A DNA stretch of 51,620 nucleotides, taken from IMG/VR virus record IMGVR_UViG_3300044675_006348, positions 1 to 51,620 of that record; one strand, given 5' to 3'. Positions 1-51,620 of this stretch are shown here, in pieces. The DNA is from a virus. A program made the translations under genes and the position numbers. The notes below the pieces were generated by a model. It did not search any database. It was not told the DNA's origin and saw only the letters and a list, made by a program, of their open reading frames with translations. Within the stretch, counting starts at the first letter, position 1. Each line of letters opens with the position of its first letter.

Positions 1-54
1 GGCACCTGCCGTAAAACCGACTAAGAACCTATGCAACGGCCTTGCACCTGCACA

Positions 55-468
55 ACGATTGCATCTAGGGGCATAGTAGCAAACCTAATGCTATCGGCAC
101 TAGCATTAGCAAACCGTATAGTAAGCCGAACTAATAGCAGCATGGCTAGCATTAGTAAACCGTATAATAACCTACAGTTATCCTGCGGTCGATAGCATTA
201 GTGGAATGAATAGTAAGCTAGCCTTATGATACGATGGATAGCATTAGTAGAACGCATGTTAAGTTGGGCTTATGATCGGTAGGCTAGCATTAGTAGAAAC
301 TATAGTAAGCCGAACTAATGGATCGTAGGCTAGCATTAGACTTGTTTACTATAAGCCGGACTGTTTTCTCAAGTTGAGAAATAAGTGTAGCCTATAGTAA
401 GGCTAGCTTATGCCAAGCCGGATAGCATTAGGTAGCCTACTTTCCTGGGGTATTAGTTGGGCTACTAG
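55..468. repeat. 46-bp periodic tandem repeat array, left end
   Basis: The 9-mer TAGCATTAG starts at 101, 147, 193, 239, 285, 331 and 423, a spacing of exactly 46 bp (92 between the last two). The unit starting at 377 and the one before 101 lack the 9-mer but keep the second conserved block (ATAGTA followed by CTTATG or CTAATG) in register. Each unit therefore has two conserved blocks, and GCATTAG is partly inverted by CTAATG within the unit. The rest of each unit is variable. No open reading frame is supported here. The array lies beyond the last leftward terminator, so it is probably not transcribed by the main operons. An origin, partition or packaging site are possible roles; none is proven. 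Confidence 0.85.
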
Positions 469-939
469 ATTGTAGGATAGAATAAGTTGGAATACTATAG
501 GGTTTAGTAGATAGGCTACTGCTAGGTAAGGCTAGCATAAGCTAGGGTTATAGTTGGGCTAGTTCGCAAAACACTATATCCCCAGGAATAGGCCTAGATT
601 GCCCCAGGATTGACGCAACGCATTGGATGATAGATAGCCCACAATTTCAAAAAACGTTCGTTAGAAACGATTTTAGAACGTCTGTAGAAATCCCCTGAGA
701 TTTCATTGATAGAACCGATCCGAGGCTATCGGATAACATAAGCTAGACTAATGCCGAATAGAATAGCATTAGAAACCAAGATAGTAGCTTAGCTACTTCT
801 GGGTGGGTTAGCATTAGGGAATATGTTAGGCTATAGAACTGGCCTAGATTGCCCCATAAACGTATCGGATCGGATTAGGCTACAAGCATAGCTTGAAACG
901 GTTTGCTAGCGTCAAACGTCAAGCTAGCCACATAGAAAC
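469..939. other. Noncoding, CTAG-rich stretch
   Basis: No supported gene. The stretch reuses short words of the adjacent 46-bp array (GCTAGC, TAGTTGGGCT, TAGCATTAG at 764 and 809) without the same strict spacing. It contains two copies of CCTAGATTGCCCC (about 592 and 842), which recurs in shorter form near 4839. It also has two closely spaced inverted copies of the genome-wide motif (CCCCAGG at about 582 and 601). Confidence 0.6.
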
Positions 940-970
940 GAAAAAACCCCAGTTGATTAGACTGGGGTTT
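940..970 (-). terminator. Intrinsic terminator ending leftward transcription
   Basis: A perfect 10-bp stem (arms 944-953 and 961-970, loop 954-960) reads on the minus strand as AAACCCCAGT, loop, ACTGGGGTTT, followed by three further T. It lies about 20 bp beyond the stop of the last leftward gene. The plus strand has only a short T run, so it works best for leftward RNA. Confidence 0.85.
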
Positions 971-989
971 AACTGGGGTGAATTGTGGG

Positions 990-1190
990 CTAGTTTTGGC
1001 CTAAGGCATCTAGTTGGGCATCTAGTTGGGCTAGCTCTTTTCTTAGTTGGGCTAGCTCTTTACGGGTTTTAGCCGAGTCCCGTTCTGAAAGCCACAATTC
1101 TAATTTTTCTATCTTGATAGCTACCTTGGTAGCCTTTAAATCCAAGTCCCAAGCTAGCTTGATTTCAGGGCTAATGTTTTGTTCGCTCAT
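990..1190 (-). CDS. Small coiled-coil protein
   Basis: A 66-residue, charged, helix-forming protein. Its C-terminal half carries a short duplication (RKELAQL repeated, then DAQLDAL) typical of a coiled coil. The ATG at 1190 was chosen because AGGAAA lies 7 bp upstream, inside a copy of the CCCCAGGAA motif. The DNA encoding the duplication (AGTTGGGCTAGCTCTT twice) uses the same words as the noncoding array to its left, so the gene end may have grown from that repeat DNA. It is followed by a strong terminator. Function unknown. Confidence 0.65.
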   Translation of the reverse strand: MSEQNISPEIKLAWDLDLKATKVAIKIEKLELWLSERDSAKTRKELAQLRKELAQLDAQLDALGQN

Positions 1191-1212
1191 GGTTTGTTTC
1201 CTGGGGTGAGGG

Positions 1213-1314
1213 TTAAATGCGGATAAGGATAGAGTAGTCAAACAAAATTTTGGCTATTAGGGACTCGACCAACAAAATTCCAGTTAGTATCTCTAGTCTT
1301 GAAAAAACCTGCAT
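1213..1314 (-). CDS. 33-residue hydrophobic peptide
   Basis: The ATG at 1314 follows a strong ribosome-binding site (AGGAGA, about 9 bp upstream, inside a CCCCAGGAGA motif copy). The peptide begins MQVFSRLEI and is hydrophobic through its middle (LTGILLVESLIAKILF), compatible with one membrane helix. It sits between a promoter and the coiled-coil gene, probably forming a two-gene unit. The product is too short to assign. Support is the promoter, the ribosome-binding site and position. Confidence 0.5.
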   Translation of the reverse strand: MQVFSRLEILTGILLVESLIAKILFDYSILIRI

Positions 1315-1343
1315 TGTTCTAATCTCCTGGGGTGAGGAACTGT

Positions 1344-1362
1344 CGGCTACAAAGTGTAGCCG
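1344..1362 (-). other. Leader hairpin
   Basis: CGGCTAC at 1344-1350 and GTAGCCG at 1356-1362 form a 7-bp stem with a 5-nt loop, between the promoter at 1371-1398 and the peptide gene start at 1314. It could structure the leader RNA. It is not followed by a T run. Confidence 0.45.
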
Positions 1363-1370
1363 GGAATAGT

Positions 1371-1398
1371 ATCCTAGAGTATCGGCTAGCCGTGTCAA
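1371..1398 (-). promoter_or_regulatory. Sigma70-type promoter for the leftmost gene pair
   Basis: On the minus strand: perfect -35 TTGACA (1393-1398), 16-bp spacer, -10 TAGGAT (1371-1376). It lies just downstream of the terminator of the preceding gene and upstream of the 1314 and 1190 genes. The -10 is weak, but the position fits. Confidence 0.6.
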
Positions 1399-1407
1399 GT
1401 GTAGAAA

Positions 1408-1439
1408 CGAAAAACCCAAGATAGTTTCCTACCTTGGGT
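1408..1439 (-). terminator. Intrinsic terminator after the 463-residue gene
   Basis: On the minus strand ACCCAAG, 12-nt loop, CTTGGGT, then TTTTC. The stem arms are 1433-1439 and 1414-1420. It closes the single-gene unit at 1514-2905. Confidence 0.75.
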
Positions 1440-1513
1440 CTTAGTAGATAACTAGCCTATCTACTCGCATCGCACTAGGGTTAGTCTAGTTGTATTCGAC
1501 GGATCGTATCGGG

Positions 1514-2905
1514 TTACTCGTCGCTGTCCTTACTCTTTCGGGACGAAGTGTAGCCTACATCCATCCCCCCAAAGTTTCGGTATGCTGTTGGGGCTTTGTT
1601 ATCGACAACCCGATAACTTGTCCAAACGGAAGTCGGTTCCGTTCCGTTGATCTCGTTTTTCAACAGTTCCACAAACGCACTCATCGACGCAATGGACAAC
1701 TTGGAGTACAAGAGCTTGACCAAGTTATCCGTTCGCTTGTCCTTAGCCTTACGAGTGTAAAGGTCTGAGAAACTAGCCGAGTACGGTCCTACCTTGTCCG
1801 TCGATTCGGATAGTTTCGCCAAGACTCGTTCGACTAAATCCCAGTCGATACGAATAAGGCTATCCGGGGCAATCCGAATCCGCATAGCCGATAGTTTCCT
1901 TTCGGCATAATCTTCTGGAGTTTCTTCCGGTTGTCGAACTACACTTTCGGCTATTTCGGCATCTAGGACCGCTTGGCTATTCGATGCAAGAATCAAGCCA
2001 GTTCCGACAACGGACAACTCGAACAAGTCGATGAAATCCCGGTCAAGCTTTCCCGATTGTCCTCTCGCCGATTCCCACAACTTGACGCATAGAACGTCAA
2101 GATCGGAAGAACTAGCAAACCGTTCCGAGAACGCCTTTTCATCGCTCCACGAGAGCTTATCACCGGTCTTGCTAATGTCCTTGCCGTTGAAACGGTTGAG
2201 AACCGACGATGCAATCTTGGAACGCAGTTTCAAAAGTCCGGTTCGTTCGGTAACCCGGTCCTTTCCTTCTGGGGTGCGTTCCAATTGATGTTCGGCCATG
2301 AGAGACTCAGGGAATAACGAGTCATCGCTGTAAGAGTCTTGCACCTTGTTTCTCGCTCTCCCCTTGTCCGTGAAATCCCGGAATTGTGGGGGCAATCCAA
2401 AGTAGCAAAGCAATTGCAAGTCTTTCAGAGACTCAGGATACAAGATGGCACAAACAAGCATGGCAATCGACGTGTGTTGAGCCGAAACCGTTTGGGCATT
2501 CCAGTCATATTGCAGTAAACCCGCAGACGATCCCCAAAGCCCCCTTTGGGCAAGGTTACTGTAAGTCCCTACCTTAGTAGCCGGATAAATCCGGGACATG
2601 CTGAGGGGTCGATTGAATTTGTTGTTCTCAAAACGATAGCCAATCCCCCCAATGGTGATAACAGGTTGTTCCCCGTCTTGACAAACCCTTGCACCGAGAA
2701 GAATTTCAAGGTGCTCTTTTGTTGGTGGAACGTAACAGATAGCCGAATTTTCGACCACATGGCGGTTGAGTGTAGCGACTTCCGTTGCCGTCAATTCGTC
2801 GCTGCGGACCATTCGGACATCGGGACACGGTTTCAAGTTGGCGATGATATTTCGCAAGTCTTGAACGGTTGCGGTGCGGATACAAAAGTTGTGACTAGCT
2901 TGCAT
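1514..2905 (-). CDS. 463-residue protein, possible ParB-like fold
   Basis: Start ATG at 2905 is preceded by AGGGGAAA about 5 bp upstream. The protein is not recognised with confidence. Residues about 130-200 have a distant resemblance to phage and actinobacterial ParB/sulfiredoxin-like proteins, in which a GQHR motif is followed by a GLP segment and then D-G-x-x-R. Here the equivalents are AQHTSIAM, YFGLPPQF and DKGRARN. The Arg of GQHR is replaced by Thr, so any catalytic or nucleotide role is doubtful. The gene has its own promoter (2954-2980) and terminator (1408-1439), unlike the long operons elsewhere, which suggests independently regulated expression. Confidence 0.8.
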   Translation of the reverse strand: MQASHNFCIRTATVQDLRNIIANLKPCPDVRMVRSDELTATEVATLNRHVVENSAICYVPPTKEHLEILLGARVCQDGEQPVITIGGIGYRFENNKFNRPLSMSRIYPATKVGTYSNLAQRGLWGSSAGLLQYDWNAQTVSAQHTSIAMLVCAILYPESLKDLQLLCYFGLPPQFRDFTDKGRARNKVQDSYSDDSLFPESLMAEHQLERTPEGKDRVTERTGLLKLRSKIASSVLNRFNGKDISKTGDKLSWSDEKAFSERFASSSDLDVLCVKLWESARGQSGKLDRDFIDLFELSVVGTGLILASNSQAVLDAEIAESVVRQPEETPEDYAERKLSAMRIRIAPDSLIRIDWDLVERVLAKLSESTDKVGPYSASFSDLYTRKAKDKRTDNLVKLLYSKLSIASMSAFVELLKNEINGTEPTSVWTSYRVVDNKAPTAYRNFGGMDVGYTSSRKSKDSDE

Positions 2906-2953
2906 AATGGTTTCCCCTATAGGAAAAAAGTTTAAGTCTATAGCCTATGCTAA

Positions 2954-2980
2954 ACTATAGACCGGAAAAACGATAGTCAA
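2954..2980 (-). promoter_or_regulatory. Promoter for the 463-residue gene
   Basis: On the minus strand -35 TTGACT (2975-2980), 15-bp spacer, -10 TATAGT (2954-2959). The same -35 and -10 pair occurs at 4604-4631 with a 16-bp spacer. It lies about 50 bp upstream of the ATG. Confidence 0.65.
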
Positions 2981-3043
2981 CAATTGACTACCGAAAGAAT
3001 CCACTAGCCTATTCGCCTAGCGTATCCTGGGGGGTGGAACGGA

Positions 3044-3316
3044 CTAGGGTTTAATTTTCGTCAAGTATAGGAAGAAATCCTCACAATCGAATAATTCGTT
3101 ATATCGACTATCCAATTCCCAAAGATGCGTTTCAGGAGTCTCATAGTTTTCTTCCATATACTCTAGTAGCTCATGGGCAGAATCTGCCGAGCAATTGGAA
3201 CACAAAACGCACCTATCAGAATAAGGGTTGTTTGGTATCCACTGAAGTTTAGGGAAGTGTTTTGTAAGTGCGGTGAGGAATTCTTTATCATTGCCTAACG
3301 TGTCAATACGAATCAT
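3044..3316 (-). CDS. Small acidic protein with CxxC
   Basis: A 90-residue unknown protein beginning MIRIDTLGND, with a CVLCSNC cluster in its middle that could bind metal and an acidic, aromatic C-terminal half. The ATG at 3316 is chosen over upstream starts because a promoter (3372-3400) would start RNA near 3365, after those codons, and because AAAGG lies about 8 bp upstream of 3316. It forms a single-gene unit. Confidence 0.65.
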   Translation of the reverse strand: MIRIDTLGNDKEFLTALTKHFPKLQWIPNNPYSDRCVLCSNCSADSAHELLEYMEENYETPETHLWELDSRYNELFDCEDFFLYLTKIKP

Positions 3317-3371
3317 TGTTGAACCTTTCTGGTTTGCGTTGTGCGGTTGGGGACTTGTTTCGGACATGGGA

Positions 3372-3400
3372 AAGATAGCCTGTATCCGTCGAATAGTCAA
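3372..3400 (-). promoter_or_regulatory. Promoter for the CxxC small gene
   Basis: On the minus strand -35 TTGACT (3395-3400), 17-bp spacer, -10 TATCTT (3372-3377). The predicted RNA start near 3365 gives a leader of about 50 nt. Confidence 0.6.
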
Positions 3401-3500
3401 GCCCCAGAAAATCCGAGAATTTTGGGAATCGTTGTAAGTTGTTTGCTAGTAAGGACTTGCGACGACAAGAAAAACCAAAATTCTCCCTTGGACACTTAGT

Positions 3501-3526
3501 TTTTGAGAAACGTCTCAAAATGAGAC
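3501..3526. repeat. Overlapping TCTCAAAA palindromes
   Basis: TTTTGAGA (3501-3508) and TCTCAAAA (3513-3520) form an inverted repeat with a 4-bp centre. The right half also belongs to a second palindrome, GTCTCAAAATGAGAC (3512-3526). Related 17-bp palindromes occur at 365-381, 3715-3731 and 3761-3777. They are operator-like sites upstream of the promoter at 3372-3400. Confidence 0.6.
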
Positions 3527-3629
3527 AAATTCCGACGATACGATCATAAAAGGAAACGCACGTACGCACGTATAGCAAACCTTATGCCAAACTCGGGACA
3601 ATTCCCGAAAGATTCTCAAAATAGTTGGC

Positions 3630-3836
3630 TGTCATTTTGGCACAGTCAAATTGGCAGCTGTCATTCTGACACTGTCAAAACGGCAGCTGTCAAAATGGCA
3701 AGTAGCTAAACTGATTTCTCAAAATGAGAAATAACTCTAGCTTATGATTCGTAAAACTGATTTCTCAAGTTGAGAAAGTAGAAGAACGAATACTGCCAAA
3801 ACGACAGTGTCAAAATGGCAGACTGTCAAAATGGCA
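3630..3836. repeat. Array of eight TGTCA-N3-TGGCA sites
   Basis: Thirteen-bp imperfect palindromes of the type TGTCAAAATGGCA start at 3630, 3644, 3659, 3673 and 3688 (spacing 14-15 bp), and after a gap at 3794, 3808 and 3824. The gap holds two 17-bp TTTCTCAA..TTGAGAAA palindromes (3715-3731 and 3761-3777). The regular spacing and the two clusters resemble iterons of a replication origin, a partition site or a cooperative operator array. There is no gene across 3317-4251. Confidence 0.85.
3715..3777. repeat. Paired 17-bp TTTCTCAANNTGAGAAA-type palindromes
   Basis: TTTCTCAAAATGAGAAA at 3715-3731 and TTTCTCAAGTTGAGAAA at 3761-3777, 46 bp apart start to start, the same period as the left-end array. 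A third identical copy of the second form lies at 365-381 inside that array. These are likely protein-binding sites. Confidence 0.75.
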
Positions 3837-3841
3837 GTCGA

Positions 3842-3869
3842 GGGGTGTACTAGCACAGTGGTACACCCC
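3842..3869. other. Strong hairpin flanking the site array
   Basis: A perfect 9-bp inverted repeat, GGGGTGTAC (3842-3850) and GTACACCCC (3861-3869), with a 10-bp loop. It directly abuts the last TGGCA site. There is no adjacent T run, so it is not a typical terminator. The surroundings also contain GTAC-rich partial repeats to about 3890. Confidence 0.6.
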
Positions 3870-3945
3870 AACTGTACTAGGTCTGTAGTACACTCGCACA
3901 AATCACACACAACAGCCACCAATCCCAGGTACACGTGTAAGACGA

Positions 3946-4090
3946 CTCTGGGGTTTTTTTATTGGGGTTTTTTCGTGTGAAGCCGACTCCGGGTTTTTTT
4001 ATTGCCAGATTTCCCGTACGAGAGTTCGACTGGGGTTTTTTCTGGGGGAGTTTCTCGTACGAGGCCCTATGCTGGGTTTTTTCTGGGGAG
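3946..4090 (+). repeat. G-tract plus T-tract repeats
   Basis: Five blocks of CTGGGGTTTTTT type occur on the plus strand (near 3949, 3964, 3990, 4031 and 4073). They have T tracts of 6-7 and G tracts of 3-5, spaced irregularly by 15-40 bp. A 9-bp inverted repeat, CGTACGAGA / TCTCGTACG (4015-4023 and 4053-4061), is embedded. No coding capacity is supported. Curved DNA, G-quadruplex potential or a packaging or origin site are possible. Confidence 0.65.
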
Positions 4091-4251
4091 AGACTGGAGT
4101 GAATCATAGAGTGATTAAGAAAGGACGGAAGAAAGGACGGTGAGAGTAAAATGGCTGGACAGTAAGTTCCATGACGACGATAGCGTACTGTCCAGCCGTC
4201 ACTTCTGCACTCGACTGTATTGGCTCAGTCGGTTCAAGGGTGAAAGGAACC

Positions 4252-4425
4252 CTACACAGTAAGTGGATCAGGGTATTCGAGAGGGATACCGGATTGGGTA
4301 AGAGAGGGGATGAGCCGGTCGAAAGTTGGTCCGTCAATTTCTTGGGTCAGTGTTACGTCAGGGTAATGACGGATGACGGTAAACAGTTCGTTTGTTACTT
4401 CGACAATTTGAATTAGCAAAGGCAT
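4252..4425 (-). CDS. 57-residue hypothetical protein
   Basis: The ATG at 4425 has AGGAAA about 6 bp upstream. The protein starts MPLLIQIVEV and ends in LEYPDPLTV, with amphipathic, soluble-protein composition. The unit is supported by the well-matched promoter at 4604-4631. Longer open frames overlapping it on both strands lack ribosome-binding sites and are treated as shadows. Function unknown. Confidence 0.55.
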   Translation of the reverse strand: MPLLIQIVEVTNELFTVIRHYPDVTLTQEIDGPTFDRLIPSLTQSGIPLEYPDPLTV

Positions 4426-4551
4426 GATAGTTTCCTACGAATAACGGTACGGGGCTGAGGGAAAGACTGAGATTGCAAACCGAACTACAAACCGAGTTGA
4501 GTTAGACTGAGTGGACTGAGTGGACTGCAAACCGGGTTGAGTTGGTTGGTG

Positions 4552-4572
4552 TTAGTATCATTTTGAGATACT
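4552..4572 (+). promoter_or_regulatory. Operator-like element, copy a
   Basis: TTAGTATC, 7 bp, GATACT. It lies downstream of the -10 at 4604-4609, in the expected leader. It shares core and spacing with copies at 4697, 4761, 27184 and 27275. Confidence 0.6.
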
Positions 4573-4603
4573 TTTCCGCTTGCTGTCGTTTGTTTGACAA
4601 TGA

Positions 4604-4631
4604 ACTATACGCAACGGGTTTTGATAGTCAA
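4604..4631 (-). promoter_or_regulatory. Promoter for the 57-residue gene
   Basis: On the minus strand -35 TTGACT (4626-4631), 16-bp spacer, -10 TATAGT followed by TCA. Spacing and the TCA extension match the promoters at 27224-27251 and 51494-51521. It is flanked by operator-like elements on both sides. Confidence 0.7.
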
Positions 4632-4696
4632 GGGGGAGCTAGGCGAAAAAATTAGGATATTCCTATAGTAAAATATACCCCCCAAAACATTTCAAT

Positions 4697-4717
4697 TTAA
4701 TATCTCAATAAGATATT
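4697..4717 (+). promoter_or_regulatory. Operator-like element, copy b
   Basis: TTAATATC, 7 bp, GATATT, followed by TTCCCGCTT. Copy a is followed by the similar TTCCGCTT, so conservation extends past the core. It lies about 65 bp upstream of the -35 at 4626-4631. Confidence 0.6.
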
Positions 4718-4760
4718 TTCCCGCTTAACGAATACCCATACCGATTCCCTAATCATCAGT

Positions 4761-4781
4761 TTAATATCATAAAAAGATAGT
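4761..4781 (+). promoter_or_regulatory. Operator-like element, copy c
   Basis: TTAATATC, 7 bp, GATAGT. It is 64 bp from copy b in the same orientation. Confidence 0.6.
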
Positions 4782-4935
4782 TAGTCGCTGCTATGGGATA
4801 CGATGGAATAGGGGCGTAAAGTAGGCTTAAACCGGGCTAGATTGCCCCCTAATGAGAGCAAACCATAAACTAGGGTAAATCCACGCCGACAGTATCGGAG
4901 AGTTTAAGACAGCGACTAAATGTCATATTATGATA

Positions 4936-6138
4936 CTAAGATTTGTTGCAGGTCAAGAATATGCTGTTAAGGATAATCTTTGTACCAAACTCACTGTAAG
5001 GAATGTTAGCTGCATGAGCTGACGATCTTAACCAGTGAAGGATTGTTGATAGATTATCTTTGCATCCTTGTACACCCCAAGCATCCATGATAGCTGCTCG
5101 TTCTTCACAACCACAATTAGGATTCGATGGAGCAAACCAAGAGAGAACAGAAGCTAGCTTAGTTCCTGGTCCACCTGGGGTATCAAGTAGTGTAGACAAT
5201 CCAGCTTCTACTCGAAGTTGATTAGCGATGGATCGGGTTACTTCGTTAACTGTTCGAGGACGACTACATCGATTGCATCCTCGACATTCTTCTGGGGTGG
5301 GGTAGTGAGGGATAGTAGCTAGTTCGGTGATTATGTTGCACTCTCCGGTGTCGGCTTCAAGGAAATCGCAAACAGGTGTAGGTAACATTTTGGTGAATAT
5401 TTCTACTCGGTTAGGACAGTTGGCATAGTGTTTGATGTCGCAAGAAAATGATTCGAAGTTTGGCATCCACCATTGATTGTTTTTGTTTCTAGGAAGTGTA
5501 GCAACATTGAACGGAATTGTTTGGTGTTCAATCCAGAACTGTTCAGCACAGTGAGTGTTAGGTAATGAAAACAACGGTGGTTTCCAAATGTTGGCTGCTG
5601 ATTGTTTAGATACTACTACTCCGGTGTTAAAACAACCATGCCTCCAGAGATAAGGTTCAACTTGTAGTCGTTGAGACAACAACACGGTAGTTTTTTCTGC
5701 AAGCATCCAGGCATGAGAAGGTAGCCAAGGATAGTCATCATGCATAGCTACGTCGGCATCCCCAAGATAGTCTACCAGGTTTGGGCAATTAGGAGAGACA
5801 ATGCAGTCGGCATCAATGAAGATTGTATACTTGTAATGCTTAGCATACTCGTACACCCTAAACTTTTCATAACCCCACCATTCCTGGGTGGTGTTGGTTA
5901 GGGCTATGTAGTCTGCTCCGATGGACTGAGCATACTGGTGGATGGATGGGTTGCATTCTAGTATGGTGACAAATTCTTCTCCAGTAGCTACAGTAATTAC
6001 CAAGGTGTCTTTAATTGGAGACACTGTAGGAACTACTGCACGGTATCCTGTCGGACCTTTTTCTGGGGTGAGTACCTGGACTGTGGGACTGCTGTTGGAG
6101 TCTGATTGGTTCGTTGGGGTGAATAATACTTTGACCAT
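4936..6138 (-). CDS. GT-A type glycosyltransferase with Cys-rich C-terminal domain
   Basis: A 400-residue protein at the distal end of the tail operon. Residues about 45-250 look like a nucleotide-sugar transferase of the GT-A fold. There is a beta strand TLVITVATG, a DAD metal-binding motif at about 109-111 within TIFIDADC, and a later FNTGVVV segment as in GT8-like enzymes. The C-terminal third has a CRGCNRC cluster (about 286-292), then a domain with GPGT, CGC, RAAIMDAWG and a final Cys. I associate this arrangement, from memory, with proteins in planctomycete genomes. No signal peptide is present. It could modify a tail or fibre protein or host surface sugar; the target is unknown. It starts 2 bp after the upstream gene's stop. 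Confidence 0.7.
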   Translation of the reverse strand: MVKVLFTPTNQSDSNSSPTVQVLTPEKGPTGYRAVVPTVSPIKDTLVITVATGEEFVTILECNPSIHQYAQSIGADYIALTNTTQEWWGYEKFRVYEYAKHYKYTIFIDADCIVSPNCPNLVDYLGDADVAMHDDYPWLPSHAWMLAEKTTVLLSQRLQVEPYLWRHGCFNTGVVVSKQSAANIWKPPLFSLPNTHCAEQFWIEHQTIPFNVATLPRNKNNQWWMPNFESFSCDIKHYANCPNRVEIFTKMLPTPVCDFLEADTGECNIITELATIPHYPTPEECRGCNRCSRPRTVNEVTRSIANQLRVEAGLSTLLDTPGGPGTKLASVLSWFAPSNPNCGCEERAAIMDAWGVQGCKDNLSTILHWLRSSAHAANIPYSEFGTKIILNSIFLTCNKS

Positions 6139-6140
6139 GA

Positions 6141-7445
6141 TTAGAACGTGAGAGTCCAGTTGGGGAAAGTGTAGTTGTGACAGATTGGGAGGGAAGTGTC
6201 GAAACCAACGTAGTTGAAGGAAATTAAATCAACCAAATAGCCTACGTTTGTGAGATAAGCATTAACGAACGGGAGCACTATACTAAGTGGGTCGTCAGAA
6301 CAATTAGCTGTTGTACCGAACGTATCTCCGCTACACAACACTTCACAATGGACTAGTTGTTTTGGGTTTCCACCAGTAACTTCTAAGTCTAGTGCAATTT
6401 CTGGGGGTGTAGGTAAGACTATCAGTTCGACTTCGTAGGGTCTGCTGCTGTTTGCGTATACCGTGTAGCATCGAGATTGGTCGAAAGGTTCTGGTAGAGT
6501 GTCTACGTAACTGTAAGCAAAGTAACAACCTAAGTTGACGACTCTAGTTTCTTTTGTTCTGGCCGAGTAGACTGGTCGAGTTGGGTAAGGTGGTTCTAAA
6601 CAAATCTCTAGTGTTTGTTCAGAAGTGTAGTTACCGCAAGCACCTGGCAAGTCACACCAATCTGGGGTTGGATCGGAAGCAGCTAGGGTGATCGGACTGG
6701 TTAGTGTAGTTAACACTTTGGTTCGAGTAACAGCTATTTGTCCCATACCAAAACCACTGATAGGAACATCGACATAATTGCAAACAGGGAAGTTTCCGGA
6801 TTCGGATAAAGTTTCCCTAACATAGCTGCCGTCTGCACACCGGGTCAAGATGTCAGTACCAGTTACTTTGTTGTAGTACCTTCGAGCTTGAGGCATGTAC
6901 GCTGCATAAGCATAGCTGAACGTTACACTAACTGTGTACACACAAGCTGGAGTTCCATACCCACAGTTTTGGAATGTTTTACCGATGGTGACGTTGATGC
7001 TGTAGAGTTCTACTTTGCTAGCAAAACCTAGTTCACCTTTGTCTTGTACGACCCAATCTTCTCGGAAATCTTCTAGCAAGTCTGGTTCTGGGCAAGTAGT
7101 ACCGCAAGGGTTAGGCTCTTGAGCAGCTTCAACTACAGTTTCCCATTTACGAACCATATGCTTGATTCGAAATTCTTCCGAAGCATCGTAGTTCCAAACA
7201 CTGGTACACTGTTGTTGAAATGGAGCTGGAGAAGGCAAAGGCATATCTCCAAATGGACCAATGTTTACACTAGCACAACAAGCACTTCTCATTTTCCACA
7301 AGGAGTTATCAATAAAGACTGAAACTCCAGTTGAAGCAATAGTCATGCCGTCTGGAAAAAGTTCCTCGATTTCGGCTAAAGTCAAGCAGCATTCTGGGGG
7401 TGGTGGTGGTACACAACATGGTGCTAGACAATTAAAATTGGACAT
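6141..7445 (-). CDS. Cys-rich distal tail protein
   Basis: A 434-residue protein with an N-terminal Cys/Pro cluster (APCCVPPPPPECCL at about 8-21) and scattered paired cysteines. The composition is beta-rich and typical of adhesins or tail proteins. It abuts the 254-residue tail gene on one side and the glycosyltransferase on the other. Its place in the tail module supports a tail tip or fibre role. No family recognised. Confidence 0.6.
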   Translation of the reverse strand: MSNFNCLAPCCVPPPPPECCLTLAEIEELFPDGMTIASTGVSVFIDNSLWKMRSACCASVNIGPFGDMPLPSPAPFQQQCTSVWNYDASEEFRIKHMVRKWETVVEAAQEPNPCGTTCPEPDLLEDFREDWVVQDKGELGFASKVELYSINVTIGKTFQNCGYGTPACVYTVSVTFSYAYAAYMPQARRYYNKVTGTDILTRCADGSYVRETLSESGNFPVCNYVDVPISGFGMGQIAVTRTKVLTTLTSPITLAASDPTPDWCDLPGACGNYTSEQTLEICLEPPYPTRPVYSARTKETRVVNLGCYFAYSYVDTLPEPFDQSRCYTVYANSSRPYEVELIVLPTPPEIALDLEVTGGNPKQLVHCEVLCSGDTFGTTANCSDDPLSIVLPFVNAYLTNVGYLVDLISFNYVGFDTSLPICHNYTFPNWTLTF

Positions 7446-8210
7446 TTAACACTCCGCAAAAACGATGACCCAACGTCCGTCACCTTCTACAGCTACGAGA
7501 TTCTTGTTAGAACCTACGGCTATAGTGGTGCTACGATTGTACCCAATCAACTGAACTGATGTACTATTCCATCCACCCCCAGAAGGAACTTGCAAGTTAA
7601 ACGGTCCACTACTGGTAGTTCCAATAGCATTGATGGATCGTCCACAAACTGTCGTTCGTAGTCTCCTGGTGAGGGAAACCATAACGTGAGACTTAGCTGG
7701 ATCGAGGTTACCGATTATCTCGGCTCGACCAAACAAGTCGTACGTCATAACTCCGTTGACGATATCGATTCCTCGGTAAGTTGCCAAGTTTGCACTAGGG
7801 GTTGTACCGCTGATCTTGAGGAAGTTGACTCCTGAAAGTAGTACAGGGGCAGCTTGAGTGCTAGTGATAAGTCCGAGAGCGATACCCCAATGAGGAAGCC
7901 AACCGTGAGTAATCGAATTGTATTCAGAAAGTTTATTAACGTAAGCTGTCGGGACATTTTGAGTTTCCTGGGGGAGTGTGGCGTTGTTGGTGTCGAATGT
8001 GAAAGCTGGTTTCCATATGAGTACAGGTTCATACGGTTCGATAACTTGGTCCCCAGTTTCAAGTTGACCCATGATTCTAACATCGTCGGGAGAACCTTGA
8101 ATACTTGGTACAAAGTTGGATGGAGAAGGAATACGAGTAAGCTCGTTGACAAACTTACTCGTAAAGATTTCTTTGAACGGTGTTCCTGGATGAACTGCTC
8201 GTCTTGTCAT
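7446..8210 (-). CDS. Tail-module structural protein
   Basis: A 254-residue protein, beta-rich in its C-terminal part (Gly/Ser/Thr-rich, ending VEGDGRWVIVFAEC). It overlaps the upstream gene by 4 bp (ATGA), indicating translational coupling. It has no recognised domain. Position among distal tail genes suggests a baseplate or fibre component. Confidence 0.6.
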   Translation of the reverse strand: MTRRAVHPGTPFKEIFTSKFVNELTRIPSPSNFVPSIQGSPDDVRIMGQLETGDQVIEPYEPVLIWKPAFTFDTNNATLPQETQNVPTAYVNKLSEYNSITHGWLPHWGIALGLITSTQAAPVLLSGVNFLKISGTTPSANLATYRGIDIVNGVMTYDLFGRAEIIGNLDPAKSHVMVSLTRRLRTTVCGRSINAIGTTSSGPFNLQVPSGGGWNSTSVQLIGYNRSTTIAVGSNKNLVAVEGDGRWVIVFAEC

Positions 8211-9331
8211 AGTTGGAATTCTTTGTAGTCTGCGTATTTGTAATGTCGGAGAACACTACGGTGAGAAGGCACTCGAATTACTCGACCTCTTGTGCCGGAC
8301 ACAATCTGCGGAGCATACTCATAAGCTACAATACTCCAACCAGAGTGTACACCGGCAGGTTGAGCACCATTAGAAGAGTTTACTTCTGTTGGTGGAAACT
8401 CAGGTTCGTAGATGGTATCGAACTGATTGGTTGTAACAATAACTTTTCTACCACCAACAATTGATACTTGATCGTTAGGATTGGCAATAGCTTCTGTTGT
8501 GTCTGAGAACCTAAAGTTTGGTTTGACTTCAAACTCAAGAGTCACTGGCACAGCTTGATACAAATCACCTTCACCAGAATAACCCATAAACATCACACTT
8601 CCTGGGGCGAACCCAAAGAAGTTTTTGCTGTTCATTGTGGTGAGTAGTCTGGATAATCGACGGACGTAAGAGTACGTCAATTTGGTTGGTGGCATGTACT
8701 GGGTGATTTGAAACTTGAAGGAACGAACATAAACTTCTGCTCCTTCAATCCCATCTTCACTGTACCCAATTAGTCCATACCCACCATTTTGGTAGGGAAG
8801 TGGTTCTGTACCAGGACGATTCTTGGCTCTCTGACATTCAATTACTCTGGCTTTTTGTATCTTTTCAGTAGTAACACTACCGTTGAAAGACACTTGAGTA
8901 AACTTGACTGAATTGTTTTCACCGTCAGATGGACCTGTTGCTCCACCTGATCCACCACCCTGGTTTGAACCGTTGTCATCTGGAATATCGTAGGTAACTT
9001 TGATTTCCCAAGTTGTCCAGCTGATCTGTTTGGCAGTCAAACTCGCACAGTACAACAATTGAAATTCTGTGTCACTGATGTAAAACATGAATGTCAATGG
9101 AACCAATCCGTAAAAGATTGGTAACAGTTGTTGCTGCATTACTTTGTCGTCATACAACAGGTCCAGATTTGTTCCTGGGAGATTTTGTGATTCAGCCCAT
9201 TCGACAAACCAGTCGCTGGAGATTCTAAATGTAAAGTCTTTTGTGATGGTTTGTCGATTGATTGTGAACCCACGTGAGTCTCCAAAGACTTCTTCGTATA
9301 CAACATCGTTCGGTCCAAAGTCGCTAGGCAT
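8207..9331 (-). CDS. Distal tail / baseplate protein candidate
   Basis: A 374-residue protein downstream of the tape measure and a 98-residue gene, in the position where distal tail and hub proteins are normally encoded. It has a Gly-rich linker at about 125-135. No diagnostic motif seen. It overlaps the genes on both sides by a few bases. Confidence 0.6.
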   Translation of the reverse strand: MPSDFGPNDVVYEEVFGDSRGFTINRQTITKDFTFRISSDWFVEWAESQNLPGTNLDLLYDDKVMQQQLLPIFYGLVPLTFMFYISDTEFQLLYCASLTAKQISWTTWEIKVTYDIPDDNGSNQGGGSGGATGPSDGENNSVKFTQVSFNGSVTTEKIQKARVIECQRAKNRPGTEPLPYQNGGYGLIGYSEDGIEGAEVYVRSFKFQITQYMPPTKLTYSYVRRLSRLLTTMNSKNFFGFAPGSVMFMGYSGEGDLYQAVPVTLEFEVKPNFRFSDTTEAIANPNDQVSIVGGRKVIVTTNQFDTIYEPEFPPTEVNSSNGAQPAGVHSGWSIVAYEYAPQIVSGTRGRVIRVPSHRSVLRHYKYADYKEFQL

Positions 9332-9620
9332 GATGCGTCTCCTCTTGAAACTGTTCGGCTTCTTCTGAGAGAATTTCTTCCAGTTCTTTGCTGTTTACAA
9401 AGTTGTAACGATCAGTCAAGTAAGCAATTGCTTTAGAACAATCAATGTCAACAAAACCAATCGTCTCCCCCAGGGGGAACTCTTTGACTGCCGGCACTTT
9501 TACTGGGGAGAATAGTGCTCGGTAGTCTGCATAGAACATTCGAAACGTAGGTCGTGGGTGTTTCGATAGAATCGACAACATGCTGTGAGCAAGAGCTAAG
9601 CTAGCTTGATCCGAAATCAT
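9324..9620 (-). CDS. 98-residue tail-module protein
   Basis: It is encoded between the tape measure and a distal tail protein, overlapping both. It is mostly helical with a very acidic C-terminus (SKELEEILSEEAEQFQEE). Function unknown. Confidence 0.55.
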   Translation of the reverse strand: MISDQASLALAHSMLSILSKHPRPTFRMFYADYRALFSPVKVPAVKEFPLGETIGFVDIDCSKAIAYLTDRYNFVNSKELEEILSEEAEQFQEETHHA

Positions 9621-12600
9621 CCTATACCACCTTGAACTGAAAGTAGACGATTAGTTTCTTGTTGTAGAGCATTGCCTTCTTTCATCAAATCTTCTTGCCG
9701 TTTGGTGTCGGTTCGAAGAATTGCTCTGGTCGACATAGCCCCACCCGTTAGTGCTTGCAAGAACTTTGGAAGTTCTTGTTGCAGTTGTTGTTGAGGATTG
9801 TTTTGTGTAGAGTACAAAGATCGCAATAAAAATTGTTCTCTTTGAAGCAATGCTGCTTTTTCTCTAGCATCGGCAATCGCAGGTTTGGCAAACAAGTCAT
9901 TTAGTCCCGAAGTCATAGCGTTGTATTCACCCAAATCTTCTGGAGTCTGTAGACTGTCGTACAGCTTTTTCATATCTGTACTTCCTTGATTTTTGTCTGC
10001 TTCTGCCAACCTAGCTCTTACAGAAGCAAGTTCTGTTTGAACTTCGTTGTAGGCTTTCTGCTTTTGTGCAGCAAGTTGAGCATCAGAAGGACCCTTAGTG
10101 TCTTGTTGTAGACCAAACATTGTAATTTGTCGGTTCAACAAGTTTGTTTCTAACATGGTGTTTAGATTTTCAAACTGAGCTTGCATACTATACTGTTGTT
10201 GCAAAGAACGTTCGTTAGCTCCAGCAGCAGTACCAGCTCGACGTCGAGCTATTTCCTGGGGGGAGATAGCCATGATTTGTTCGAGTTGTTTGGCTCGTTG
10301 CTTACGTTCGAATTCAAGCATACCTCTTGCGATGCTAGCTTGCATTTCCGTTGTGGTCCTTCTACCCATACCTTCACGTTCAATTTCCTTACCAGCATTC
10401 ATGCCGGTTAGAGTGTAAATTGAACGGCCAAGTATAGTCTGAAAGTCTGCAAGGAATGTTTGTAGTGTTTCACTCAAAGAAATTAGTCCCTTGAAGAAAC
10501 CTGTGACAAACATGTCGATGCCTTTCACAATCATGGTGGCTGTTTGAGCCATGTTACCTCCACCGCCACTACCAAACACGTCTCCAAGTGAAGCCATGAT
10601 TGGTGAAGCCATGAAGCTAAACGTCTTGGAAATTCCCTCGAAGATACTCATGAAGATTACCTTGAGTCCTTCGAAGATTTTCCTGAGGACGATCCACATG
10701 TATTCAACATGGACTAGGAAGGTGTTCCAAGCGGCAACAAGTTGGTTCTTGATGATGTCTACTAGACCCATGAAACCAGTTTGTAGAGCTTGAACTCCCA
10801 CTCCCGTTTCTCCCTGGCGGAAAGCAGAGAAGGCTAGTTTGAACAAGTTCATTGCTGGACCTGCATATGTTGCGACTTTACCTAGCTCACCAAAAGCACC
10901 AGAAATACCAGCACCAAGTGCCTTGAAAGCATTGACTACTGCCGGAATCTTGTCACCGAACATCAACAGTACGTTGAAGATCATGCCGACGAAGTTCCAA
11001 GAAAACACAAACCGTGTAATGGATGCTGTTAACTTTAAGAACCCTATACCCAAGGTTAGAATTCCTTTACCAGACACAGCTGCTGTTCTACCAATTACTT
11101 TTAGACCCTGTATCATGCCGGTCATTTGAGATTTTTTTGCTAAACCACCAGCAAGTGAAGCCGACCTTCTTGAAGCCAGCATTCGTTGTTTGTAGCTTGC
11201 TGCTGCTTGAGCATAAGGTGCAGGGTTAGCTCCACGTGCTTGAGCAGCAGCTGCTAGTGTTGATTGAAAACGATATTGCCGAGTCATTTGAGCAGCATGA
11301 AGGTTGTAACCTTTTTGTCGATTCTTGTAGAACTTCGTTTCTTGTCTGGTTTGCAGTCGTTCTCCAGCAGCAGCACGTAATGCACTAAAAGATGTTACTG
11401 CGTTTTGTCTTGCAGCAATTTGTCTTTTCATTTCAGAAAGTTTTGTGGTTCCTGAAATTAAAGATTGCATTCGTTTTCCTTGAGCCACTCGTTGTATAGC
11501 AGCAGCTGCTCCAGCAGGGGTTTTACCAGCTTGAGCTTTAGCCATAGCTATGTCCACAGCTTGTTGCAACTTAGCTACCTTTTGTTGTTGCTTCTTATAT
11601 GCAGCCATTTGAATGGCTATTTGCGACGGTGGTCTTTTTCCTGGGGTGAGTGCTTTACTTAGGTTTACTAAAGATGTACCCATCAAGCCACCCAATGATC
11701 GTAGTCCTTTTCCAGCAGCAGTCAATCCACGGATAACTAAAGCTAGTCTGGATAGAGCAAACGATAGGGTGTATGCTCCAACCATTGTGGTAGCAAAGAT
11801 TACTGGAAGCATCAAGAATGTTGCTGCTAGTAGTTTGTTCTTCTTTAACCATTCTTCGAACAGGGTGACGATGTAAGCACCCATGTTAAAGAGTGCAAGA
11901 AACTCTCCTTCAACCAGTTTTCCGGTGGTGATTTTGAGTGTTTCAAAAGCACTCGTCAATCGACGAACAGCACCACCTGGACCTTCTTCCATCTTGGCAG
12001 CAGCTAATCGAGATTCAGCTCCAGCTTTGCGGATTTGCTCGATAAACGATTCCACTCGCTCAATTTCCTGGACGGATGATACTGCCCGAGCACCACGAAT
12101 GTTAAAGATGTCTCCAAACAGTTCAGCTTTTTGTAGCCGAGACATGTTCTTGGTCAGCTCGAACAGATTGTACATCGTGGTCAATAAATCTTCGTTGCCA
12201 GACGCATCGGTGACAATTTGAAACGAAGGAAACGTTTGTCGCAGTCGGTCTGAACTTTTAATCATGTTTAGCAATGCTGTGTTCAAACTCGTACCAGCCA
12301 AGCTAGCTTTGAGTCCAGACTCGGACATTTGAACAAGAAAGCCCAATAAGACTGGAAGTTTGATTCCCAAGTTGCCAGCAGTACCAGCAGCATACTTGAG
12401 AGATTCTCGAAGGTCAACAATTTCAACCGTACCTAAACGAGTAGCCTTCACCATTTGGGAAGTTACGTTGGTGATGGTATTCATTCGAGTTTCGAGAGTA
12501 TCGTTTTCACCAAACATATTGAACGTACGGATTACGTTAGCCAACATGTCTGCTGATTCACCCAGAGCATACCCAGTACCTCGGGCAAAGTCAAGAGTAC

Positions 12601-13018
12601 CTTGAAGGCTGCTTTTAATCTCGTCTACTGAGAAACCAGCTTGGGCAAGACTAACAGCAGCATCGGCTACTTCTTTTGAAGTAAAGGCTGTAGTACGGCC
12701 CAAGTTCATGATGGTCGTACGGAGTCCAGCAATGTTGCTAGTTTGTTCCTGGGTGAGGTTGCCGAAGTAGCCTAGCTTAACGGTAAGGTTAAGCATTTGA
12801 TCTTCGAAGTTCGTGAAGTCTTTAATGGTGCTACGAACTGCAACACCTGTAGCAAACAAGCCACCAGCAGCACCAGTGGAAAGGTTACGCAAAGATCGAG
12901 AGGCTCGCATCATCTGGGCAGATAAGCCGCTGGTTAGCTTGCTGAACTGCATAGTTGCACGATCAGTAAGTTCAACAACGATAACTGCTTTACCTGCCTG
13001 GATACTTTGGCGACTCAT
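9617..13018 (-). CDS. Tail tape measure protein
   Basis: The longest gene, 1133 residues. It sets tail length and helps DNA entry in siphoviruses. Residues about 60-340 match the TP901-1/PhageMin_Tail core pattern (FEDQMLNLTVKLG, AFTSKEVADAAVSLAQAG, ESADMLANVIRTF, GTSLNTALLNM). Hydrophobic segments lie near 390-425 and 655-700, and long Ala/Gln-rich helices fill the middle and end. It follows the tail assembly chaperone pair, the canonical order. The ATG overlaps the stop of the frameshifted chaperone (TAATG). Confidence 0.93.
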   Translation of the reverse strand: MSRQSIQAGKAVIVVELTDRATMQFSKLTSGLSAQMMRASRSLRNLSTGAAGGLFATGVAVRSTIKDFTNFEDQMLNLTVKLGYFGNLTQEQTSNIAGLRTTIMNLGRTTAFTSKEVADAAVSLAQAGFSVDEIKSSLQGTLDFARGTGYALGESADMLANVIRTFNMFGENDTLETRMNTITNVTSQMVKATRLGTVEIVDLRESLKYAAGTAGNLGIKLPVLLGFLVQMSESGLKASLAGTSLNTALLNMIKSSDRLRQTFPSFQIVTDASGNEDLLTTMYNLFELTKNMSRLQKAELFGDIFNIRGARAVSSVQEIERVESFIEQIRKAGAESRLAAAKMEEGPGGAVRRLTSAFETLKITTGKLVEGEFLALFNMGAYIVTLFEEWLKKNKLLAATFLMLPVIFATTMVGAYTLSFALSRLALVIRGLTAAGKGLRSLGGLMGTSLVNLSKALTPGKRPPSQIAIQMAAYKKQQQKVAKLQQAVDIAMAKAQAGKTPAGAAAAIQRVAQGKRMQSLISGTTKLSEMKRQIAARQNAVTSFSALRAAAGERLQTRQETKFYKNRQKGYNLHAAQMTRQYRFQSTLAAAAQARGANPAPYAQAAASYKQRMLASRRSASLAGGLAKKSQMTGMIQGLKVIGRTAAVSGKGILTLGIGFLKLTASITRFVFSWNFVGMIFNVLLMFGDKIPAVVNAFKALGAGISGAFGELGKVATYAGPAMNLFKLAFSAFRQGETGVGVQALQTGFMGLVDIIKNQLVAAWNTFLVHVEYMWIVLRKIFEGLKVIFMSIFEGISKTFSFMASPIMASLGDVFGSGGGGNMAQTATMIVKGIDMFVTGFFKGLISLSETLQTFLADFQTILGRSIYTLTGMNAGKEIEREGMGRRTTTEMQASIARGMLEFERKQRAKQLEQIMAISPQEIARRRAGTAAGANERSLQQQYSMQAQFENLNTMLETNLLNRQITMFGLQQDTKGPSDAQLAAQKQKAYNEVQTELASVRARLAEADKNQGSTDMKKLYDSLQTPEDLGEYNAMTSGLNDLFAKPAIADAREKAALLQREQFLLRSLYSTQNNPQQQLQQELPKFLQALTGGAMSTRAILRTDTKRQEDLMKEGNALQQETNRLLSVQGGIG

Positions 13019-13346
13019 TAGTAATTCCCTTTTGCAACCATTCCGTCTACTGCTGCTCTTAACTGTGCTGCACCAGAACCTTTAGGCTTGCTACGGTTCT
13101 TTATGCTTTGTGGAAGAAGTTCATTGCTTTGTGCTGAACAAGCCCAATTGATTTGGTCTCGTTCATGGGCAAGCCATTCAATGTACATAAGTTCTCCAAG
13201 AGTCTTGGAGTTTATGTCTATTCCTCTGGATTCGACTCTGAAAGCGACCTCGATGATTTGTCCATATCGAGACTCAATTGTTTCATTTCTTTCTTGAGCA
13301 GCTTCCAGATTTCTAGTAATACCCCCTTCTTCTGGGGACTTGAAAA
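13018..13346 (-). CDS. Tail assembly chaperone, -1 frameshift extension
   Basis: This open frame has no good start of its own and is read by continuing the preceding chaperone after a -1 shift. Starting after the slip the product reads FKSPEEGGITRN and ends about 110 residues later in DGMVAKGNY just before the tape measure ATG. It plays the role of the T part in lambda G/GT. The fusion would be about 210 residues. The free frame extends upstream to 13431, but that part overlaps the first chaperone in a different frame. Confidence 0.8.
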
Positions 13347-13655
13347 ATTTACAATGGCACTCCAGAATGTTTCTCGGAAGTTCTCGATTGCTTCTGGTTC
13401 TTGATCGAGCAGTTCGAGGAACTTGTCCCAATCAAACTGAACTTGGGGTTCAATAAAGAACCAACAAAGTCGCAAACACAAGTCATCGTCCACCAGAATT
13501 CGATTGGTGGTTTGTTGGGTCAGTTGTTCGTCTACAAACAACTTGAGGATTTCGATGTTGAATTTTTCTGGGAGAGTGTTGTATGCCAACGACCAGGTGA
13601 TGACGATTGGGTACGTTTTGTCGTTGAATGAAAACTTACTGATAACCTTAGACAT
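13218..13655 (-). CDS. Tail assembly chaperone (short form)
   Basis: A 145-residue protein between tail tube and tape measure, the normal place for the lambda gpG equivalent. It begins MSKVISKFSFND with a beta-rich N-terminus, then acidic helices (FDWDKFLELLDQEPEAIENF). Reading through without shifting gives this product, ending at 13218. A canonical slippery heptamer near codon 102 lets part of the ribosomes enter the extension frame. Short and long forms normally both bind the tape measure during tail assembly. Confidence 0.85.
   Translation of the reverse strand: MSKVISKFSFNDKTYPIVITWSLAYNTLPEKFNIEILKLFVDEQLTQQTTNRILVDDDLCLRLCWFFIEPQVQFDWDKFLELLDQEPEAIENFRETFWSAIVNFSSPQKKGVLLEIWKLLKKEMKQLSLDMDKSSRSLSESNPEE
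13320..13350 (-). promoter_or_regulatory. -1 programmed frameshift site with downstream hairpin
   Basis: The heptamer A AAT TTT (13344-13350, minus strand) is in the correct frame, with zero-frame codons AAT and TTT. Both tRNAs can re-pair after slipping back one base. Five nt downstream, CCCC and GGGG (loop about 8 nt) can form a short stem over 13322-13338. The CCCC arm belongs to a CCCCAG motif copy. Sequence, position and gene order agree with the conserved tail chaperone frameshift of siphoviruses. Confidence 0.85.
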
Positions 13656-13705
13656 GAGAACTCCGAGTACAAAGAGGGTTTATTGAGGGCAAAAATATAG
13701 GTATT

Positions 13706-13758
13706 CAGACGACTATCCTATGGTCCCAAGAGTAGAACCATAGGATAGTGTGTGTCTG
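13706..13758 (-). other. Strong hairpin after the tail tube gene
   Basis: A perfect 12-bp stem (13713-13724 with 13737-13748) and a 12-nt loop, with an outer 5-bp CAGAC/GTCTG pairing (13706-13710 with 13754-13758). It lies between the tail tube stop and the chaperone start. There is no immediate T run, so an mRNA 3' stabiliser, RNase III site or partial terminator fits better than a simple terminator. Confidence 0.7.
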
Positions 13759-13769
13759 GCAGATTGGGC

Positions 13770-14603
13770 TTAGACGTTCTTGACAATGTTGTCAAGAGCT
13801 TCAAGCAAAGCTACTCGATTGAATCCACCCATACCCACTGGGTTAGCCTTGAATCGTCTGGTCGACCGTGGGTTGTTTTCTGGGGGGATTGGACTGGCAT
13901 CGACAAAGCTGGATAGCAGGTCATCGACAGTGGATTCACCCAAGAACTTCAACAGTGGACCAACAGAAGTGAAAACTTCTTCTGCTGTTGTGCGGTTGAG
14001 GGCTTGGTAAACTGGGTGAGCTGCGATCTCTGCTGCCATGGATTTCATGTCCAAAGCAGCAAATGCTCCTGGGTCGTAGGTGGCAAGCGTTCCTGCTGTA
14101 GCAACTTTGACTGGAGTGATCTTACAACCAGACTTAACACAAGCTGCTGGTTTCAGCTTGAAGTTTTGCTTGGGTGCTCCGGTTTCAGGTCCGGTAATTG
14201 ATCGGTCAAAATTGCGGAACTTGCCTTTGAAACCGACGTTGCCGACTTCGGTCAAGTATCCGGTCAGAGCTAAGAAGTTTCTTGCGTAACTTCCTGGGCG
14301 AGCTGAAACCATGTAGATACAACCTTCATAGGCTGGATCGACAACTTGTTCTCCAGAGATTTCCAAGTCACTCTTGGACTCGCTGTATTGTTTGTACAAC
14401 TGGTCGGGGTCTCGAACCGACAATTCTTCTTCGTCGTCGGTGTCGTTGATGGACAAATCTCCTGTGACTCCTTTGTGGTACACCCACACTGGAGTGGTAC
14501 AGGATGAACCACCTGCGGTCGAAGGATCGTCGGCAGTATCGTAATACAACGATACCTCAGAACCTTTCTTGTCGCAATTGGTAAGATCGGTAAGCCCTGG
14601 CAT
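13770..14603 (-). CDS. Major tail tube protein (probable)
   Basis: A 277-residue protein between the neck genes and the tail chaperones, the standard position of the tail tube. It begins MPGLTDLTNCDKKGSE, is beta-rich and acidic in the first half, and is followed by a strong hairpin, as expected for a highly expressed mRNA. No domain was recognised by motif; the call rests on synteny and size. Confidence 0.7.
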   Translation of the reverse strand: MPGLTDLTNCDKKGSEVSLYYDTADDPSTAGGSSCTTPVWVYHKGVTGDLSINDTDDEEELSVRDPDQLYKQYSESKSDLEISGEQVVDPAYEGCIYMVSARPGSYARNFLALTGYLTEVGNVGFKGKFRNFDRSITGPETGAPKQNFKLKPAACVKSGCKITPVKVATAGTLATYDPGAFAALDMKSMAAEIAAHPVYQALNRTTAEEVFTSVGPLLKFLGESTVDDLLSSFVDASPIPPENNPRSTRRFKANPVGMGGFNRVALLEALDNIVKNV

Positions 14604-14618
14604 AAGTAAGCCCTTGTA

Positions 14619-15062
14619 TTAGAAGTTGAACTGGCGAGCTAGTCCCACCTTGAACTCTTTGGCAATCGCACCACGGGCAGTCAACTGCTTTAGTGTGTGA
14701 CCCATGTAAGATCGTTCAGGGTAGGAATAGTAACTAAACTGACTGAAAAATGTTCCACCAAACTCGTGAATGTGTGGAACAGGTTGATTGAAAAAGTCGC
14801 TACCTGGAAACTTAACAGGACCGATGATAGCTCCGTTTGAGTAGGTAACAAACTCGATGATTCTCAAACCACCCCTAGTTTTAGCAAACGGCGGGTTTCC
14901 TGGGGAGGAAGTTTGTTTGCTGATCTTGAGTGATCGAATAGCTGCCCCACGAATGAGTGCAGCTGTTCTTGTTAGGCCATTCTTTTTACCACGATCAACA
15001 CGGGTGTTGAACTTTTGTAGATAGAACAGTGATCGAGCAACATACTTGAACATGACTAGCAA
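14619..15062 (-). CDS. Neck protein, HK97 gp10-like candidate
   Basis: A 147-residue basic protein in the head-tail joining region. The N-terminal half, with an RGAAIRSLKIS helix followed by a glycine-flanked loop and a later HIHEFGGTFF segment, resembles the HK97 gp10 / minor tail type. It overlaps the next upstream gene by 7 bp. Call by weak motif and order. Confidence 0.55.
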   Translation of the reverse strand: MLVMFKYVARSLFYLQKFNTRVDRGKKNGLTRTAALIRGAAIRSLKISKQTSSPGNPPFAKTRGGLRIIEFVTYSNGAIIGPVKFPGSDFFNQPVPHIHEFGGTFFSQFSYYSYPERSYMGHTLKQLTARGAIAKEFKVGLARQFNF

Positions 15063-15523
15063 ACCTGTGTTGCAAAAGTGAACTCAGTTGATGACAGAAA
15101 GGTTCTTTGGTTTAGCTCGATTTCTACTGGGGGTTGTGGGTCTACGTTACTGATAACGTATGGTTCCCACAATCCTCGGCAGATAGCCAAATCAATTCGT
15201 TCTCGAAGGTCTAGCACTTTCTTTACTTCAAGCCAGTCTGTTACGTCGTTTTTGCTAAAAGAGTCAAAAGGAAGTAATAGGGTCACTGAAAGTAGTGGTA
15301 GACTTTGGATCGAAGTTTTTCGTTGTCGACCAGTTGAGTTGTCCATAGACAACCCAGTAAACAACGGCATCACGTACAGCTTTTTGGTGGACGTTTGTCG
15401 AACCTTTTCAGGATCGAGTGCAGTCTCGGCTGTAACATAAGTACCTACCTTATAGTCACCCCACGTTGTTCCTGGGAGGGTGTTGAGGTAGGTAGTAACT
15501 GATTCGGCTAGTTCGGCTAGCAT
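15056..15523 (-). CDS. Tail terminator / neck protein candidate
   Basis: A 155-residue protein beginning MLAELAESVTTYLNTLPGTTWG. Its order (connector, this gene, gp10-like, tube) fits a tail terminator or tail completion protein. It overlaps both neighbours by 7 bp. No conserved catalytic residues. Confidence 0.55.
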   Translation of the reverse strand: MLAELAESVTTYLNTLPGTTWGDYKVGTYVTAETALDPEKVRQTSTKKLYVMPLFTGLSMDNSTGRQRKTSIQSLPLLSVTLLLPFDSFSKNDVTDWLEVKKVLDLRERIDLAICRGLWEPYVISNVDPQPPVEIELNQRTFLSSTEFTFATQVC

Positions 15524-15879
15524 GGAGAACCTTTCTCGTTCATCACTAATACTGTGCGACGATGTTCACCGTCGTTGTAAAAGTAAGAACCTTTTGCATC
15601 TAGTACAAGTTCGTAAGTCACGTTGGTGGCTGGATTGAGGATTTGTAGTCCTCGAACCAAAGAGATTTCGTACTTAGCCAGGTCTTGTGTGGGGACCAGG
15701 ATATGGAACCGAGGAGCTTGAGTCTTGACTGAGTTCGAGTCTAGCAAGTGTTTACACTCCGAGATAGTCCCTTTTATCTCAAACTGGGGCTGGCCTGGAT
15801 AACCAATTAGCAGATCAACATCAGTAAATTGTTCTGCTTGTTTATACAAGAAATCCAGCCCCCAGGAAAGAAAATTCAT
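15517..15879 (-). CDS. Head-tail connector candidate
   Basis: A 120-residue protein directly downstream of the decoration-like protein. Its content (a beta-rich core with RFHILVPTQDLAKY) and position suggest a head completion protein. No motif gives a firm family. The 48-bp gap upstream holds an imperfect CCTAGA / TCTAGG hairpin. Confidence 0.5.
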   Translation of the reverse strand: MNFLSWGLDFLYKQAEQFTDVDLLIGYPGQPQFEIKGTISECKHLLDSNSVKTQAPRFHILVPTQDLAKYEISLVRGLQILNPATNVTYELVLDAKGSYFYNDGEHRRTVLVMNEKGSPC

Positions 15880-15927
15880 CTTTGTCTCCCTAGAAAGAGT
15901 AGTGTTTCTGTCTAGGAGTTGCTAGAC

Positions 15928-16434
15928 TTAGTTGAACGTCGGAACCGTTCCAATTGCTGGGGAAGGTTCGACACTATGTAGTACTCGAACCGAAGTCGAT
16001 CCGGATGGTGCTGCAATTGCTTTGTTGGAACCGTTGAGTGTAACAGTACCACCAGGGATGACTGCTGTACCGAGGATGAAACCGTTGGTTGGAGCAGCTC
16101 GAACTGCACCACCCACAGCACTCGTAGCAACACTTGCAACATCGTAACTCCACCAAACGGTGTCGTTTTGCAAAATGTCAGCAGCAAGAGTACCACCGAT
16201 TCTGGCTTCAACAAGCCAGTCCATAATCAGCGTCCCTTGAGTTCCTGGGAGGATCACAGATTGGGCAATCCCGACTCGACCACCGAACAGAACTGGTTCA
16301 CCTTGTAGAATGGTGCTGCCGGTTGTGTTGTAGTAGTTGACTGAAATTGCTCCACCCTGTTTCTTTACGCAGGGTGCATCGTACCGTTCCAGCATTACTG
16401 GGTCGGCAACTCGGTTTGGAGTGGAAATAGGCAT
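15928..16434 (-). CDS. Capsid-associated protein, DUF2190-like
   Basis: A 168-residue protein just after the capsid gene. It has the DUF2190 pattern of small capsid decoration proteins: an early YYNTTGSTILQGEPVLFGGRVGIA segment (shown here as separate landmarks YYNTTGS, GEPV and GRVGIA), then an acidic and glycine-rich beta region ending in a PAIGTVPTFN tail. It is probably an accessory protein on the head surface. It is separated from the capsid gene by a 190-bp structured interval. Confidence 0.65.
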   Translation of the reverse strand: MPISTPNRVADPVMLERYDAPCVKKQGGAISVNYYNTTGSTILQGEPVLFGGRVGIAQSVILPGTQGTLIMDWLVEARIGGTLAADILQNDTVWWSYDVASVATSAVGGAVRAAPTNGFILGTAVIPGGTVTLNGSNKAIAAPSGSTSVRVLHSVEPSPAIGTVPTFN

Positions 16435-16471
16435 AAGGTCGTTTCCTTGTGGAAGTTGTTCAAGAAAAGCC

Positions 16472-16576
16472 CACAGACAAAGATTCTAGGGTGGAGAGTT
16501 TGTTATTATCTAACTTGCTAAGGAGTGAAGCAAGTCAGTGTACTCTGTTAAACTCTCCTAGAATGATTCGTCTGTG
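16472..16576 (-). ncRNA. Structured RNA interval between capsid and decoration genes
   Basis: Nested inverted repeats: CACAGAC / GTCTGTG (16472-16478 with 16570-16576), ATTCTA / TAGAAT (16483-16488 with 16559-16564), GGAGAGTTT / AAACTCTCC (16493-16501 with 16550-16558), and an inner ACTTGCT / AGCAAGT hairpin (16513-16519 with 16529-16535, loop AAGGAGTGA). Four collinear paired blocks predict one long interrupted hairpin. After the outer stem the leftward RNA reads GGGCUUUUCUU, weakly terminator-like. It could be an RNA processing site, stabiliser, partial terminator or a small structural RNA. Confidence 0.7.
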
Positions 16577-16623
16577 AGCTGAATGTTGTTAGCTAACAGA
16601 GACTAGCTTGGATGGTTGAAGGA

Positions 16624-18774
16624 TTAGCCGTTGGCTCGAAGAACAGCTTCCCGTTCTCGTTCGTTGATTTCGATGTCCCAGTAACCCCGAGTACCGGTCC
16701 CCAGCATGTTTGCTGGAAGATCGACAGCTTCGATGGTTGGTCGTCGTTGACCTCGCAAGTAGGTGATGCTGTATGGGCTGAATCGTTGCGATTTTGGCCA
16801 CAGCAACCAGGTGTTTTCACTGACGAACGTACCAGTTCCAAGCAAGCTGCTGTTGCTCATTTGTGGGAAAGGGACAGTATCGAGTTTGCCAAACCAGTAG
16901 TTTGCTTCACCAGTCTTGGACGGGCTTGGTGCTCCAGTTTCCTGGACGACTCGGGATTGCTTGAGCAATTCGAATGCAGCTTCTTCTCCGGTGATCGAGG
17001 TAATGAGTATCCAACGATCATTGATGAGGTTGACAAAGTTCTTGCCACGATTTTCGTTGTATTGACGTACAGCGTTGTATGCCGTGGAAAGGTTTGCTCG
17101 GTTGAGTGCGAAACTGGTTCGACTATTGTCAGCATCGATCCAGAAGGAGTTGGCTGCTGCTGCTTTGACGAGCATCAGTTTGCCCAACTTCATGTCTGGA
17201 ACAATCAATGCACCTTCAACCATCGCATCGAGCATGTCAGCGATCACACCCATATCGTCGTTGATGATGTCCTCACGATTGAACACAACCAACTGAGCCG
17301 AAGTTGACAGCTTGGTTCGGTATTCGGTTTCTTTGCCGAATTCGGTTTCTTCGATCTTTCCGTCGTTCTTCATTTCATCCCAAATCTTACCGCCACCTGG
17401 ACGGATTCTCTGGGTGACTCGGAAGTCCTTGTTGGATTCTTCCTTGAGGTATTGAACTGCGAACGGAGTGTTGATTGCCCATCGTTCTTCCAACATCATG
17501 CTTGTAACCTTCTTGAGAAGGTTAGGCATGTCGATCATCGAGAATCCACTGTTGTTGATTCCGAGGAACGAGTGCTGAGTGGTGGTCTTGATGCTGCTGC
17601 ACAAAATGTCGATGTCACTAAATCCGGTGAATCGTCGTTGACGTTCGGTGCTGTTGGCCAAGTTGACCAGGGTTTCAACAAAACTCCAACGGGAAGTACC
17701 GAGGCAGTTGTCAAGAACTTTCTTGTCAACGTGCTTGGCGATCGTTTCTGGGGAGAGGTTGCAGGACAGAGCAAACTGTGCTACAATTTCATCACCTGCT
17801 GACGACCGTTGTTGTGGAGTGAGATTCGGTACTTGAGGCAATCCGTTCTCAAAGATTTTCAGCTTGATGCTGTTTTCAATGGTGGTAAGGTCGGTTCCAG
17901 CCGAGTATTGTGATTCAATACTGTCAGCATGGTCAGGATACGAATTCAACATTCGGGAGAGACGAACAAATTCTGTTCGAGTAACACCGGAGTTCGGGGC
18001 AACAGGCACGACTGGAGCTGGAGCCGCAGGAGCAGGTGGGGCAGCATTCTGTAGTGGTGCTACAGGGGGAGCAGCAGGGGGAGCAGCAGGGGGAGCAGCA
18101 GGAACAACAGGTGGTTCTGCTGGTGGAACGGGTAGTGCTGGGGGAGTGGAGCTGTTCAAAAGCATTTGTGCTTCCTTGTTTAAGAGACCAAAGTTTGTAT
18201 CGGAGTCACGACCATACATTGTGACTGTCATTTCTTTCAAAATGGAGCGTTCAGCAACGTACATCGGTCCCGTTACTTCACGATTGTTGATACTACGTTT
18301 GATTCCGTGTTTCAGGAACGTAATATCTTCTTTGTTGGTAATTCGAAGCCCCATGCTGGCTTCAAAAGGGAAATCATTTTTAAGGGCTTCCGTTACGGTT
18401 TCCCTGGCGGGTGAAGGATATGATGTAACTCCTTTTCCGCTTAGACTGCTGTTGGTCTTGACTAAAGATGTCGAGTGACCGATCGGTTCCCAGTGTTCAA
18501 ACAACATAGGGATGGATTTTTTATGCTCGATTCCTGCAATGTTGTAAATCATTGGGTATTCGTAGCCGTAGTCTCGTAGACTAACGGGACCACCAGAATA
18601 TCCTGTAAACGACAATTCGTGTAAACCATTTTCGGTTTGTGTTGAAGTCGCTTCGGTAGCTAGGTTGAAGATAGCTTCACCTTCTGCTGGCCGATAGTTG
18701 GGTGGTGCTTGAGAACTGTTGTTAAACACGTCCCTAGCTTTTTTGATTGTGGCGAGTCTTTCACTCAGTTTCAT
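16624..18774 (-). CDS. Prohead protease - scaffold - major capsid fusion
   Basis: A 716-residue protein joining three functions usually encoded separately. Residues about 50-200 resemble S78/U35-type prohead proteases: LFEHWEPIGHS with a candidate catalytic His at about 94, and EASMGLRI with a candidate Ser at about 140. Residues about 205-265 are Pro/Ala-rich with repeats, perhaps the scaffold hinge. Residues about 360-716 resemble Mu gpT-like major head proteins (RRFTGFSDID, VFNREDIINDDMG, and a Gly/Lys-rich end). It follows the portal gene with a 14-bp overlap. The ATG at 18774 with AGGA upstream is preferred over a GTG at 18786. Self-cleavage presumably frees the capsid protein. Confidence 0.8.
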   Translation of the reverse strand: MKLSERLATIKKARDVFNNSSQAPPNYRPAEGEAIFNLATEATSTQTENGLHELSFTGYSGGPVSLRDYGYEYPMIYNIAGIEHKKSIPMLFEHWEPIGHSTSLVKTNSSLSGKGVTSYPSPARETVTEALKNDFPFEASMGLRITNKEDITFLKHGIKRSINNREVTGPMYVAERSILKEMTVTMYGRDSDTNFGLLNKEAQMLLNSSTPPALPVPPAEPPVVPAAPPAAPPAAPPVAPLQNAAPPAPAAPAPVVPVAPNSGVTRTEFVRLSRMLNSYPDHADSIESQYSAGTDLTTIENSIKLKIFENGLPQVPNLTPQQRSSAGDEIVAQFALSCNLSPETIAKHVDKKVLDNCLGTSRWSFVETLVNLANSTERQRRFTGFSDIDILCSSIKTTTQHSFLGINNSGFSMIDMPNLLKKVTSMMLEERWAINTPFAVQYLKEESNKDFRVTQRIRPGGGKIWDEMKNDGKIEETEFGKETEYRTKLSTSAQLVVFNREDIINDDMGVIADMLDAMVEGALIVPDMKLGKLMLVKAAAANSFWIDADNSRTSFALNRANLSTAYNAVRQYNENRGKNFVNLINDRWILITSITGEEAAFELLKQSRVVQETGAPSPSKTGEANYWFGKLDTVPFPQMSNSSLLGTGTFVSENTWLLWPKSQRFSPYSITYLRGQRRPTIEAVDLPANMLGTGTRGYWDIEINEREREAVLRANG
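18067..18102. repeat. Tandem GGAGCAGCAGGG repeats in the capsid fusion linker
   Basis: Three head-to-tail 12-bp copies on the plus strand encode repeated Pro-Ala-Ala-Pro units in the linker between protease and capsid domains. Such slippage-prone DNA may let the linker length vary. Confidence 0.7.
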
Positions 18775-20170
18775 CAGAATCCTCACGTTCTTCTACGGGT
18801 TCAGTATCTTCTGGTTCGTTCAGGACTGTTGCTGCTGATGGAGTTCGTCCAGCTAAAAGTACTTCGCACATATCTTCATACGAAACACCTAGCAAGTCAG
18901 CTTCTCGTTGAATTTCTCTTCGAGGGTTTTGTCCTCGTTCAGTGTAAATTCGTACAAGAGTTTTAGCACCAGATTGAAGATCAGTAGCAATACTGTTACT
19001 AATTTTCTGGGGGTCGGGATGGGAGAATACTTGAGAATAACTTAACGAGTAGTTAAGTCCTTCTTCTGCAATAAATCGGATGGTTCTTGGAGAAAAGTAC
19101 TTTGAAGTTAAAACACCAGCTTGTGCCCAAAGGCTTACCATTTTGTGGATTGCTGGAGCAAAATCTTCACGGTCGATTGCAATGGTACTTTTCCAAGGAC
19201 CAAAGTCTACTTGACTACTAGCCATGTTGTACTTACGGCTGTTACCTGTTGCAAGGTTAACAGGCATGTTAATACAACGGGCAGCAGCACCAACCATCGC
19301 ATCAAGAGCTTCTGCATCTTCTGATGTTGTACCAGAGTATGACAACCCTTCCAGGGTAGTTCCTGGGGGGAGTGTTGGAATCATACCTGGTTCGTACTTG
19401 AACTCGCCTTCTGGCATTCCCATTGACTCTGCTGCTTCTTTACCCCACACTGTAGGGTCGAGCTTGAGAGCCATTGGAATTGCTGAACGAAATTCAGCAC
19501 TACGAATTACAGAGTCTAAGTATCTCTTGACTGATGGAAAAATGCAGAGTGCTGGAGCACACTCTACAATTCCACAAATTTGATCTTCGTACTTGTTCTT
19601 CCACCAAAGAATAATGTCTTTGGTGTTGTAGAACTCACCGGTGTCTAAGTGAATTTGAGTTGGTTCCCAGTTTTTGTTGTACTGGATTCCATCCCACCAT
19701 CGTGACTCAACCCCTTCTCCTGGGGGATTGAGTAACTTCTCGGCTGTGACTACACGAAGTCCTACTCGAACTTCGTGTACAGTGTTTTCCATTGGATATG
19801 GAATACCGATTCCGATTCCGGTGCGAGCTGCTGCTCTACGTAGTAGTCTGATTTGACTACCCAACCCGGTTTGTTGACAAAACTTTGTCCACTGATCTTC
19901 GATGTTTGTGTTGACGTCTGGATCAGAAGAACTTCCGATAATCACTGGAGCAGGACCAACACAATCGTTAGCGAGGGTGTTGAGGATGCCGTGGTAGTGA
20001 GAACCTTCTTCGTCTTGTTCAATCGAGATTGTCATTAACTTACGTCGAACCCACGGATGTTTGATGGCTCGTAAGAACCGTTCTCGTGGAATTTGATTGT
20101 AAGGAACTGTGTCTCGATTGCGAAACCAAGTCTTTGGAGAAGCCAGAAATTGTATCCAGCTACGAATCAT
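18761..20170 (-). CDS. Portal protein, lambda gpB-like
   Basis: A 469-residue protein forming the dodecameric channel for DNA packaging. The C-terminal part shows the Phage_portal_2 (lambda) signature, with ARCINMPVNLATG, NMASSQVDFGPW, then RIYTERGQNPRREIQREADLLG and an acidic tail. The gene order portal, protease/capsid, decoration, neck agrees. The start overlaps a 76-residue gene by 11 bp. Confidence 0.85.
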   Translation of the reverse strand: MIRSWIQFLASPKTWFRNRDTVPYNQIPRERFLRAIKHPWVRRKLMTISIEQDEEGSHYHGILNTLANDCVGPAPVIIGSSSDPDVNTNIEDQWTKFCQQTGLGSQIRLLRRAAARTGIGIGIPYPMENTVHEVRVGLRVVTAEKLLNPPGEGVESRWWDGIQYNKNWEPTQIHLDTGEFYNTKDIILWWKNKYEDQICGIVECAPALCIFPSVKRYLDSVIRSAEFRSAIPMALKLDPTVWGKEAAESMGMPEGEFKYEPGMIPTLPPGTTLEGLSYSGTTSEDAEALDAMVGAAARCINMPVNLATGNSRKYNMASSQVDFGPWKSTIAIDREDFAPAIHKMVSLWAQAGVLTSKYFSPRTIRFIAEEGLNYSLSYSQVFSHPDPQKISNSIATDLQSGAKTLVRIYTERGQNPRREIQREADLLGVSYEDMCEVLLAGRTPSAATVLNEPEDTEPVEEREDSDETE

Positions 20171-20390
20171 TGCAAGAACCTTTCTCTAGTCCAGAGCAAT
20201 GACAGTTGTTCTTTGGAACTGCCCGAGTCCAACCGATGTTGCTCAAGGATGGTTTCTTGGAACCAATCCTGTTAGCTGCGTTGATCAATTCATTTAAGGA
20301 GAACTGTTCAACTTCTTCTTGTGGAGTCTTAACCCGTCGAGGGCCGACACCAGCTTGAATTTCTTGTATCCTAGAAACAAGATCGCTCAT
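20160..20390 (-). CDS. Small protein upstream of portal (head-tail joining candidate)
   Basis: A 76-residue protein. The ATG at 20390 follows AGGAGA in a motif copy (CCCCAGGAGA). Lambda-type phages encode a small gpW connector at this place; here only position supports that. The sequence has a helical N-terminus and a Cys-containing tail (CHCSGLEKGSC). Confidence 0.55.
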   Translation of the reverse strand: MSDLVSRIQEIQAGVGPRRVKTPQEEVEQFSLNELINAANRIGSKKPSLSNIGWTRAVPKNNCHCSGLEKGSCNDS

Positions 20391-20408
20391 GAGTTCTCCT
20401 GGGGAGGG

Positions 20409-22169
20409 TTAGTTGTTGAATGCTGCATACTTCTGAATGGCTGGACCGTATAGGATGATTTTGCCAGTAGCAGAATCTCTAAGGGACCAGTACAAACAGT
20501 TATCAGTTTGTGGGGCAATGCTGGGTATTGTTACAGACACAGCATTGGTTGTGGAAGTTAGTCCGGTTACGGCAGTCAAGGTTGATTTATCTGCTCGTTC
20601 AAGACAAAACGTCATAGGTAATCCGTCAAACACACCAGAAGCAAGTGTAATCAAATATGTTCGAGTCTCGTTGTTAAAGAACACAAACGTGTTTTTTTCT
20701 AACAATTTGTTGTCGAGATTGATGAATGCTTCTGGAGTAACCGATGTTTGTCCCCCGCCACCACCACCTGCTGGAGCTAAGCTGAGAGCTTGAGCTGTCC
20801 AACGGACAAGTGGAGAATTTGATCCTAACAGCATTGTTGTTAGATCGACGACCAGTTGTGCTGTTGCTGCTGGGATTCGAGTTAACAAAGTCGATAGGCT
20901 TGTGTCGGTATCGGTGAGTGTTTTGCCGACTGTTCCTGGGGTGGTGTAGCTGGTGTGTGCTGTAGCTAACAGGTTAGCCGTGATTGTGTCATAGACTGCT
21001 GTTGTAAAAGTTGTTGGTACAAACACTCCTGTTTCAGCACCATGAATAACAGCATGGACATGCCCAGAACCAGAACCTGTGACTCCAATTGTTCGATTGG
21101 AATTGTTGCTGATGATCCATCGGTCTCCAAACGACCCATTAGTCCAACCACCACCAGGCATCGAGTTCATCACTAGATTTCTAGTTGTGTTTGGTAAAGC
21201 ATCTACGCTTGTTTGGCTAGCTCGATTAGCAACAGTTGATTCTTTAGCTAGAATTGTGGATGATTCGATCTGTACTAGGGTTGGTTTGAGGGACAAGTCT
21301 GAAACTATTTGAGCAAGTACAGTTGATTGATCGAAGTCAACTACTGCTCCTGCCCATATAGCATATCTAGCTTCGGTGCTGATTGTACCGTTAGCTTCAA
21401 TTCTCAGCCCTTCTCTGGGGTGGGTGGATGCTACCGTGTAGGTAAAACGATAGCGTCCGACGGCAGGGTTTGTAACAGCCGATAAATTACCTGACCGATT
21501 TGTTCCCGTCGCATTGGTGGCTGTGACTGTCGGGATGTTGTCGAGGTTACCAAGCTTTCCTTCGTCGTCGTTAATGACGAGGGTGAATTCGTAGACCGTT
21601 GATCCAGTTTCGGGTGCTTCTAGGACCACGGTTCCGAACAAATTAGCTTTAGCAGACAGGTTGTTTAGTCCGGAGATTGCTCCGAGGACTGAACTTGTAC
21701 TGGTTGCGATACTTGCATCAAGGAAGTTAACTCTTGCATCGTTGTCTCGTAGTGGATTGGTAGGAATTGCATTGACACTGGTTTGTGTTGCTCGACTAGC
21801 AACCGTGGTTTCATTCGCCACATTTGAAGGGAACGATACTGGAGCAGATGCACTGGCCGTCTGCCCTGCAATTTTAGTGACGTTGGCTGTGCCGTCATCA
21901 GTTGAGACGTTTATTGAGGCTGAATAGCATCCTGTCTTGTAAATCTGAACGATGAACATTCCGGCGTTTGTTTCGGCCTGAGTAGGAGTGTAAGTCCAGA
22001 TTCCAGTAGTGGCATTATAAGTTAGTGAACCCGCACCAGCTCCGAATGATCCTACACCTGTTTTAACTTGGACTAAAACTCCTGTTGACTGAACAGCTCC
22101 GTCACTGATCTGAATGACTTGACCAACATCAAACGGTTGCGGATTAGCCGAATTTATTGGGTAGGTCAT
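20409..22169 (-). CDS. Fibre-like protein with duplicated segment
   Basis: A 586-residue beta-rich, Thr/Ser/Ala-rich protein. An internal duplication is visible (ETTVASRATQTSV at about 120 and ESTVANRASQTSV at about 310), suggesting repeated shaft units. A polyglycine stretch (about 475) precedes a C-terminal domain ending YWSLRDSATG and IQKYAAF that resembles BppU-type fibre domains. It overlaps the LamG gene by 4 bp. Likely a virion fibre or adhesin. Confidence 0.65.
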   Translation of the reverse strand: MTYPINSANPQPFDVGQVIQISDGAVQSTGVLVQVKTGVGSFGAGAGSLTYNATTGIWTYTPTQAETNAGMFIVQIYKTGCYSASINVSTDDGTANVTKIAGQTASASAPVSFPSNVANETTVASRATQTSVNAIPTNPLRDNDARVNFLDASIATSTSSVLGAISGLNNLSAKANLFGTVVLEAPETGSTVYEFTLVINDDEGKLGNLDNIPTVTATNATGTNRSGNLSAVTNPAVGRYRFTYTVASTHPREGLRIEANGTISTEARYAIWAGAVVDFDQSTVLAQIVSDLSLKPTLVQIESSTILAKESTVANRASQTSVDALPNTTRNLVMNSMPGGGWTNGSFGDRWIISNNSNRTIGVTGSGSGHVHAVIHGAETGVFVPTTFTTAVYDTITANLLATAHTSYTTPGTVGKTLTDTDTSLSTLLTRIPAATAQLVVDLTTMLLGSNSPLVRWTAQALSLAPAGGGGGGQTSVTPEAFINLDNKLLEKNTFVFFNNETRTYLITLASGVFDGLPMTFCLERADKSTLTAVTGLTSTTNAVSVTIPSIAPQTDNCLYWSLRDSATGKIILYGPAIQKYAAFNN

Positions 22170-22939
22170 ATTCCGGTTCCAATGAGTTTCGATGAAGGTC
22201 TAAACCAGTAGGGCTTCCATCCAGAAATAGGTGGAATGAAATAACTGCGTCGTTTTGGGGGATAAGGTAAAAGTCCTGCTCCACGACCACCTAAGTATAA
22301 CTGTAGTACTTGTTCAGCAGTTAGGTTAGTGGCAAAAATAGTAAAGTCGTCGATAAGCCCTGAATAGAATTCACTGTTGACTCCAAATCTGTAACCAATA
22401 CCCAGCCCGTTGGTCTTAACTAAAGAAATGGTGTCGGATCTAGTTCCTACTAACCGTCCGTCAAAAAACAGTCTAGCTCCTGAGGTATCAGTTACCCCAC
22501 AAATGTGCGTCCATCGGTTTTGGTATTGCGTGTTTATCATGGGCACGCTCAGGACGGCGGTTCCACCAAAGCTAAATTCCAAATTTTGAAAATTAAACCG
22601 GATTGCGAAGCTTGTCCCAAATTGACCTAAACTAAAAATCCGTGTCGTTGTGCTAGTGGTTGTTGGATTAATCCAAATCGAAAAACTGTTGCTTTGATCG
22701 CTCATTGCGGACATGGCAAACGAACTGTTAAATACCCGATCATCGATTCCATCGAAGTTCAACGCTACATTGCCTTCGGATACTGACCATGCAGTAGCTG
22801 GGTTCATACCTGCTAATGTACAGGTATTTTCATTGACGCTATCAAATTGTTGTATACCTGTTCTTCCAAGTTTACATGGACACCATCTACCTATAGCGGT
22901 GTTTTTTATCCATTCGTATTCTAGGTTGAAATAAAACAT
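22166..22939 (-). CDS. LamG/concanavalin-fold protein
   Basis: A 257-residue protein with a clear LamG-type carbohydrate-binding fold: LNFDGIDDRV, SFSIWINP, WTHICGVTD, ARLFFDGRLVG, and LIDDFTIFATNLTAEQV. It is located among fibre-like genes, so it is a good receptor-binding candidate. The ATG shares a base with the stop of the upstream gene. Confidence 0.8.
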   Translation of the reverse strand: MFYFNLEYEWIKNTAIGRWCPCKLGRTGIQQFDSVNENTCTLAGMNPATAWSVSEGNVALNFDGIDDRVFNSSFAMSAMSDQSNSFSIWINPTTTSTTTRIFSLGQFGTSFAIRFNFQNLEFSFGGTAVLSVPMINTQYQNRWTHICGVTDTSGARLFFDGRLVGTRSDTISLVKTNGLGIGYRFGVNSEFYSGLIDDFTIFATNLTAEQVLQLYLGGRGAGLLPYPPKRRSYFIPPISGWKPYWFRPSSKLIGTGI

Positions 22940-23373
22940 TAGTAGCTCGGTGTAATTGGTCGGATCTTTAGCGTATTTGCTGAACTGACTAAAGCTTGTC
23001 CAGTTCCACTGTTTCTTAACAATGTTCTAATCGGTCCTGTTGGAATGTTGTACACAGGCTTTATGATTCTTTGAACAGATGTTACCGCCCTGACAGTAAA
23101 GAATATGTCTGGGTTTCTGGTTGGGGTTACAGTTGACGAACCATCTTCGTAGTTCGTCCCATCTATTTCTCTTAAGAACCAGATCAGTAAAGCTGTGTTG
23201 ACTGTAGGTGCAACACTAAATTGAAACACTATTTCAGCTTCTCCGTCAAAAAAGCCTGCATTAGCGAGAGTGACGACATTAGTAGACACTACGTTTGAAT
23301 TGTTAGCTAAGCTGTTTAATTCTGTGCTAAGAAGGGTATTTTCTGTTCCACGAGTGTAAATAATGTTCGGCAT
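22939..23373 (-). CDS. Beta-rich structural protein
   Basis: A 144-residue protein beginning MPNIIYTRGTENTLLST. Predicted beta strands and the phrase ALLIWFLREIDGTNYEDG resemble phage or prophage fibre-associated proteins. Tightly packed in the late operon. Function by context only. Confidence 0.55.
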   Translation of the reverse strand: MPNIIYTRGTENTLLSTELNSLANNSNVVSTNVVTLANAGFFDGEAEIVFQFSVAPTVNTALLIWFLREIDGTNYEDGSSTVTPTRNPDIFFTVRAVTSVQRIIKPVYNIPTGPIRTLLRNSGTGQALVSSANTLKIRPITPSY

Positions 23374-23822
23374 TACTGAATTTTTCCATTAGGTCGATAT
23401 GATGCCCAAGCTGTAGATACTTGCTCAGAAGAAATTGTTTGATTTGTAAGAGACAGATTACTAACTGCATCAAATTCTGCTTGTGAAATACTTTTGTTTT
23501 CAGCAAGAAGCAAAGATAAAAATGCAATCATGGATGGATCACCAAAGTCAGAACCGCCTTCACTTGGCTTTAGCCATGACAAAACCCTATGTACAAGACT
23601 TGTGTAAGATCCTGTATACTGCAACAACTTTTGCAATAAAGTTTCAGCAGCCATAGGTCCAAGACGATTGTACAAACCTCTTTCGGTAAGCAATAAGCTC
23701 ACTCTAATCTTTGGAGCTATTTGTGAACATCGAATAGCACAATCATAGTCGTTTCCGACTTCTGCAAGTGCTTTTGCTTGAGGATCGGATTCGATTAATG
23801 CTTTCAATGTTTCTGGGGTCAT
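23373..23822 (-). CDS. Helical protein of unknown function
   Basis: A 149-residue protein, mainly helical. It begins MTPETLKALIESDPQAKALAE and has a middle section with RCSQIAPKIRVSLLLTERGLY. It overlaps both neighbours (ATGA junction upstream). I recognise no family. Confidence 0.55.
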   Translation of the reverse strand: MTPETLKALIESDPQAKALAEVGNDYDCAIRCSQIAPKIRVSLLLTERGLYNRLGPMAAETLLQKLLQYTGSYTSLVHRVLSWLKPSEGGSDFGDPSMIAFLSLLLAENKSISQAEFDAVSNLSLTNQTISSEQVSTAWASYRPNGKIQ

Positions 23823-24103
23823 GCTACACCTTTGTCCTTAAGTTCTTTTATTTCGAGCTTGAGGGTAGCAAGTTCAGTTTCTTGTCTGACTTGAGTCCGG
23901 AATAACTCTAGTCGATCTTTTTCGCATTGGTCGGTTTTGGTTTCTTGTTTGATTAGATTCTTTTGCAAGTCTGCAATAGCTACTTGATTAGAACCTTCAA
24001 GTTTTTTGTAGAAGAACGCAACGAGTGAGGACAACGTAGCAATGACCGCCAAAGCACCTTTTTGCCACCAGTCACTTGGTATTGTTGGTTCTATGTCTGA
24101 CAT
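23819..24103 (-). CDS. Membrane-anchored coiled-coil protein, holin candidate
   Basis: A 94-residue protein with one likely membrane helix (about residues 16-31) followed by a long charged coiled coil (ELATLKLEIKELKDKG). The layout resembles phage spanin- or XhlA-like lysis accessory proteins. It neighbours the exported protein at 24443. No lysis function is demonstrated. Confidence 0.55.
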   Translation of the reverse strand: MSDIEPTIPSDWWQKGALAVIATLSSLVAFFYKKLEGSNQVAIADLQKNLIKQETKTDQCEKDRLELFRTQVRQETELATLKLEIKELKDKGVA

Positions 24104-24110
24104 GATGTCC

Positions 24111-24437
24111 TTAGTTAGAAAATACTAATTCAAATGTTTTGGTAGTAGCTTCGGCTGCACTAAGTTTCAATCGAAGTGTGTCTAACCCTCTGGTGTTTTC
24201 TGGGTCGAGACTGATTGTTCTTGCTGTTGTTGCAAGGTTGTAAGTTACTAAAGTGTCTTTGACGTAGTTGTCAAGGTGTGTAACACCATCGTCTACAGAA
24301 CCTTGAATACTGAATGTCGGTGTGCCAGTCATTCCTGGGGCAGTTACTCTAACTAGACCGAAGCCAGCAGCTACGTTAACTGGGGTGCTGGTGATTACTC
24401 CAGCGGAAAACGTAACTGTTTCTTTGTAGATGCTCAT
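24111..24437 (-). CDS. Small beta-rich late protein
   Basis: A 108-residue protein with alternating polar/hydrophobic pattern and Thr/Val richness, typical of a jelly-roll or Ig-like virion protein. No signal peptide. It is encoded among late genes. Function unknown. Confidence 0.55.
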   Translation of the reverse strand: MSIYKETVTFSAGVITSTPVNVAAGFGLVRVTAPGMTGTPTFSIQGSVDDGVTHLDNYVKDTLVTYNLATTARTISLDPENTRGLDTLRLKLSAAEATTKTFELVFSN

Positions 24438-24442
24438 GGTTC

Positions 24443-25144
24443 TTATGGGTTAGGACATTTACCGTTTACACAAAGCCCTCGTATGACGGCTTTCAAACAT
24501 TCTCGGTATTCATCGGTGGTGGTTGGATTTGCTTTACCAATTTCTTTGTCAATTGGAACTCGCCACACGTTTAACCAATCTTTTGTTCGACTGGTTGGTT
24601 CTCTCATTGCGAAGCAAGTTTCAATTGTACTTGTTACTTGACCTTTTGCATCAGGTAGGTATGCCGGAAGTTTTGGTAACAAGTTAATCAGAGAGCTAGC
24701 TAGCAACGATGTTGTGGAAGCATCTTGGAGTGTGTCGACTGCGGCTCGGGATGTTAGTCGGATCGATTCGAGTGATGGTGTGGGAGACGGATTTGGTTGG
24801 ATCGGAGTAGGAACTGGTACTGGAGTTGGAGCCAGCATTCCAGTTACGTCGATTGTGTGCCAACTATAAGCAATGTCTGCTTGTTTGTTAGCAACAATCA
24901 ACCCAAACTGGTATTTTCCTGGGGTGGGGATGGAGAAGAAGATGTTGTTACCACAAGATGCTGAGGCAGACTTTAGTTCTTCTGGGATGATCCAAACTTT
25001 GTTGTCTCCAACAGCTTCTTCATGGGATAGAAAAACAAGTGTACCAGCAAGAGCCGTTGATGGTCCTTTGATGGATGCTTTGATTTCCTGGGTGAGTGCT
25101 GTTGAGCAGGTGAGTAGCAAACAGAGAGCGAGTAGTTGTTTCAT
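24443..25144 (-). CDS. Exported protein with signal peptide
   Basis: The ATG at 25144 gives a typical signal peptide (MKQLLALCLLLTCSTALTQ); an upstream start at 25207 would bury it. The mature part has a beta domain with PGKYQFGLIVAN and a Pro/Thr-rich linker, then a helical C-terminus with Cys pairs (CLKAVIRGLCVNGKC). This architecture is like planctomycete secreted proteins. A periplasmic or cell-surface role, for example in lysis or exclusion, is possible but not shown. Confidence 0.65.
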   Translation of the reverse strand: MKQLLALCLLLTCSTALTQEIKASIKGPSTALAGTLVFLSHEEAVGDNKVWIIPEELKSASASCGNNIFFSIPTPGKYQFGLIVANKQADIAYSWHTIDVTGMLAPTPVPVPTPIQPNPSPTPSLESIRLTSRAAVDTLQDASTTSLLASSLINLLPKLPAYLPDAKGQVTSTIETCFAMREPTSRTKDWLNVWRVPIDKEIGKANPTTTDEYRECLKAVIRGLCVNGKCPNP

Positions 25145-25281
25145 GGTAATGAAAGGGAGTGGTTGAGAGCAGAAACAAGAAGGGTGGAAAGGAGCAGAAA
25201 CAAACATCTTCGGGCATAGGTGATTGTTTCTACTCCCTCTTGGGAAGGGAATAGAGGCCGTAGGGGAACAGCCGGGAAGGA

Positions 25282-25755
25282 TTAGGACTTTTTGGGAGTC
25301 GGAGCCGGAGCACGAACTACTCCGGAACCGTTGTCACCAATGGAATTGACGGGAGCAGGGGAAGGTTCAGGAGCAGGTTGTTGCTTCTTCTTTCGATTTT
25401 CCATGATCAATTTGATCAGTTCGAAGATCAACGGAATGAGCACTTCCCAACCTTGAGTGCCGACTGCTGGAGAGGCTGAGGTAGCTTCTACCAGATCGGC
25501 TTGTCTTGTCAAACTGTTGCATTCAGCCTCGATCTCTGCAAGCAACGCTTCAAGATCGTCAGCTTCGTTGAAGAGTGTAATTGGAAGGCCGGTTAGTGGC
25601 GGTAGAGTTGCTGGGCCGACTTTTTCGACCAAGCAACCGGCAACCCACAAAGCATCTTTGACGGTGGCTGGAGTGATTCCGTTTCGTACTTGGGCTACGA
25701 GAGTAACAATACAAGACAAAGAAAATTCGGCTGGAAACTTTGCAGAACAGGACAT
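25282..25755 (-). CDS. Protein with amphipathic membrane-binding helix
   Basis: A 157-residue protein. A hydrophobic helix (WEVLIPLIFELIKLIMENRKKK at about 102-123, given here only by its ends WEVLIP and RKKK) is followed by a Pro/Ala-rich tail. The N-terminal half is helical with several Cys. It could associate with membrane. It has a 106-bp gap upstream and a 138-bp gap downstream. Function unknown. Confidence 0.55.
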   Translation of the reverse strand: MSCSAKFPAEFSLSCIVTLVAQVRNGITPATVKDALWVAGCLVEKVGPATLPPLTGLPITLFNEADDLEALLAEIEAECNSLTRQADLVEATSASPAVGTQGWEVLIPLIFELIKLIMENRKKKQQPAPEPSPAPVNSIGDNGSGVVRAPAPTPKKS

Positions 25756-25861
25756 AGAACACCTATAGAGGGGCTAGGGAAACAAACTGTGACGGACGGG
25801 GATAAACAAGACAGACAAAGTCAGGCAGCACCTAAACAAAGTTAGTTAGCCTGGGGGTGGA

Positions 25862-26188
25862 TCAGTTCGGTACTTTGGTGTATCGAATTGTTCCGTTGAT
25901 GTTTGGTGAAGCATCGCTACTTACACAACCCAATGCCCAACCTTCTGGAACCAACACTTCCCTGGGGGAGATTGAGGTTGTTCCAGAGATTGCTGTGGTT
26001 GTGTATCTGTGGAGTGCGTCCATGTTGTTGGAGGCACCGATAGCTGCGAGGGGGTTTGTGAGCTTGATTGTGTGTGTTCCTGATCCGAGGTTGTTGCCTG
26101 CTACGATGTAGCTGCCACCTTCGAGTGGACCAGTATGAACTGAAAGAGTTGAAGTTGCCGGGGAAATTGGAATTGGACCGTATCTCAT
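25862..26188 (-). CDS. Small beta-rich protein coupled to the protease gene
   Basis: A 108-residue protein overlapping the subtilisin gene by 4 bp (ATGA), so the two are probably translated together. Beta-rich content (GGSYIVAGNNLGSGTHTIKL split by Gly) resembles a decoration or Ig-like domain. It may be a partner, substrate or inhibitor of the protease; this is inference from coupling. Confidence 0.55.
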   Translation of the reverse strand: MRYGPIPISPATSTLSVHTGPLEGGSYIVAGNNLGSGTHTIKLTNPLAAIGASNNMDALHRYTTTAISGTTSISPREVLVPEGWALGCVSSDASPNINGTIRYTKVPN

Positions 26189-27114
26189 ACAAACTCCAGT
26201 TGGTCGTTAAGGAGAGCATTCATTATCTCCTGAGTTTTTGGAACACCCATACCCCAACCAGGATCGAATCCTGGAGCACCTTTGTCTTGGCAGTATTGGG
26301 CTAAAAATGTACGGACAGCTTCGATACCTGTAAATGCTGCATTACCTTCTCTTCGCATCAATTCGATGATTAAGCAGAATAGTCCAGCAGCATCCGGAGT
26401 AGCCATGCTTGTACCGGACATGGCTCTTAATCCGTTGGTAGTCGAACAAGAAATGATGTCCTCTCCTGGACAACAAATGTCCATTTCCCGGCCCCCAGAG
26501 GAGAATGAGGCTCGCTGTCCGTCTTTTCGGTAAGCTCCAATGCAAAGCGACTCAGGATACTTTGCAGGGTAGCCAATCGTATTTCTTTGTCCGTTAAAGC
26601 CTGAGTTGCCTGCTGCTGCAACAACAATTACTCCTTTGCTCCAAGCATATTGCAATGCTTCTTGCATGGGCTTGTATGGACTGTTTGATCCAAGAGACAT
26701 GGAGATAACGTCAGCACCAGCATCTACTGCCCATCGAACTCCTTGGGCAATTGCTTCTGACGTTCCACTTCCTCGATTGGACAAAACTTTTCCAACTATC
26801 AGCGAAGCAGCAGGGGCAAGCCCTATACCCTCTCGACCTAGGGTTGACCCTGCACAATGGGTTCCGTGCCCATTGCCGTCCGTCCAGCTCTCACCCTGGA
26901 TGAATGAACGTGCTTCGACTGGTTCAGGAAGTAAATCGTGTCTGGCTACTCCAGTGTCTAGAATAGCAGCACGAATACCAGCACCAGTTACTTTTTTCCA
27001 AATCGGTTCTAGTATGGCTTTTTGTCGATGCCAAAGACTATCTGGAACTGCGAACAGTTCTACGTCTGAAACCAAGTCTGGGGGTAAAAATACAGGTGGA
27101 CTGTTGTCTTGCAT
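26185..27114 (-). CDS. Subtilisin-like serine protease (S8)
   Basis: A 309-residue protease with the full triad: Asp53 in ILDTGV, His83 in GHGTH, Ser236 in GTSMATP, plus oxyanion Asn170 in AAAGNSG. The domain fills almost the whole protein. No signal peptide is seen, and only about 45 residues precede the catalytic core. It is the first gene after the late promoter. Subtilases are unusual in phages. Possible roles: maturation of virion proteins, digestion of a protein-rich cell envelope, or counter-defence. It is translationally coupled to the small downstream gene. Confidence 0.92.
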   Translation of the reverse strand: MQDNSPPVFLPPDLVSDVELFAVPDSLWHRQKAILEPIWKKVTGAGIRAAILDTGVARHDLLPEPVEARSFIQGESWTDGNGHGTHCAGSTLGREGIGLAPAASLIVGKVLSNRGSGTSEAIAQGVRWAVDAGADVISMSLGSNSPYKPMQEALQYAWSKGVIVVAAAGNSGFNGQRNTIGYPAKYPESLCIGAYRKDGQRASFSSGGREMDICCPGEDIISCSTTNGLRAMSGTSMATPDAAGLFCLIIELMRREGNAAFTGIEAVRTFLAQYCQDKGAPGFDPGWGMGVPKTQEIMNALLNDQLEFV

Positions 27115-27121
27115 GATTGGT

Positions 27122-27178
27122 AAATAGAAAAAGCCGACCTACCACAAGACAATGAGTATTGTCAAGAGCAGATCGGCT
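27122..27178 (-). terminator. Leader terminator / attenuator before the late operon
   Basis: On the minus strand AGCCGA (27173-27178) pairs with TCGGCT (27132-27137), enclosing a second 6-bp hairpin GACAAT / ATTGTC (27158-27163 with 27148-27153). TTTTTCTATTT follows directly. It lies between the promoter and the subtilisin ATG, so it would stop late transcription unless read through. Antitermination or attenuation is likely. Confidence 0.75.
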
Positions 27179-27183
27179 GAGAC

Positions 27184-27202
27184 TATCTTTTGAAGATATT
27201 AA
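27184..27202 (-). promoter_or_regulatory. Operator-like element, copy d
   Basis: On the minus strand TTAATATC, 7 bp, GATA. It lies about 22 bp downstream of the late -10, in the predicted early leader, opposite in orientation to copy e. Confidence 0.6.
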
Positions 27203-27223
27203 CCCGCTCCGATCCGCTAGTGA

Positions 27224-27251
27224 ATTATAACCGCGAAAATCGGAAAGGCAA
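27224..27251 (-). promoter_or_regulatory. Late operon promoter
   Basis: On the minus strand -35 TTGCCT (27246-27251), 16-bp spacer, -10 TATAAT (27224-27229) followed by TCA. It has the same spacing and extension as the right-end promoter. It is flanked by two operator-like elements (27184 and 27275). The promoter faces the subtilisin gene and the whole structural operon. Confidence 0.75.
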
Positions 27252-27274
27252 TACTATTTTTCAAAAAAGGCGTT

Positions 27275-27295
27275 TTAATATCATGGGAAGATAAC
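27275..27295 (+). promoter_or_regulatory. Operator-like element, copy e
   Basis: TTAATATC, 7 bp, GATAAC, centred about 35 bp upstream of the late -35. It overlaps the region between the nuclease gene's stop and the promoter. Confidence 0.6.
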
Positions 27296-27303
27296 GGGGT
27301 CGG

Positions 27304-27834
27304 TTATTCCATTGGTATGGGTTTGGGATGGGAGCAGGGAATCCATTCGTGCAGTCCGTAGTTAGATATGGTAACTACGTCGCCAAGCTGTTGTTCAATT
27401 ATTTCAAGTTCCTGGGGTGTCCAAGGTTTCTTGGCTGATTGACCTGAGTAACTTTTTGCGAACTGGTTGAGCAAAAGGGTGTGGCTAAGTTGCTCTACCA
27501 CTTTGTTGTCTGCTAGCCGAACTATGTCACCAATGATTCGTCCGTTGTACTTGTCTGTATCAATGGTCAGAATCCTGAGAGACGGACCATATTTGTGGAC
27601 CCAAGTCTCTACAAACTCTTTGACTAACTTACCGGCAGGCAGCTTCTTTTCTGGGGTGTCGATTCCGGTGAGTCGAATAGCTCGGTGGGCGTAGATGTTC
27701 TCAATTGAGTCAAGTTCATAGATAGCTTCGAGGGTGTCGCCATCAATGACTTTAAGACTTAGGATGTTACGTAAGCTCATAAGATATTGCACCTGTTGGA
27801 TTCGAGAAGTGAGGCTTTGGTCTAGAAATTGCAT
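27304..27834 (-). CDS. Staphylococcal nuclease-like (thermonuclease) protein
   Basis: A 176-residue SNase-fold nuclease. Catalytic residues of the family are visible: Asp in DGDT (about 31), Arg54, Asp59-Thr-Pro-Glu62 in RLTGIDTPE, and Arg99 in YNGR. SNases cleave DNA and RNA with calcium. No signal peptide, so a role inside the cell, such as host DNA breakdown, is plausible. An internal ATG at 27780 is an alternative start. Last gene before the late promoter. Confidence 0.85.
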   Translation of the reverse strand: MQFLDQSLTSRIQQVQYLMSLRNILSLKVIDGDTLEAIYELDSIENIYAHRAIRLTGIDTPEKKLPAGKLVKEFVETWVHKYGPSLRILTIDTDKYNGRIIGDIVRLADNKVVEQLSHTLLLNQFAKSYSGQSAKKPWTPQELEIIEQQLGDVVTISNYGLHEWIPCSHPKPIPME

Positions 27835-27879
27835 GGGTTAACCACCAATCTCTGCCAATGTATATTGGCGGCATTTGAT

Positions 27880-28197
27880 TTAATAAGGTCTCCGGTATCT
27901 AGTGTAAGCCGGATATCTAGGGTCTGGTGCTGGAGTACCTATCAAATGATCGGGTACAGGAATCCAGTTAGGTTGGTCTTTCATAGGATTTGTACAATCA
28001 CCGATTTCGTCATAGGGTAGTATGATTTCTCCGGCTTCTAAATCTCTGTAAGATACATTTTTGATTCTGTCCAGTTCTTCTATAAAGGCTATTAACTTGC
28101 CACGTTGATAGCCTTTAGTGTAACCTAGTCTGTATGCTGAGTGCATACAGGCAGCTAGGTTAAGAACAAACAAAAGAACTGCTGCAAGGGTAATCAT
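27880..28197 (-). CDS. Small membrane-anchored protein
   Basis: A 105-residue protein with one N-terminal membrane helix (ITLAAVLLFVLNLAACM), then a basic segment and a soluble tail ending in an Arg/Tyr-rich stretch. It overlaps the next gene upstream by 4 bp. Function unknown. Confidence 0.6.
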   Translation of the reverse strand: MITLAAVLLFVLNLAACMHSAYRLGYTKGYQRGKLIAFIEELDRIKNVSYRDLEAGEIILPYDEIGDCTNPMKDQPNWIPVPDHLIGTPAPDPRYPAYTRYRRPY

Positions 28198-28403
28198 TTG
28201 AAAGTCTCCCTGTCGAGGATAGCTGAATCAATTTGAATTCTGGCGTCGGACACAACAAAAGTAGCTTTATAGCTTACTGTCGGTATCCTGTTTTCGTAAG
28301 AATCGCCTCTAGGCCATTCAGTGAGGTAATTACCTAGAGGCGGCTTAGGAATAGAATCGCAATAACGTGCTGGGGTGTAAACGTAGGGACGGGGCTCGCT
28401 CAT
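28194..28403 (-). CDS. 69-residue hypothetical protein
   Basis: The ATG at 28403 overlaps the TGA of the upstream gene (ATGA), which decides this start. The longer open frame upstream of it overlaps that gene out of frame. The protein begins MSEPRPYVYTP and has the aromatic, beta-like stretch SYKATFVVSDARI. Function unknown. Confidence 0.6.
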   Translation of the reverse strand: MSEPRPYVYTPARYCDSIPKPPLGNYLTEWPRGDSYENRIPTVSYKATFVVSDARIQIDSAILDRETFK

Positions 28404-29542
28404 TTGAGTTGGTCCGGATGTTGGTAGGTGTCGGGTTGTTGGTTGGTGTCTACTGCTTGCCACAAAGCAAACGTAAGTCGAGCCATTGCATTGACCAAGT
28501 GGGGTTCGTCTCTGTTGCCTCGATTCCATTCGTTGATATGATTCACGGCATGATTCAGGTGATCCCACTGTGGAATGTTTTTCCAGTTATCTTTGCCGTA
28601 TTTCCTAGCACCAAAGCCTAAGCATTGTGCTAGCAAACGAAGAACAACTGGTGGGATACAATCAAATCGAGCATCAAGATGGGATTGTTTACCACCTTGT
28701 TCATTGACGACCGTGTTGTTTTCCTGGGGCGTGGGAGGTAGGTCTAGAACGTTTACTTTGTTCTCGGCAAGAGTAAGTTCTGCTTCTGGTATATCAGTTA
28801 ACTGACAGTGAATTGTACCGTCTGGATTCATGTTAATGATTTTGTACAGCCAACCATCAACCTTGTGCAGTATTGAACTTTGAACGTAAAATGCGACTCC
28901 GCTTGAATCATAGTAGACAGGAGCACCTACACCAAATTTTGGTGGTGGTACGTTGTCAGGTACGTGAGTGGCTGGAAGTTCTTCAAGGTGTCGCTTACGT
29001 ACCATGACGTTTAAGTTTGAATGTACTTTAACTTGACAGGCATGGCGAGAAACAGCATCATTTATCACAATTCCAAAGTGATCTTTGTACTTGCCGGCAA
29101 TAACCTTAACCCACGTACCGTTTGGGAATGAGTTTGACGGAACACTTAGTTCTTTTATTTCTTTGAGCAGTTTTTGTTTGAGAGCTAGCAATATTGTTAG
29201 TTCTCCGCTAACTTCGGGAATTTCTAGCGAAGTTCCCTGGAGAGCTGGTGGTGGGTCGACGATTGATTCGGCAGTTGCTGGACGAGGGGTCGGAGCTTTG
29301 TCTCGAATGAGACACTCTTTGTAATATTCTATTTGGACCTTTCCTGCTTTTATGCCAACTGGGGGAGTGTCTGAGGGGAGTACTCCAAAGTTATGTGAAG
29401 GTTCGTTTGTAATGTCTACTAACAAAGCTGGTTTCCATTCGGCTTTTGGTGTAGGTCTCACTACACACTGCATCGGTAGACGATGTCGGTCTTTGACTGT
29501 TGGGGTGCGAATGTAGGGGCTGGTGTCTGGAGTCTTGGTCAT
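28400..29542 (-). CDS. dNTP pyrophosphohydrolase domain fused to SH3/KOW-like domains
   Basis: A 380-residue protein. The C-terminal part (about 295-370) has the helical DUF5664 dATP/dGTP-diphosphohydrolase pattern: RFDCIPP, LGFGARKYGKDNW, LNHAVNHINEW and HLVNAMARL. The centre (about 145-195) has a KOW-like VKVIAGKYKDHFGIV and then a second SH3-like segment (about 205-270, FGVGAPVYY). The fusion of a nucleotide-pool enzyme with nucleic-acid-type SH3 domains is unusual. It sits directly between the terminase and early genes. Confidence 0.7.
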   Translation of the reverse strand: MTKTPDTSPYIRTPTVKDRHRLPMQCVVRPTPKAEWKPALLVDITNEPSHNFGVLPSDTPPVGIKAGKVQIEYYKECLIRDKAPTPRPATAESIVDPPPALQGTSLEIPEVSGELTILLALKQKLLKEIKELSVPSNSFPNGTWVKVIAGKYKDHFGIVINDAVSRHACQVKVHSNLNVMVRKRHLEELPATHVPDNVPPPKFGVGAPVYYDSSGVAFYVQSSILHKVDGWLYKIINMNPDGTIHCQLTDIPEAELTLAENKVNVLDLPPTPQENNTVVNEQGGKQSHLDARFDCIPPVVLRLLAQCLGFGARKYGKDNWKNIPQWDHLNHAVNHINEWNRGNRDEPHLVNAMARLTFALWQAVDTNQQPDTYQHPDQLK

Positions 29543-31710
29543 TTTTTGCTCACGTATTGTTGGATGTTAAATCGTTTGATTTCTTTGGTGGTTTTGAGAG
29601 TACAGCCTGCTTTGAATAAGAGAGCTGTACAACCTACTATGTTGTCGAGTAACTCGTTGTCGTGACTAGCGGTGTTAACCCACTCATTCACGATTCGTTG
29701 TTCTTTTTGGTTTACCAGTTGTGTAACATCTTCTGCACACAAGTGTTCAGCCATCAATTGGTGGTCCCCAGGATTTTCTGGTATGAACAGCTTGTATGTA
29801 CCGATGACTCCTGAACGAGCAATAAACCCTCGATGAACGTGGGTTTTCATGCTGTTGGTATCGATCTTTAACAGGTCAACTATTCTGTCCTGGGATGGGG
29901 TAGTAAAACAGTGGTAGTGCATTTGTCTGTCACCACTGGTGTTTTCCATCATAGGACGATCTTTGACTCCGTAGAATACCCCTTGAGTACCTAACGTAAT
30001 TGTTCGGTGACGACATTCACGAATGGCTCGCAGAACGTGATCGGTTTGCCACATGGTGTCAAATGCGATGTATCTGTGAAGCATTTCATGTCCATCTTCA
30101 CGAACGTAGATGGTGTTACCAAGAATCTCAGAGAAGTCTCGAACGGCTTGATACATCATGCCTGCAAAATCTTCTCGTTCAATGTCTTGGTATATGTCAC
30201 ACAACTTTCGTTGAATCTTTCCTTTACGAAAGATAACTCCAGGCTGGGGTGGGTAGGTTCCGTAATCCACGATGTAAGGCATTAACTGAGTGTCGGAGGC
30301 TACGGTCATGTAGCTCAAGAAGTCAGCATTGCAGTCGACGTGGGTAACAAGAACTTTACACTGTGCTGGCACTTTTCTCCTGGGGAGGTGGGATATGCGG
30401 GATACGATTTGTTCAGGCAAAGCTTTGATAGCTTCGTCTTCACTGGTCGTAGTGTCCACTTTGCATTGACATTCATAGTTAAAGGCTTCTTCACCTTCTT
30501 CGTAAAAGAATGTCATTGCGTGTTGGACTGCCGACACTTCGATTGGATCGTCGGTGTCCCATTCGTAAGCCCATTCCCAAGTTGCTTCGGCACCTTCGTG
30601 GAGTTGATCGTAGTTGTTTTTAACAAACTCGTATGCTCTACGTTGTGCTCGTTCTCGATCACCTTCTACGTGTCGGTTGAAGTTCAGCAGCATAGCTCCG
30701 TACTGATCCCACAAGTCCATGTTTTTGGGCATAGTCTTGAGCATCGAATACATTGCTACTTCCCACGAAGGTTCGTTGAGAATAAAGTGGGTAGCTGTAT
30801 CTCCCTTGCAGTTCGGTGTGATTGTCATAATGGCTCGAATTTTCTTCGAGTGACTTCCACCAAAGAGTGCTGCTCGTTTGATGGTTTTGATAATCTTAGC
30901 CGAGACTGCTGGACTAACAGCATCTTTATCTGTTTGAATGTCGTCCAACAAAACGAAGTCGGGTCGAATAACTTTACCGGATTCTGGTCCGTATCGAATC
31001 TTTCGAGAAATTCCTCGAAGATTGTCTTTGGTACGAACTAGAATAATGGCCCCGCTGCTTGGTTCTCCTGGGACGTTTGGGAATCGAATGTAGTCTCCAC
31101 CCCAGCCGGTGTGAGTTGGTTCACCGTTAAGGGTTTGTTTGTTAGCCTTGACTGCCTTGCCTTCGGTTTGTTGAAAGCATTGCATGATTGTTGGGTAGTA
31201 TTCTTCTAGTGCGAAGTTACCCAGCAACTCTGTTTGCAACTGCTCCATGATGTCCGTAGACTTGTCAATGGCAGACGAAACAATCAGAGCAAACTTGATG
31301 TCTCCTTGCAAGACTCCCATGAGCATTTGATTAACTGCACGGGAAGTCTTAGCAAATCCACGAGGTTCTGCTTGAACTAGCTTGCCACGACTTTGTACAA
31401 TCTTTTGAAATCGTCGAATAGCTTTGTTTTGTTCTTCGCCGAACTCTTTTTGTCCGGTGCTATTTGGGAACAATATTTGGTGAGCTTTGACGTAATCAGA
31501 TCGTAGTTCGTCTCGTTTGGCTTGCAGTTCTGGAGAGATTGTAACGTCAGCTTTTACGTCGTGAAACATGCTCTTGAGCATTTGATCTCGACGATCGTTT
31601 CGACGTTGCATAGATCGTTGACGAGTCAATGCCGACGTTTCTTCTGGGGAGAGAATGTCAGGTACTGACCCATCATCATCGAATTCTGCGAATGGATCAA
31701 ATCGAGCCAT
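29539..31710 (-). CDS. terL: Terminase large subunit
   Basis: A 723-residue packaging motor. The ATPase half has an atypical P-loop in EPRGFAKTS (Lys121, Thr122), a Walker B FVLLDD (Asp256-257), then a nuclease half with VTHVDCNADF (Asp459) typical of the RNase H-like domain. It cleaves and pumps DNA into the prohead. No separate small terminase was recognised. It overlaps its neighbours by 1-4 bp. It lies in the early/middle operon, not in the late structural block. Confidence 0.88.
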   Translation of the reverse strand: MARFDPFAEFDDDGSVPDILSPEETSALTRQRSMQRRNDRRDQMLKSMFHDVKADVTISPELQAKRDELRSDYVKAHQILFPNSTGQKEFGEEQNKAIRRFQKIVQSRGKLVQAEPRGFAKTSRAVNQMLMGVLQGDIKFALIVSSAIDKSTDIMEQLQTELLGNFALEEYYPTIMQCFQQTEGKAVKANKQTLNGEPTHTGWGGDYIRFPNVPGEPSSGAIILVRTKDNLRGISRKIRYGPESGKVIRPDFVLLDDIQTDKDAVSPAVSAKIIKTIKRAALFGGSHSKKIRAIMTITPNCKGDTATHFILNEPSWEVAMYSMLKTMPKNMDLWDQYGAMLLNFNRHVEGDRERAQRRAYEFVKNNYDQLHEGAEATWEWAYEWDTDDPIEVSAVQHAMTFFYEEGEEAFNYECQCKVDTTTSEDEAIKALPEQIVSRISHLPRRKVPAQCKVLVTHVDCNADFLSYMTVASDTQLMPYIVDYGTYPPQPGVIFRKGKIQRKLCDIYQDIEREDFAGMMYQAVRDFSEILGNTIYVREDGHEMLHRYIAFDTMWQTDHVLRAIRECRHRTITLGTQGVFYGVKDRPMMENTSGDRQMHYHCFTTPSQDRIVDLLKIDTNSMKTHVHRGFIARSGVIGTYKLFIPENPGDHQLMAEHLCAEDVTQLVNQKEQRIVNEWVNTASHDNELLDNIVGCTALLFKAGCTLKTTKEIKRFNIQQYVSKK

Positions 31711-33740
31711 TATTCGAAACCTATATGTTGGAGTAATTCTACCAGTGGTTGGTTGAGTTGTAGTTTTACTACATGCCGACCGACTCCGCTGTTACTTGGA
31801 AGTTTCATACCGTAAACTAACTTAAGTGCAACTAAGTCTTGCAGTTCACGGTTGACTCGTTCAATAGACATGTCGGTGAGCATAACGAGTTCGTCTCGAC
31901 TACGAGGTTCTCTCATAATATGTCGAATAATTCGCATACGATAAGACTTGTAGTCGATGATGTCTCGAATGACTTTTGCTACCAATTGTTGAACCATTTC
32001 GTTAGGTTTATCAAGACCTAAGACAACGGTAGCACAAATGTACAGCTTCGTTAGCTGACCGATCAAACGAGCAGGTACTTCGATGATAGGTTCTGATGCT
32101 ATCTCGTTACCACGATTGTTTTCTCGGTCAACTTTGGTACGAAGGGTTGCAGCAAGACGAGCAAACTTTTTGATGTTTTCTTGTTCTCTTGGACCCAGAA
32201 GTACGTTGATGTTCTTTTGCATGAGAGCATCAATGAAACCTTTGGCTGCTGCAATAACTGGAGTTTCTGGGGGAAGTGCCGATGGATCGTTAGCTACTGC
32301 CATAGATCGAGTTAACATACGATCTTCGATTAGTCTACGATCACGTTCCGACAAGTCCAATTCAAAGTCTAAAAATCTCTCCCCCAGGAAAGATTGGTCC
32401 GACCTACGTAGAACGTGAGTACCACACAGCACCATCGTAGAACGAATATTACGATAGTCGTGAGCAACCATATTCTTGTAGAACGTGGAACTATCTTTGT
32501 CGTAGAAGTCTCGAAGTTCTGAAAAGATTTTCTCTACGTTACCTTCTCGCATCAGAGCATCAGCATCTTTGACGATGAGTGTCTTGCCTGCGATGAGAGG
32601 AATAAGAGAAGCATCTTGTCCGTTGTCGTCTTTCCAACCAGAAAACAAACCTGTAAATGTAGACTTGAGAACTACTTGTTGAGAACCACCAACAACTTTG
32701 GCAATGGTAGTTTTACCGGAACTTGGAGCACCAAACATACGAATCCATAGTTGTTCGCCTTCTATCCTGGTGGAGTAGATGGACGACAATACTAGGAGTA
32801 GTCCGAGCTTCATGGGTTCGGTTGTGTGGAATACTTGTTCGTATCGAGCGACCAGTTCATCAAACGTGGTGCATGAAGTGTCAGCAACGACAGTCTCCAT
32901 TGTAGTCTTTACGACCACGACGTTTTCTGGGGAAGTGTACGGTGTTTTCCATTCTTCTAGTTTGGAAAATGAACCTCGTCCGTACTCTCGATAAACGTCG
33001 TTAAGATCGTAACCTACCGGCTTGTCTTCGGGGTATCGAATGTAGCTGATGGATTTGGGCTTGTAGTGACTGGTAGCGATATGACTAAGAATAACTTTCT
33101 CAAACCCTGCTTTGCCAGAAGGATCGTTGTCATAAGCAAACACAACGTGTTTGTCTGCTAAGATTTCACACCAGCCTGCTTTCCATACTCCAGACCCAGG
33201 AACTCCGATAGGGGTTACGTGATGTCCACCGATAATGGCACGGGCAGCAAGACGATCCCAGTGACCTTCGGAAATCAAAATGGTGTCACAGGTGGTTTCT
33301 TCCCAGTTCATGAGTGTGTGCTCAATTCCTGGAGAAGCCATGATAATCCACTTGTCTGCCCATTCTCCGGTAGCCTTGTCTTGCTTACGGACCAAAGCAA
33401 CTTTGTATAAGTTGTTTAGTTTGCCGTTCTTAAACGTGGGAATCAAGTATGAACCGTTGAGGTCGTTGTACTTGAGTCCGGCTTCTTGAATGCAAGATAA
33501 AGGTAAGTCTCGTAGAGAAGAAATAAAGTTGGCGGTACGAGTTACGTTGTCGAAAGATTCGTACAAGTAACGTAGGAATTGAACTGGATTGCCACTCTTC
33601 ATACAGACTTTGCAGTCCCAGAGAAATGTCTCTCCGTTGTAGAAAAAGTGGGATTGTTTTTCGCAGAACGGGCAGTCCATAATGAACTGATCGCCATGCT
33701 GTTGGGCTATGATCCCTGTGTGGAATTCGAACAAATGCAC
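31710..33740 (-). CDS. Primase-helicase
   Basis: A 676-residue replication protein. Residues 20-48 form a zinc ribbon (CPFC and CKVC). Residues about 150-215 form a Toprim domain (ISEGHWDR with Glu158, FAYDNDPSG with Asp204/Asp206). A P-loop GAPSSGKTT (about 337-345) and Walker B LIVKDADAL (about 388-396) form a helicase/AAA+-like motor, and a winged-helix-like tail ends the protein. Start GTG at 33740 with AAAGGT upstream. It is next to the polymerase gene. It probably primes and unwinds at the fork. Confidence 0.88.
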   Translation of the reverse strand: MHLFEFHTGIIAQQHGDQFIMDCPFCEKQSHFFYNGETFLWDCKVCMKSGNPVQFLRYLYESFDNVTRTANFISSLRDLPLSCIQEAGLKYNDLNGSYLIPTFKNGKLNNLYKVALVRKQDKATGEWADKWIIMASPGIEHTLMNWEETTCDTILISEGHWDRLAARAIIGGHHVTPIGVPGSGVWKAGWCEILADKHVVFAYDNDPSGKAGFEKVILSHIATSHYKPKSISYIRYPEDKPVGYDLNDVYREYGRGSFSKLEEWKTPYTSPENVVVVKTTMETVVADTSCTTFDELVARYEQVFHTTEPMKLGLLLVLSSIYSTRIEGEQLWIRMFGAPSSGKTTIAKVVGGSQQVVLKSTFTGLFSGWKDDNGQDASLIPLIAGKTLIVKDADALMREGNVEKIFSELRDFYDKDSSTFYKNMVAHDYRNIRSTMVLCGTHVLRRSDQSFLGERFLDFELDLSERDRRLIEDRMLTRSMAVANDPSALPPETPVIAAAKGFIDALMQKNINVLLGPREQENIKKFARLAATLRTKVDRENNRGNEIASEPIIEVPARLIGQLTKLYICATVVLGLDKPNEMVQQLVAKVIRDIIDYKSYRMRIIRHIMREPRSRDELVMLTDMSIERVNRELQDLVALKLVYGMKLPSNSGVGRHVVKLQLNQPLVELLQHIGFE

Positions 33741-33753
33741 GGTACAATACCTT

Positions 33754-33963
33754 TCATCGGCTGTGTTTTAGGATGCGGTCTCTCATTCGGAGCAACGAAT
33801 CTTTGTCTTGCTCCGAAGGATAGTTGAGTTCTTCGTCGATCAGTTCCAAGATAGCTTTGTGCTTGGCTTGGTCTGATAGTTTGGAAGAAAGTATTTTTTG
33901 TATGTCAAGCAAGTTTGCTTTGAACAATACAAGTTTTTCGGTAACGGTCAAAGGTTGTGGCAT
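33754..33963 (-). CDS. 69-residue helical protein
   Basis: Encoded between DNA polymerase and primase-helicase with 2-13 bp gaps. Helical and charged (LLDIQKILSSKLSDQAKHKAIL). Possibly a replication accessory factor; no family recognised. Confidence 0.6.
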   Translation of the reverse strand: MPQPLTVTEKLVLFKANLLDIQKILSSKLSDQAKHKAILELIDEELNYPSEQDKDSLLRMRDRILKHSR

Positions 33964-33965
33964 AG

Positions 33966-35858
33966 TTATTTCGAGGCTAGAATGTCTTGGATGATTGGGT
34001 TGGTTTCGTCACTTGGGTGATACTTGATTTCCCAAGTAACATCGCAGGTTGGAATGTATTTACGTCCAGCACGGCTGATCGTCATGCACTTGGAATCGAT
34101 AATCCTGGGGAGAGCTGTTGTGATGTCTACTTCGGTATCGAGTCCGTCGTGTATCTGGGAGTTCATGGAACAATTGAATCGTTTGTAGTCTGGGTTTGCG
34201 GCCCAAGCTATCATTGCTTCGGTCATGATCCAACCAGCACTACCTTGAACAAAGTAGTTGCAAGCTGTGTATGCTTGGTCTGGGTTAACATCGAGTCGGT
34301 ATCCACCAAAAGTGCTTACGCTGAATACTCGATACTTGACGTAGTTATCAGAAGCCATAGCAATACGGGTCTTGGTGAATTGAGTTACACCAGGGAACTT
34401 AGCATTGATGCGAGCACAGTAGTTAGGGGGATTTTTACCACCGTGGTAGCTTTCATTGATCTTGTTCTCAGATCCACCATAAAGCAAAGAAAAGTTACCG
34501 GATTTGATGTTCGTATACTTTTTGAGAATACGATAGTCTTCCTCGGTGAGCAGCTTTTTAGGTTTGTCTTTGATGGCACCAATGAGTTTAGCTTCGGCAG
34601 GGTAAACAATCTCCATGATAATCTGGTGAACAGACATGCCTTGCTCGAACAATGCAATTAGTTCCTTGTTACCGATAACGTAAGCCCAAATACGCAACTC
34701 GATGTTTACCAAGTCAGTACACACCCACACTTTTCCTGGGGGTGGACCGAATAGGTGCTTGAGTTCGTTGTCGGTATTTTGGTCATTGGGGTTGGATGAA
34801 GACTGTCGTGTTTCTCTGGTGCCTGTGATGTTCAGGTTAGAGTGTGTGCGATTGTTTTCGTCAACCCAGTTTAGTATTCCTTCAATATCTGTGTTTTGTT
34901 TTTGAAGTCGTTTGTATTTGGCTAGTTTGGTTAGTGCTGGTGATTGGTGATCTTCGAAATAGGACTTGAGTGCTTTCTTGTCCATAGCAGGCTTGGGAAC
35001 CTTACCCTGGGTGTAGTATTCTACGGGGATTTTAAGCCGGTTGTGGATCAAGTCGATCAAGTGGTCTCGACTGTTGGGATTGAAACGATATTTGATATCT
35101 GCAATTCGTTTGATTTCCCAACGGAGTTCTTCCATACGTTTGGTGTTGGAGTCTAAGATTTGTCGAGCTTCTTCTACGTAGAAGTATTTGCCAGTAGATT
35201 GCATGTCGTATGCGATCTTGAGCAGTTCTTTACGAGTGCAGTATACGTCCCACAAGCCATCGGACATTAGACCAATACGGAAGCAGCTCCACAACAACCA
35301 AGTACGTTCAGCATCACGACCACCGTAAGTAGTACAAGATTCTGGGGCAAGCCAATAGTCTTGCTTCCAAAAGCTAGTACCAGTTTTACGAAGTCCTGGG
35401 AAGTGCCTGTGTCCAGCTTTAGCTACGTCGTACCCTTTGATTCGAGCTTGTTTGACAGAGTCTTTTACTGCGTCTGCTAGAGCAACTTCATCATCGTCCC
35501 AGTAGTCACAATACTTGATTGCAAGGTCTTTCAAGTTGTGTGTGTCACCAGAACAGATAGCATGAGAAGCAAGCAAAGTATCTTCTACTCGACCCCAGAA
35601 AGAAGAAATGTCTACTCCAATTGAAGCAAGTGCTCGCATATCGAACGTAGTGTTATGAAAAATAATACGAGTAGCTTTTGCTACAAGATCGGTAAACGAA
35701 CGTAGTTCATCTTCATCCCAATACACGTCTCGATTGTAAGGATTGACTTGTCCTTGCCAAACGTAAGTGTAGGTTCCGTCACAAGCTGTAATCATAAACG
35801 GACGACAACCATGAAAGAAATCTAACCCAGTCGTTTCTGTGTCGATTGCTAGGAACAT
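33966..35858 (-). CDS. DNA polymerase, PolA family
   Basis: A 630-residue family A polymerase with no 5'-3' exonuclease domain. Proofreading exonuclease: Asp7/Glu9 in DTETTGL, FHNTTFD (Asn69 to Asp73), YGGRD (Tyr178 to Asp182). Polymerase: SSSNPNDQN (about 353-361), motif A TDLVNIELR (Asp382, Glu387), motif B with Lys452, Phe456, Tyr460-Gly461, motif C IHDG (His570, Asp571). Deviations from the family: Gly572 replaces the nearly universal Glu of HDE, and the Arg four residues before the motif B Lys is Tyr. The residue equivalent to E. coli 762 is Phe. Confidence 0.92.
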   Translation of the reverse strand: MFLAIDTETTGLDFFHGCRPFMITACDGTYTYVWQGQVNPYNRDVYWDEDELRSFTDLVAKATRIIFHNTTFDMRALASIGVDISSFWGRVEDTLLASHAICSGDTHNLKDLAIKYCDYWDDDEVALADAVKDSVKQARIKGYDVAKAGHRHFPGLRKTGTSFWKQDYWLAPESCTTYGGRDAERTWLLWSCFRIGLMSDGLWDVYCTRKELLKIAYDMQSTGKYFYVEEARQILDSNTKRMEELRWEIKRIADIKYRFNPNSRDHLIDLIHNRLKIPVEYYTQGKVPKPAMDKKALKSYFEDHQSPALTKLAKYKRLQKQNTDIEGILNWVDENNRTHSNLNITGTRETRQSSSNPNDQNTDNELKHLFGPPPGKVWVCTDLVNIELRIWAYVIGNKELIALFEQGMSVHQIIMEIVYPAEAKLIGAIKDKPKKLLTEEDYRILKKYTNIKSGNFSLLYGGSENKINESYHGGKNPPNYCARINAKFPGVTQFTKTRIAMASDNYVKYRVFSVSTFGGYRLDVNPDQAYTACNYFVQGSAGWIMTEAMIAWAANPDYKRFNCSMNSQIHDGLDTEVDITTALPRIIDSKCMTISRAGRKYIPTCDVTWEIKYHPSDETNPIIQDILASK

Positions 35859-35880
35859 AACAAACTTTCTACGGTACGAG

Positions 35881-36129
35881 TTATGAATTACGGACGAATT
35901 CGGCTACTCGGTGTTTCCAAGCAGCTACAGTAATTGGTTTAAGGTTGGCAGAAGCAGCATCCCAGGTAGCGTCTGGTGGAATAAACTCGACTTCACAAGG
36001 TCGTCGAAGCATTCCGTTAATTATTACCGCTACGTCTCTGGGTGGGTTTGGGTAGTGGACGTATCGGACTGATCCGTTGTGGTAGATGAGTTTTGCGGAA
36101 GGTGGTTTGGGTGGGATGGGTTTAGACAC
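35881..36129 (-). CDS. 82-residue protein
   Basis: The GTG start at 36129 has AAGGAA 9 bp upstream. It overlaps the C-terminal low-complexity tail of the next gene by 100 bp in another frame. The protein has a basic, aromatic N-terminus (AKLIYHNGSVRYVHY) and an acidic end. Function unknown. Confidence 0.55.
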   Translation of the reverse strand: MSKPIPPKPPSAKLIYHNGSVRYVHYPNPPRDVAVIINGMLRRPCEVEFIPPDATWDAASANLKPITVAAWKHRVAEFVRNS

Positions 36130-36548
36130 CAGTAGGTTCCTTGACAGTAAGTGTTGAGAGTATTAACCAAATGTTCGTAACAACGTGGAGCTTTTTCTGG
36201 AAGCTTTGCCAAGCCGTTACCGTATCCATTTGTGTGAAACACGATTGCATAGTTTTGACGAAGTTTGTGAATCTGCTTCATATCTTCGGCTAGAAGATAT
36301 TTGAACATCATCAAGTCGTAGTCGTAAAAATATGCGGTAGCGTTTGTCTTGGGTGAAATTTTAGTACGTATACCGAACGTGTTTGGACATCGACGAATAA
36401 AAGCCTGTCCTTGTGTTCCGGTACGTTCTGTGTTGTCACCAAAGATAAAGACTTTGTCTGGGTGTGTTTGACACAACAATGGAGATAGTGGTGTGTCTAC
36501 AATGTAGACAGCACACAAGTTTTTCTGGGGTGGGATAATGAGTTTCAT
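36030..36548 (-). CDS. FGDN-motif protein
   Basis: A 172-residue protein. Residues about 30-65 carry the pattern FIFGDNTERTGTQGQA and CPNTFGIRTK, which resembles a family of small phage/bacterial proteins (FGDN, GGQA, PN-FG, TK) of unknown function. A HTNGYGNGLAKLPEKAP segment follows. The last about 30 residues are low-complexity Thr/Ser and overlap the 82-residue gene. Confidence 0.65.
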   Translation of the reverse strand: MKLIIPPQKNLCAVYIVDTPLSPLLCQTHPDKVFIFGDNTERTGTQGQAFIRRCPNTFGIRTKISPKTNATAYFYDYDLMMFKYLLAEDMKQIHKLRQNYAIVFHTNGYGNGLAKLPEKAPRCYEHLVNTLNTYCQGTYWCLNPSHPNHLPQNSSTTTDQSDTSTTQTHPET

Positions 36549-36868
36549 GATGTTTCGTCAAGTAAATCACCGACAACTATTCCTGTGATAAAGTCGAGGC
36601 TGTCGGTGAATTTTGGGAGTTTCTTTCGGTTGTGGTGGTGTTTCTTGATTAGTGGTGGTGGGGACGTTGGGTACTTGACATGAAAGTCCGTTTTCATTAT
36701 GACTTTGGCGAACATGTCTGTAGTTTCTTCTAAAGACTTACTCAAAAGGTGGGCTGACTCTTGAGCAGCTTTAATGACCATATTTATTCGCTCAAGCGAC
36801 ATTCCTGCGTTAGTAAGTTTGGTTTTGATTCGTTCGAGTTCTGAGGGTGGTGGGCCGTTGCTGCTCAT
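36545..36868 (-). CDS. 107-residue hypothetical protein
   Basis: It overlaps the FGDN gene by 4 bp. It is helical with a basic middle containing a HHHNRKK cluster. It follows the 230-bp noncoding interval 36869-37098, where the leftward operon may be restarted. Function unknown. Confidence 0.55.
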   Translation of the reverse strand: MSSNGPPPSELERIKTKLTNAGMSLERINMVIKAAQESAHLLSKSLEETTDMFAKVIMKTDFHVKYPTSPPPLIKKHHHNRKKLPKFTDSLDFITGIVVGDLLDETS

Positions 36869-36978
36869 GAGGGGTTTCCTTAGTAAAGGGATGAAATAAA
36901 CAAAAAGAACCGGACAGGACTGGCTACCTGCTTTGTCTTATGACAGTTTTATATAGGTGTTAAACTACCGGCTCTGTA

Positions 36979-36995
36979 GATTGCTTAGGGCAATC
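36979..36995 (-). other. Small hairpin in the interval before the FGDN block
   Basis: GATTGC / GCAATC (36979-36984 with 36990-36995), 5-nt loop. It is in a 230-bp gene-free interval. I see no well-matched promoter and no T run next to it. Confidence 0.4.
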
Positions 36996-37098
36996 ACTCC
37001 CTAATTTCTCTTTGGGTTGAAGGAACCGTTGCTTAAGTGAACCCCGTTGGGTACCAGTTTTTCTGGCGGTTAGGGGTTAGTGTAACGGTCCCAAAGAG

Positions 37099-37719
37099 CT
37101 AATCGCACAAGATAGTTGCAAACCAACCGTAGCATCGGAGTCGTTGGTTATAGCCGTAAGCTACTCCTGACTCTCGGATTGATCGGTTAGAGTAGCAACA
37201 TCGTTGGACGGCTTCTTCTCCTGAGACTGTAGAGAATCCGACTCCTTCGTATCTGGCTCCACCGAAACTTCCACCGACATGGTAACATCGTTGCATTGCG
37301 GCTTGTCGTTCGGCTTTTGATTGGGCAAGTCCTCGTACTGGAGATACGGCGATCCTAGCGGTGGTGTAGACAACACTACCGGCTGCATCGACTGTCGCAG
37401 TAAGAATTTGTCCAGTTCTATCGACGGCCCGTTCAACGACGGCTCCAGTGGCTCGAACTGTATTGGTGACGACGGTTCCGGTAGCCTGTACAACTGAACC
37501 AACAACCGTAGCTGTTCCATAGACAGTGTGCCTAACCACTCCTTGGACCACACCGGGGGAATTGTAACAGCGACCGTTGACACAACCGAGTCCAGCACTT
37601 CCTTGGGGGATTGCTTGTACGTAACTGGGTCCGGAACGAACTTGTGGAGCTTGTCCATGACTGAGTCCTGACATCAAAAGTGTAACGATCAAACACACAA
37701 ACGTAATTGGTGACTTCAT
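37099..37719 (-). CDS. Exported planctomycete-type protein
   Basis: A 206-residue protein with a signal peptide (MKSPITFVCLIVTLLMSGLS). Residues about 60-130 are Val/Thr/Ala repeats (VVGSVVQATGTVV and so on). The C-terminal part (AERQAAMQRCYHVGG, EAVQRCCY, GWFATILCD) matches, from memory, Cys-containing secreted proteins common in planctomycetes. It is probably host-derived and acts at the cell surface, perhaps in exclusion. A 165-codon open frame overlaps it in another frame. Confidence 0.7.
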   Translation of the reverse strand: MKSPITFVCLIVTLLMSGLSHGQAPQVRSGPSYVQAIPQGSAGLGCVNGRCYNSPGVVQGVVRHTVYGTATVVGSVVQATGTVVTNTVRATGAVVERAVDRTGQILTATVDAAGSVVYTTARIAVSPVRGLAQSKAERQAAMQRCYHVGGSFGGARYEGVGFSTVSGEEAVQRCCYSNRSIRESGVAYGYNQRLRCYGWFATILCD

Positions 37720-37746
37720 GAGTCTTTTCTCCTAGTAAAACAAAAT

Positions 37747-37768
37747 GTAGACTGATGGCCCAGTCTAC
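37747..37768 (-). terminator. Terminator-like hairpin before the exported protein gene
   Basis: GTAGACTG (37747-37754) and CAGTCTAC (37761-37768), 8 bp, loop 6. On the minus strand it is followed by ATTTTGTTTT. It is upstream of the 37719 start, so it may be an attenuator or end the preceding transcript. Confidence 0.55.
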
Positions 37769-37824
37769 CGAACGTATCGAGGCTCATTCGGTATTGGACA
37801 GGTAGAGGCTACGAGTCCTGAGAT

Positions 37825-37856
37825 TCATAAATTACGAACAAAAGAGTAATTTATGA
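37825..37856 (-). other. Hairpin in intergenic leader
   Basis: TCATAAATTAC and GTAATTTATGA (37825-37835 with 37846-37856) form an 11-bp stem, 10-nt loop. It follows the ssDNA-binding candidate gene on the minus strand, before the terminator-like hairpin. It may protect the mRNA 3' end. Confidence 0.6.
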
Positions 37857-37892
37857 GTCCAGTGATAGGTAAGTTTCGTACGAAGTAGACAC

Positions 37893-38645
37893 TTAGCTAT
37901 CTAGGTTAGAAGCCAAGATAACTTTCTCGTTGGCAGGATTGTCGATGCCTTTGATCTGAATCTTTCCTGATCCAGCAAAGACGTCAACGACTTTCCAAGA
38001 CTGTTCGAGATACTTGACCTCAGCTCCAACTGCTGGCAATCCGGCTGGGGGTGCAGTCGGGGTTGGTGCTGCAACAGGTGTTGCAACGGGTGCAGGAGCA
38101 GGCATTCCCATCGGTGGCATGACGCTGTCGTTGGCTTCGATCACAGTGTCCATAGTGGACAGTCGAATCGACTTACCATCTTCACCGTATTGATCGGCAT
38201 AGATGGACCAGTGAAATGCAAGACCTTCTTTGGTCAAGAAGTAGTCGCCAATCTCGCTAACAGATTGGTGTCCTGATCGGATTTCCCTGGGGAGACCGAG
38301 TTTCTCCATGTCGTTCAAGAACATTTCGAACCGTTGAGCAGAAGTCATCTTTGCTGAGTCACCAAACCACCACAGCTTCTTCAAGGTCTTGCCTTGGTGA
38401 TCTGGATGATCGACGATTGGCAACACCATTTCGCAGAACGGTGTACCTACTTTGGTAGTACCGTCGGCTTGCAGCTTGTCTTTGGTGCTGTTAAACGAGA
38501 AGCCGGTCACGATGCAAGTACCGCTGGCTCCCAAGGGAACAGGGACGTTGGACAATCGGGATTCTGCTGTCTTGGCCTGCTCGATTGCGTTAGCGTTACG
38601 GCCAAGGAAGGACATGAATTCTTGAGATACTGCTGACTTTTTCAT
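37893..38645 (-). CDS. Single-stranded DNA-binding protein candidate
   Basis: A 250-residue protein; the ATG at 38645 (MKKSAVSQEF) is preferred. The first 170 residues suggest an OB-fold-type domain (GTCIVTGFSFNS, MVLPIVDHPDHQGK, LKKLWWFGDSAK). A Pro/Ala linker (about 180-205) precedes a small SH3-like end (VGAEVKYLEQSWKVVDVF). Its position next to the Sak4-like ATPase is typical for phage SSB/recombination pairs. Assignment by context and pattern. Confidence 0.6.
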   Translation of the reverse strand: MKKSAVSQEFMSFLGRNANAIEQAKTAESRLSNVPVPLGASGTCIVTGFSFNSTKDKLQADGTTKVGTPFCEMVLPIVDHPDHQGKTLKKLWWFGDSAKMTSAQRFEMFLNDMEKLGLPREIRSGHQSVSEIGDYFLTKEGLAFHWSIYADQYGEDGKSIRLSTMDTVIEANDSVMPPMGMPAPAPVATPVAAPTPTAPPAGLPAVGAEVKYLEQSWKVVDVFAGSGKIQIKGIDNPANEKVILASNLDS

Positions 38646-38727
38646 TTGAAAATACTTTCTTAATTTGAAACACAAAATGTTGAGTCAAGACTAACTGTTA
38701 GCCTGACTTGTGAGAGAACAACTGAGA

Positions 38728-39504
38728 CTAGGCTCCTTTCTTGTATGCCTCAGGAAAATGTTTGAAGAGGTTGGTCCAGGCTTCCTGGGGTGATTGCCCC
38801 ATAGGAATTACTGGTGGCATACTCCACCGATTTTTGGCTTGGTGTGCTGTCGAAAGAGTCGTGTATATAAGACGATTGTTCGATTCAACAGCTTTCCCTT
38901 CCATAGCTAAACCGGATGCTTTTTCGGTCACACGATTGATAGCTACGTCGAGGTTGAGAAAGAAGATGAATCCAGCCCAGGCTGTGAGAGTGCTTCTCAT
39001 ACCAAGACCTTTGTCGCCATCTTCCATATTGATTACGTGACACAAAACGTCTGCACCCATCGTATTGGGTAATGGGATTGTGCCTACGTGACCAATCAAA
39101 ATAACGTTAACTCCTTGATTGACCTTGGTTGAACAAGCATCAAGGAATTGTTGCAACACTTGTGGTGATTCTTTACGAACACCAGACGAGTATGCGTGAA
39201 AATCTTTGCTGTTGTTCTGGTAGTACATACGTAGAACGTAATCAAAGATTTTGTTTTGCAAACCTTTGGTGCTGTCGATAACAACAGTACCTTTCACGAC
39301 TTTGCCTACAGCCGAAACAAGTTGCTCGAAATTGTCGATGACGTAATTCACCGAATTTTCTGGAACTTGGTTGACCATTTCAAGGTCTTGATAGCCGGTT
39401 TCACCCACTGACATGCAATGGACTGGACCGGGAAACTGGAGTGCAAGGCTGGTTTTACCCATACCTTCACGACCATAAATAACACCTGATAAACCACGGG
39501 ACAA
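38728..39504 (-). CDS. Sak4-like RecA-fold ATPase
   Basis: A 258-residue ATPase. Walker A GREGMGKTS at 11-19, Walker B GTVVIDSTK with Asp77, and a NVILIGHVG strand later, as in Sak4/RecA-like single-strand annealing partners. A TTG start at 39504 with AGGAG 7 bp upstream. Together with the SSB candidate it likely handles recombination. Confidence 0.8.
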   Translation of the reverse strand: MSRGLSGVIYGREGMGKTSLALQFPGPVHCMSVGETGYQDLEMVNQVPENSVNYVIDNFEQLVSAVGKVVKGTVVIDSTKGLQNKIFDYVLRMYYQNNSKDFHAYSSGVRKESPQVLQQFLDACSTKVNQGVNVILIGHVGTIPLPNTMGADVLCHVINMEDGDKGLGMRSTLTAWAGFIFFLNLDVAINRVTEKASGLAMEGKAVESNNRLIYTTLSTAHQAKNRWSMPPVIPMGQSPQEAWTNLFKHFPEAYKKGA

Positions 39505-39537
39505 AATAATTCTCCTAAAACAAGAGGGACGGACAGA

Positions 39538-40431
39538 CTACGAATTGTTGTCTGCTTTTCGGGTGGCATCTTCTGGGGTAAAGGTGCCGGTTGGGTATCG
39601 TTTACGAAGTTTGGCTTCGTTTGCGTTGAGAATGTCTTGGAGAGTCAAGTCGAGGTCAACAGTAGCAAACACAGTGATGAATGCCCAGAATCCACGAATG
39701 TAGATAGGGAGTAGGGACCAGTCTGCGGTACGGTAGTACAACACACGTTTGACGTAATCCAGGAAACCTTCAACGTACTGTGGAAAGTCGATGGTTTCGT
39801 AATTCTTGTACGTAGGAAGTAACTCGATGTACTCGTTACACAGCATTACAACCGAGATTTCCATGACAGCCAGTTGCATACGTTTGTCGAGGGATTCGGC
39901 AGACAAGTAGTCTCCGTGTTTTTCGTTCAAAGCACGCTCAAAGATCAACGTGTACGGATGGTTAGCTGGACCTTGTTTGGTCAGCAAAGCAATGAGTTGC
40001 TTTTCATCACACCCAAACAGTTCTGGGGGTGGAATGAGTTCAAATTCAGTTAACGAAACATCCTGTAAACCGTATCCGTCAGTTTGCCACTTTGAAAAAG
40101 ATTCTGACCTGTATAGTACATCGATAGGCACCGCAAGATTTTCTTCTGGAGTTGTTGCAACGTACTTGTCCATGGTGTTTTCCAACATGGCGACGTAGTA
40201 GCAAAGGTCTCCCAGTTCTTTGATGTATGCTGTTCGAGCTGCTTCTCGATTGTCTTCAGAAAATAGATAGTCAAGTCTGGCTTCAGCCCATTCCAGTGTT
40301 TCTCCGGCGATCCCGAGAGTACAGTGGTTGAAGTCGTCACGAACGATATGTTCTGGGTCGGTGAATTGACTGGCTGCGAACGTGGTACGAACGAAGTTGT
40401 GGTATGGGTTGGTACGAGGACAAATTTTCAT
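39538..40431 (-). CDS. MazG-like nucleotide pyrophosphohydrolase
   Basis: A 297-residue protein. Residues 35-85 show the MazG pattern: GIAGETLEWAEA (Glu44, Glu47) and KELGDLCYYVAML (Glu72, Asp75), which bind magnesium and the triphosphate. The remaining about 200 residues are unassigned. It likely adjusts NTP or ppGpp pools. The start overlaps the upstream stop (TAATG). Confidence 0.75.
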   Translation of the reverse strand: MKICPRTNPYHNFVRTTFAASQFTDPEHIVRDDFNHCTLGIAGETLEWAEARLDYLFSEDNREAARTAYIKELGDLCYYVAMLENTMDKYVATTPEENLAVPIDVLYRSESFSKWQTDGYGLQDVSLTEFELIPPPELFGCDEKQLIALLTKQGPANHPYTLIFERALNEKHGDYLSAESLDKRMQLAVMEISVVMLCNEYIELLPTYKNYETIDFPQYVEGFLDYVKRVLYYRTADWSLLPIYIRGFWAFITVFATVDLDLTLQDILNANEAKLRKRYPTGTFTPEDATRKADNNS

Positions 40432-41489
40432 TAGTTTTCTCCGTGGAGTTCTTTGAACAGGTGAGGGACTGGAACAAGGGATTCGAGTGGTAAAGCTCCA
40501 GTAAGATACTGATAGTAGTCTTTCTTGAACTTGTCAGTACGAGCTGGGTCAAACAATCGAAGTGGACGACGATGGAACAAGTGGTTGTAACAGTCAGGAT
40601 TGAATGGATCAAAACTGTCTGAGAGGGTATACTCGTACATGTAGCAAAGACCGTCGATGATTGGATCGAGAGTAACCTTGCGAAACTCAGTCACGAGTTC
40701 TTCTGGGTGGGAGAAACAGTGTTGGTCTAACCACATGAACTTGTTCTTGGACACTGGATAATCTTTGTAAGGAGTACAAGTGTTGTAGATTCGGTTGATG
40801 TAGTAAGGAATACGTTCTCCGATGTTACGACCTGGACAACCAAACTGGACTTCTGGAATACGAATGATGTCGTAAATCACATGGTCTGTAGTCTTGCCTA
40901 GCACTTGCATTGCATGCAGATACACGTTTAACTGCAAGTCAGTGTGAATTTCCTGGCGGTGTTGTAGTCTGTCGTGGTATCCTTTACATTTGTGTTCTAT
41001 GAGGACTGGTAAATCAGGACTAAACGGATAGCCTCCTGGGTTAAATGGAGTTCGAGGAGTACCAATACCGTCGATCTTACCCATGAGGGAGACTCGATGA
41101 TTTTTGGTGTTGTACTCGAACTTGAATTGTTTTTCGGTCTCGATTTCGTAAGAAAGTTTGTAGCTGTCGTTGTACAACTTCATCATTTCCATTACAGAAT
41201 GGAGTGTGTTTGCTTCAACGTGAGCATAACCTTCTTCAAGATAGACGAGCTGTTGTCGTAGATCGTCATAGTTTTCCTGTGAGAGATTGTTGTAGAGTAG
41301 TGGGTAAGGTAGGGTGAGTTCCAACAGTAAGTGAAACTCGTTACCCCAAATTAGATTTTGGTTGACTGGTGCTGGTTCTTCCAGACCGCAACCGTAATAC
41401 AAGACAAAACTGAACGGGTCTTGTAGATATTTGCCAAGTAGCGACTGGGTTATTCCCCCGTCGACTGGGCCTTTCCATTTCCATTGCAT
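40431..41489 (-). CDS. RecB-like PD-(D/E)XK nuclease
   Basis: A 352-residue Cas4/RecB-type exonuclease. GNEFHLLLE (about 49-57) is the N-terminal motif, Asp140 in GKIDGIG, Glu165-x-Lys167 in LIEHKCKG, and QLNVY (about 186-190) as QxxxY. Start ATG at 41489 is supported by AGGAA in a CCCCAGGAA copy. It likely works with the Sak4/SSB system or in DNA degradation. Confidence 0.8.
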   Translation of the reverse strand: MQWKWKGPVDGGITQSLLGKYLQDPFSFVLYYGCGLEEPAPVNQNLIWGNEFHLLLELTLPYPLLYNNLSQENYDDLRQQLVYLEEGYAHVEANTLHSVMEMMKLYNDSYKLSYEIETEKQFKFEYNTKNHRVSLMGKIDGIGTPRTPFNPGGYPFSPDLPVLIEHKCKGYHDRLQHRQEIHTDLQLNVYLHAMQVLGKTTDHVIYDIIRIPEVQFGCPGRNIGERIPYYINRIYNTCTPYKDYPVSKNKFMWLDQHCFSHPEELVTEFRKVTLDPIIDGLCYMYEYTLSDSFDPFNPDCYNHLFHRRPLRLFDPARTDKFKKDYYQYLTGALPLESLVPVPHLFKELHGEN

Positions 41490-41731
41490 GAGTTTGGTTC
41501 CTGGGGTGTGTGGAGTTGTTTTTGAGAATTCTTTGCTTCCTGTTCTTTTCTAACAGAGTTTTCGCATCGCACTAACTTGTGTCGCCAATCATCGTAATAG
41601 AAACCTGTTCCGTAACAAGTAGGGCATGGACCTAGATCAAGAGAACCAATCATACCATTTTCAGAACAGTAGTTTCCTTCGGCCTCTAGTTCTTTCCGTT
41701 CTTTTTCAGAATATTTTGGTTGATGGCTCAT
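41450..41731 (-). CDS. 93-residue zinc-ribbon-like protein
   Basis: The ATG at 41731 overlaps the upstream stop (ATGA). A CPTCYGTGFYY segment plus another Cys (RCEN) could bind zinc as in DnaJ/Zn-ribbon proteins. It overlaps the nuclease start by 40 bp. Function unknown. Confidence 0.6.
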   Translation of the reverse strand: MSHQPKYSEKERKELEAEGNYCSENGMIGSLDLGPCPTCYGTGFYYDDWRHKLVRCENSVRKEQEAKNSQKQLHTPQEPNSCNGNGKAQSTGE

Positions 41732-42189
41732 GAATTTGCTTTCTGGGTGGATGGATGAACAAATTCGAGTTGGTCTGATGCTAGGTAGTGAACTGAGTCT
41801 GCTCTTTTGTGACTTTGAACTACCCAAGGATAGTCTGTTTTTTCTAAAAGAGTACCAAGTTCACGGTGACATGGATGACACGGGTCTGTTACTCTTACTG
41901 TGTCTCCGACTTTCCACTCATTTGGTGGTCGCTTTGTCAGTAAGTGGTTGAGTAGGGTGTGTGGGTTTCCTGGGCAGTTAAATACATATTGAATGTAGTC
42001 GAGGAATTGGTCGAGGGTGCAGTCGACTGTGAATGTCGTCACTGTTCCTTCACCCATATCGTAGTGAACGGAAGTAAAATCTTTGGTAATACCGTCGACA
42101 ATACGAGTGGTTTTACTCAAAAGTGTAACACGTTCAAGATTGAGTACAAAATCGAGGTTTTCGATGGTGGTAATTTTTACGAAAAACAC
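41728..42189 (-). CDS. 153-residue protein with SH3-like end
   Basis: The C-terminal half (EWKVGDTVRVTDP, GTLLEKTDYPWVV) resembles a KOW/SH3-type domain and contains CHPCH. The N-terminal half is beta-rich. It overlaps the uracil-DNA glycosylase gene by 13 bp. Function unknown. Confidence 0.6.
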   Translation of the reverse strand: MFFVKITTIENLDFVLNLERVTLLSKTTRIVDGITKDFTSVHYDMGEGTVTTFTVDCTLDQFLDYIQYVFNCPGNPHTLLNHLLTKRPPNEWKVGDTVRVTDPCHPCHRELGTLLEKTDYPWVVQSHKRADSVHYLASDQLEFVHPSTQKANS

Positions 42190-42887
42190 GGTGAGAGTTC
42201 CTTAATGAATTCGAGGAGTTTGCGAGCTTCACGTTTTACTTCGAGTAGCTTGTACTCTTGTTTCATGAATTTGGTAGTGGAAACACCAAACAGTTTGATG
42301 TATGGAAGTGAACTGCGGTAGTATGCCATAGGTAGCAAGCCTAGATATACAACACCTTTGGGTTTGAACGAAGCAATCAGTTCGTCAATATGAGGAGAAC
42401 AAATTGCTGCTTCGGCTCTGCTGGGGGATCGACCGTAGTTGAGTGCTTCGATCGTTGCTCCATCAGTTTTGATAGCTTCGGTAGCCTCGTCTTGGTCTGC
42501 ACAGTAAATTTCTTTACCGTCTGGACCGTGTAACTTGACTATGTCTCTGGTCATACAACCTACGAGGTTTGTCATACAGTATTGAATACTGTGTCTGGTT
42601 TGGGCAAGAAGCCCATCGACTAATCGTCCTGAAATTCCTGTAAAAGGTCGTCCTGTGAAAGTATCGACGAGTTCTGGTCCTTCTCCGATGAAGAGAAGTC
42701 GGATTGGGTTGGTTCCTCCAAAAAGGTGAGTCCCGTCTCGTCGAAGGGCGACGTATCTTCGTCCAACAGAGAGGCCGCATTTTCGGCATCCGGACCAGTC
42801 GGCATGGCCTGAATGACAATAGTTGTTGAAATGGTAGCGTGGTACCGAATTCCCGACAGAATGTGATTCAGTTTTTCCAGGCTGCAT
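42177..42887 (-). CDS. Uracil-DNA glycosylase superfamily protein
   Basis: A 236-residue enzyme of the family 4/5 type. FIGEGPELVDTFTGRPFTGISG (about 67-87; named here by landmarks GEGP and TGRPF) is motif A, with CRKCG (34-38) as part of a possible Fe-S site. Cys104 and Cys163 could complete it. Start ATG at 42887 has AGGAA 7 bp upstream. No dUTPase was found, so uracil removal and nucleotide pool control are both left to a few genes. Confidence 0.8.
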   Translation of the reverse strand: MQPGKTESHSVGNSVPRYHFNNYCHSGHADWSGCRKCGLSVGRRYVALRRDGTHLFGGTNPIRLLFIGEGPELVDTFTGRPFTGISGRLVDGLLAQTRHSIQYCMTNLVGCMTRDIVKLHGPDGKEIYCADQDEATEAIKTDGATIEALNYGRSPSRAEAAICSPHIDELIASFKPKGVVYLGLLPMAYYRSSLPYIKLFGVSTTKFMKQEYKLLEVKREARKLLEFIKELSPCFS

Positions 42888-43135
42888 GGTCGTGTTCCTG
42901 AGAGGATTGCATGAAAGTTGGGTGGAGTGAAACCAATCTTGTCGCAGTAGTTCTTGAAAGAACCAGAACTGTTACGGTCGATTAGTCTTTTTATTGAGGA
43001 GCCTTCTCGCTGCTTCAGCAAGATTACCGGGTTGATGTTCTGGTCGTTTGATCGAGGTAAAATCAAACTTTCGGATTGCTGGGTTAACTCGTTCGATAAC
43101 CCGCTTAATGGTAGTGATTGTTCGTTCTGGTTCAT
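42620..43135 (-). CDS. Possible HTH protein, nested between two genes
   Basis: A 171-codon frame with a helix-turn-helix-like stretch (FKNYCDKIGFTPPNF then LSGTRPCSLEKLNHILSG, about 60-95), like Cro/CI proteins. The stretch 42888-42971 is its only exclusive DNA. The rest overlaps the nuclease gene upstream and 268 bp of the uracil-DNA glycosylase gene. The acidic C-terminus may be real or a frame artefact. The ATG start has only weak ribosome-binding evidence. Confidence 0.4.
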   Translation of the reverse strand: MNQNEQSLPLSGLSNELTQQSESLILPRSNDQNINPVILLKQREGSSIKRLIDRNSSGSFKNYCDKIGFTPPNFHAILSGTRPCSLEKLNHILSGIRYHATISTTIVIQAMPTGPDAENAASLLDEDTSPFDETGLTFLEEPTQSDFSSSEKDQNSSILSQDDLLQEFQDD

Positions 43136-43430
43136 CTTTTAGGTCCGCTGACATAAAGTAAAGAAGTATCCATCCTGAAAGGATTAGGTCGTTGTGTTTG
43201 TTGTAGTCACGTTGCATACCCTTGTATGATAAATGACCTGTTCCGTATCCTTGAAGTTCTATTGCAACCCGTTCGGTTGGAAAACAGAAGTCTAGTTCCC
43301 ATTCCCGAGACAAATGCACGGTGTGATGATGAACAATAGGATAGGTTGAGTGTTGTTTCCAAAGTTGATGAAACAACTCTTCAAAGTTCGAATCGTACAT
43401 CTTCTGGGTCGGTCGGTACTTTTTTCTCAT
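42972..43430 (-). CDS. Vsr/DUF559-like nuclease
   Basis: About 152 residues from the ATG at 43430; a GTG at 43466 is an alternative start. The pattern EWELDFCFPTERVAIELQGYG (named by landmarks ELDFCFP and AIELQ), then QRDYNKHNDLILSGW, is that of small PD-(D/E)XK endonucleases of the Vsr/DUF559 type. The basic tail may bind DNA. Possible roles: host DNA degradation or mismatch nicking. Confidence 0.7.
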   Translation of the reverse strand: MRKKYRPTQKMYDSNFEELFHQLWKQHSTYPIVHHHTVHLSREWELDFCFPTERVAIELQGYGTGHLSYKGMQRDYNKHNDLILSGWILLYFMSADLKDEPERTITTIKRVIERVNPAIRKFDFTSIKRPEHQPGNLAEAARRLLNKKTNRP

Positions 43431-43716
43431 AAGGTCGTTCTTCTGAAAATACGAGTCCTTGTACACCCAGGAGTAGCAGACACTTCCTTGCTTCCATCAA
43501 AAGAGTCAGAGCTTTTTGCATCTGATCCGTAATCAGAACGTAATTGTCTGTACGAATGTTGATGTTGGTGTTCTCTGGTGAAACTGGAAATCCAGGTAAG
43601 TCTGCGATTTCGTTGATCCACGGATGGTTGTAACGAAGAGTTGACAATTGAGCTGCTATATGAACAGCATCGTCAATATGGGAGTAAAGAACTCGTTCTA
43701 GTGGGTTTCGAGTCAT
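43381..43716 (-). CDS. 111-residue hypothetical protein
   Basis: The ATG at 43716 has AGGAAA 9 bp upstream in a CCCCAGGAAA copy, deciding the start over the longer frame. Helical with hydrophobic KCLLLLGVQGLVFS near the end. It overlaps the nuclease gene by 50 bp. Unknown function. Confidence 0.6.
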   Translation of the reverse strand: MTRNPLERVLYSHIDDAVHIAAQLSTLRYNHPWINEIADLPGFPVSPENTNINIRTDNYVLITDQMQKALTLLMEARKCLLLLGVQGLVFSEERPYEKKVPTDPEDVRFEL

Positions 43717-43739
43717 GAGGGAATTTCCTGGGGTGAGAG

Positions 43740-43925
43740 TTAGGAAGTGGTTGGTCGAAAGAATAGGATGGTTATACCTAATTCTTTGTAGAAGTAAAAT
43801 GCTTGGTCTACCGTCCAACCGCCCGAGTTACATACTTGGTGAAATTCACACATTAGGTGACAATGCCTAAAGTGGTCTGTTGGTTTGATGGTTTCCCACC
43901 AGTCTAGTTGTCGAAGTTCGGTCAT
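43740..43925 (-). CDS. 61-residue hypothetical protein
   Basis: Begins MTELRQLDWWETIKP and has His/Cys residues (HFRHCHLMCEFHQVC) that could bind metal. It overlaps the upstream gene by 4 bp (ATGA), supporting that it is real. Confidence 0.55.
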   Translation of the reverse strand: MTELRQLDWWETIKPTDHFRHCHLMCEFHQVCNSGGWTVDQAFYFYKELGITILFFRPTTS

Positions 43926-44134
43926 AGTTTTGTTCCTGAAAGTGTGACTGTTGGGATGTTTGATTTGTAGTTTTTGGGTTCGTAAGTTTTGTGTAAACTT
44001 TCGACACCGATAGCTTCACCTGACTTGTGTTCGTGCAGGTAAACTTCTTGATCCAGTTCTTGGTCGTCCAGCAAAGAAAGCAAATGTAGCAGTTCTTTGT
44101 AAGTCATATGGAACTTAGGGGTTGGAGCGGGCAT
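43922..44134 (-). CDS. 70-residue hypothetical protein
   Basis: Begins MPAPTPKFHMTYKELL and is acidic in the middle (LLDDQELDQEVYLHEH). It overlaps the ligase gene by 20 bp. Function unknown. Confidence 0.55.
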   Translation of the reverse strand: MPAPTPKFHMTYKELLHLLSLLDDQELDQEVYLHEHKSGEAIGVESLHKTYEPKNYKSNIPTVTLSGTKL

Positions 44135-45266
44135 CTGTTGTTTCTCCTACGGGTTTGTCACAGTTTTCTTTGCGGAAGTAGTGGATGCCTACCGGACAAC
44201 GTGGTACACCGTATTCGGAGTAACCTTCAAATTCGACTTTGAGGTACTGACCGATGTAAGTGTCTTTGTAGGTGAGTATTTGCTGACGTTTGGCATGAGT
44301 TCCCTTGAAAGAACACTTGAATTCTTTGCCGGAACTTGTTTCACAAACAAACACACCTTGCTTGTTTGTTCCTGGGATGACGTCGACGATGAGAAATTCG
44401 TTATCTACGAATGCTTTCATCTTGAGTAACGACGTTGATCGTTTGTTGACTTCGTAGGGAGCATTGCTGTTACGAATCATCATACCTTCGTAACCGGCAG
44501 CTCGATAAGTGTCAAACTGCTCTCGTAGTTCTTCTTCTCCTGGGGGAGTGTCGTGTAAGACAGTGTGTACCATCTTAAATGGACACTTGTGTGAGAAGTA
44601 AGGTAGATTCTTGAAGGTAGACTTTGGGTCGGTTCTCCAACGAATGTAGACTTCTTCGAGTTCGAAGACAAGTCGTTCTGCTTCGAGTACACGGGCTTCG
44701 AATGGAGCTTCGGTGTCGATGATGTCGAATACGTGGTACTCGATTTCTTTGCATACAGCATAGTCTGGACGACTACGCATGACGTATGACTCGATTGTGT
44801 TCAGGGGAGTGTTGGGAATGATTAGTTCCCCGTCGAGCTTGATGCCTTCCGGTAGTTTGGATATGTACAACTCGATATGAGGACAGGACATGAAGTACAA
44901 GTTTCGTCGAGACAATAGTCCTTCACGGGACATGATACATCGAATGCCGTCGAGTTTGGGTTGCAAAGCAACTTTGTCGAACTTGACATTACCCTTGTAT
45001 TCTTGAGCCAACATGGGTAGGTCGGGTGAAGCTGTCGGAATCGTTTCGGTGAAACCTTTACGATCTTTTTGGTGACGAATACGACTGTGATATTCGTCGA
45101 CCGCTTTTTCTGGAAGGACTTCGATGACTTGTTCACCGTGTTGGGATACTTCGGTAGAAGTCTTGCTGCATCGGCCCCAAGTAACAGTGAGTATGTTGTT
45201 GTTAACGGTGGCTGTCCACCAAGTAACGTCGTTGAAGTTGTTCAGTTTGTAGAGAGTAGTTTGCAT
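44115..45266 (-). CDS. ATP-dependent DNA ligase with WGR-like N-terminus
   Basis: A 383-residue ligase. Residues 1-65 are WGR-like (TVTWGRCSKTSTEV). The adenylation lysine is Lys104 in QPKLDGIR; LDGELI (Glu147), YHVFDII, EGMMIR and LLKMKAF follow as further nucleotidyltransferase motifs. An OB-like end has YLKVEFEGYS and GVPRCPVG. It seals nicks during replication and repair. WGR-ligase fusions are known, but uncommon. Confidence 0.88.
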   Translation of the reverse strand: MQTTLYKLNNFNDVTWWTATVNNNILTVTWGRCSKTSTEVSQHGEQVIEVLPEKAVDEYHSRIRHQKDRKGFTETIPTASPDLPMLAQEYKGNVKFDKVALQPKLDGIRCIMSREGLLSRRNLYFMSCPHIELYISKLPEGIKLDGELIIPNTPLNTIESYVMRSRPDYAVCKEIEYHVFDIIDTEAPFEARVLEAERLVFELEEVYIRWRTDPKSTFKNLPYFSHKCPFKMVHTVLHDTPPGEEELREQFDTYRAAGYEGMMIRNSNAPYEVNKRSTSLLKMKAFVDNEFLIVDVIPGTNKQGVFVCETSSGKEFKCSFKGTHAKRQQILTYKDTYIGQYLKVEFEGYSEYGVPRCPVGIHYFRKENCDKPVGETTDARSNP

Positions 45267-45305
45267 AGTTGTTTGTGTGAGAGTGAGAGTGAAAGAAAAA
45301 GAAGG

Positions 45306-45731
45306 TTATAAGGACAATCGAATTGATTCTGTGGTTACACCTATAATCGACTCAATGTCGTTATAGATTAGATTCAGGCGGGCTCCACGTGCATTTGTTC
45401 CTGGTAGAAAAACTTGTAGTACTTCTGCGTTTCCGGTGAAACTTTGTGGGTTATTCTTGAAAATTTGCAACAAAGCTTCTAAAATTGTTGCAAGTTTGGT
45501 CATACGTTCGTTTTGAAGAACTGCGTATTCTTCTGAACTGAATTTTCGGTCAACATAGCTGTTCATCAACACTGTGAGGTAGAGTTGTTGAGCAAATTTT
45601 TGACCAAAGTGTTCTTGTAGCTCAAGAAACTCAATTTTGACAGCTTCTTGGGCTTGATCCTTGGTGAGAGGGATGTGCATCAGGTCGTCGAGAGGGTGTC
45701 GGGCATCAAAAGGGTGTTGTTCGTTGGTCAT
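45306..45731 (-). CDS. 141-residue helical protein
   Basis: Encoded 3 bp from the helicase gene and 39 bp before the ligase. Helical with an acidic N-terminus (FDARHPLDDLMHIPLTKDQ). Possibly a repair accessory. No family recognised. Confidence 0.55.
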   Translation of the reverse strand: MTNEQHPFDARHPLDDLMHIPLTKDQAQEAVKIEFLELQEHFGQKFAQQLYLTVLMNSYVDRKFSSEEYAVLQNERMTKLATILEALLQIFKNNPQSFTGNAEVLQVFLPGTNARGARLNLIYNDIESIIGVTTESIRLSL

Positions 45732-45734
45732 GGG

Positions 45735-47228
45735 TTACTCTGCGTAAATGTAGTAAAGGTCTCGTTTGGTACGGGTGTGTGCAACAAAATCAATGTTGAT
45801 TTCTTGCTTGATTTCGATGTCAGTCTTTGCTCTTTCTGACGGAACTGGTGGATTTAGGATGCCAATAATGTCGGCTTCCAGTCCTTTTGCTTTGTGAATA
45901 GTACACAAAGTGATGTGTTTTATACCTTTTGGGGGTTTGAGTAGGGATTGTACCAGTGGTTCGAACTCTTCAATACTGTTACAGTCTTTGAGGATATGGC
46001 GGATACAGTCAAAACGATCGGCTGTAGCTTGTTTTGCCATTGGACTGCCAGCACGAAGGCAAAGTTCTTCGTAACTAGCAAGTTTGAGTAGAAGATCGTC
46101 GATATTCTTGGCTCTACGGTTTTGTACTGTAGAAATCAAAGATTTTGCCAGTGAATCACCCAAAGTTCTACAAGGAATTTGGTTTTTGACCAGCTGTAGT
46201 GCCAGTTTCATCAACGGAGCATTGTATCTACAGATAATCATTGGGCTGTTTTCGACCATAGATCGACTCCATTCAACGATGTTTTCTGCTCGAACTTTGC
46301 CTACAATTCCTGGGGTGCGGTCGGGAAGGGTGCGAATTTGTGCTGACGGGCAGATTGTGTTGGCTGTTTGGGCCATGTTTGGTGGTAATCTGAACGAAAG
46401 TCGCAAAGGAAGTTGTGTAGAACAGTGTTCTGCGATCTTGCTGATTGATTCTGGGTCTGCACCAGTCCAAGCATTGATAGCTTGGTTAGTGTCACCCACA
46501 AAAACCAGGTTACGACACAGTTTGAAGGACAAAGCCAGTCTAGCTGGGCTTAAATCCTGGCATTCGTCTACAAAACCGATTTCGTACAAGGGTTTTGGTA
46601 ACATAAACAGGGCTAACCACACTTGGAGCATATGACTTATGCCCAATTGACGGTGATTTGCGGACTTCATAGCCCGAATAATCTCGGATGCTTGCTGACA
46701 AATGTCTGGATGAATCTTGTACGGAGCAAGATCACTGTATTTGGCTTGCATCAAATACATGTTTTCTTCGGTCACTTCGAGCAATTCTTCTTGCAGTTTT
46801 TCTACAAAACGGAAGGAAGTGATCCAAGAAAACCTGTTTTTGTCACTAGAAAGGGTACGTCCAGTGACAGTTTCGATCAAACGGTCAGTATAATCCTTTT
46901 TGTTGAGAGGAACGTACCCGATTGCTCGTTGCAGTACCTTGTACCCCCAACCGTGGTGAGTCTTGACTTCTGACTCTGAATGGATACGATTCTTGAGATC
47001 GTCAACAGTAGTGTTGTTGTAGGCCAAATAAATGGCAGGCAACGGCTCACCGTTTTCTTTCCTGGGGAGAGACTCCCTGCACCAGTTGTAGACTGCGGCT
47101 TGTTCTTCTGTGTGACGGAACTTTTGTAGCCATAGTTCTGGTTTGGTGGTTCGGTAGTAGATGTAAGCATCAACGATTGTGGAAGTTTTACCACAACCTG
47201 GTCCGGCATTGATTAGTAAGTTTGGCAT
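45735..47228 (-). CDS. UvrD/Rep-type SF1 helicase
   Basis: A 497-residue helicase: Walker A INAGPGCGKTST (Lys14), Walker B FVDECQDLSP, FVGDTNQAI, SFRLPPNM, and TIHKAKGLEAD near the C-terminus, the standard SF1A motifs. It is shorter than UvrD (about 720), and the 1B/2B insertions are reduced. It may unwind for replication or recombination. Confidence 0.85.
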   Translation of the reverse strand: MPNLLINAGPGCGKTSTIVDAYIYYRTTKPELWLQKFRHTEEQAAVYNWCRESLPRKENGEPLPAIYLAYNNTTVDDLKNRIHSESEVKTHHGWGYKVLQRAIGYVPLNKKDYTDRLIETVTGRTLSSDKNRFSWITSFRFVEKLQEELLEVTEENMYLMQAKYSDLAPYKIHPDICQQASEIIRAMKSANHRQLGISHMLQVWLALFMLPKPLYEIGFVDECQDLSPARLALSFKLCRNLVFVGDTNQAINAWTGADPESISKIAEHCSTQLPLRLSFRLPPNMAQTANTICPSAQIRTLPDRTPGIVGKVRAENIVEWSRSMVENSPMIICRYNAPLMKLALQLVKNQIPCRTLGDSLAKSLISTVQNRRAKNIDDLLLKLASYEELCLRAGSPMAKQATADRFDCIRHILKDCNSIEEFEPLVQSLLKPPKGIKHITLCTIHKAKGLEADIIGILNPPVPSERAKTDIEIKQEINIDFVAHTRTKRDLYYIYAE

Positions 47229-47233
47229 GAGAG

Positions 47234-47473
47234 TTATTCGTTGGAGTAGGGTGTAACTAACTTGAAAGTGGAAGTTTGAATTCTGTGAGTCGTGGTTTTG
47301 GTTCCACGGGTCACAACCATTCTTTCGTTGAGAGGGTCGAACTCAAGGACGTCAAACGTGGTTCCCCGTTTGTAAGGAAACATGCTTCGGAGTAGTTTAC
47401 CTTTCTTAAATACTACTAATCCTGGGACGGTTTCGCTGACATAAAGGGATTCGTAAGAGAACATTTTGTTCAT
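47234..47473 (-). CDS. 79-residue hypothetical protein
   Basis: Begins MNKMFSYESLYVSE and is beta-rich, with a small SH3-like pattern (KKGKLLRSMFPYKRGTTFDV). It overlaps the neighbouring TM peptide by 4 bp. Function unknown. Confidence 0.55.
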   Translation of the reverse strand: MNKMFSYESLYVSETVPGLVVFKKGKLLRSMFPYKRGTTFDVLEFDPLNERMVVTRGTKTTTHRIQTSTFKLVTPYSNE

Positions 47474-47571
47474 GACAAGTCCTTGTACATGGTGTATCCT
47501 AGTGGAACTAGGACTAGGAGTATTGCGGGAAGTTCGATGTAGACGATAACCCAGTCGAGAAAATCAAGCAT
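47470..47571 (-). CDS. 33-residue single-TM peptide
   Basis: Too short for standard gene calling. The ATG at 47571 overlaps the preceding gene by 8 bp; the stop (47470-47472) overlaps the next ATG (ATGA). The peptide starts MLDFLDWVIVYIEL and has a hydrophobic run (AILLVLVPLGY), so one membrane helix. Tight coupling on both sides supports translation. Unknown role. Confidence 0.6.
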   Translation of the reverse strand: MLDFLDWVIVYIELPAILLVLVPLGYTMYKDLS

Positions 47572-48157
47572 TATGGTCCTCTTTAACTGGAATGAGATCG
47601 TATTTTGACTCATATATATCGTTGATTATTCGACCAGAAGGGTCCCAAGTATGCTTTCGTTGTTCTCCCTCTACAATGACATACCCTCGATAAGGATAGG
47701 CTGTGTGTTCTACAAAATTGGTTATAGCGTACTCGAATCCACCACGAGTCCGTGGTTCCCAACGTATAGTCCATCGTGTGTTTTCGGGGTACATACATGT
47801 ACCGGACATCCAGTGAATGCCTGACTTTTGAACGTCAATACCAGCTACGCAATGAGCTGAATGCCCGTTGTCGGGTATTGTGGATTCTTCGTCTAAAGAA
47901 TCAAGGTAGGCTTCGATGTCGTCGTTGCATTGTTTTTCGAACAAGTTGGCTGAGTATTCTGCATAAATCATTTCATGCAGTTCTGCTATCAACTTCTTTT
48001 CTTCTGGGGTGAGTCCAGGACAGGGTTCTGGAGCTATCATAGGGAACATGTATGCTCCGCTGTATAGTCCGAGCATGTAGGTGACGGCTGCAATGATTGC
48101 GATGCCTGCGATGGTAGGAAACATTTGTGGTGAGACGTAAATAAATGAGAGAGTCAT
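47564..48157 (-). CDS. Membrane protein with N-terminal helix
   Basis: A 197-residue protein with one membrane helix (FPTIAGIAIIAAVTYMLGLY) and a soluble domain that includes MYPENTRWTIRWEPRTRGG. No lipobox. Unknown; perhaps an early membrane-associated protein. Confidence 0.6.
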   Translation of the reverse strand: MTLSFIYVSPQMFPTIAGIAIIAAVTYMLGLYSGAYMFPMIAPEPCPGLTPEEKKLIAELHEMIYAEYSANLFEKQCNDDIEAYLDSLDEESTIPDNGHSAHCVAGIDVQKSGIHWMSGTCMYPENTRWTIRWEPRTRGGFEYAITNFVEHTAYPYRGYVIVEGEQRKHTWDPSGRIINDIYESKYDLIPVKEDHNA

Positions 48158-48195
48158 GAGTTTGAGGGTGGGTTAGAAGGGACTGAGTGTGTTGG

Positions 48196-48558
48196 TTACG
48201 ACTTGTCATACGGTTTCTTTTTTGGATGTAAAGCAAGGGATTCCGGTTGGCGTTCTGATTCCTGCATTAGATAGGCTTCAAGAGAATTTTGAAGGGAGAC
48301 GTTTCTACTGGCGATTTCTCGAAGTTCTGTGCGAAGGTCGTCAATAATTTTGTTAGCTTCTGCTATTTCATGACGATGTGCTTTCTGTTCACCTAGGTGT
48401 TCTTTGACAGATCGTTCAGTGTCTAGCTCTTTTTCAAGCTCAGTTATCTTATCTAGGTAGGTGTCGAGTTCAAATTTGTGTCGATTTTTGTAATCGATAA
48501 ACACTTGGACGATTTCGAGAAAGTTATGAACGTCAGCAGCATTTTTGATGGTAATCAT
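48196..48558 (-). CDS. Coiled-coil protein
   Basis: A 120-residue protein from ATG 48558 (MITIKNAADVHNF); an upstream TTG frame is weaker. Long coiled coil (ITELEKELDTERSVKEHLGEQ, named by ends) with a basic tail. Probably oligomeric. Function unknown. Confidence 0.6.
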   Translation of the reverse strand: MITIKNAADVHNFLEIVQVFIDYKNRHKFELDTYLDKITELEKELDTERSVKEHLGEQKAHRHEIAEANKIIDDLRTELREIASRNVSLQNSLEAYLMQESERQPESLALHPKKKPYDKS

Positions 48559-48572
48559 GGTTTGAGAGTTGG

Positions 48573-49052
48573 TTAGAGGGAGCTGGACGGGGTAAGTGGA
48601 ATTGGAGTTTGAAGTAGGAGTAGGCAAGTCACTGGTACTACTACCGATCCTGGGTTTCTGGCTTGGAATCGTTCACAGACAAGTCTCCATTCACCAGTCT
48701 GGGTACGATATACTTGAGTAGCTTCGTACACAGTGGTTGGTGGAAATCGCTGGAGTTTCCTGGGGACGTTGATACCGTTGAGTATTACCAGCTTTCCTGG
48801 TAGTTCGGTTAGCAAGTCGTATGCTGACAAGTACGTGGTACGTTGAAGGGTTTGGGGTGAATCGGCAAGGACGTTGCAGACTTCAAGTTGAGGTGGACGG
48901 TAAGACTCATTATACTTTAAGTATTCGGGCATTTTTTCGAGAACAATACCCAGAGACGAAACTTTGAAAGGGGCTCTAAAGTATGTTTCCCTACAAACAA
49001 CACCGTCGTCTGTACCTGTGAAGCTGATACGGGTGAGAGTCATGTAGCTCAT
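48573..49052 (-). CDS. 159-residue hypothetical protein
   Basis: It overlaps the upstream gene by 4 bp (ATGA). Beta-rich (TGEWRLVCERFQARN). Unknown function in the early operon. Confidence 0.55.
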   Translation of the reverse strand: MSYMTLTRISFTGTDDGVVCRETYFRAPFKVSSLGIVLEKMPEYLKYNESYRPPQLEVCNVLADSPQTLQRTTYLSAYDLLTELPGKLVILNGINVPRKLQRFPPTTVYEATQVYRTQTGEWRLVCERFQARNPGSVVVPVTCLLLLQTPIPLTPSSSL

Positions 49053-49426
49053 GCTGGATCTTTTTCAGGTTTGAGTAAAGGTTCGAGGCCGAGAGATTCA
49101 CGAAGATTGTTGATGGTTGTACGACGTTCGTCCGTCCAAGTAGTGTTGGATTCACCTTCACAGTAGAAGGCTTGGTCACGAGAAACAGGATTTACTGAGT
49201 AGTCGTACATTACGTCGATTTCGTGGTATGTACCGAAGTCGTGAGGGTTGGAAGTGGTTTTGAATCTAACAAGACAACCTTCTTCGGGCCACTTGAGTAA
49301 GATTTCTTCGAGTAGTTGTTGTTTGAACAAACTGAGTTCTAGTTTGCACAAAGTACGGTAGTGTGGACTTTTGAGGTCTGCTGCTATTTCGTCAGCAGGA
49401 CAAGGACCAATGTTGAGGGATTCCAT
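49049..49426 (-). CDS. 125-residue hypothetical protein
   Basis: Begins MESLNIGPCPADEIAADL. Mixed helix/strand with a C-terminal helical segment (TWTDERRTTINNLRESLG). It lies 5 bp from the upstream gene and is coupled downstream. Unknown. Confidence 0.55.
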   Translation of the reverse strand: MESLNIGPCPADEIAADLKSPHYRTLCKLELSLFKQQLLEEILLKWPEEGCLVRFKTTSNPHDFGTYHEIDVMYDYSVNPVSRDQAFYCEGESNTTWTDERRTTINNLRESLGLEPLLKPEKDPA

Positions 49427-49431
49427 GAGAG

Positions 49432-49962
49432 TTACTGTGGGTTTTGTGGGTTAGAGTGGTAGTCGATTAAAAACTGGAGTCGACGTAAGCCTTCTTTTAG
49501 ACCTACTTCGTGTGTACAGTGTTCCCATCCTGGAAAGTTTTCGTCGATCGAAAATTCAGAGAGATAGTTATGCGGAGCACAAAGTGTTACAAAGTTATTG
49601 GGATAGAACAGAAATTCTCGTTCAGCACTGGTTAAGTCTAGCCAGTTTTTAGCTGATTCGACTTCGTCGTACTCACCGTCGAACGAGGCGACTTTGCAGG
49701 ATTCAAGCAATAATGCATTTGTGAAACCGATCATGCAGCCACAAGAACCGCAGGTGTGAATTGTATTGTCTTGTATCAACAACTTCAAAGCTGTTTCAAA
49801 ATTTGAAGTTGTTGGACCAGTCCAGCTAGCATCTTTGTGGTACTTTGATTTTGGTCCTACCGGACAGTGGGGTATAATAGCTAGAGTACATCGGTAGTTA
49901 AAGTTGTCTGAAAAGGCAGTAACTGTTTTTAACAGTTGTTGGAGACGTTCTACGTTAGCCAT
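49432..49962 (-). CDS. 176-residue Cys-containing protein
   Basis: The ATG at 49962 (MANVERLQQLL) is chosen because AGGAAA lies 9 bp upstream in a motif copy. TCGSCGCMIGF and a later CAPHNYL may bind zinc. Unknown function. Confidence 0.6.
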   Translation of the reverse strand: MANVERLQQLLKTVTAFSDNFNYRCTLAIIPHCPVGPKSKYHKDASWTGPTTSNFETALKLLIQDNTIHTCGSCGCMIGFTNALLLESCKVASFDGEYDEVESAKNWLDLTSAEREFLFYPNNFVTLCAPHNYLSEFSIDENFPGWEHCTHEVGLKEGLRRLQFLIDYHSNPQNPQ

Positions 49963-49984
49963 GAGTGAGAGTTTCCTGGGGGTG

Positions 49985-50230
49985 TTAGGATAGAAAGGTG
50001 ACAACTGCGACTTTGTCGAATTGCTTGGCTTCAAGGATAGCGGTGTCTTGAGTCCAGTCGGTGTGGTTCAGGGTTCCGTTTTCATCCCAACACCAAGCCG
50101 CAAATTCTTTCACTGTATCGTTTGCGTAACCCGAACCAATGCAAATACCGTTGAATCTTGAGTAGTCACCTTCGACAAGAAGAAATTGCAAAGGTTCGAT
50201 AAGGTTGTTGTAGATAATGAGAGTTTTCAT
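49985..50230 (-). CDS. 81-residue hypothetical protein
   Basis: Begins MKTLIIYNNLIEPLQF. It overlaps the upstream gene by 4 bp. Beta-alpha pattern. Unknown. Confidence 0.55.
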   Translation of the reverse strand: MKTLIIYNNLIEPLQFLLVEGDYSRFNGICIGSGYANDTVKEFAAWCWDENGTLNHTDWTQDTAILEAKQFDKVAVVTFLS

Positions 50231-50541
50231 GAGAGTCGTGACTTAAGTTTGTGTTCGAGTTTGGTGAGGAGTTCTGAGTACTTGTAAAGATACTCGGTGT
50301 TTTCCCAAAGTTCTTTGACGAGTTTGAGTTTAGCCATTGCTACGGAAGGATTACCGAAGTTGATTTCTTTTAGAATGTTATCCTTCTGACGAATCAGGAT
50401 AAAATCTAGTTGAGTCTTGTTCTGGATGGTCAACTGGTTGTATTCGAATGAGTTCTGAAAGATCGCATCCTGAGACTCCCCCTCGGAGTTGGCCGGTGAA
50501 TTTCCTGGGGAGGGAGGCGGTAGAGGGTTTAGTTGTTCCAT
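50227..50541 (-). CDS. 104-residue hypothetical protein
   Basis: Start ATG at 50541 (MEQLNPLPPPS) with AAGGAA about 13 bp upstream. Pro/Ser-rich N-terminus, then a helical, charged remainder. Unknown. Confidence 0.5.
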   Translation of the reverse strand: MEQLNPLPPPSPGNSPANSEGESQDAIFQNSFEYNQLTIQNKTQLDFILIRQKDNILKEINFGNPSVAMAKLKLVKELWENTEYLYKYSELLTKLEHKLKSRLS

Positions 50542-50603
50542 ATTGCATGGGTTCCTTTCGAGAAGAGTGGTGGTGATTGTCAACGAGATACTTACAACGG
50601 ATT

Positions 50604-51017
50604 TTACGGATTCTGTGGACCATGAGAGTTGGGTGGAGTGTAAGGACTAATTTCTTCGGGACCAAAAACGTCACGACTCTTTCCAATTTCAACTTCAAAC
50701 ACTAGTGGTGTTTTGTACATGCCTCTGATTTCTTTGATTGTTCCGACACCTAAGACGGTTTCGACAAGTTGTCCGACTTGGTAACTTTCTGGAGAGGGTC
50801 GTACTTCGACTATGACTGGATCGCCTACGATGGTGTTTTTGAATCGAATTACTGGATCGGACGTAAATAAGTGGTTTGGTTGTATTGTTGCCAGTCCTGA
50901 CTTTAAGCTCCCAATAATATACTTGGTAAGCTCTTGCTTGTTTTCAGTAAGGACTGTAGGCATTGAAATATCGACTTGAATCGTAACAATGCTTTTTGGT
51001 ACTGACGATGAAGGCAT
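50604..51017 (-). CDS. 137-residue protein with SH3-like part
   Basis: It includes a KOW/SH3-like segment, YQVGQLVETVLGVGTIKEI (named by YQVGQ and GTIKEI), similar in style to SH3-like parts of two other genes here. Second gene of the operon. Unknown. Confidence 0.55.
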   Translation of the reverse strand: MPSSSVPKSIVTIQVDISMPTVLTENKQELTKYIIGSLKSGLATIQPNHLFTSDPVIRFKNTIVGDPVIVEVRPSPESYQVGQLVETVLGVGTIKEIRGMYKTPLVFEVEIGKSRDVFGPEEISPYTPPNSHGPQNP

Positions 51018-51026
51018 GATAGATTC

Positions 51027-51347
51027 CTAAACGAGTTCGACGACGATACGGTGTGGGGCTAGAAGGGCATTGAGTGGGACGACCACATCTTTCTGGGGTG
51101 TGACTTCTAGCAGACGTAGGATTTGTAGAGTGAGAGAAGAATCGAGGATTGTTCTACGATGTTGAACTGTAAACGGGTGGTACAGTTTCTTGGTTTGACT
51201 GGGGAACTTGGTTTTCTCTGGAATAGTGAAACCTAGTTCGAGTAGGATGCAACCAAGAAAATCGTATCGATCCCCATCAAATAAATAGTTTGACGGGTGA
51301 CGGATTACAATTTTGGGGATACGGATTATTCGGAATTGTGGGTCCAT
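51027..51347 (-). CDS. 106-residue first gene of the early operon
   Basis: The ATG at 51347 (MDPQFRIIRIPK) is chosen over a longer frame whose N-terminal part is an artefact of A/T-rich leader DNA. First gene downstream of the right-end promoter, with a leader of about 140 nt. Unknown function; an early-expressed gene. Confidence 0.6.
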   Translation of the reverse strand: MDPQFRIIRIPKIVIRHPSNYLFDGDRYDFLGCILLELGFTIPEKTKFPSQTKKLYHPFTVQHRRTILDSSLTLQILRLLEVTPQKDVVVPLNALLAPHRIVVELV

Positions 51348-51620
51348 TGATAGCCTAACGAAAAACGAAGTACACAAAAGACAAAAGAAACGAAAAACAC
51401 AAAAGAGACAAAATAGAATTAGTAAAAATAATACGCGGTGAAAAACGAAGTATCCCAACGCGATAGCGTAAGGTTTGCACGTTCCTACCATGAATTATAA
51501 CAAAGTATCGACAAAAGACAATAGCGAAATCCAGAAAATAAGAAAATAATAAAATTTATTTTTAAGGCGGATTATTAGAAAAACTGAAGCGGGCTTGGGA
51601 TCAAATAAAAATATGCTAGC
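51348..51620 (-). other. Right-end A/T-rich leader and promoter region
   Basis: 273 bp without a gene. It is A-rich on the plus strand (AAACGAAAAACAC words, reused twice near 51363 and 51442: AAAAACGAAGTA) with A/T blocks 51540-51565. The last 8 bases, ATGCTAGC, share words with the left-end array. No terminal direct repeat with the first bases was seen. Confidence 0.6.
51494..51521 (-). promoter_or_regulatory. Early operon promoter
   Basis: On the minus strand -35 TTGTCT (51516-51521), 16-bp spacer, -10 TATAAT (51494-51499) followed by TCA. Strong match to sigma70 and identical architecture to the late promoter at 27224-27251. Confidence 0.75.

Follow-up and report, generated by a model that had tools for sequence, protein, structure and literature searches.

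An oriented CCTGGGG-type motif shared by a phage family: candidate priming sites for a phage-encoded primase

The 51,620-nt viral DNA analyzed here (the window, taken as the whole stretch) carries a short, oriented motif that is kept by selection both inside and outside genes. We propose tentatively, with a probability of about 0.4, that the phage's own primase, of the DnaG/T7 type, uses its copies as priming sites on the template of the lagging strand. The heptamer CCTGGGG was counted 33 times on the plus strand (2.4 expected under an order-2 Markov model) and 6 times inverted (0.9 expected); the recount agrees with the roughly 32 and 6 copies estimated in a sequence-only reading. The nonamer TTCCTGGGG was found 22 times against 0.3 expected under the same model, and TTCTGGGG also has 22 occurrences in the window. 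Enrichment thus runs from 14-fold for the 7-mer up to 71-fold for the 9-mer, and low-order base composition is ruled out as its cause by the order-2 expectation. The Markov comparison of order 5 to 6 proposed in the sequence-only reading returned 29.6 for the 33 heptamers (order 5) and 19.6 for the 22 nonamers (order 6); it was uninformative, in the case of the 7-mer because an order-5 model already includes the 6-mers of the motif itself and nearly reproduces the observed count.

Motif copies and consensus in the window

Copies were located by word count, and additionally by gene calls where a called gene start is given; the end region comes from a repeat scan.

85..818, no strand given, repeat-rich end region with TAGCATTAG copies, six at 46-bp spacing
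442..450, +, TTCCTGGGG copy in the end region with the 46-bp repeats
1198..1206, +, TTCCTGGGG copy preceding the gene start at 1190
1326..1332, +, CCTGGGG copy
3026..3032, +, CCTGGGG copy
5174..5180, +, CCTGGGG copy
7965..7973, +, TTCCTGGGG copy, then ATG at 7957 (not a called start)
8599..8607, +, TTCCTGGGG copy
10253..10261, +, TTCCTGGGG copy
11638..11646, +, TTCCTGGGG copy
14897..14905, +, TTCCTGGGG copy
19360..19368, +, TTCCTGGGG copy
19719..19725, +, CCTGGGG copy
20398..20404, +, CCTGGGG copy, then ATG at 20390 (not a called start)
20933..20941, +, TTCCTGGGG copy
24332..24340, +, TTCCTGGGG copy
24916..24924, +, TTCCTGGGG copy
25850..25856, +, CCTGGGG copy
25961..25967, +, CCTGGGG copy
27409..27417, +, TTCCTGGGG copy
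28721..28729, +, TTCCTGGGG copy
30379..30385, +, CCTGGGG copy
34104..34110, +, CCTGGGG copy
34733..34741, +, TTCCTGGGG copy
38286..38292, +, CCTGGGG copy
38782..38790, +, TTCCTGGGG copy
41498..41506, +, TTCCTGGGG copy preceding the gene start at 41489
43725..43733, +, TTCCTGGGG copy preceding the gene start at 43716
44539..44545, +, CCTGGGG copy
46307..46315, +, TTCCTGGGG copy
47059..47067, +, TTCCTGGGG copy
48757..48765, +, TTCCTGGGG copy
49973..49981, +, TTCCTGGGG copy preceding the gene start at 49962
50502..50510, +, TTCCTGGGG copy
580..588, -, inverted TTCCTGGGG copy
602..608, -, inverted CCTGGGG copy
9468..9474, -, inverted CCTGGGG copy
15860..15868, -, inverted TTCCTGGGG copy
29766..29772, -, inverted CCTGGGG copy
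32382..32390, -, inverted TTCCTGGGG copy

All 63 genes called in the window lie on the minus strand. The motif reads YCYCCCAGRAAA on the sense strand and TTTYCTGGGRGR on the other. At a PWM score of at least 10 there are 89 sites on the plus strand, 10 inverted and none in the reversed sequence; seven of the genomes scored with this PWM also served to train it, and the exact-word counts are independent of it. The motif holds 11–14 bits of information and its edges are soft. The extended consensus first suggested for it is present but too narrow and too strict. CAG (CTG on the template) stands at 99–100% when the sense PWM is pooled; when PWMs were fitted per genome, this core blurred to a pyrimidine-purine switch in four of nine (G012, G557, G558 and G564).

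Does the excess reflect the encoded proteins? The sense word CCCCAGGA occurs 29 times in the whole window and 22 times in CDS, compared with 0.77 under a codon shuffle (null maximum 4, 200 shuffles) that rests on simple gene calls rather than curated annotation. Shuffles numbered 200 per genome in one of our codon-shuffle nulls and 100 in another. These nulls rule out a protein or codon effect as the cause of the motif and support the earlier claim that the nucleic acid, not the protein, is selected. The 22 CDS sites fall in every codon phase (12, 6 and 4), as the sequence-only reading had also stated.

Conservation, inverted copies and gene starts

The polar excess recurs in the 12 relatives fetched first and in six fetched later, with portal identity down to 34%. 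It is thus present in all 13 first records and in six later ones, and a single-assembly artefact is ruled out. Some of these genomes are near copies of others (G001 and G003 of the window, G010 of G009, G561 of G560). The sites are mostly more conserved than their flanks, and they also turn over. Spacing is more even than random in six of seven genomes, G012 being the exception; gaps shorter than a quarter of the mean gap number 48 of 552, versus 122 expected, in genomes whose relatedness makes the counts non-independent. A search of the phage collection with the first 25,000 nt of the window yielded no close match at the DNA level.

We examined skew and inverted copies in eight related, hence non-independent, genomes (G000, G004, G006, G009, G012, G557, G558 and G560); G001, G003, G010 and G561 were omitted as close to others, and G002, G005, G007, G008, G011, G559 and G564 as incomplete or broken elsewhere. 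Summed over the eight, 70 inverted sites were seen against 36.5 under the codon shuffle (null maximum 45). By map quarter, the inverted CDS sites number 2, 18, 17 and 33, compared with 5.7, 12.4, 8.7 and 9.7, and the last-quarter count lies well above the maximum of 16 in a regional codon shuffle. Gene direction does not change at this map end. The window taken by itself shows no significant inverted excess (7 vs. 4.0, null maximum 11). The inverted share climbs across the map and is correlated with skew (rho -0.67; 32 points, not independent). Because sense 4-fold sites hold more C than G (0.22 vs. 0.10), the plus strand looks leading-like, and hence would be the template for the lagging strand. 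An inverted excess near one end, where the genes do not turn round, speaks for a DNA element linked to replication rather than one acting at the mRNA or protein level.

The same observation bears on the idea that YCYCCCAGRAAA is read as RNA on a polycistronic mRNA, as an antitermination, processing or translation signal whose AGGA doubles as a ribosome-binding site at some genes. Consistent with that idea, all called genes run in the main motif direction, the sense strand is C-rich and G-poor, and a few of the CCCCAGGA words (four of 29) sit at called gene starts. Polar words can be transcription signals, since the strongest polar 8-mers of T7 include its promoter sequence; those 8-mers we take to be the T7 promoters. 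Six copies have an ATG 14–19 nt past the first base of the sense CCCCAGG, in line with the at least six ribosome-binding uses of AGGA claimed earlier, but just four of these ATGs are called starts (1190, 41489, 43716 and 49962). Only these four of the 29 CCCCAGGA words precede a called start by 20 nt or less, and ribosome binding therefore cannot be the general role; we regard it as incidental. A gene-start element as the general role was likewise rejected: gene starts or ends are not clearly preferred, the sites are mostly intragenic, and long genes hold several each. No known RNA family was found in the window at the gathering threshold. With the inverted copies rising in the last map quarter while the genes keep their direction, we see little likelihood in an RNA element. 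From the list of candidates first drawn up, a polar DNA motif fits better than an mRNA element, and a primase appears to fit best.

We see very little likelihood that the motif is the site of a phage DNA-binding protein, such as a stoperator-like repressor site or a packaging or partition signal. The stoperators of Cluster A mycobacteriophages are described as asymmetric, most of them pointing the same way with respect to transcription (PMC6550527). Like the start-associated sequences of Cluster K, they resemble the present motif in being oriented, asymmetric and repeated throughout a phage family. The Cluster K 13-bp sequence includes AGGAG and sits at most a few bases from start codons, whereas most sites here are intragenic and without start preference. 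Against a DNA-binding protein stand the number of sites and their mostly intragenic position; further, no repressor or integrase was named among the 44 of 63 called proteins scanned, most of them in one library only.

Candidate readers of the motif

A potential reader is encoded in the window:

31710..33740, -, primase-helicase gene with a GTG start, the proposed motif reader (PHROG primase, E 7.7e-8)

Its sequence carries a CPFC...CKVC zinc-binding site, a TOPRIM domain and a P-loop, GAPSSGKT. The full-length model was poor (pLDDT 44), and residues 1–285 were used instead; their model (pLDDT 82) matches T7 gp4 and B. subtilis DnaG, each with Z 15.3. Sequence searches of solved structures with the primase (from the ATG at 33602) and with the phage's PDDEXK protein returned nothing at E 1. 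The phage thus encodes a zinc-binding TOPRIM primase, and the pooled motif is centered on what would be an initiation trinucleotide. E. coli DnaG is reported to prime on 5'-CTG and start with pppAG, its zinc domain mattering in template recognition (PMC5429622), and primase binding in T7 is reported to be affected by the 10 nt on the 3' side of the pentamer (PMC12839067).

Under the priming-site reading, the lagging-strand template would present about 90 oriented sites reading 5'-TTTYCTGGGRGR-3'. The near-invariant CTG would serve as initiation trinucleotide, with the zinc-binding domain holding the G-rich flank on its 3' side; a purine-rich primer, pppAGRAAA, would result from the pyrimidines on its 5' side. 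Forks would run mostly from the left end of the window to the right, opposite to transcription; the end region at 85..818 may be an origin or end signal. Chance alone would seldom supply a site of this length, and selection on the genome would therefore retain one per ~0.5–1 kb, within and between genes. The primase would be expected to prime on single-stranded DNA bearing TTTCCTGGGGTG, dependent on CTG. That the whole genome is tuned to some 90–100 long, even, oriented start sites for its own primase, with fork directions readable from sequence, we consider possible though rather doubtful.

Several observations weigh against the priming-site reading. A motif of 11–14 bits is long for a primase site. 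Known T7 gp4 and DnaG sites share with it a zinc-binding TOPRIM primase (phage-encoded in T7), a trinucleotide core and, in T7, a 3' flank that matters, and CTG is the E. coli DnaG site; they span 3–5 nt, however, and are hardly enriched in T7, while the motif here, with its predicted recognition, spans 10–12 nt and is strongly enriched and polar. In the T7 genome, GGGTC and TGGTC (two of the four site words) are only 1.2- to 2.0-fold enriched, without clear polarity; priming sites therefore need not be enriched. Forks opposing all transcription would be unusual, and base skew is indirect on fork direction. In four more distant relatives, the corresponding map end has no 46-bp repeat array like the putative origin; in the four single-genome fits named above the CAG core is blurred, and G012 is not evenly spaced.

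How closely does the motif follow the primase among relatives? It is kept where primase identity is 44–98% and is not in excess in three records with 25–26% identity (L294–L296, two of them near copies), which are also far from the window's family in most other genes. In contig G564, neither DNA polymerase nor primase nor large terminase was matched, and the contig seems broken there. The co-presence of motif and primase is weak evidence, because both are old features of the phage family.

Another reader might be a nickase, of phage or host, that cuts one strand of the virion or replicating DNA at the motif, perhaps during packaging (compare phages tf, phiKMV and T5). The nick motif of Pseudomonas phages tf, Rembedalsseter and relatives (TACTRTGMC / WACTRTGAC) is the closest published pattern: an oriented, family-wide 9-mer, 88% in CDS and tracking coding density, whose function is given as unknown in these accounts (PMC11780129, PMC3517423). 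Like the present motif, it is a short, family-conserved word found in and outside genes and not bound to starts, and the window phage encodes a DNA ligase. The published motif, however, has some 9–14 sites, toward one side and on one strand in both phages (14/14 in tf, 13/13 in Rembedalsseter), with nicks shown by experiment. Ours has about 90 soft-edged, evenly spread sites and is not confined to one strand, as the 33:6 ratio in the window and the inverted excess over eight genomes attest. We consider nicking unlikely.

Chi sequences are G-rich, oriented and on the leading strand. The motif resembles them in being G-rich and on the leading-like strand, and genes for an SF1 helicase, a PDDEXK nuclease and Sak4 are present in the phage. 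The enzyme that reads TTCCTGGGG and switches from degradation to recombination might be of the RecBCD/AddAB type and belong to the host, or might be the phage's UvrD-like helicase with its PD-(D/E)XK nuclease. Chi, likewise a short word, is over-represented in lambdoid phages, with a reported median O/E of 2.4 overall, 3.1 without a recombinase, and 2.5 with a recombinase but no RecBCD inhibitor; in some it is concentrated between origin and packaging site (PMC3784561). Here, by contrast, the motif is soft-edged and its excess is genome-wide and at least 14-fold, above those medians. A 14-mer search gave 79 viral loci, of which the 25 top-ranked were compared with the family's proteins. The eight most enriched all match the window's phage family, and the next two, unrelated, are not polar across the whole record. 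Such confinement counts, though not decisively, against Chi, because a host Chi should be common to unrelated phages.

The host survey points the same way for the two phyla covered. The phage holds about one TTCCTGGGG copy per 2 kb; none of 392 Planctomycetota or 194 Verrucomicrobiota genomes exceeded about one per 21 kb, though the host may lie elsewhere. Thirteen of 149 Planctomycetota matched the portal profile (top score 141 bits), as did 7 of 145 Verrucomicrobiota (top score 73 bits). In the host search, the capsid-protease protein had no tblastn match at 1e-5, the portal protein had a single weak one (E 0.7), and genome_contigs held no relatives by portal alignment. The paired-motif pattern in genome_contigs fell in scattered genomes among the matches listed, 11 of which had no phage-like TTCCTGGGG counts. 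A Chi-like role is, in our view, quite unlikely.

Implications for phage replication

An earlier description of the motif was not found among titles and the openings of abstracts, which is no proof that it is unpublished. If the motif marked nicks, nicked genomes would extend to a new, uncultured phage family. If the primase reads it, the start points of the phage's Okazaki fragments would be predictable from sequence, in contrast to known priming sites of 3–5 nt that are barely enriched in T7, and the turnover of sites would be a measure of selection on replication. The family combines a large number of sites with deep conservation and a candidate reader that can be named.

The motif in the window and in its relatives

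The 51,620-base record, a whole IMG/VR entry, is a tailed phage whose gene set includes terminase, portal, head protease, tape measure, DNA polymerase, primase, SF1 helicase, ligase, Sak4 and a PD-(D/E)XK nuclease; all 63 of its called genes lie on the minus strand. The sequence-only reading had claimed a polar excess of CCTGGGG (CCCCAGG in the sense, or gene, direction), and this was borne out: the window carries 33 copies on the plus strand and 6 inverted, against order-2 Markov expectations of 2.4 and 0.9. In addition, TTCCTGGGG occurs 22 times (0.3 expected). A weight matrix pooled from seven genomes reads YCYCCCAGRAAA on the sense strand, with CAG at 99–100%. At scores of at least 10, it found 89 sense sites and 10 inverted sites in the window; the same scan of the window sequence reversed gave 0. 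Training used the very genomes that the matrix scores, and the exact-word counts are independent of that training. Of nine single-genome fits at a looser threshold, five retained a CCCAG or CAG core (virus records G000, G004, G009, G559 and G560), and in four the core was blurred to a pyrimidine-to-purine switch (G012, G557, G558 and G564). At this threshold, G560 was weakly polar (82 sense, 42 inverted). C-rich tracts like TCCCTCCC are sense-enriched too (16:1 in G004, 12:0 in G001) and may represent the motif's upstream half by itself.

The same polarity and excess of CCCCAGG were present in 13 of 13 records of the family, ranging from 37:2 to 9:3. CCCAGGA was polar in six further relatives (17:1, 14:2, 23:3, 25:6, 19:1 and 16:3), with portal identities of 34–62% and GC contents of 0.34–0.41. 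Both sets taken together include near copies: G001 and G003 closely match the window, G010 matches G009, and G561 matches G560. Four records reached via weak leads lacked clear CCCAGGA polarity (6:4, 2:1, 0:0 and 4:2). A scan of viral contigs with a 14-mer yielded 86 stretches, and among the 79 new loci scored, the top eight by enrichment match this family's proteins. Genome samples of Planctomycetota and Verrucomicrobiota, phyla to which the host may not belong, held none at phage-like motif density. A 3.7-kb locus with a portal in a Planctomycetota genome (L184 in G133) has 11 copies of TCCGGGG, a word resembling the phage motif, vs. 0.5 expected, and 3 inverted.

Selection, turnover and spacing of the sites

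That reading had also placed selection on the nucleic acid. A synonymous codon shuffle of the window's coding sequence lowers CCCCAGGA from 22 copies to 0.77, which rules out a protein-level cause, and the coding-sequence sites do occupy all three codon phases, as it had asserted. The shuffle agreed in all seven genomes examined (e.g., 29 to 1.1 in G004 and 9 to 0.6 in G012).

In aligned coding sequence, 12 of 15 CCCCAGGA sites are common to the window and G002 (78% nucleotide identity), the fraction of identical flanking 8-mers being 0.21. The corresponding values are 18/21 for G003 (flanks 0.58), 8/8 for G005 (0.27), 7/19 for G004 (0.07), 6/18 for G006 (0.05) and 3/15 for G012 (0.02). Conservation was weak relative to G009 (3/14, P = 0.05) and non-significant relative to G011 (3/15, P = 0.07); in the close relative G001, the word was present at 14 of 21 sites, no higher than the flanks (P = 0.4). 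CCCAGGAA behaved similarly, with weaker conservation (e.g., 12/17 in G002, 1/18 in G011). Many sites have thus stayed in position, and there has also been loss and gain of sites. The motif is a real, selected, family-wide element.

Gaps between sense sites were more even than random in six of seven genomes (CV 0.59–0.79, P of 0.015 or less); those of G012 showed no evenness beyond random (CV 1.08, P = 0.82). Short gaps are scarce: 3 of less than 100 bases were seen in the window vs. 14 expected, and 48 of 552 pooled gaps fell under one-quarter of the mean vs. 122 expected. Gene starts and ends showed no clustering of sites, and a long gene holds several; densities per kb were 1.2–1.9 in long genes, 1.7–2.9 in short genes and 1.0–2.5 between genes. 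Together, the spacing and gene data suggest a requirement for one site per stretch, not one per gene.

Inverted copies, base skew and genome ends

Inverted copies bear on whether the motif is read in DNA or as an mRNA element. In the coding sequence of eight genomes, they numbered 70 vs. 36.5 after codon shuffling (null maximum 45). By quarter of the coding map, the counts were 2, 18, 17 and 33 vs. 5.7, 12.4, 8.7 and 9.7, the shuffles being confined to coding sequence within the same quarter; the sense excess is flat along the map. Among exact words, inverted TTCCTGGG totaled 21 vs. 3.6 and inverted CCTGGGG 17 vs. 9.9 (sums over seven codon-shuffled genomes), and in G012 these were absent or without excess. 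For the window by itself, the inverted excess was non-significant (7 vs. 4.0, null maximum 11). The inverted share correlated with base skew, for which the sites were masked out (rho = -0.67 over 32 points that are not independent). Gene direction is constant, with three small opposite ORFs among 13 records and none in six others. As inverted copies are unexpected for an mRNA element and expected near an origin if the motif is replication-linked, we favor the DNA level: the motif is most likely a DNA-level element tied to replication.

The sense-strand skew is unusual (C 0.21–0.23 vs. G 0.09–0.13 at 4-fold sites in seven genomes), and in most of these genomes and a set of 12 it is strongest toward the early-gene end. 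Two regions of the window without called genes contain repeats:

85-431 and 739-818, in the end region: direct repeats built around TAGCATTAG, of which six are spaced by exactly 46 bp
3638-4082: several TGGCA/TGTCA-type repeats (3638-3836), then, at 3948, 4030 and 4072, terminator-like units of the CTGGGGTTTTT type

The 46-bp array is iteron-like and a candidate origin or end signal; it was absent at the same map end of four more distant relatives, where other repeats occur. Near the map end matching the 3638-4082 side, G009 has nine TGCCAAAACGGCA-like copies. On the right-end side (window 51615-51620), base 6 of both sequences is the first aligned base in the alignments to G003 and G001, and the G003 alignment also reaches the left end (window 1); these alignment ends suggest fixed genome ends. 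A search of the window for a terminal repeat of 20–399 bases found none.

The phage primase as candidate reader

33740-31710, minus strand: primase gene; its product of 676 residues bears a TOPRIM domain, a P-loop and the cysteine pairs CPFC...CKVC

The primase domains were assigned by eye, and the protein matches the PHROG primase family (E = 7.7e-8). Translation must begin at the GTG at 33740, as an ATG at 33602 would drop the zinc-binding domain. The four cysteines are invariant across 10 aligned sequences. A model of residues 1-285 (pLDDT 82) matched T7 gp4 and B. subtilis DnaG, both at Z 15.3, with an rmsd of 2.8 over 188 and of 4.0 over 210 aligned residues, respectively, and its top Foldseek match was an Aquifex primase with a zinc domain.

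E. coli DnaG is described as initiating at 5'-CTG with pppAG (PMC5429622). On the strand opposite the sense motif, the core reads CTG; its 3' flank is rich in G, and pyrimidines lie on its 5' side. The putative template would be TTTCCTGGGGTG, with CTG and the G run, and the pyrimidines 5' of CTG would yield a purine-rich primer, AGRAAA (pppAGGAAA-type). T7 counts against this reading, for its own priming words are little enriched (GGGTC 39 and 55, TGGTC 79 and 62 on the two strands). Two alternatives to a priming site are nick-site motifs and Chi, both of which have many features in common with the phage motif. In phages tf and Rembedalsseter, 14 and 13 single-strand breaks, respectively, are reported to fall at an oriented 9-mer, its role being described as unknown, and in Rembedalsseter's group such a 9-mer is spread through genes (PMC3517423, PMC11780129); Chi is reportedly over-represented in many lambdoid phages (PMC3784561).

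The plus strand appears leading-like, because C is 0.22 vs. G 0.10 at sense 4-fold sites. A fork starting at the window's left end, where the 46-bp array sits, would make the plus strand the lagging template, that is, the strand bearing the sites. With a probability of roughly two in five, the phage primase is our first-choice candidate for the reader of the motif.
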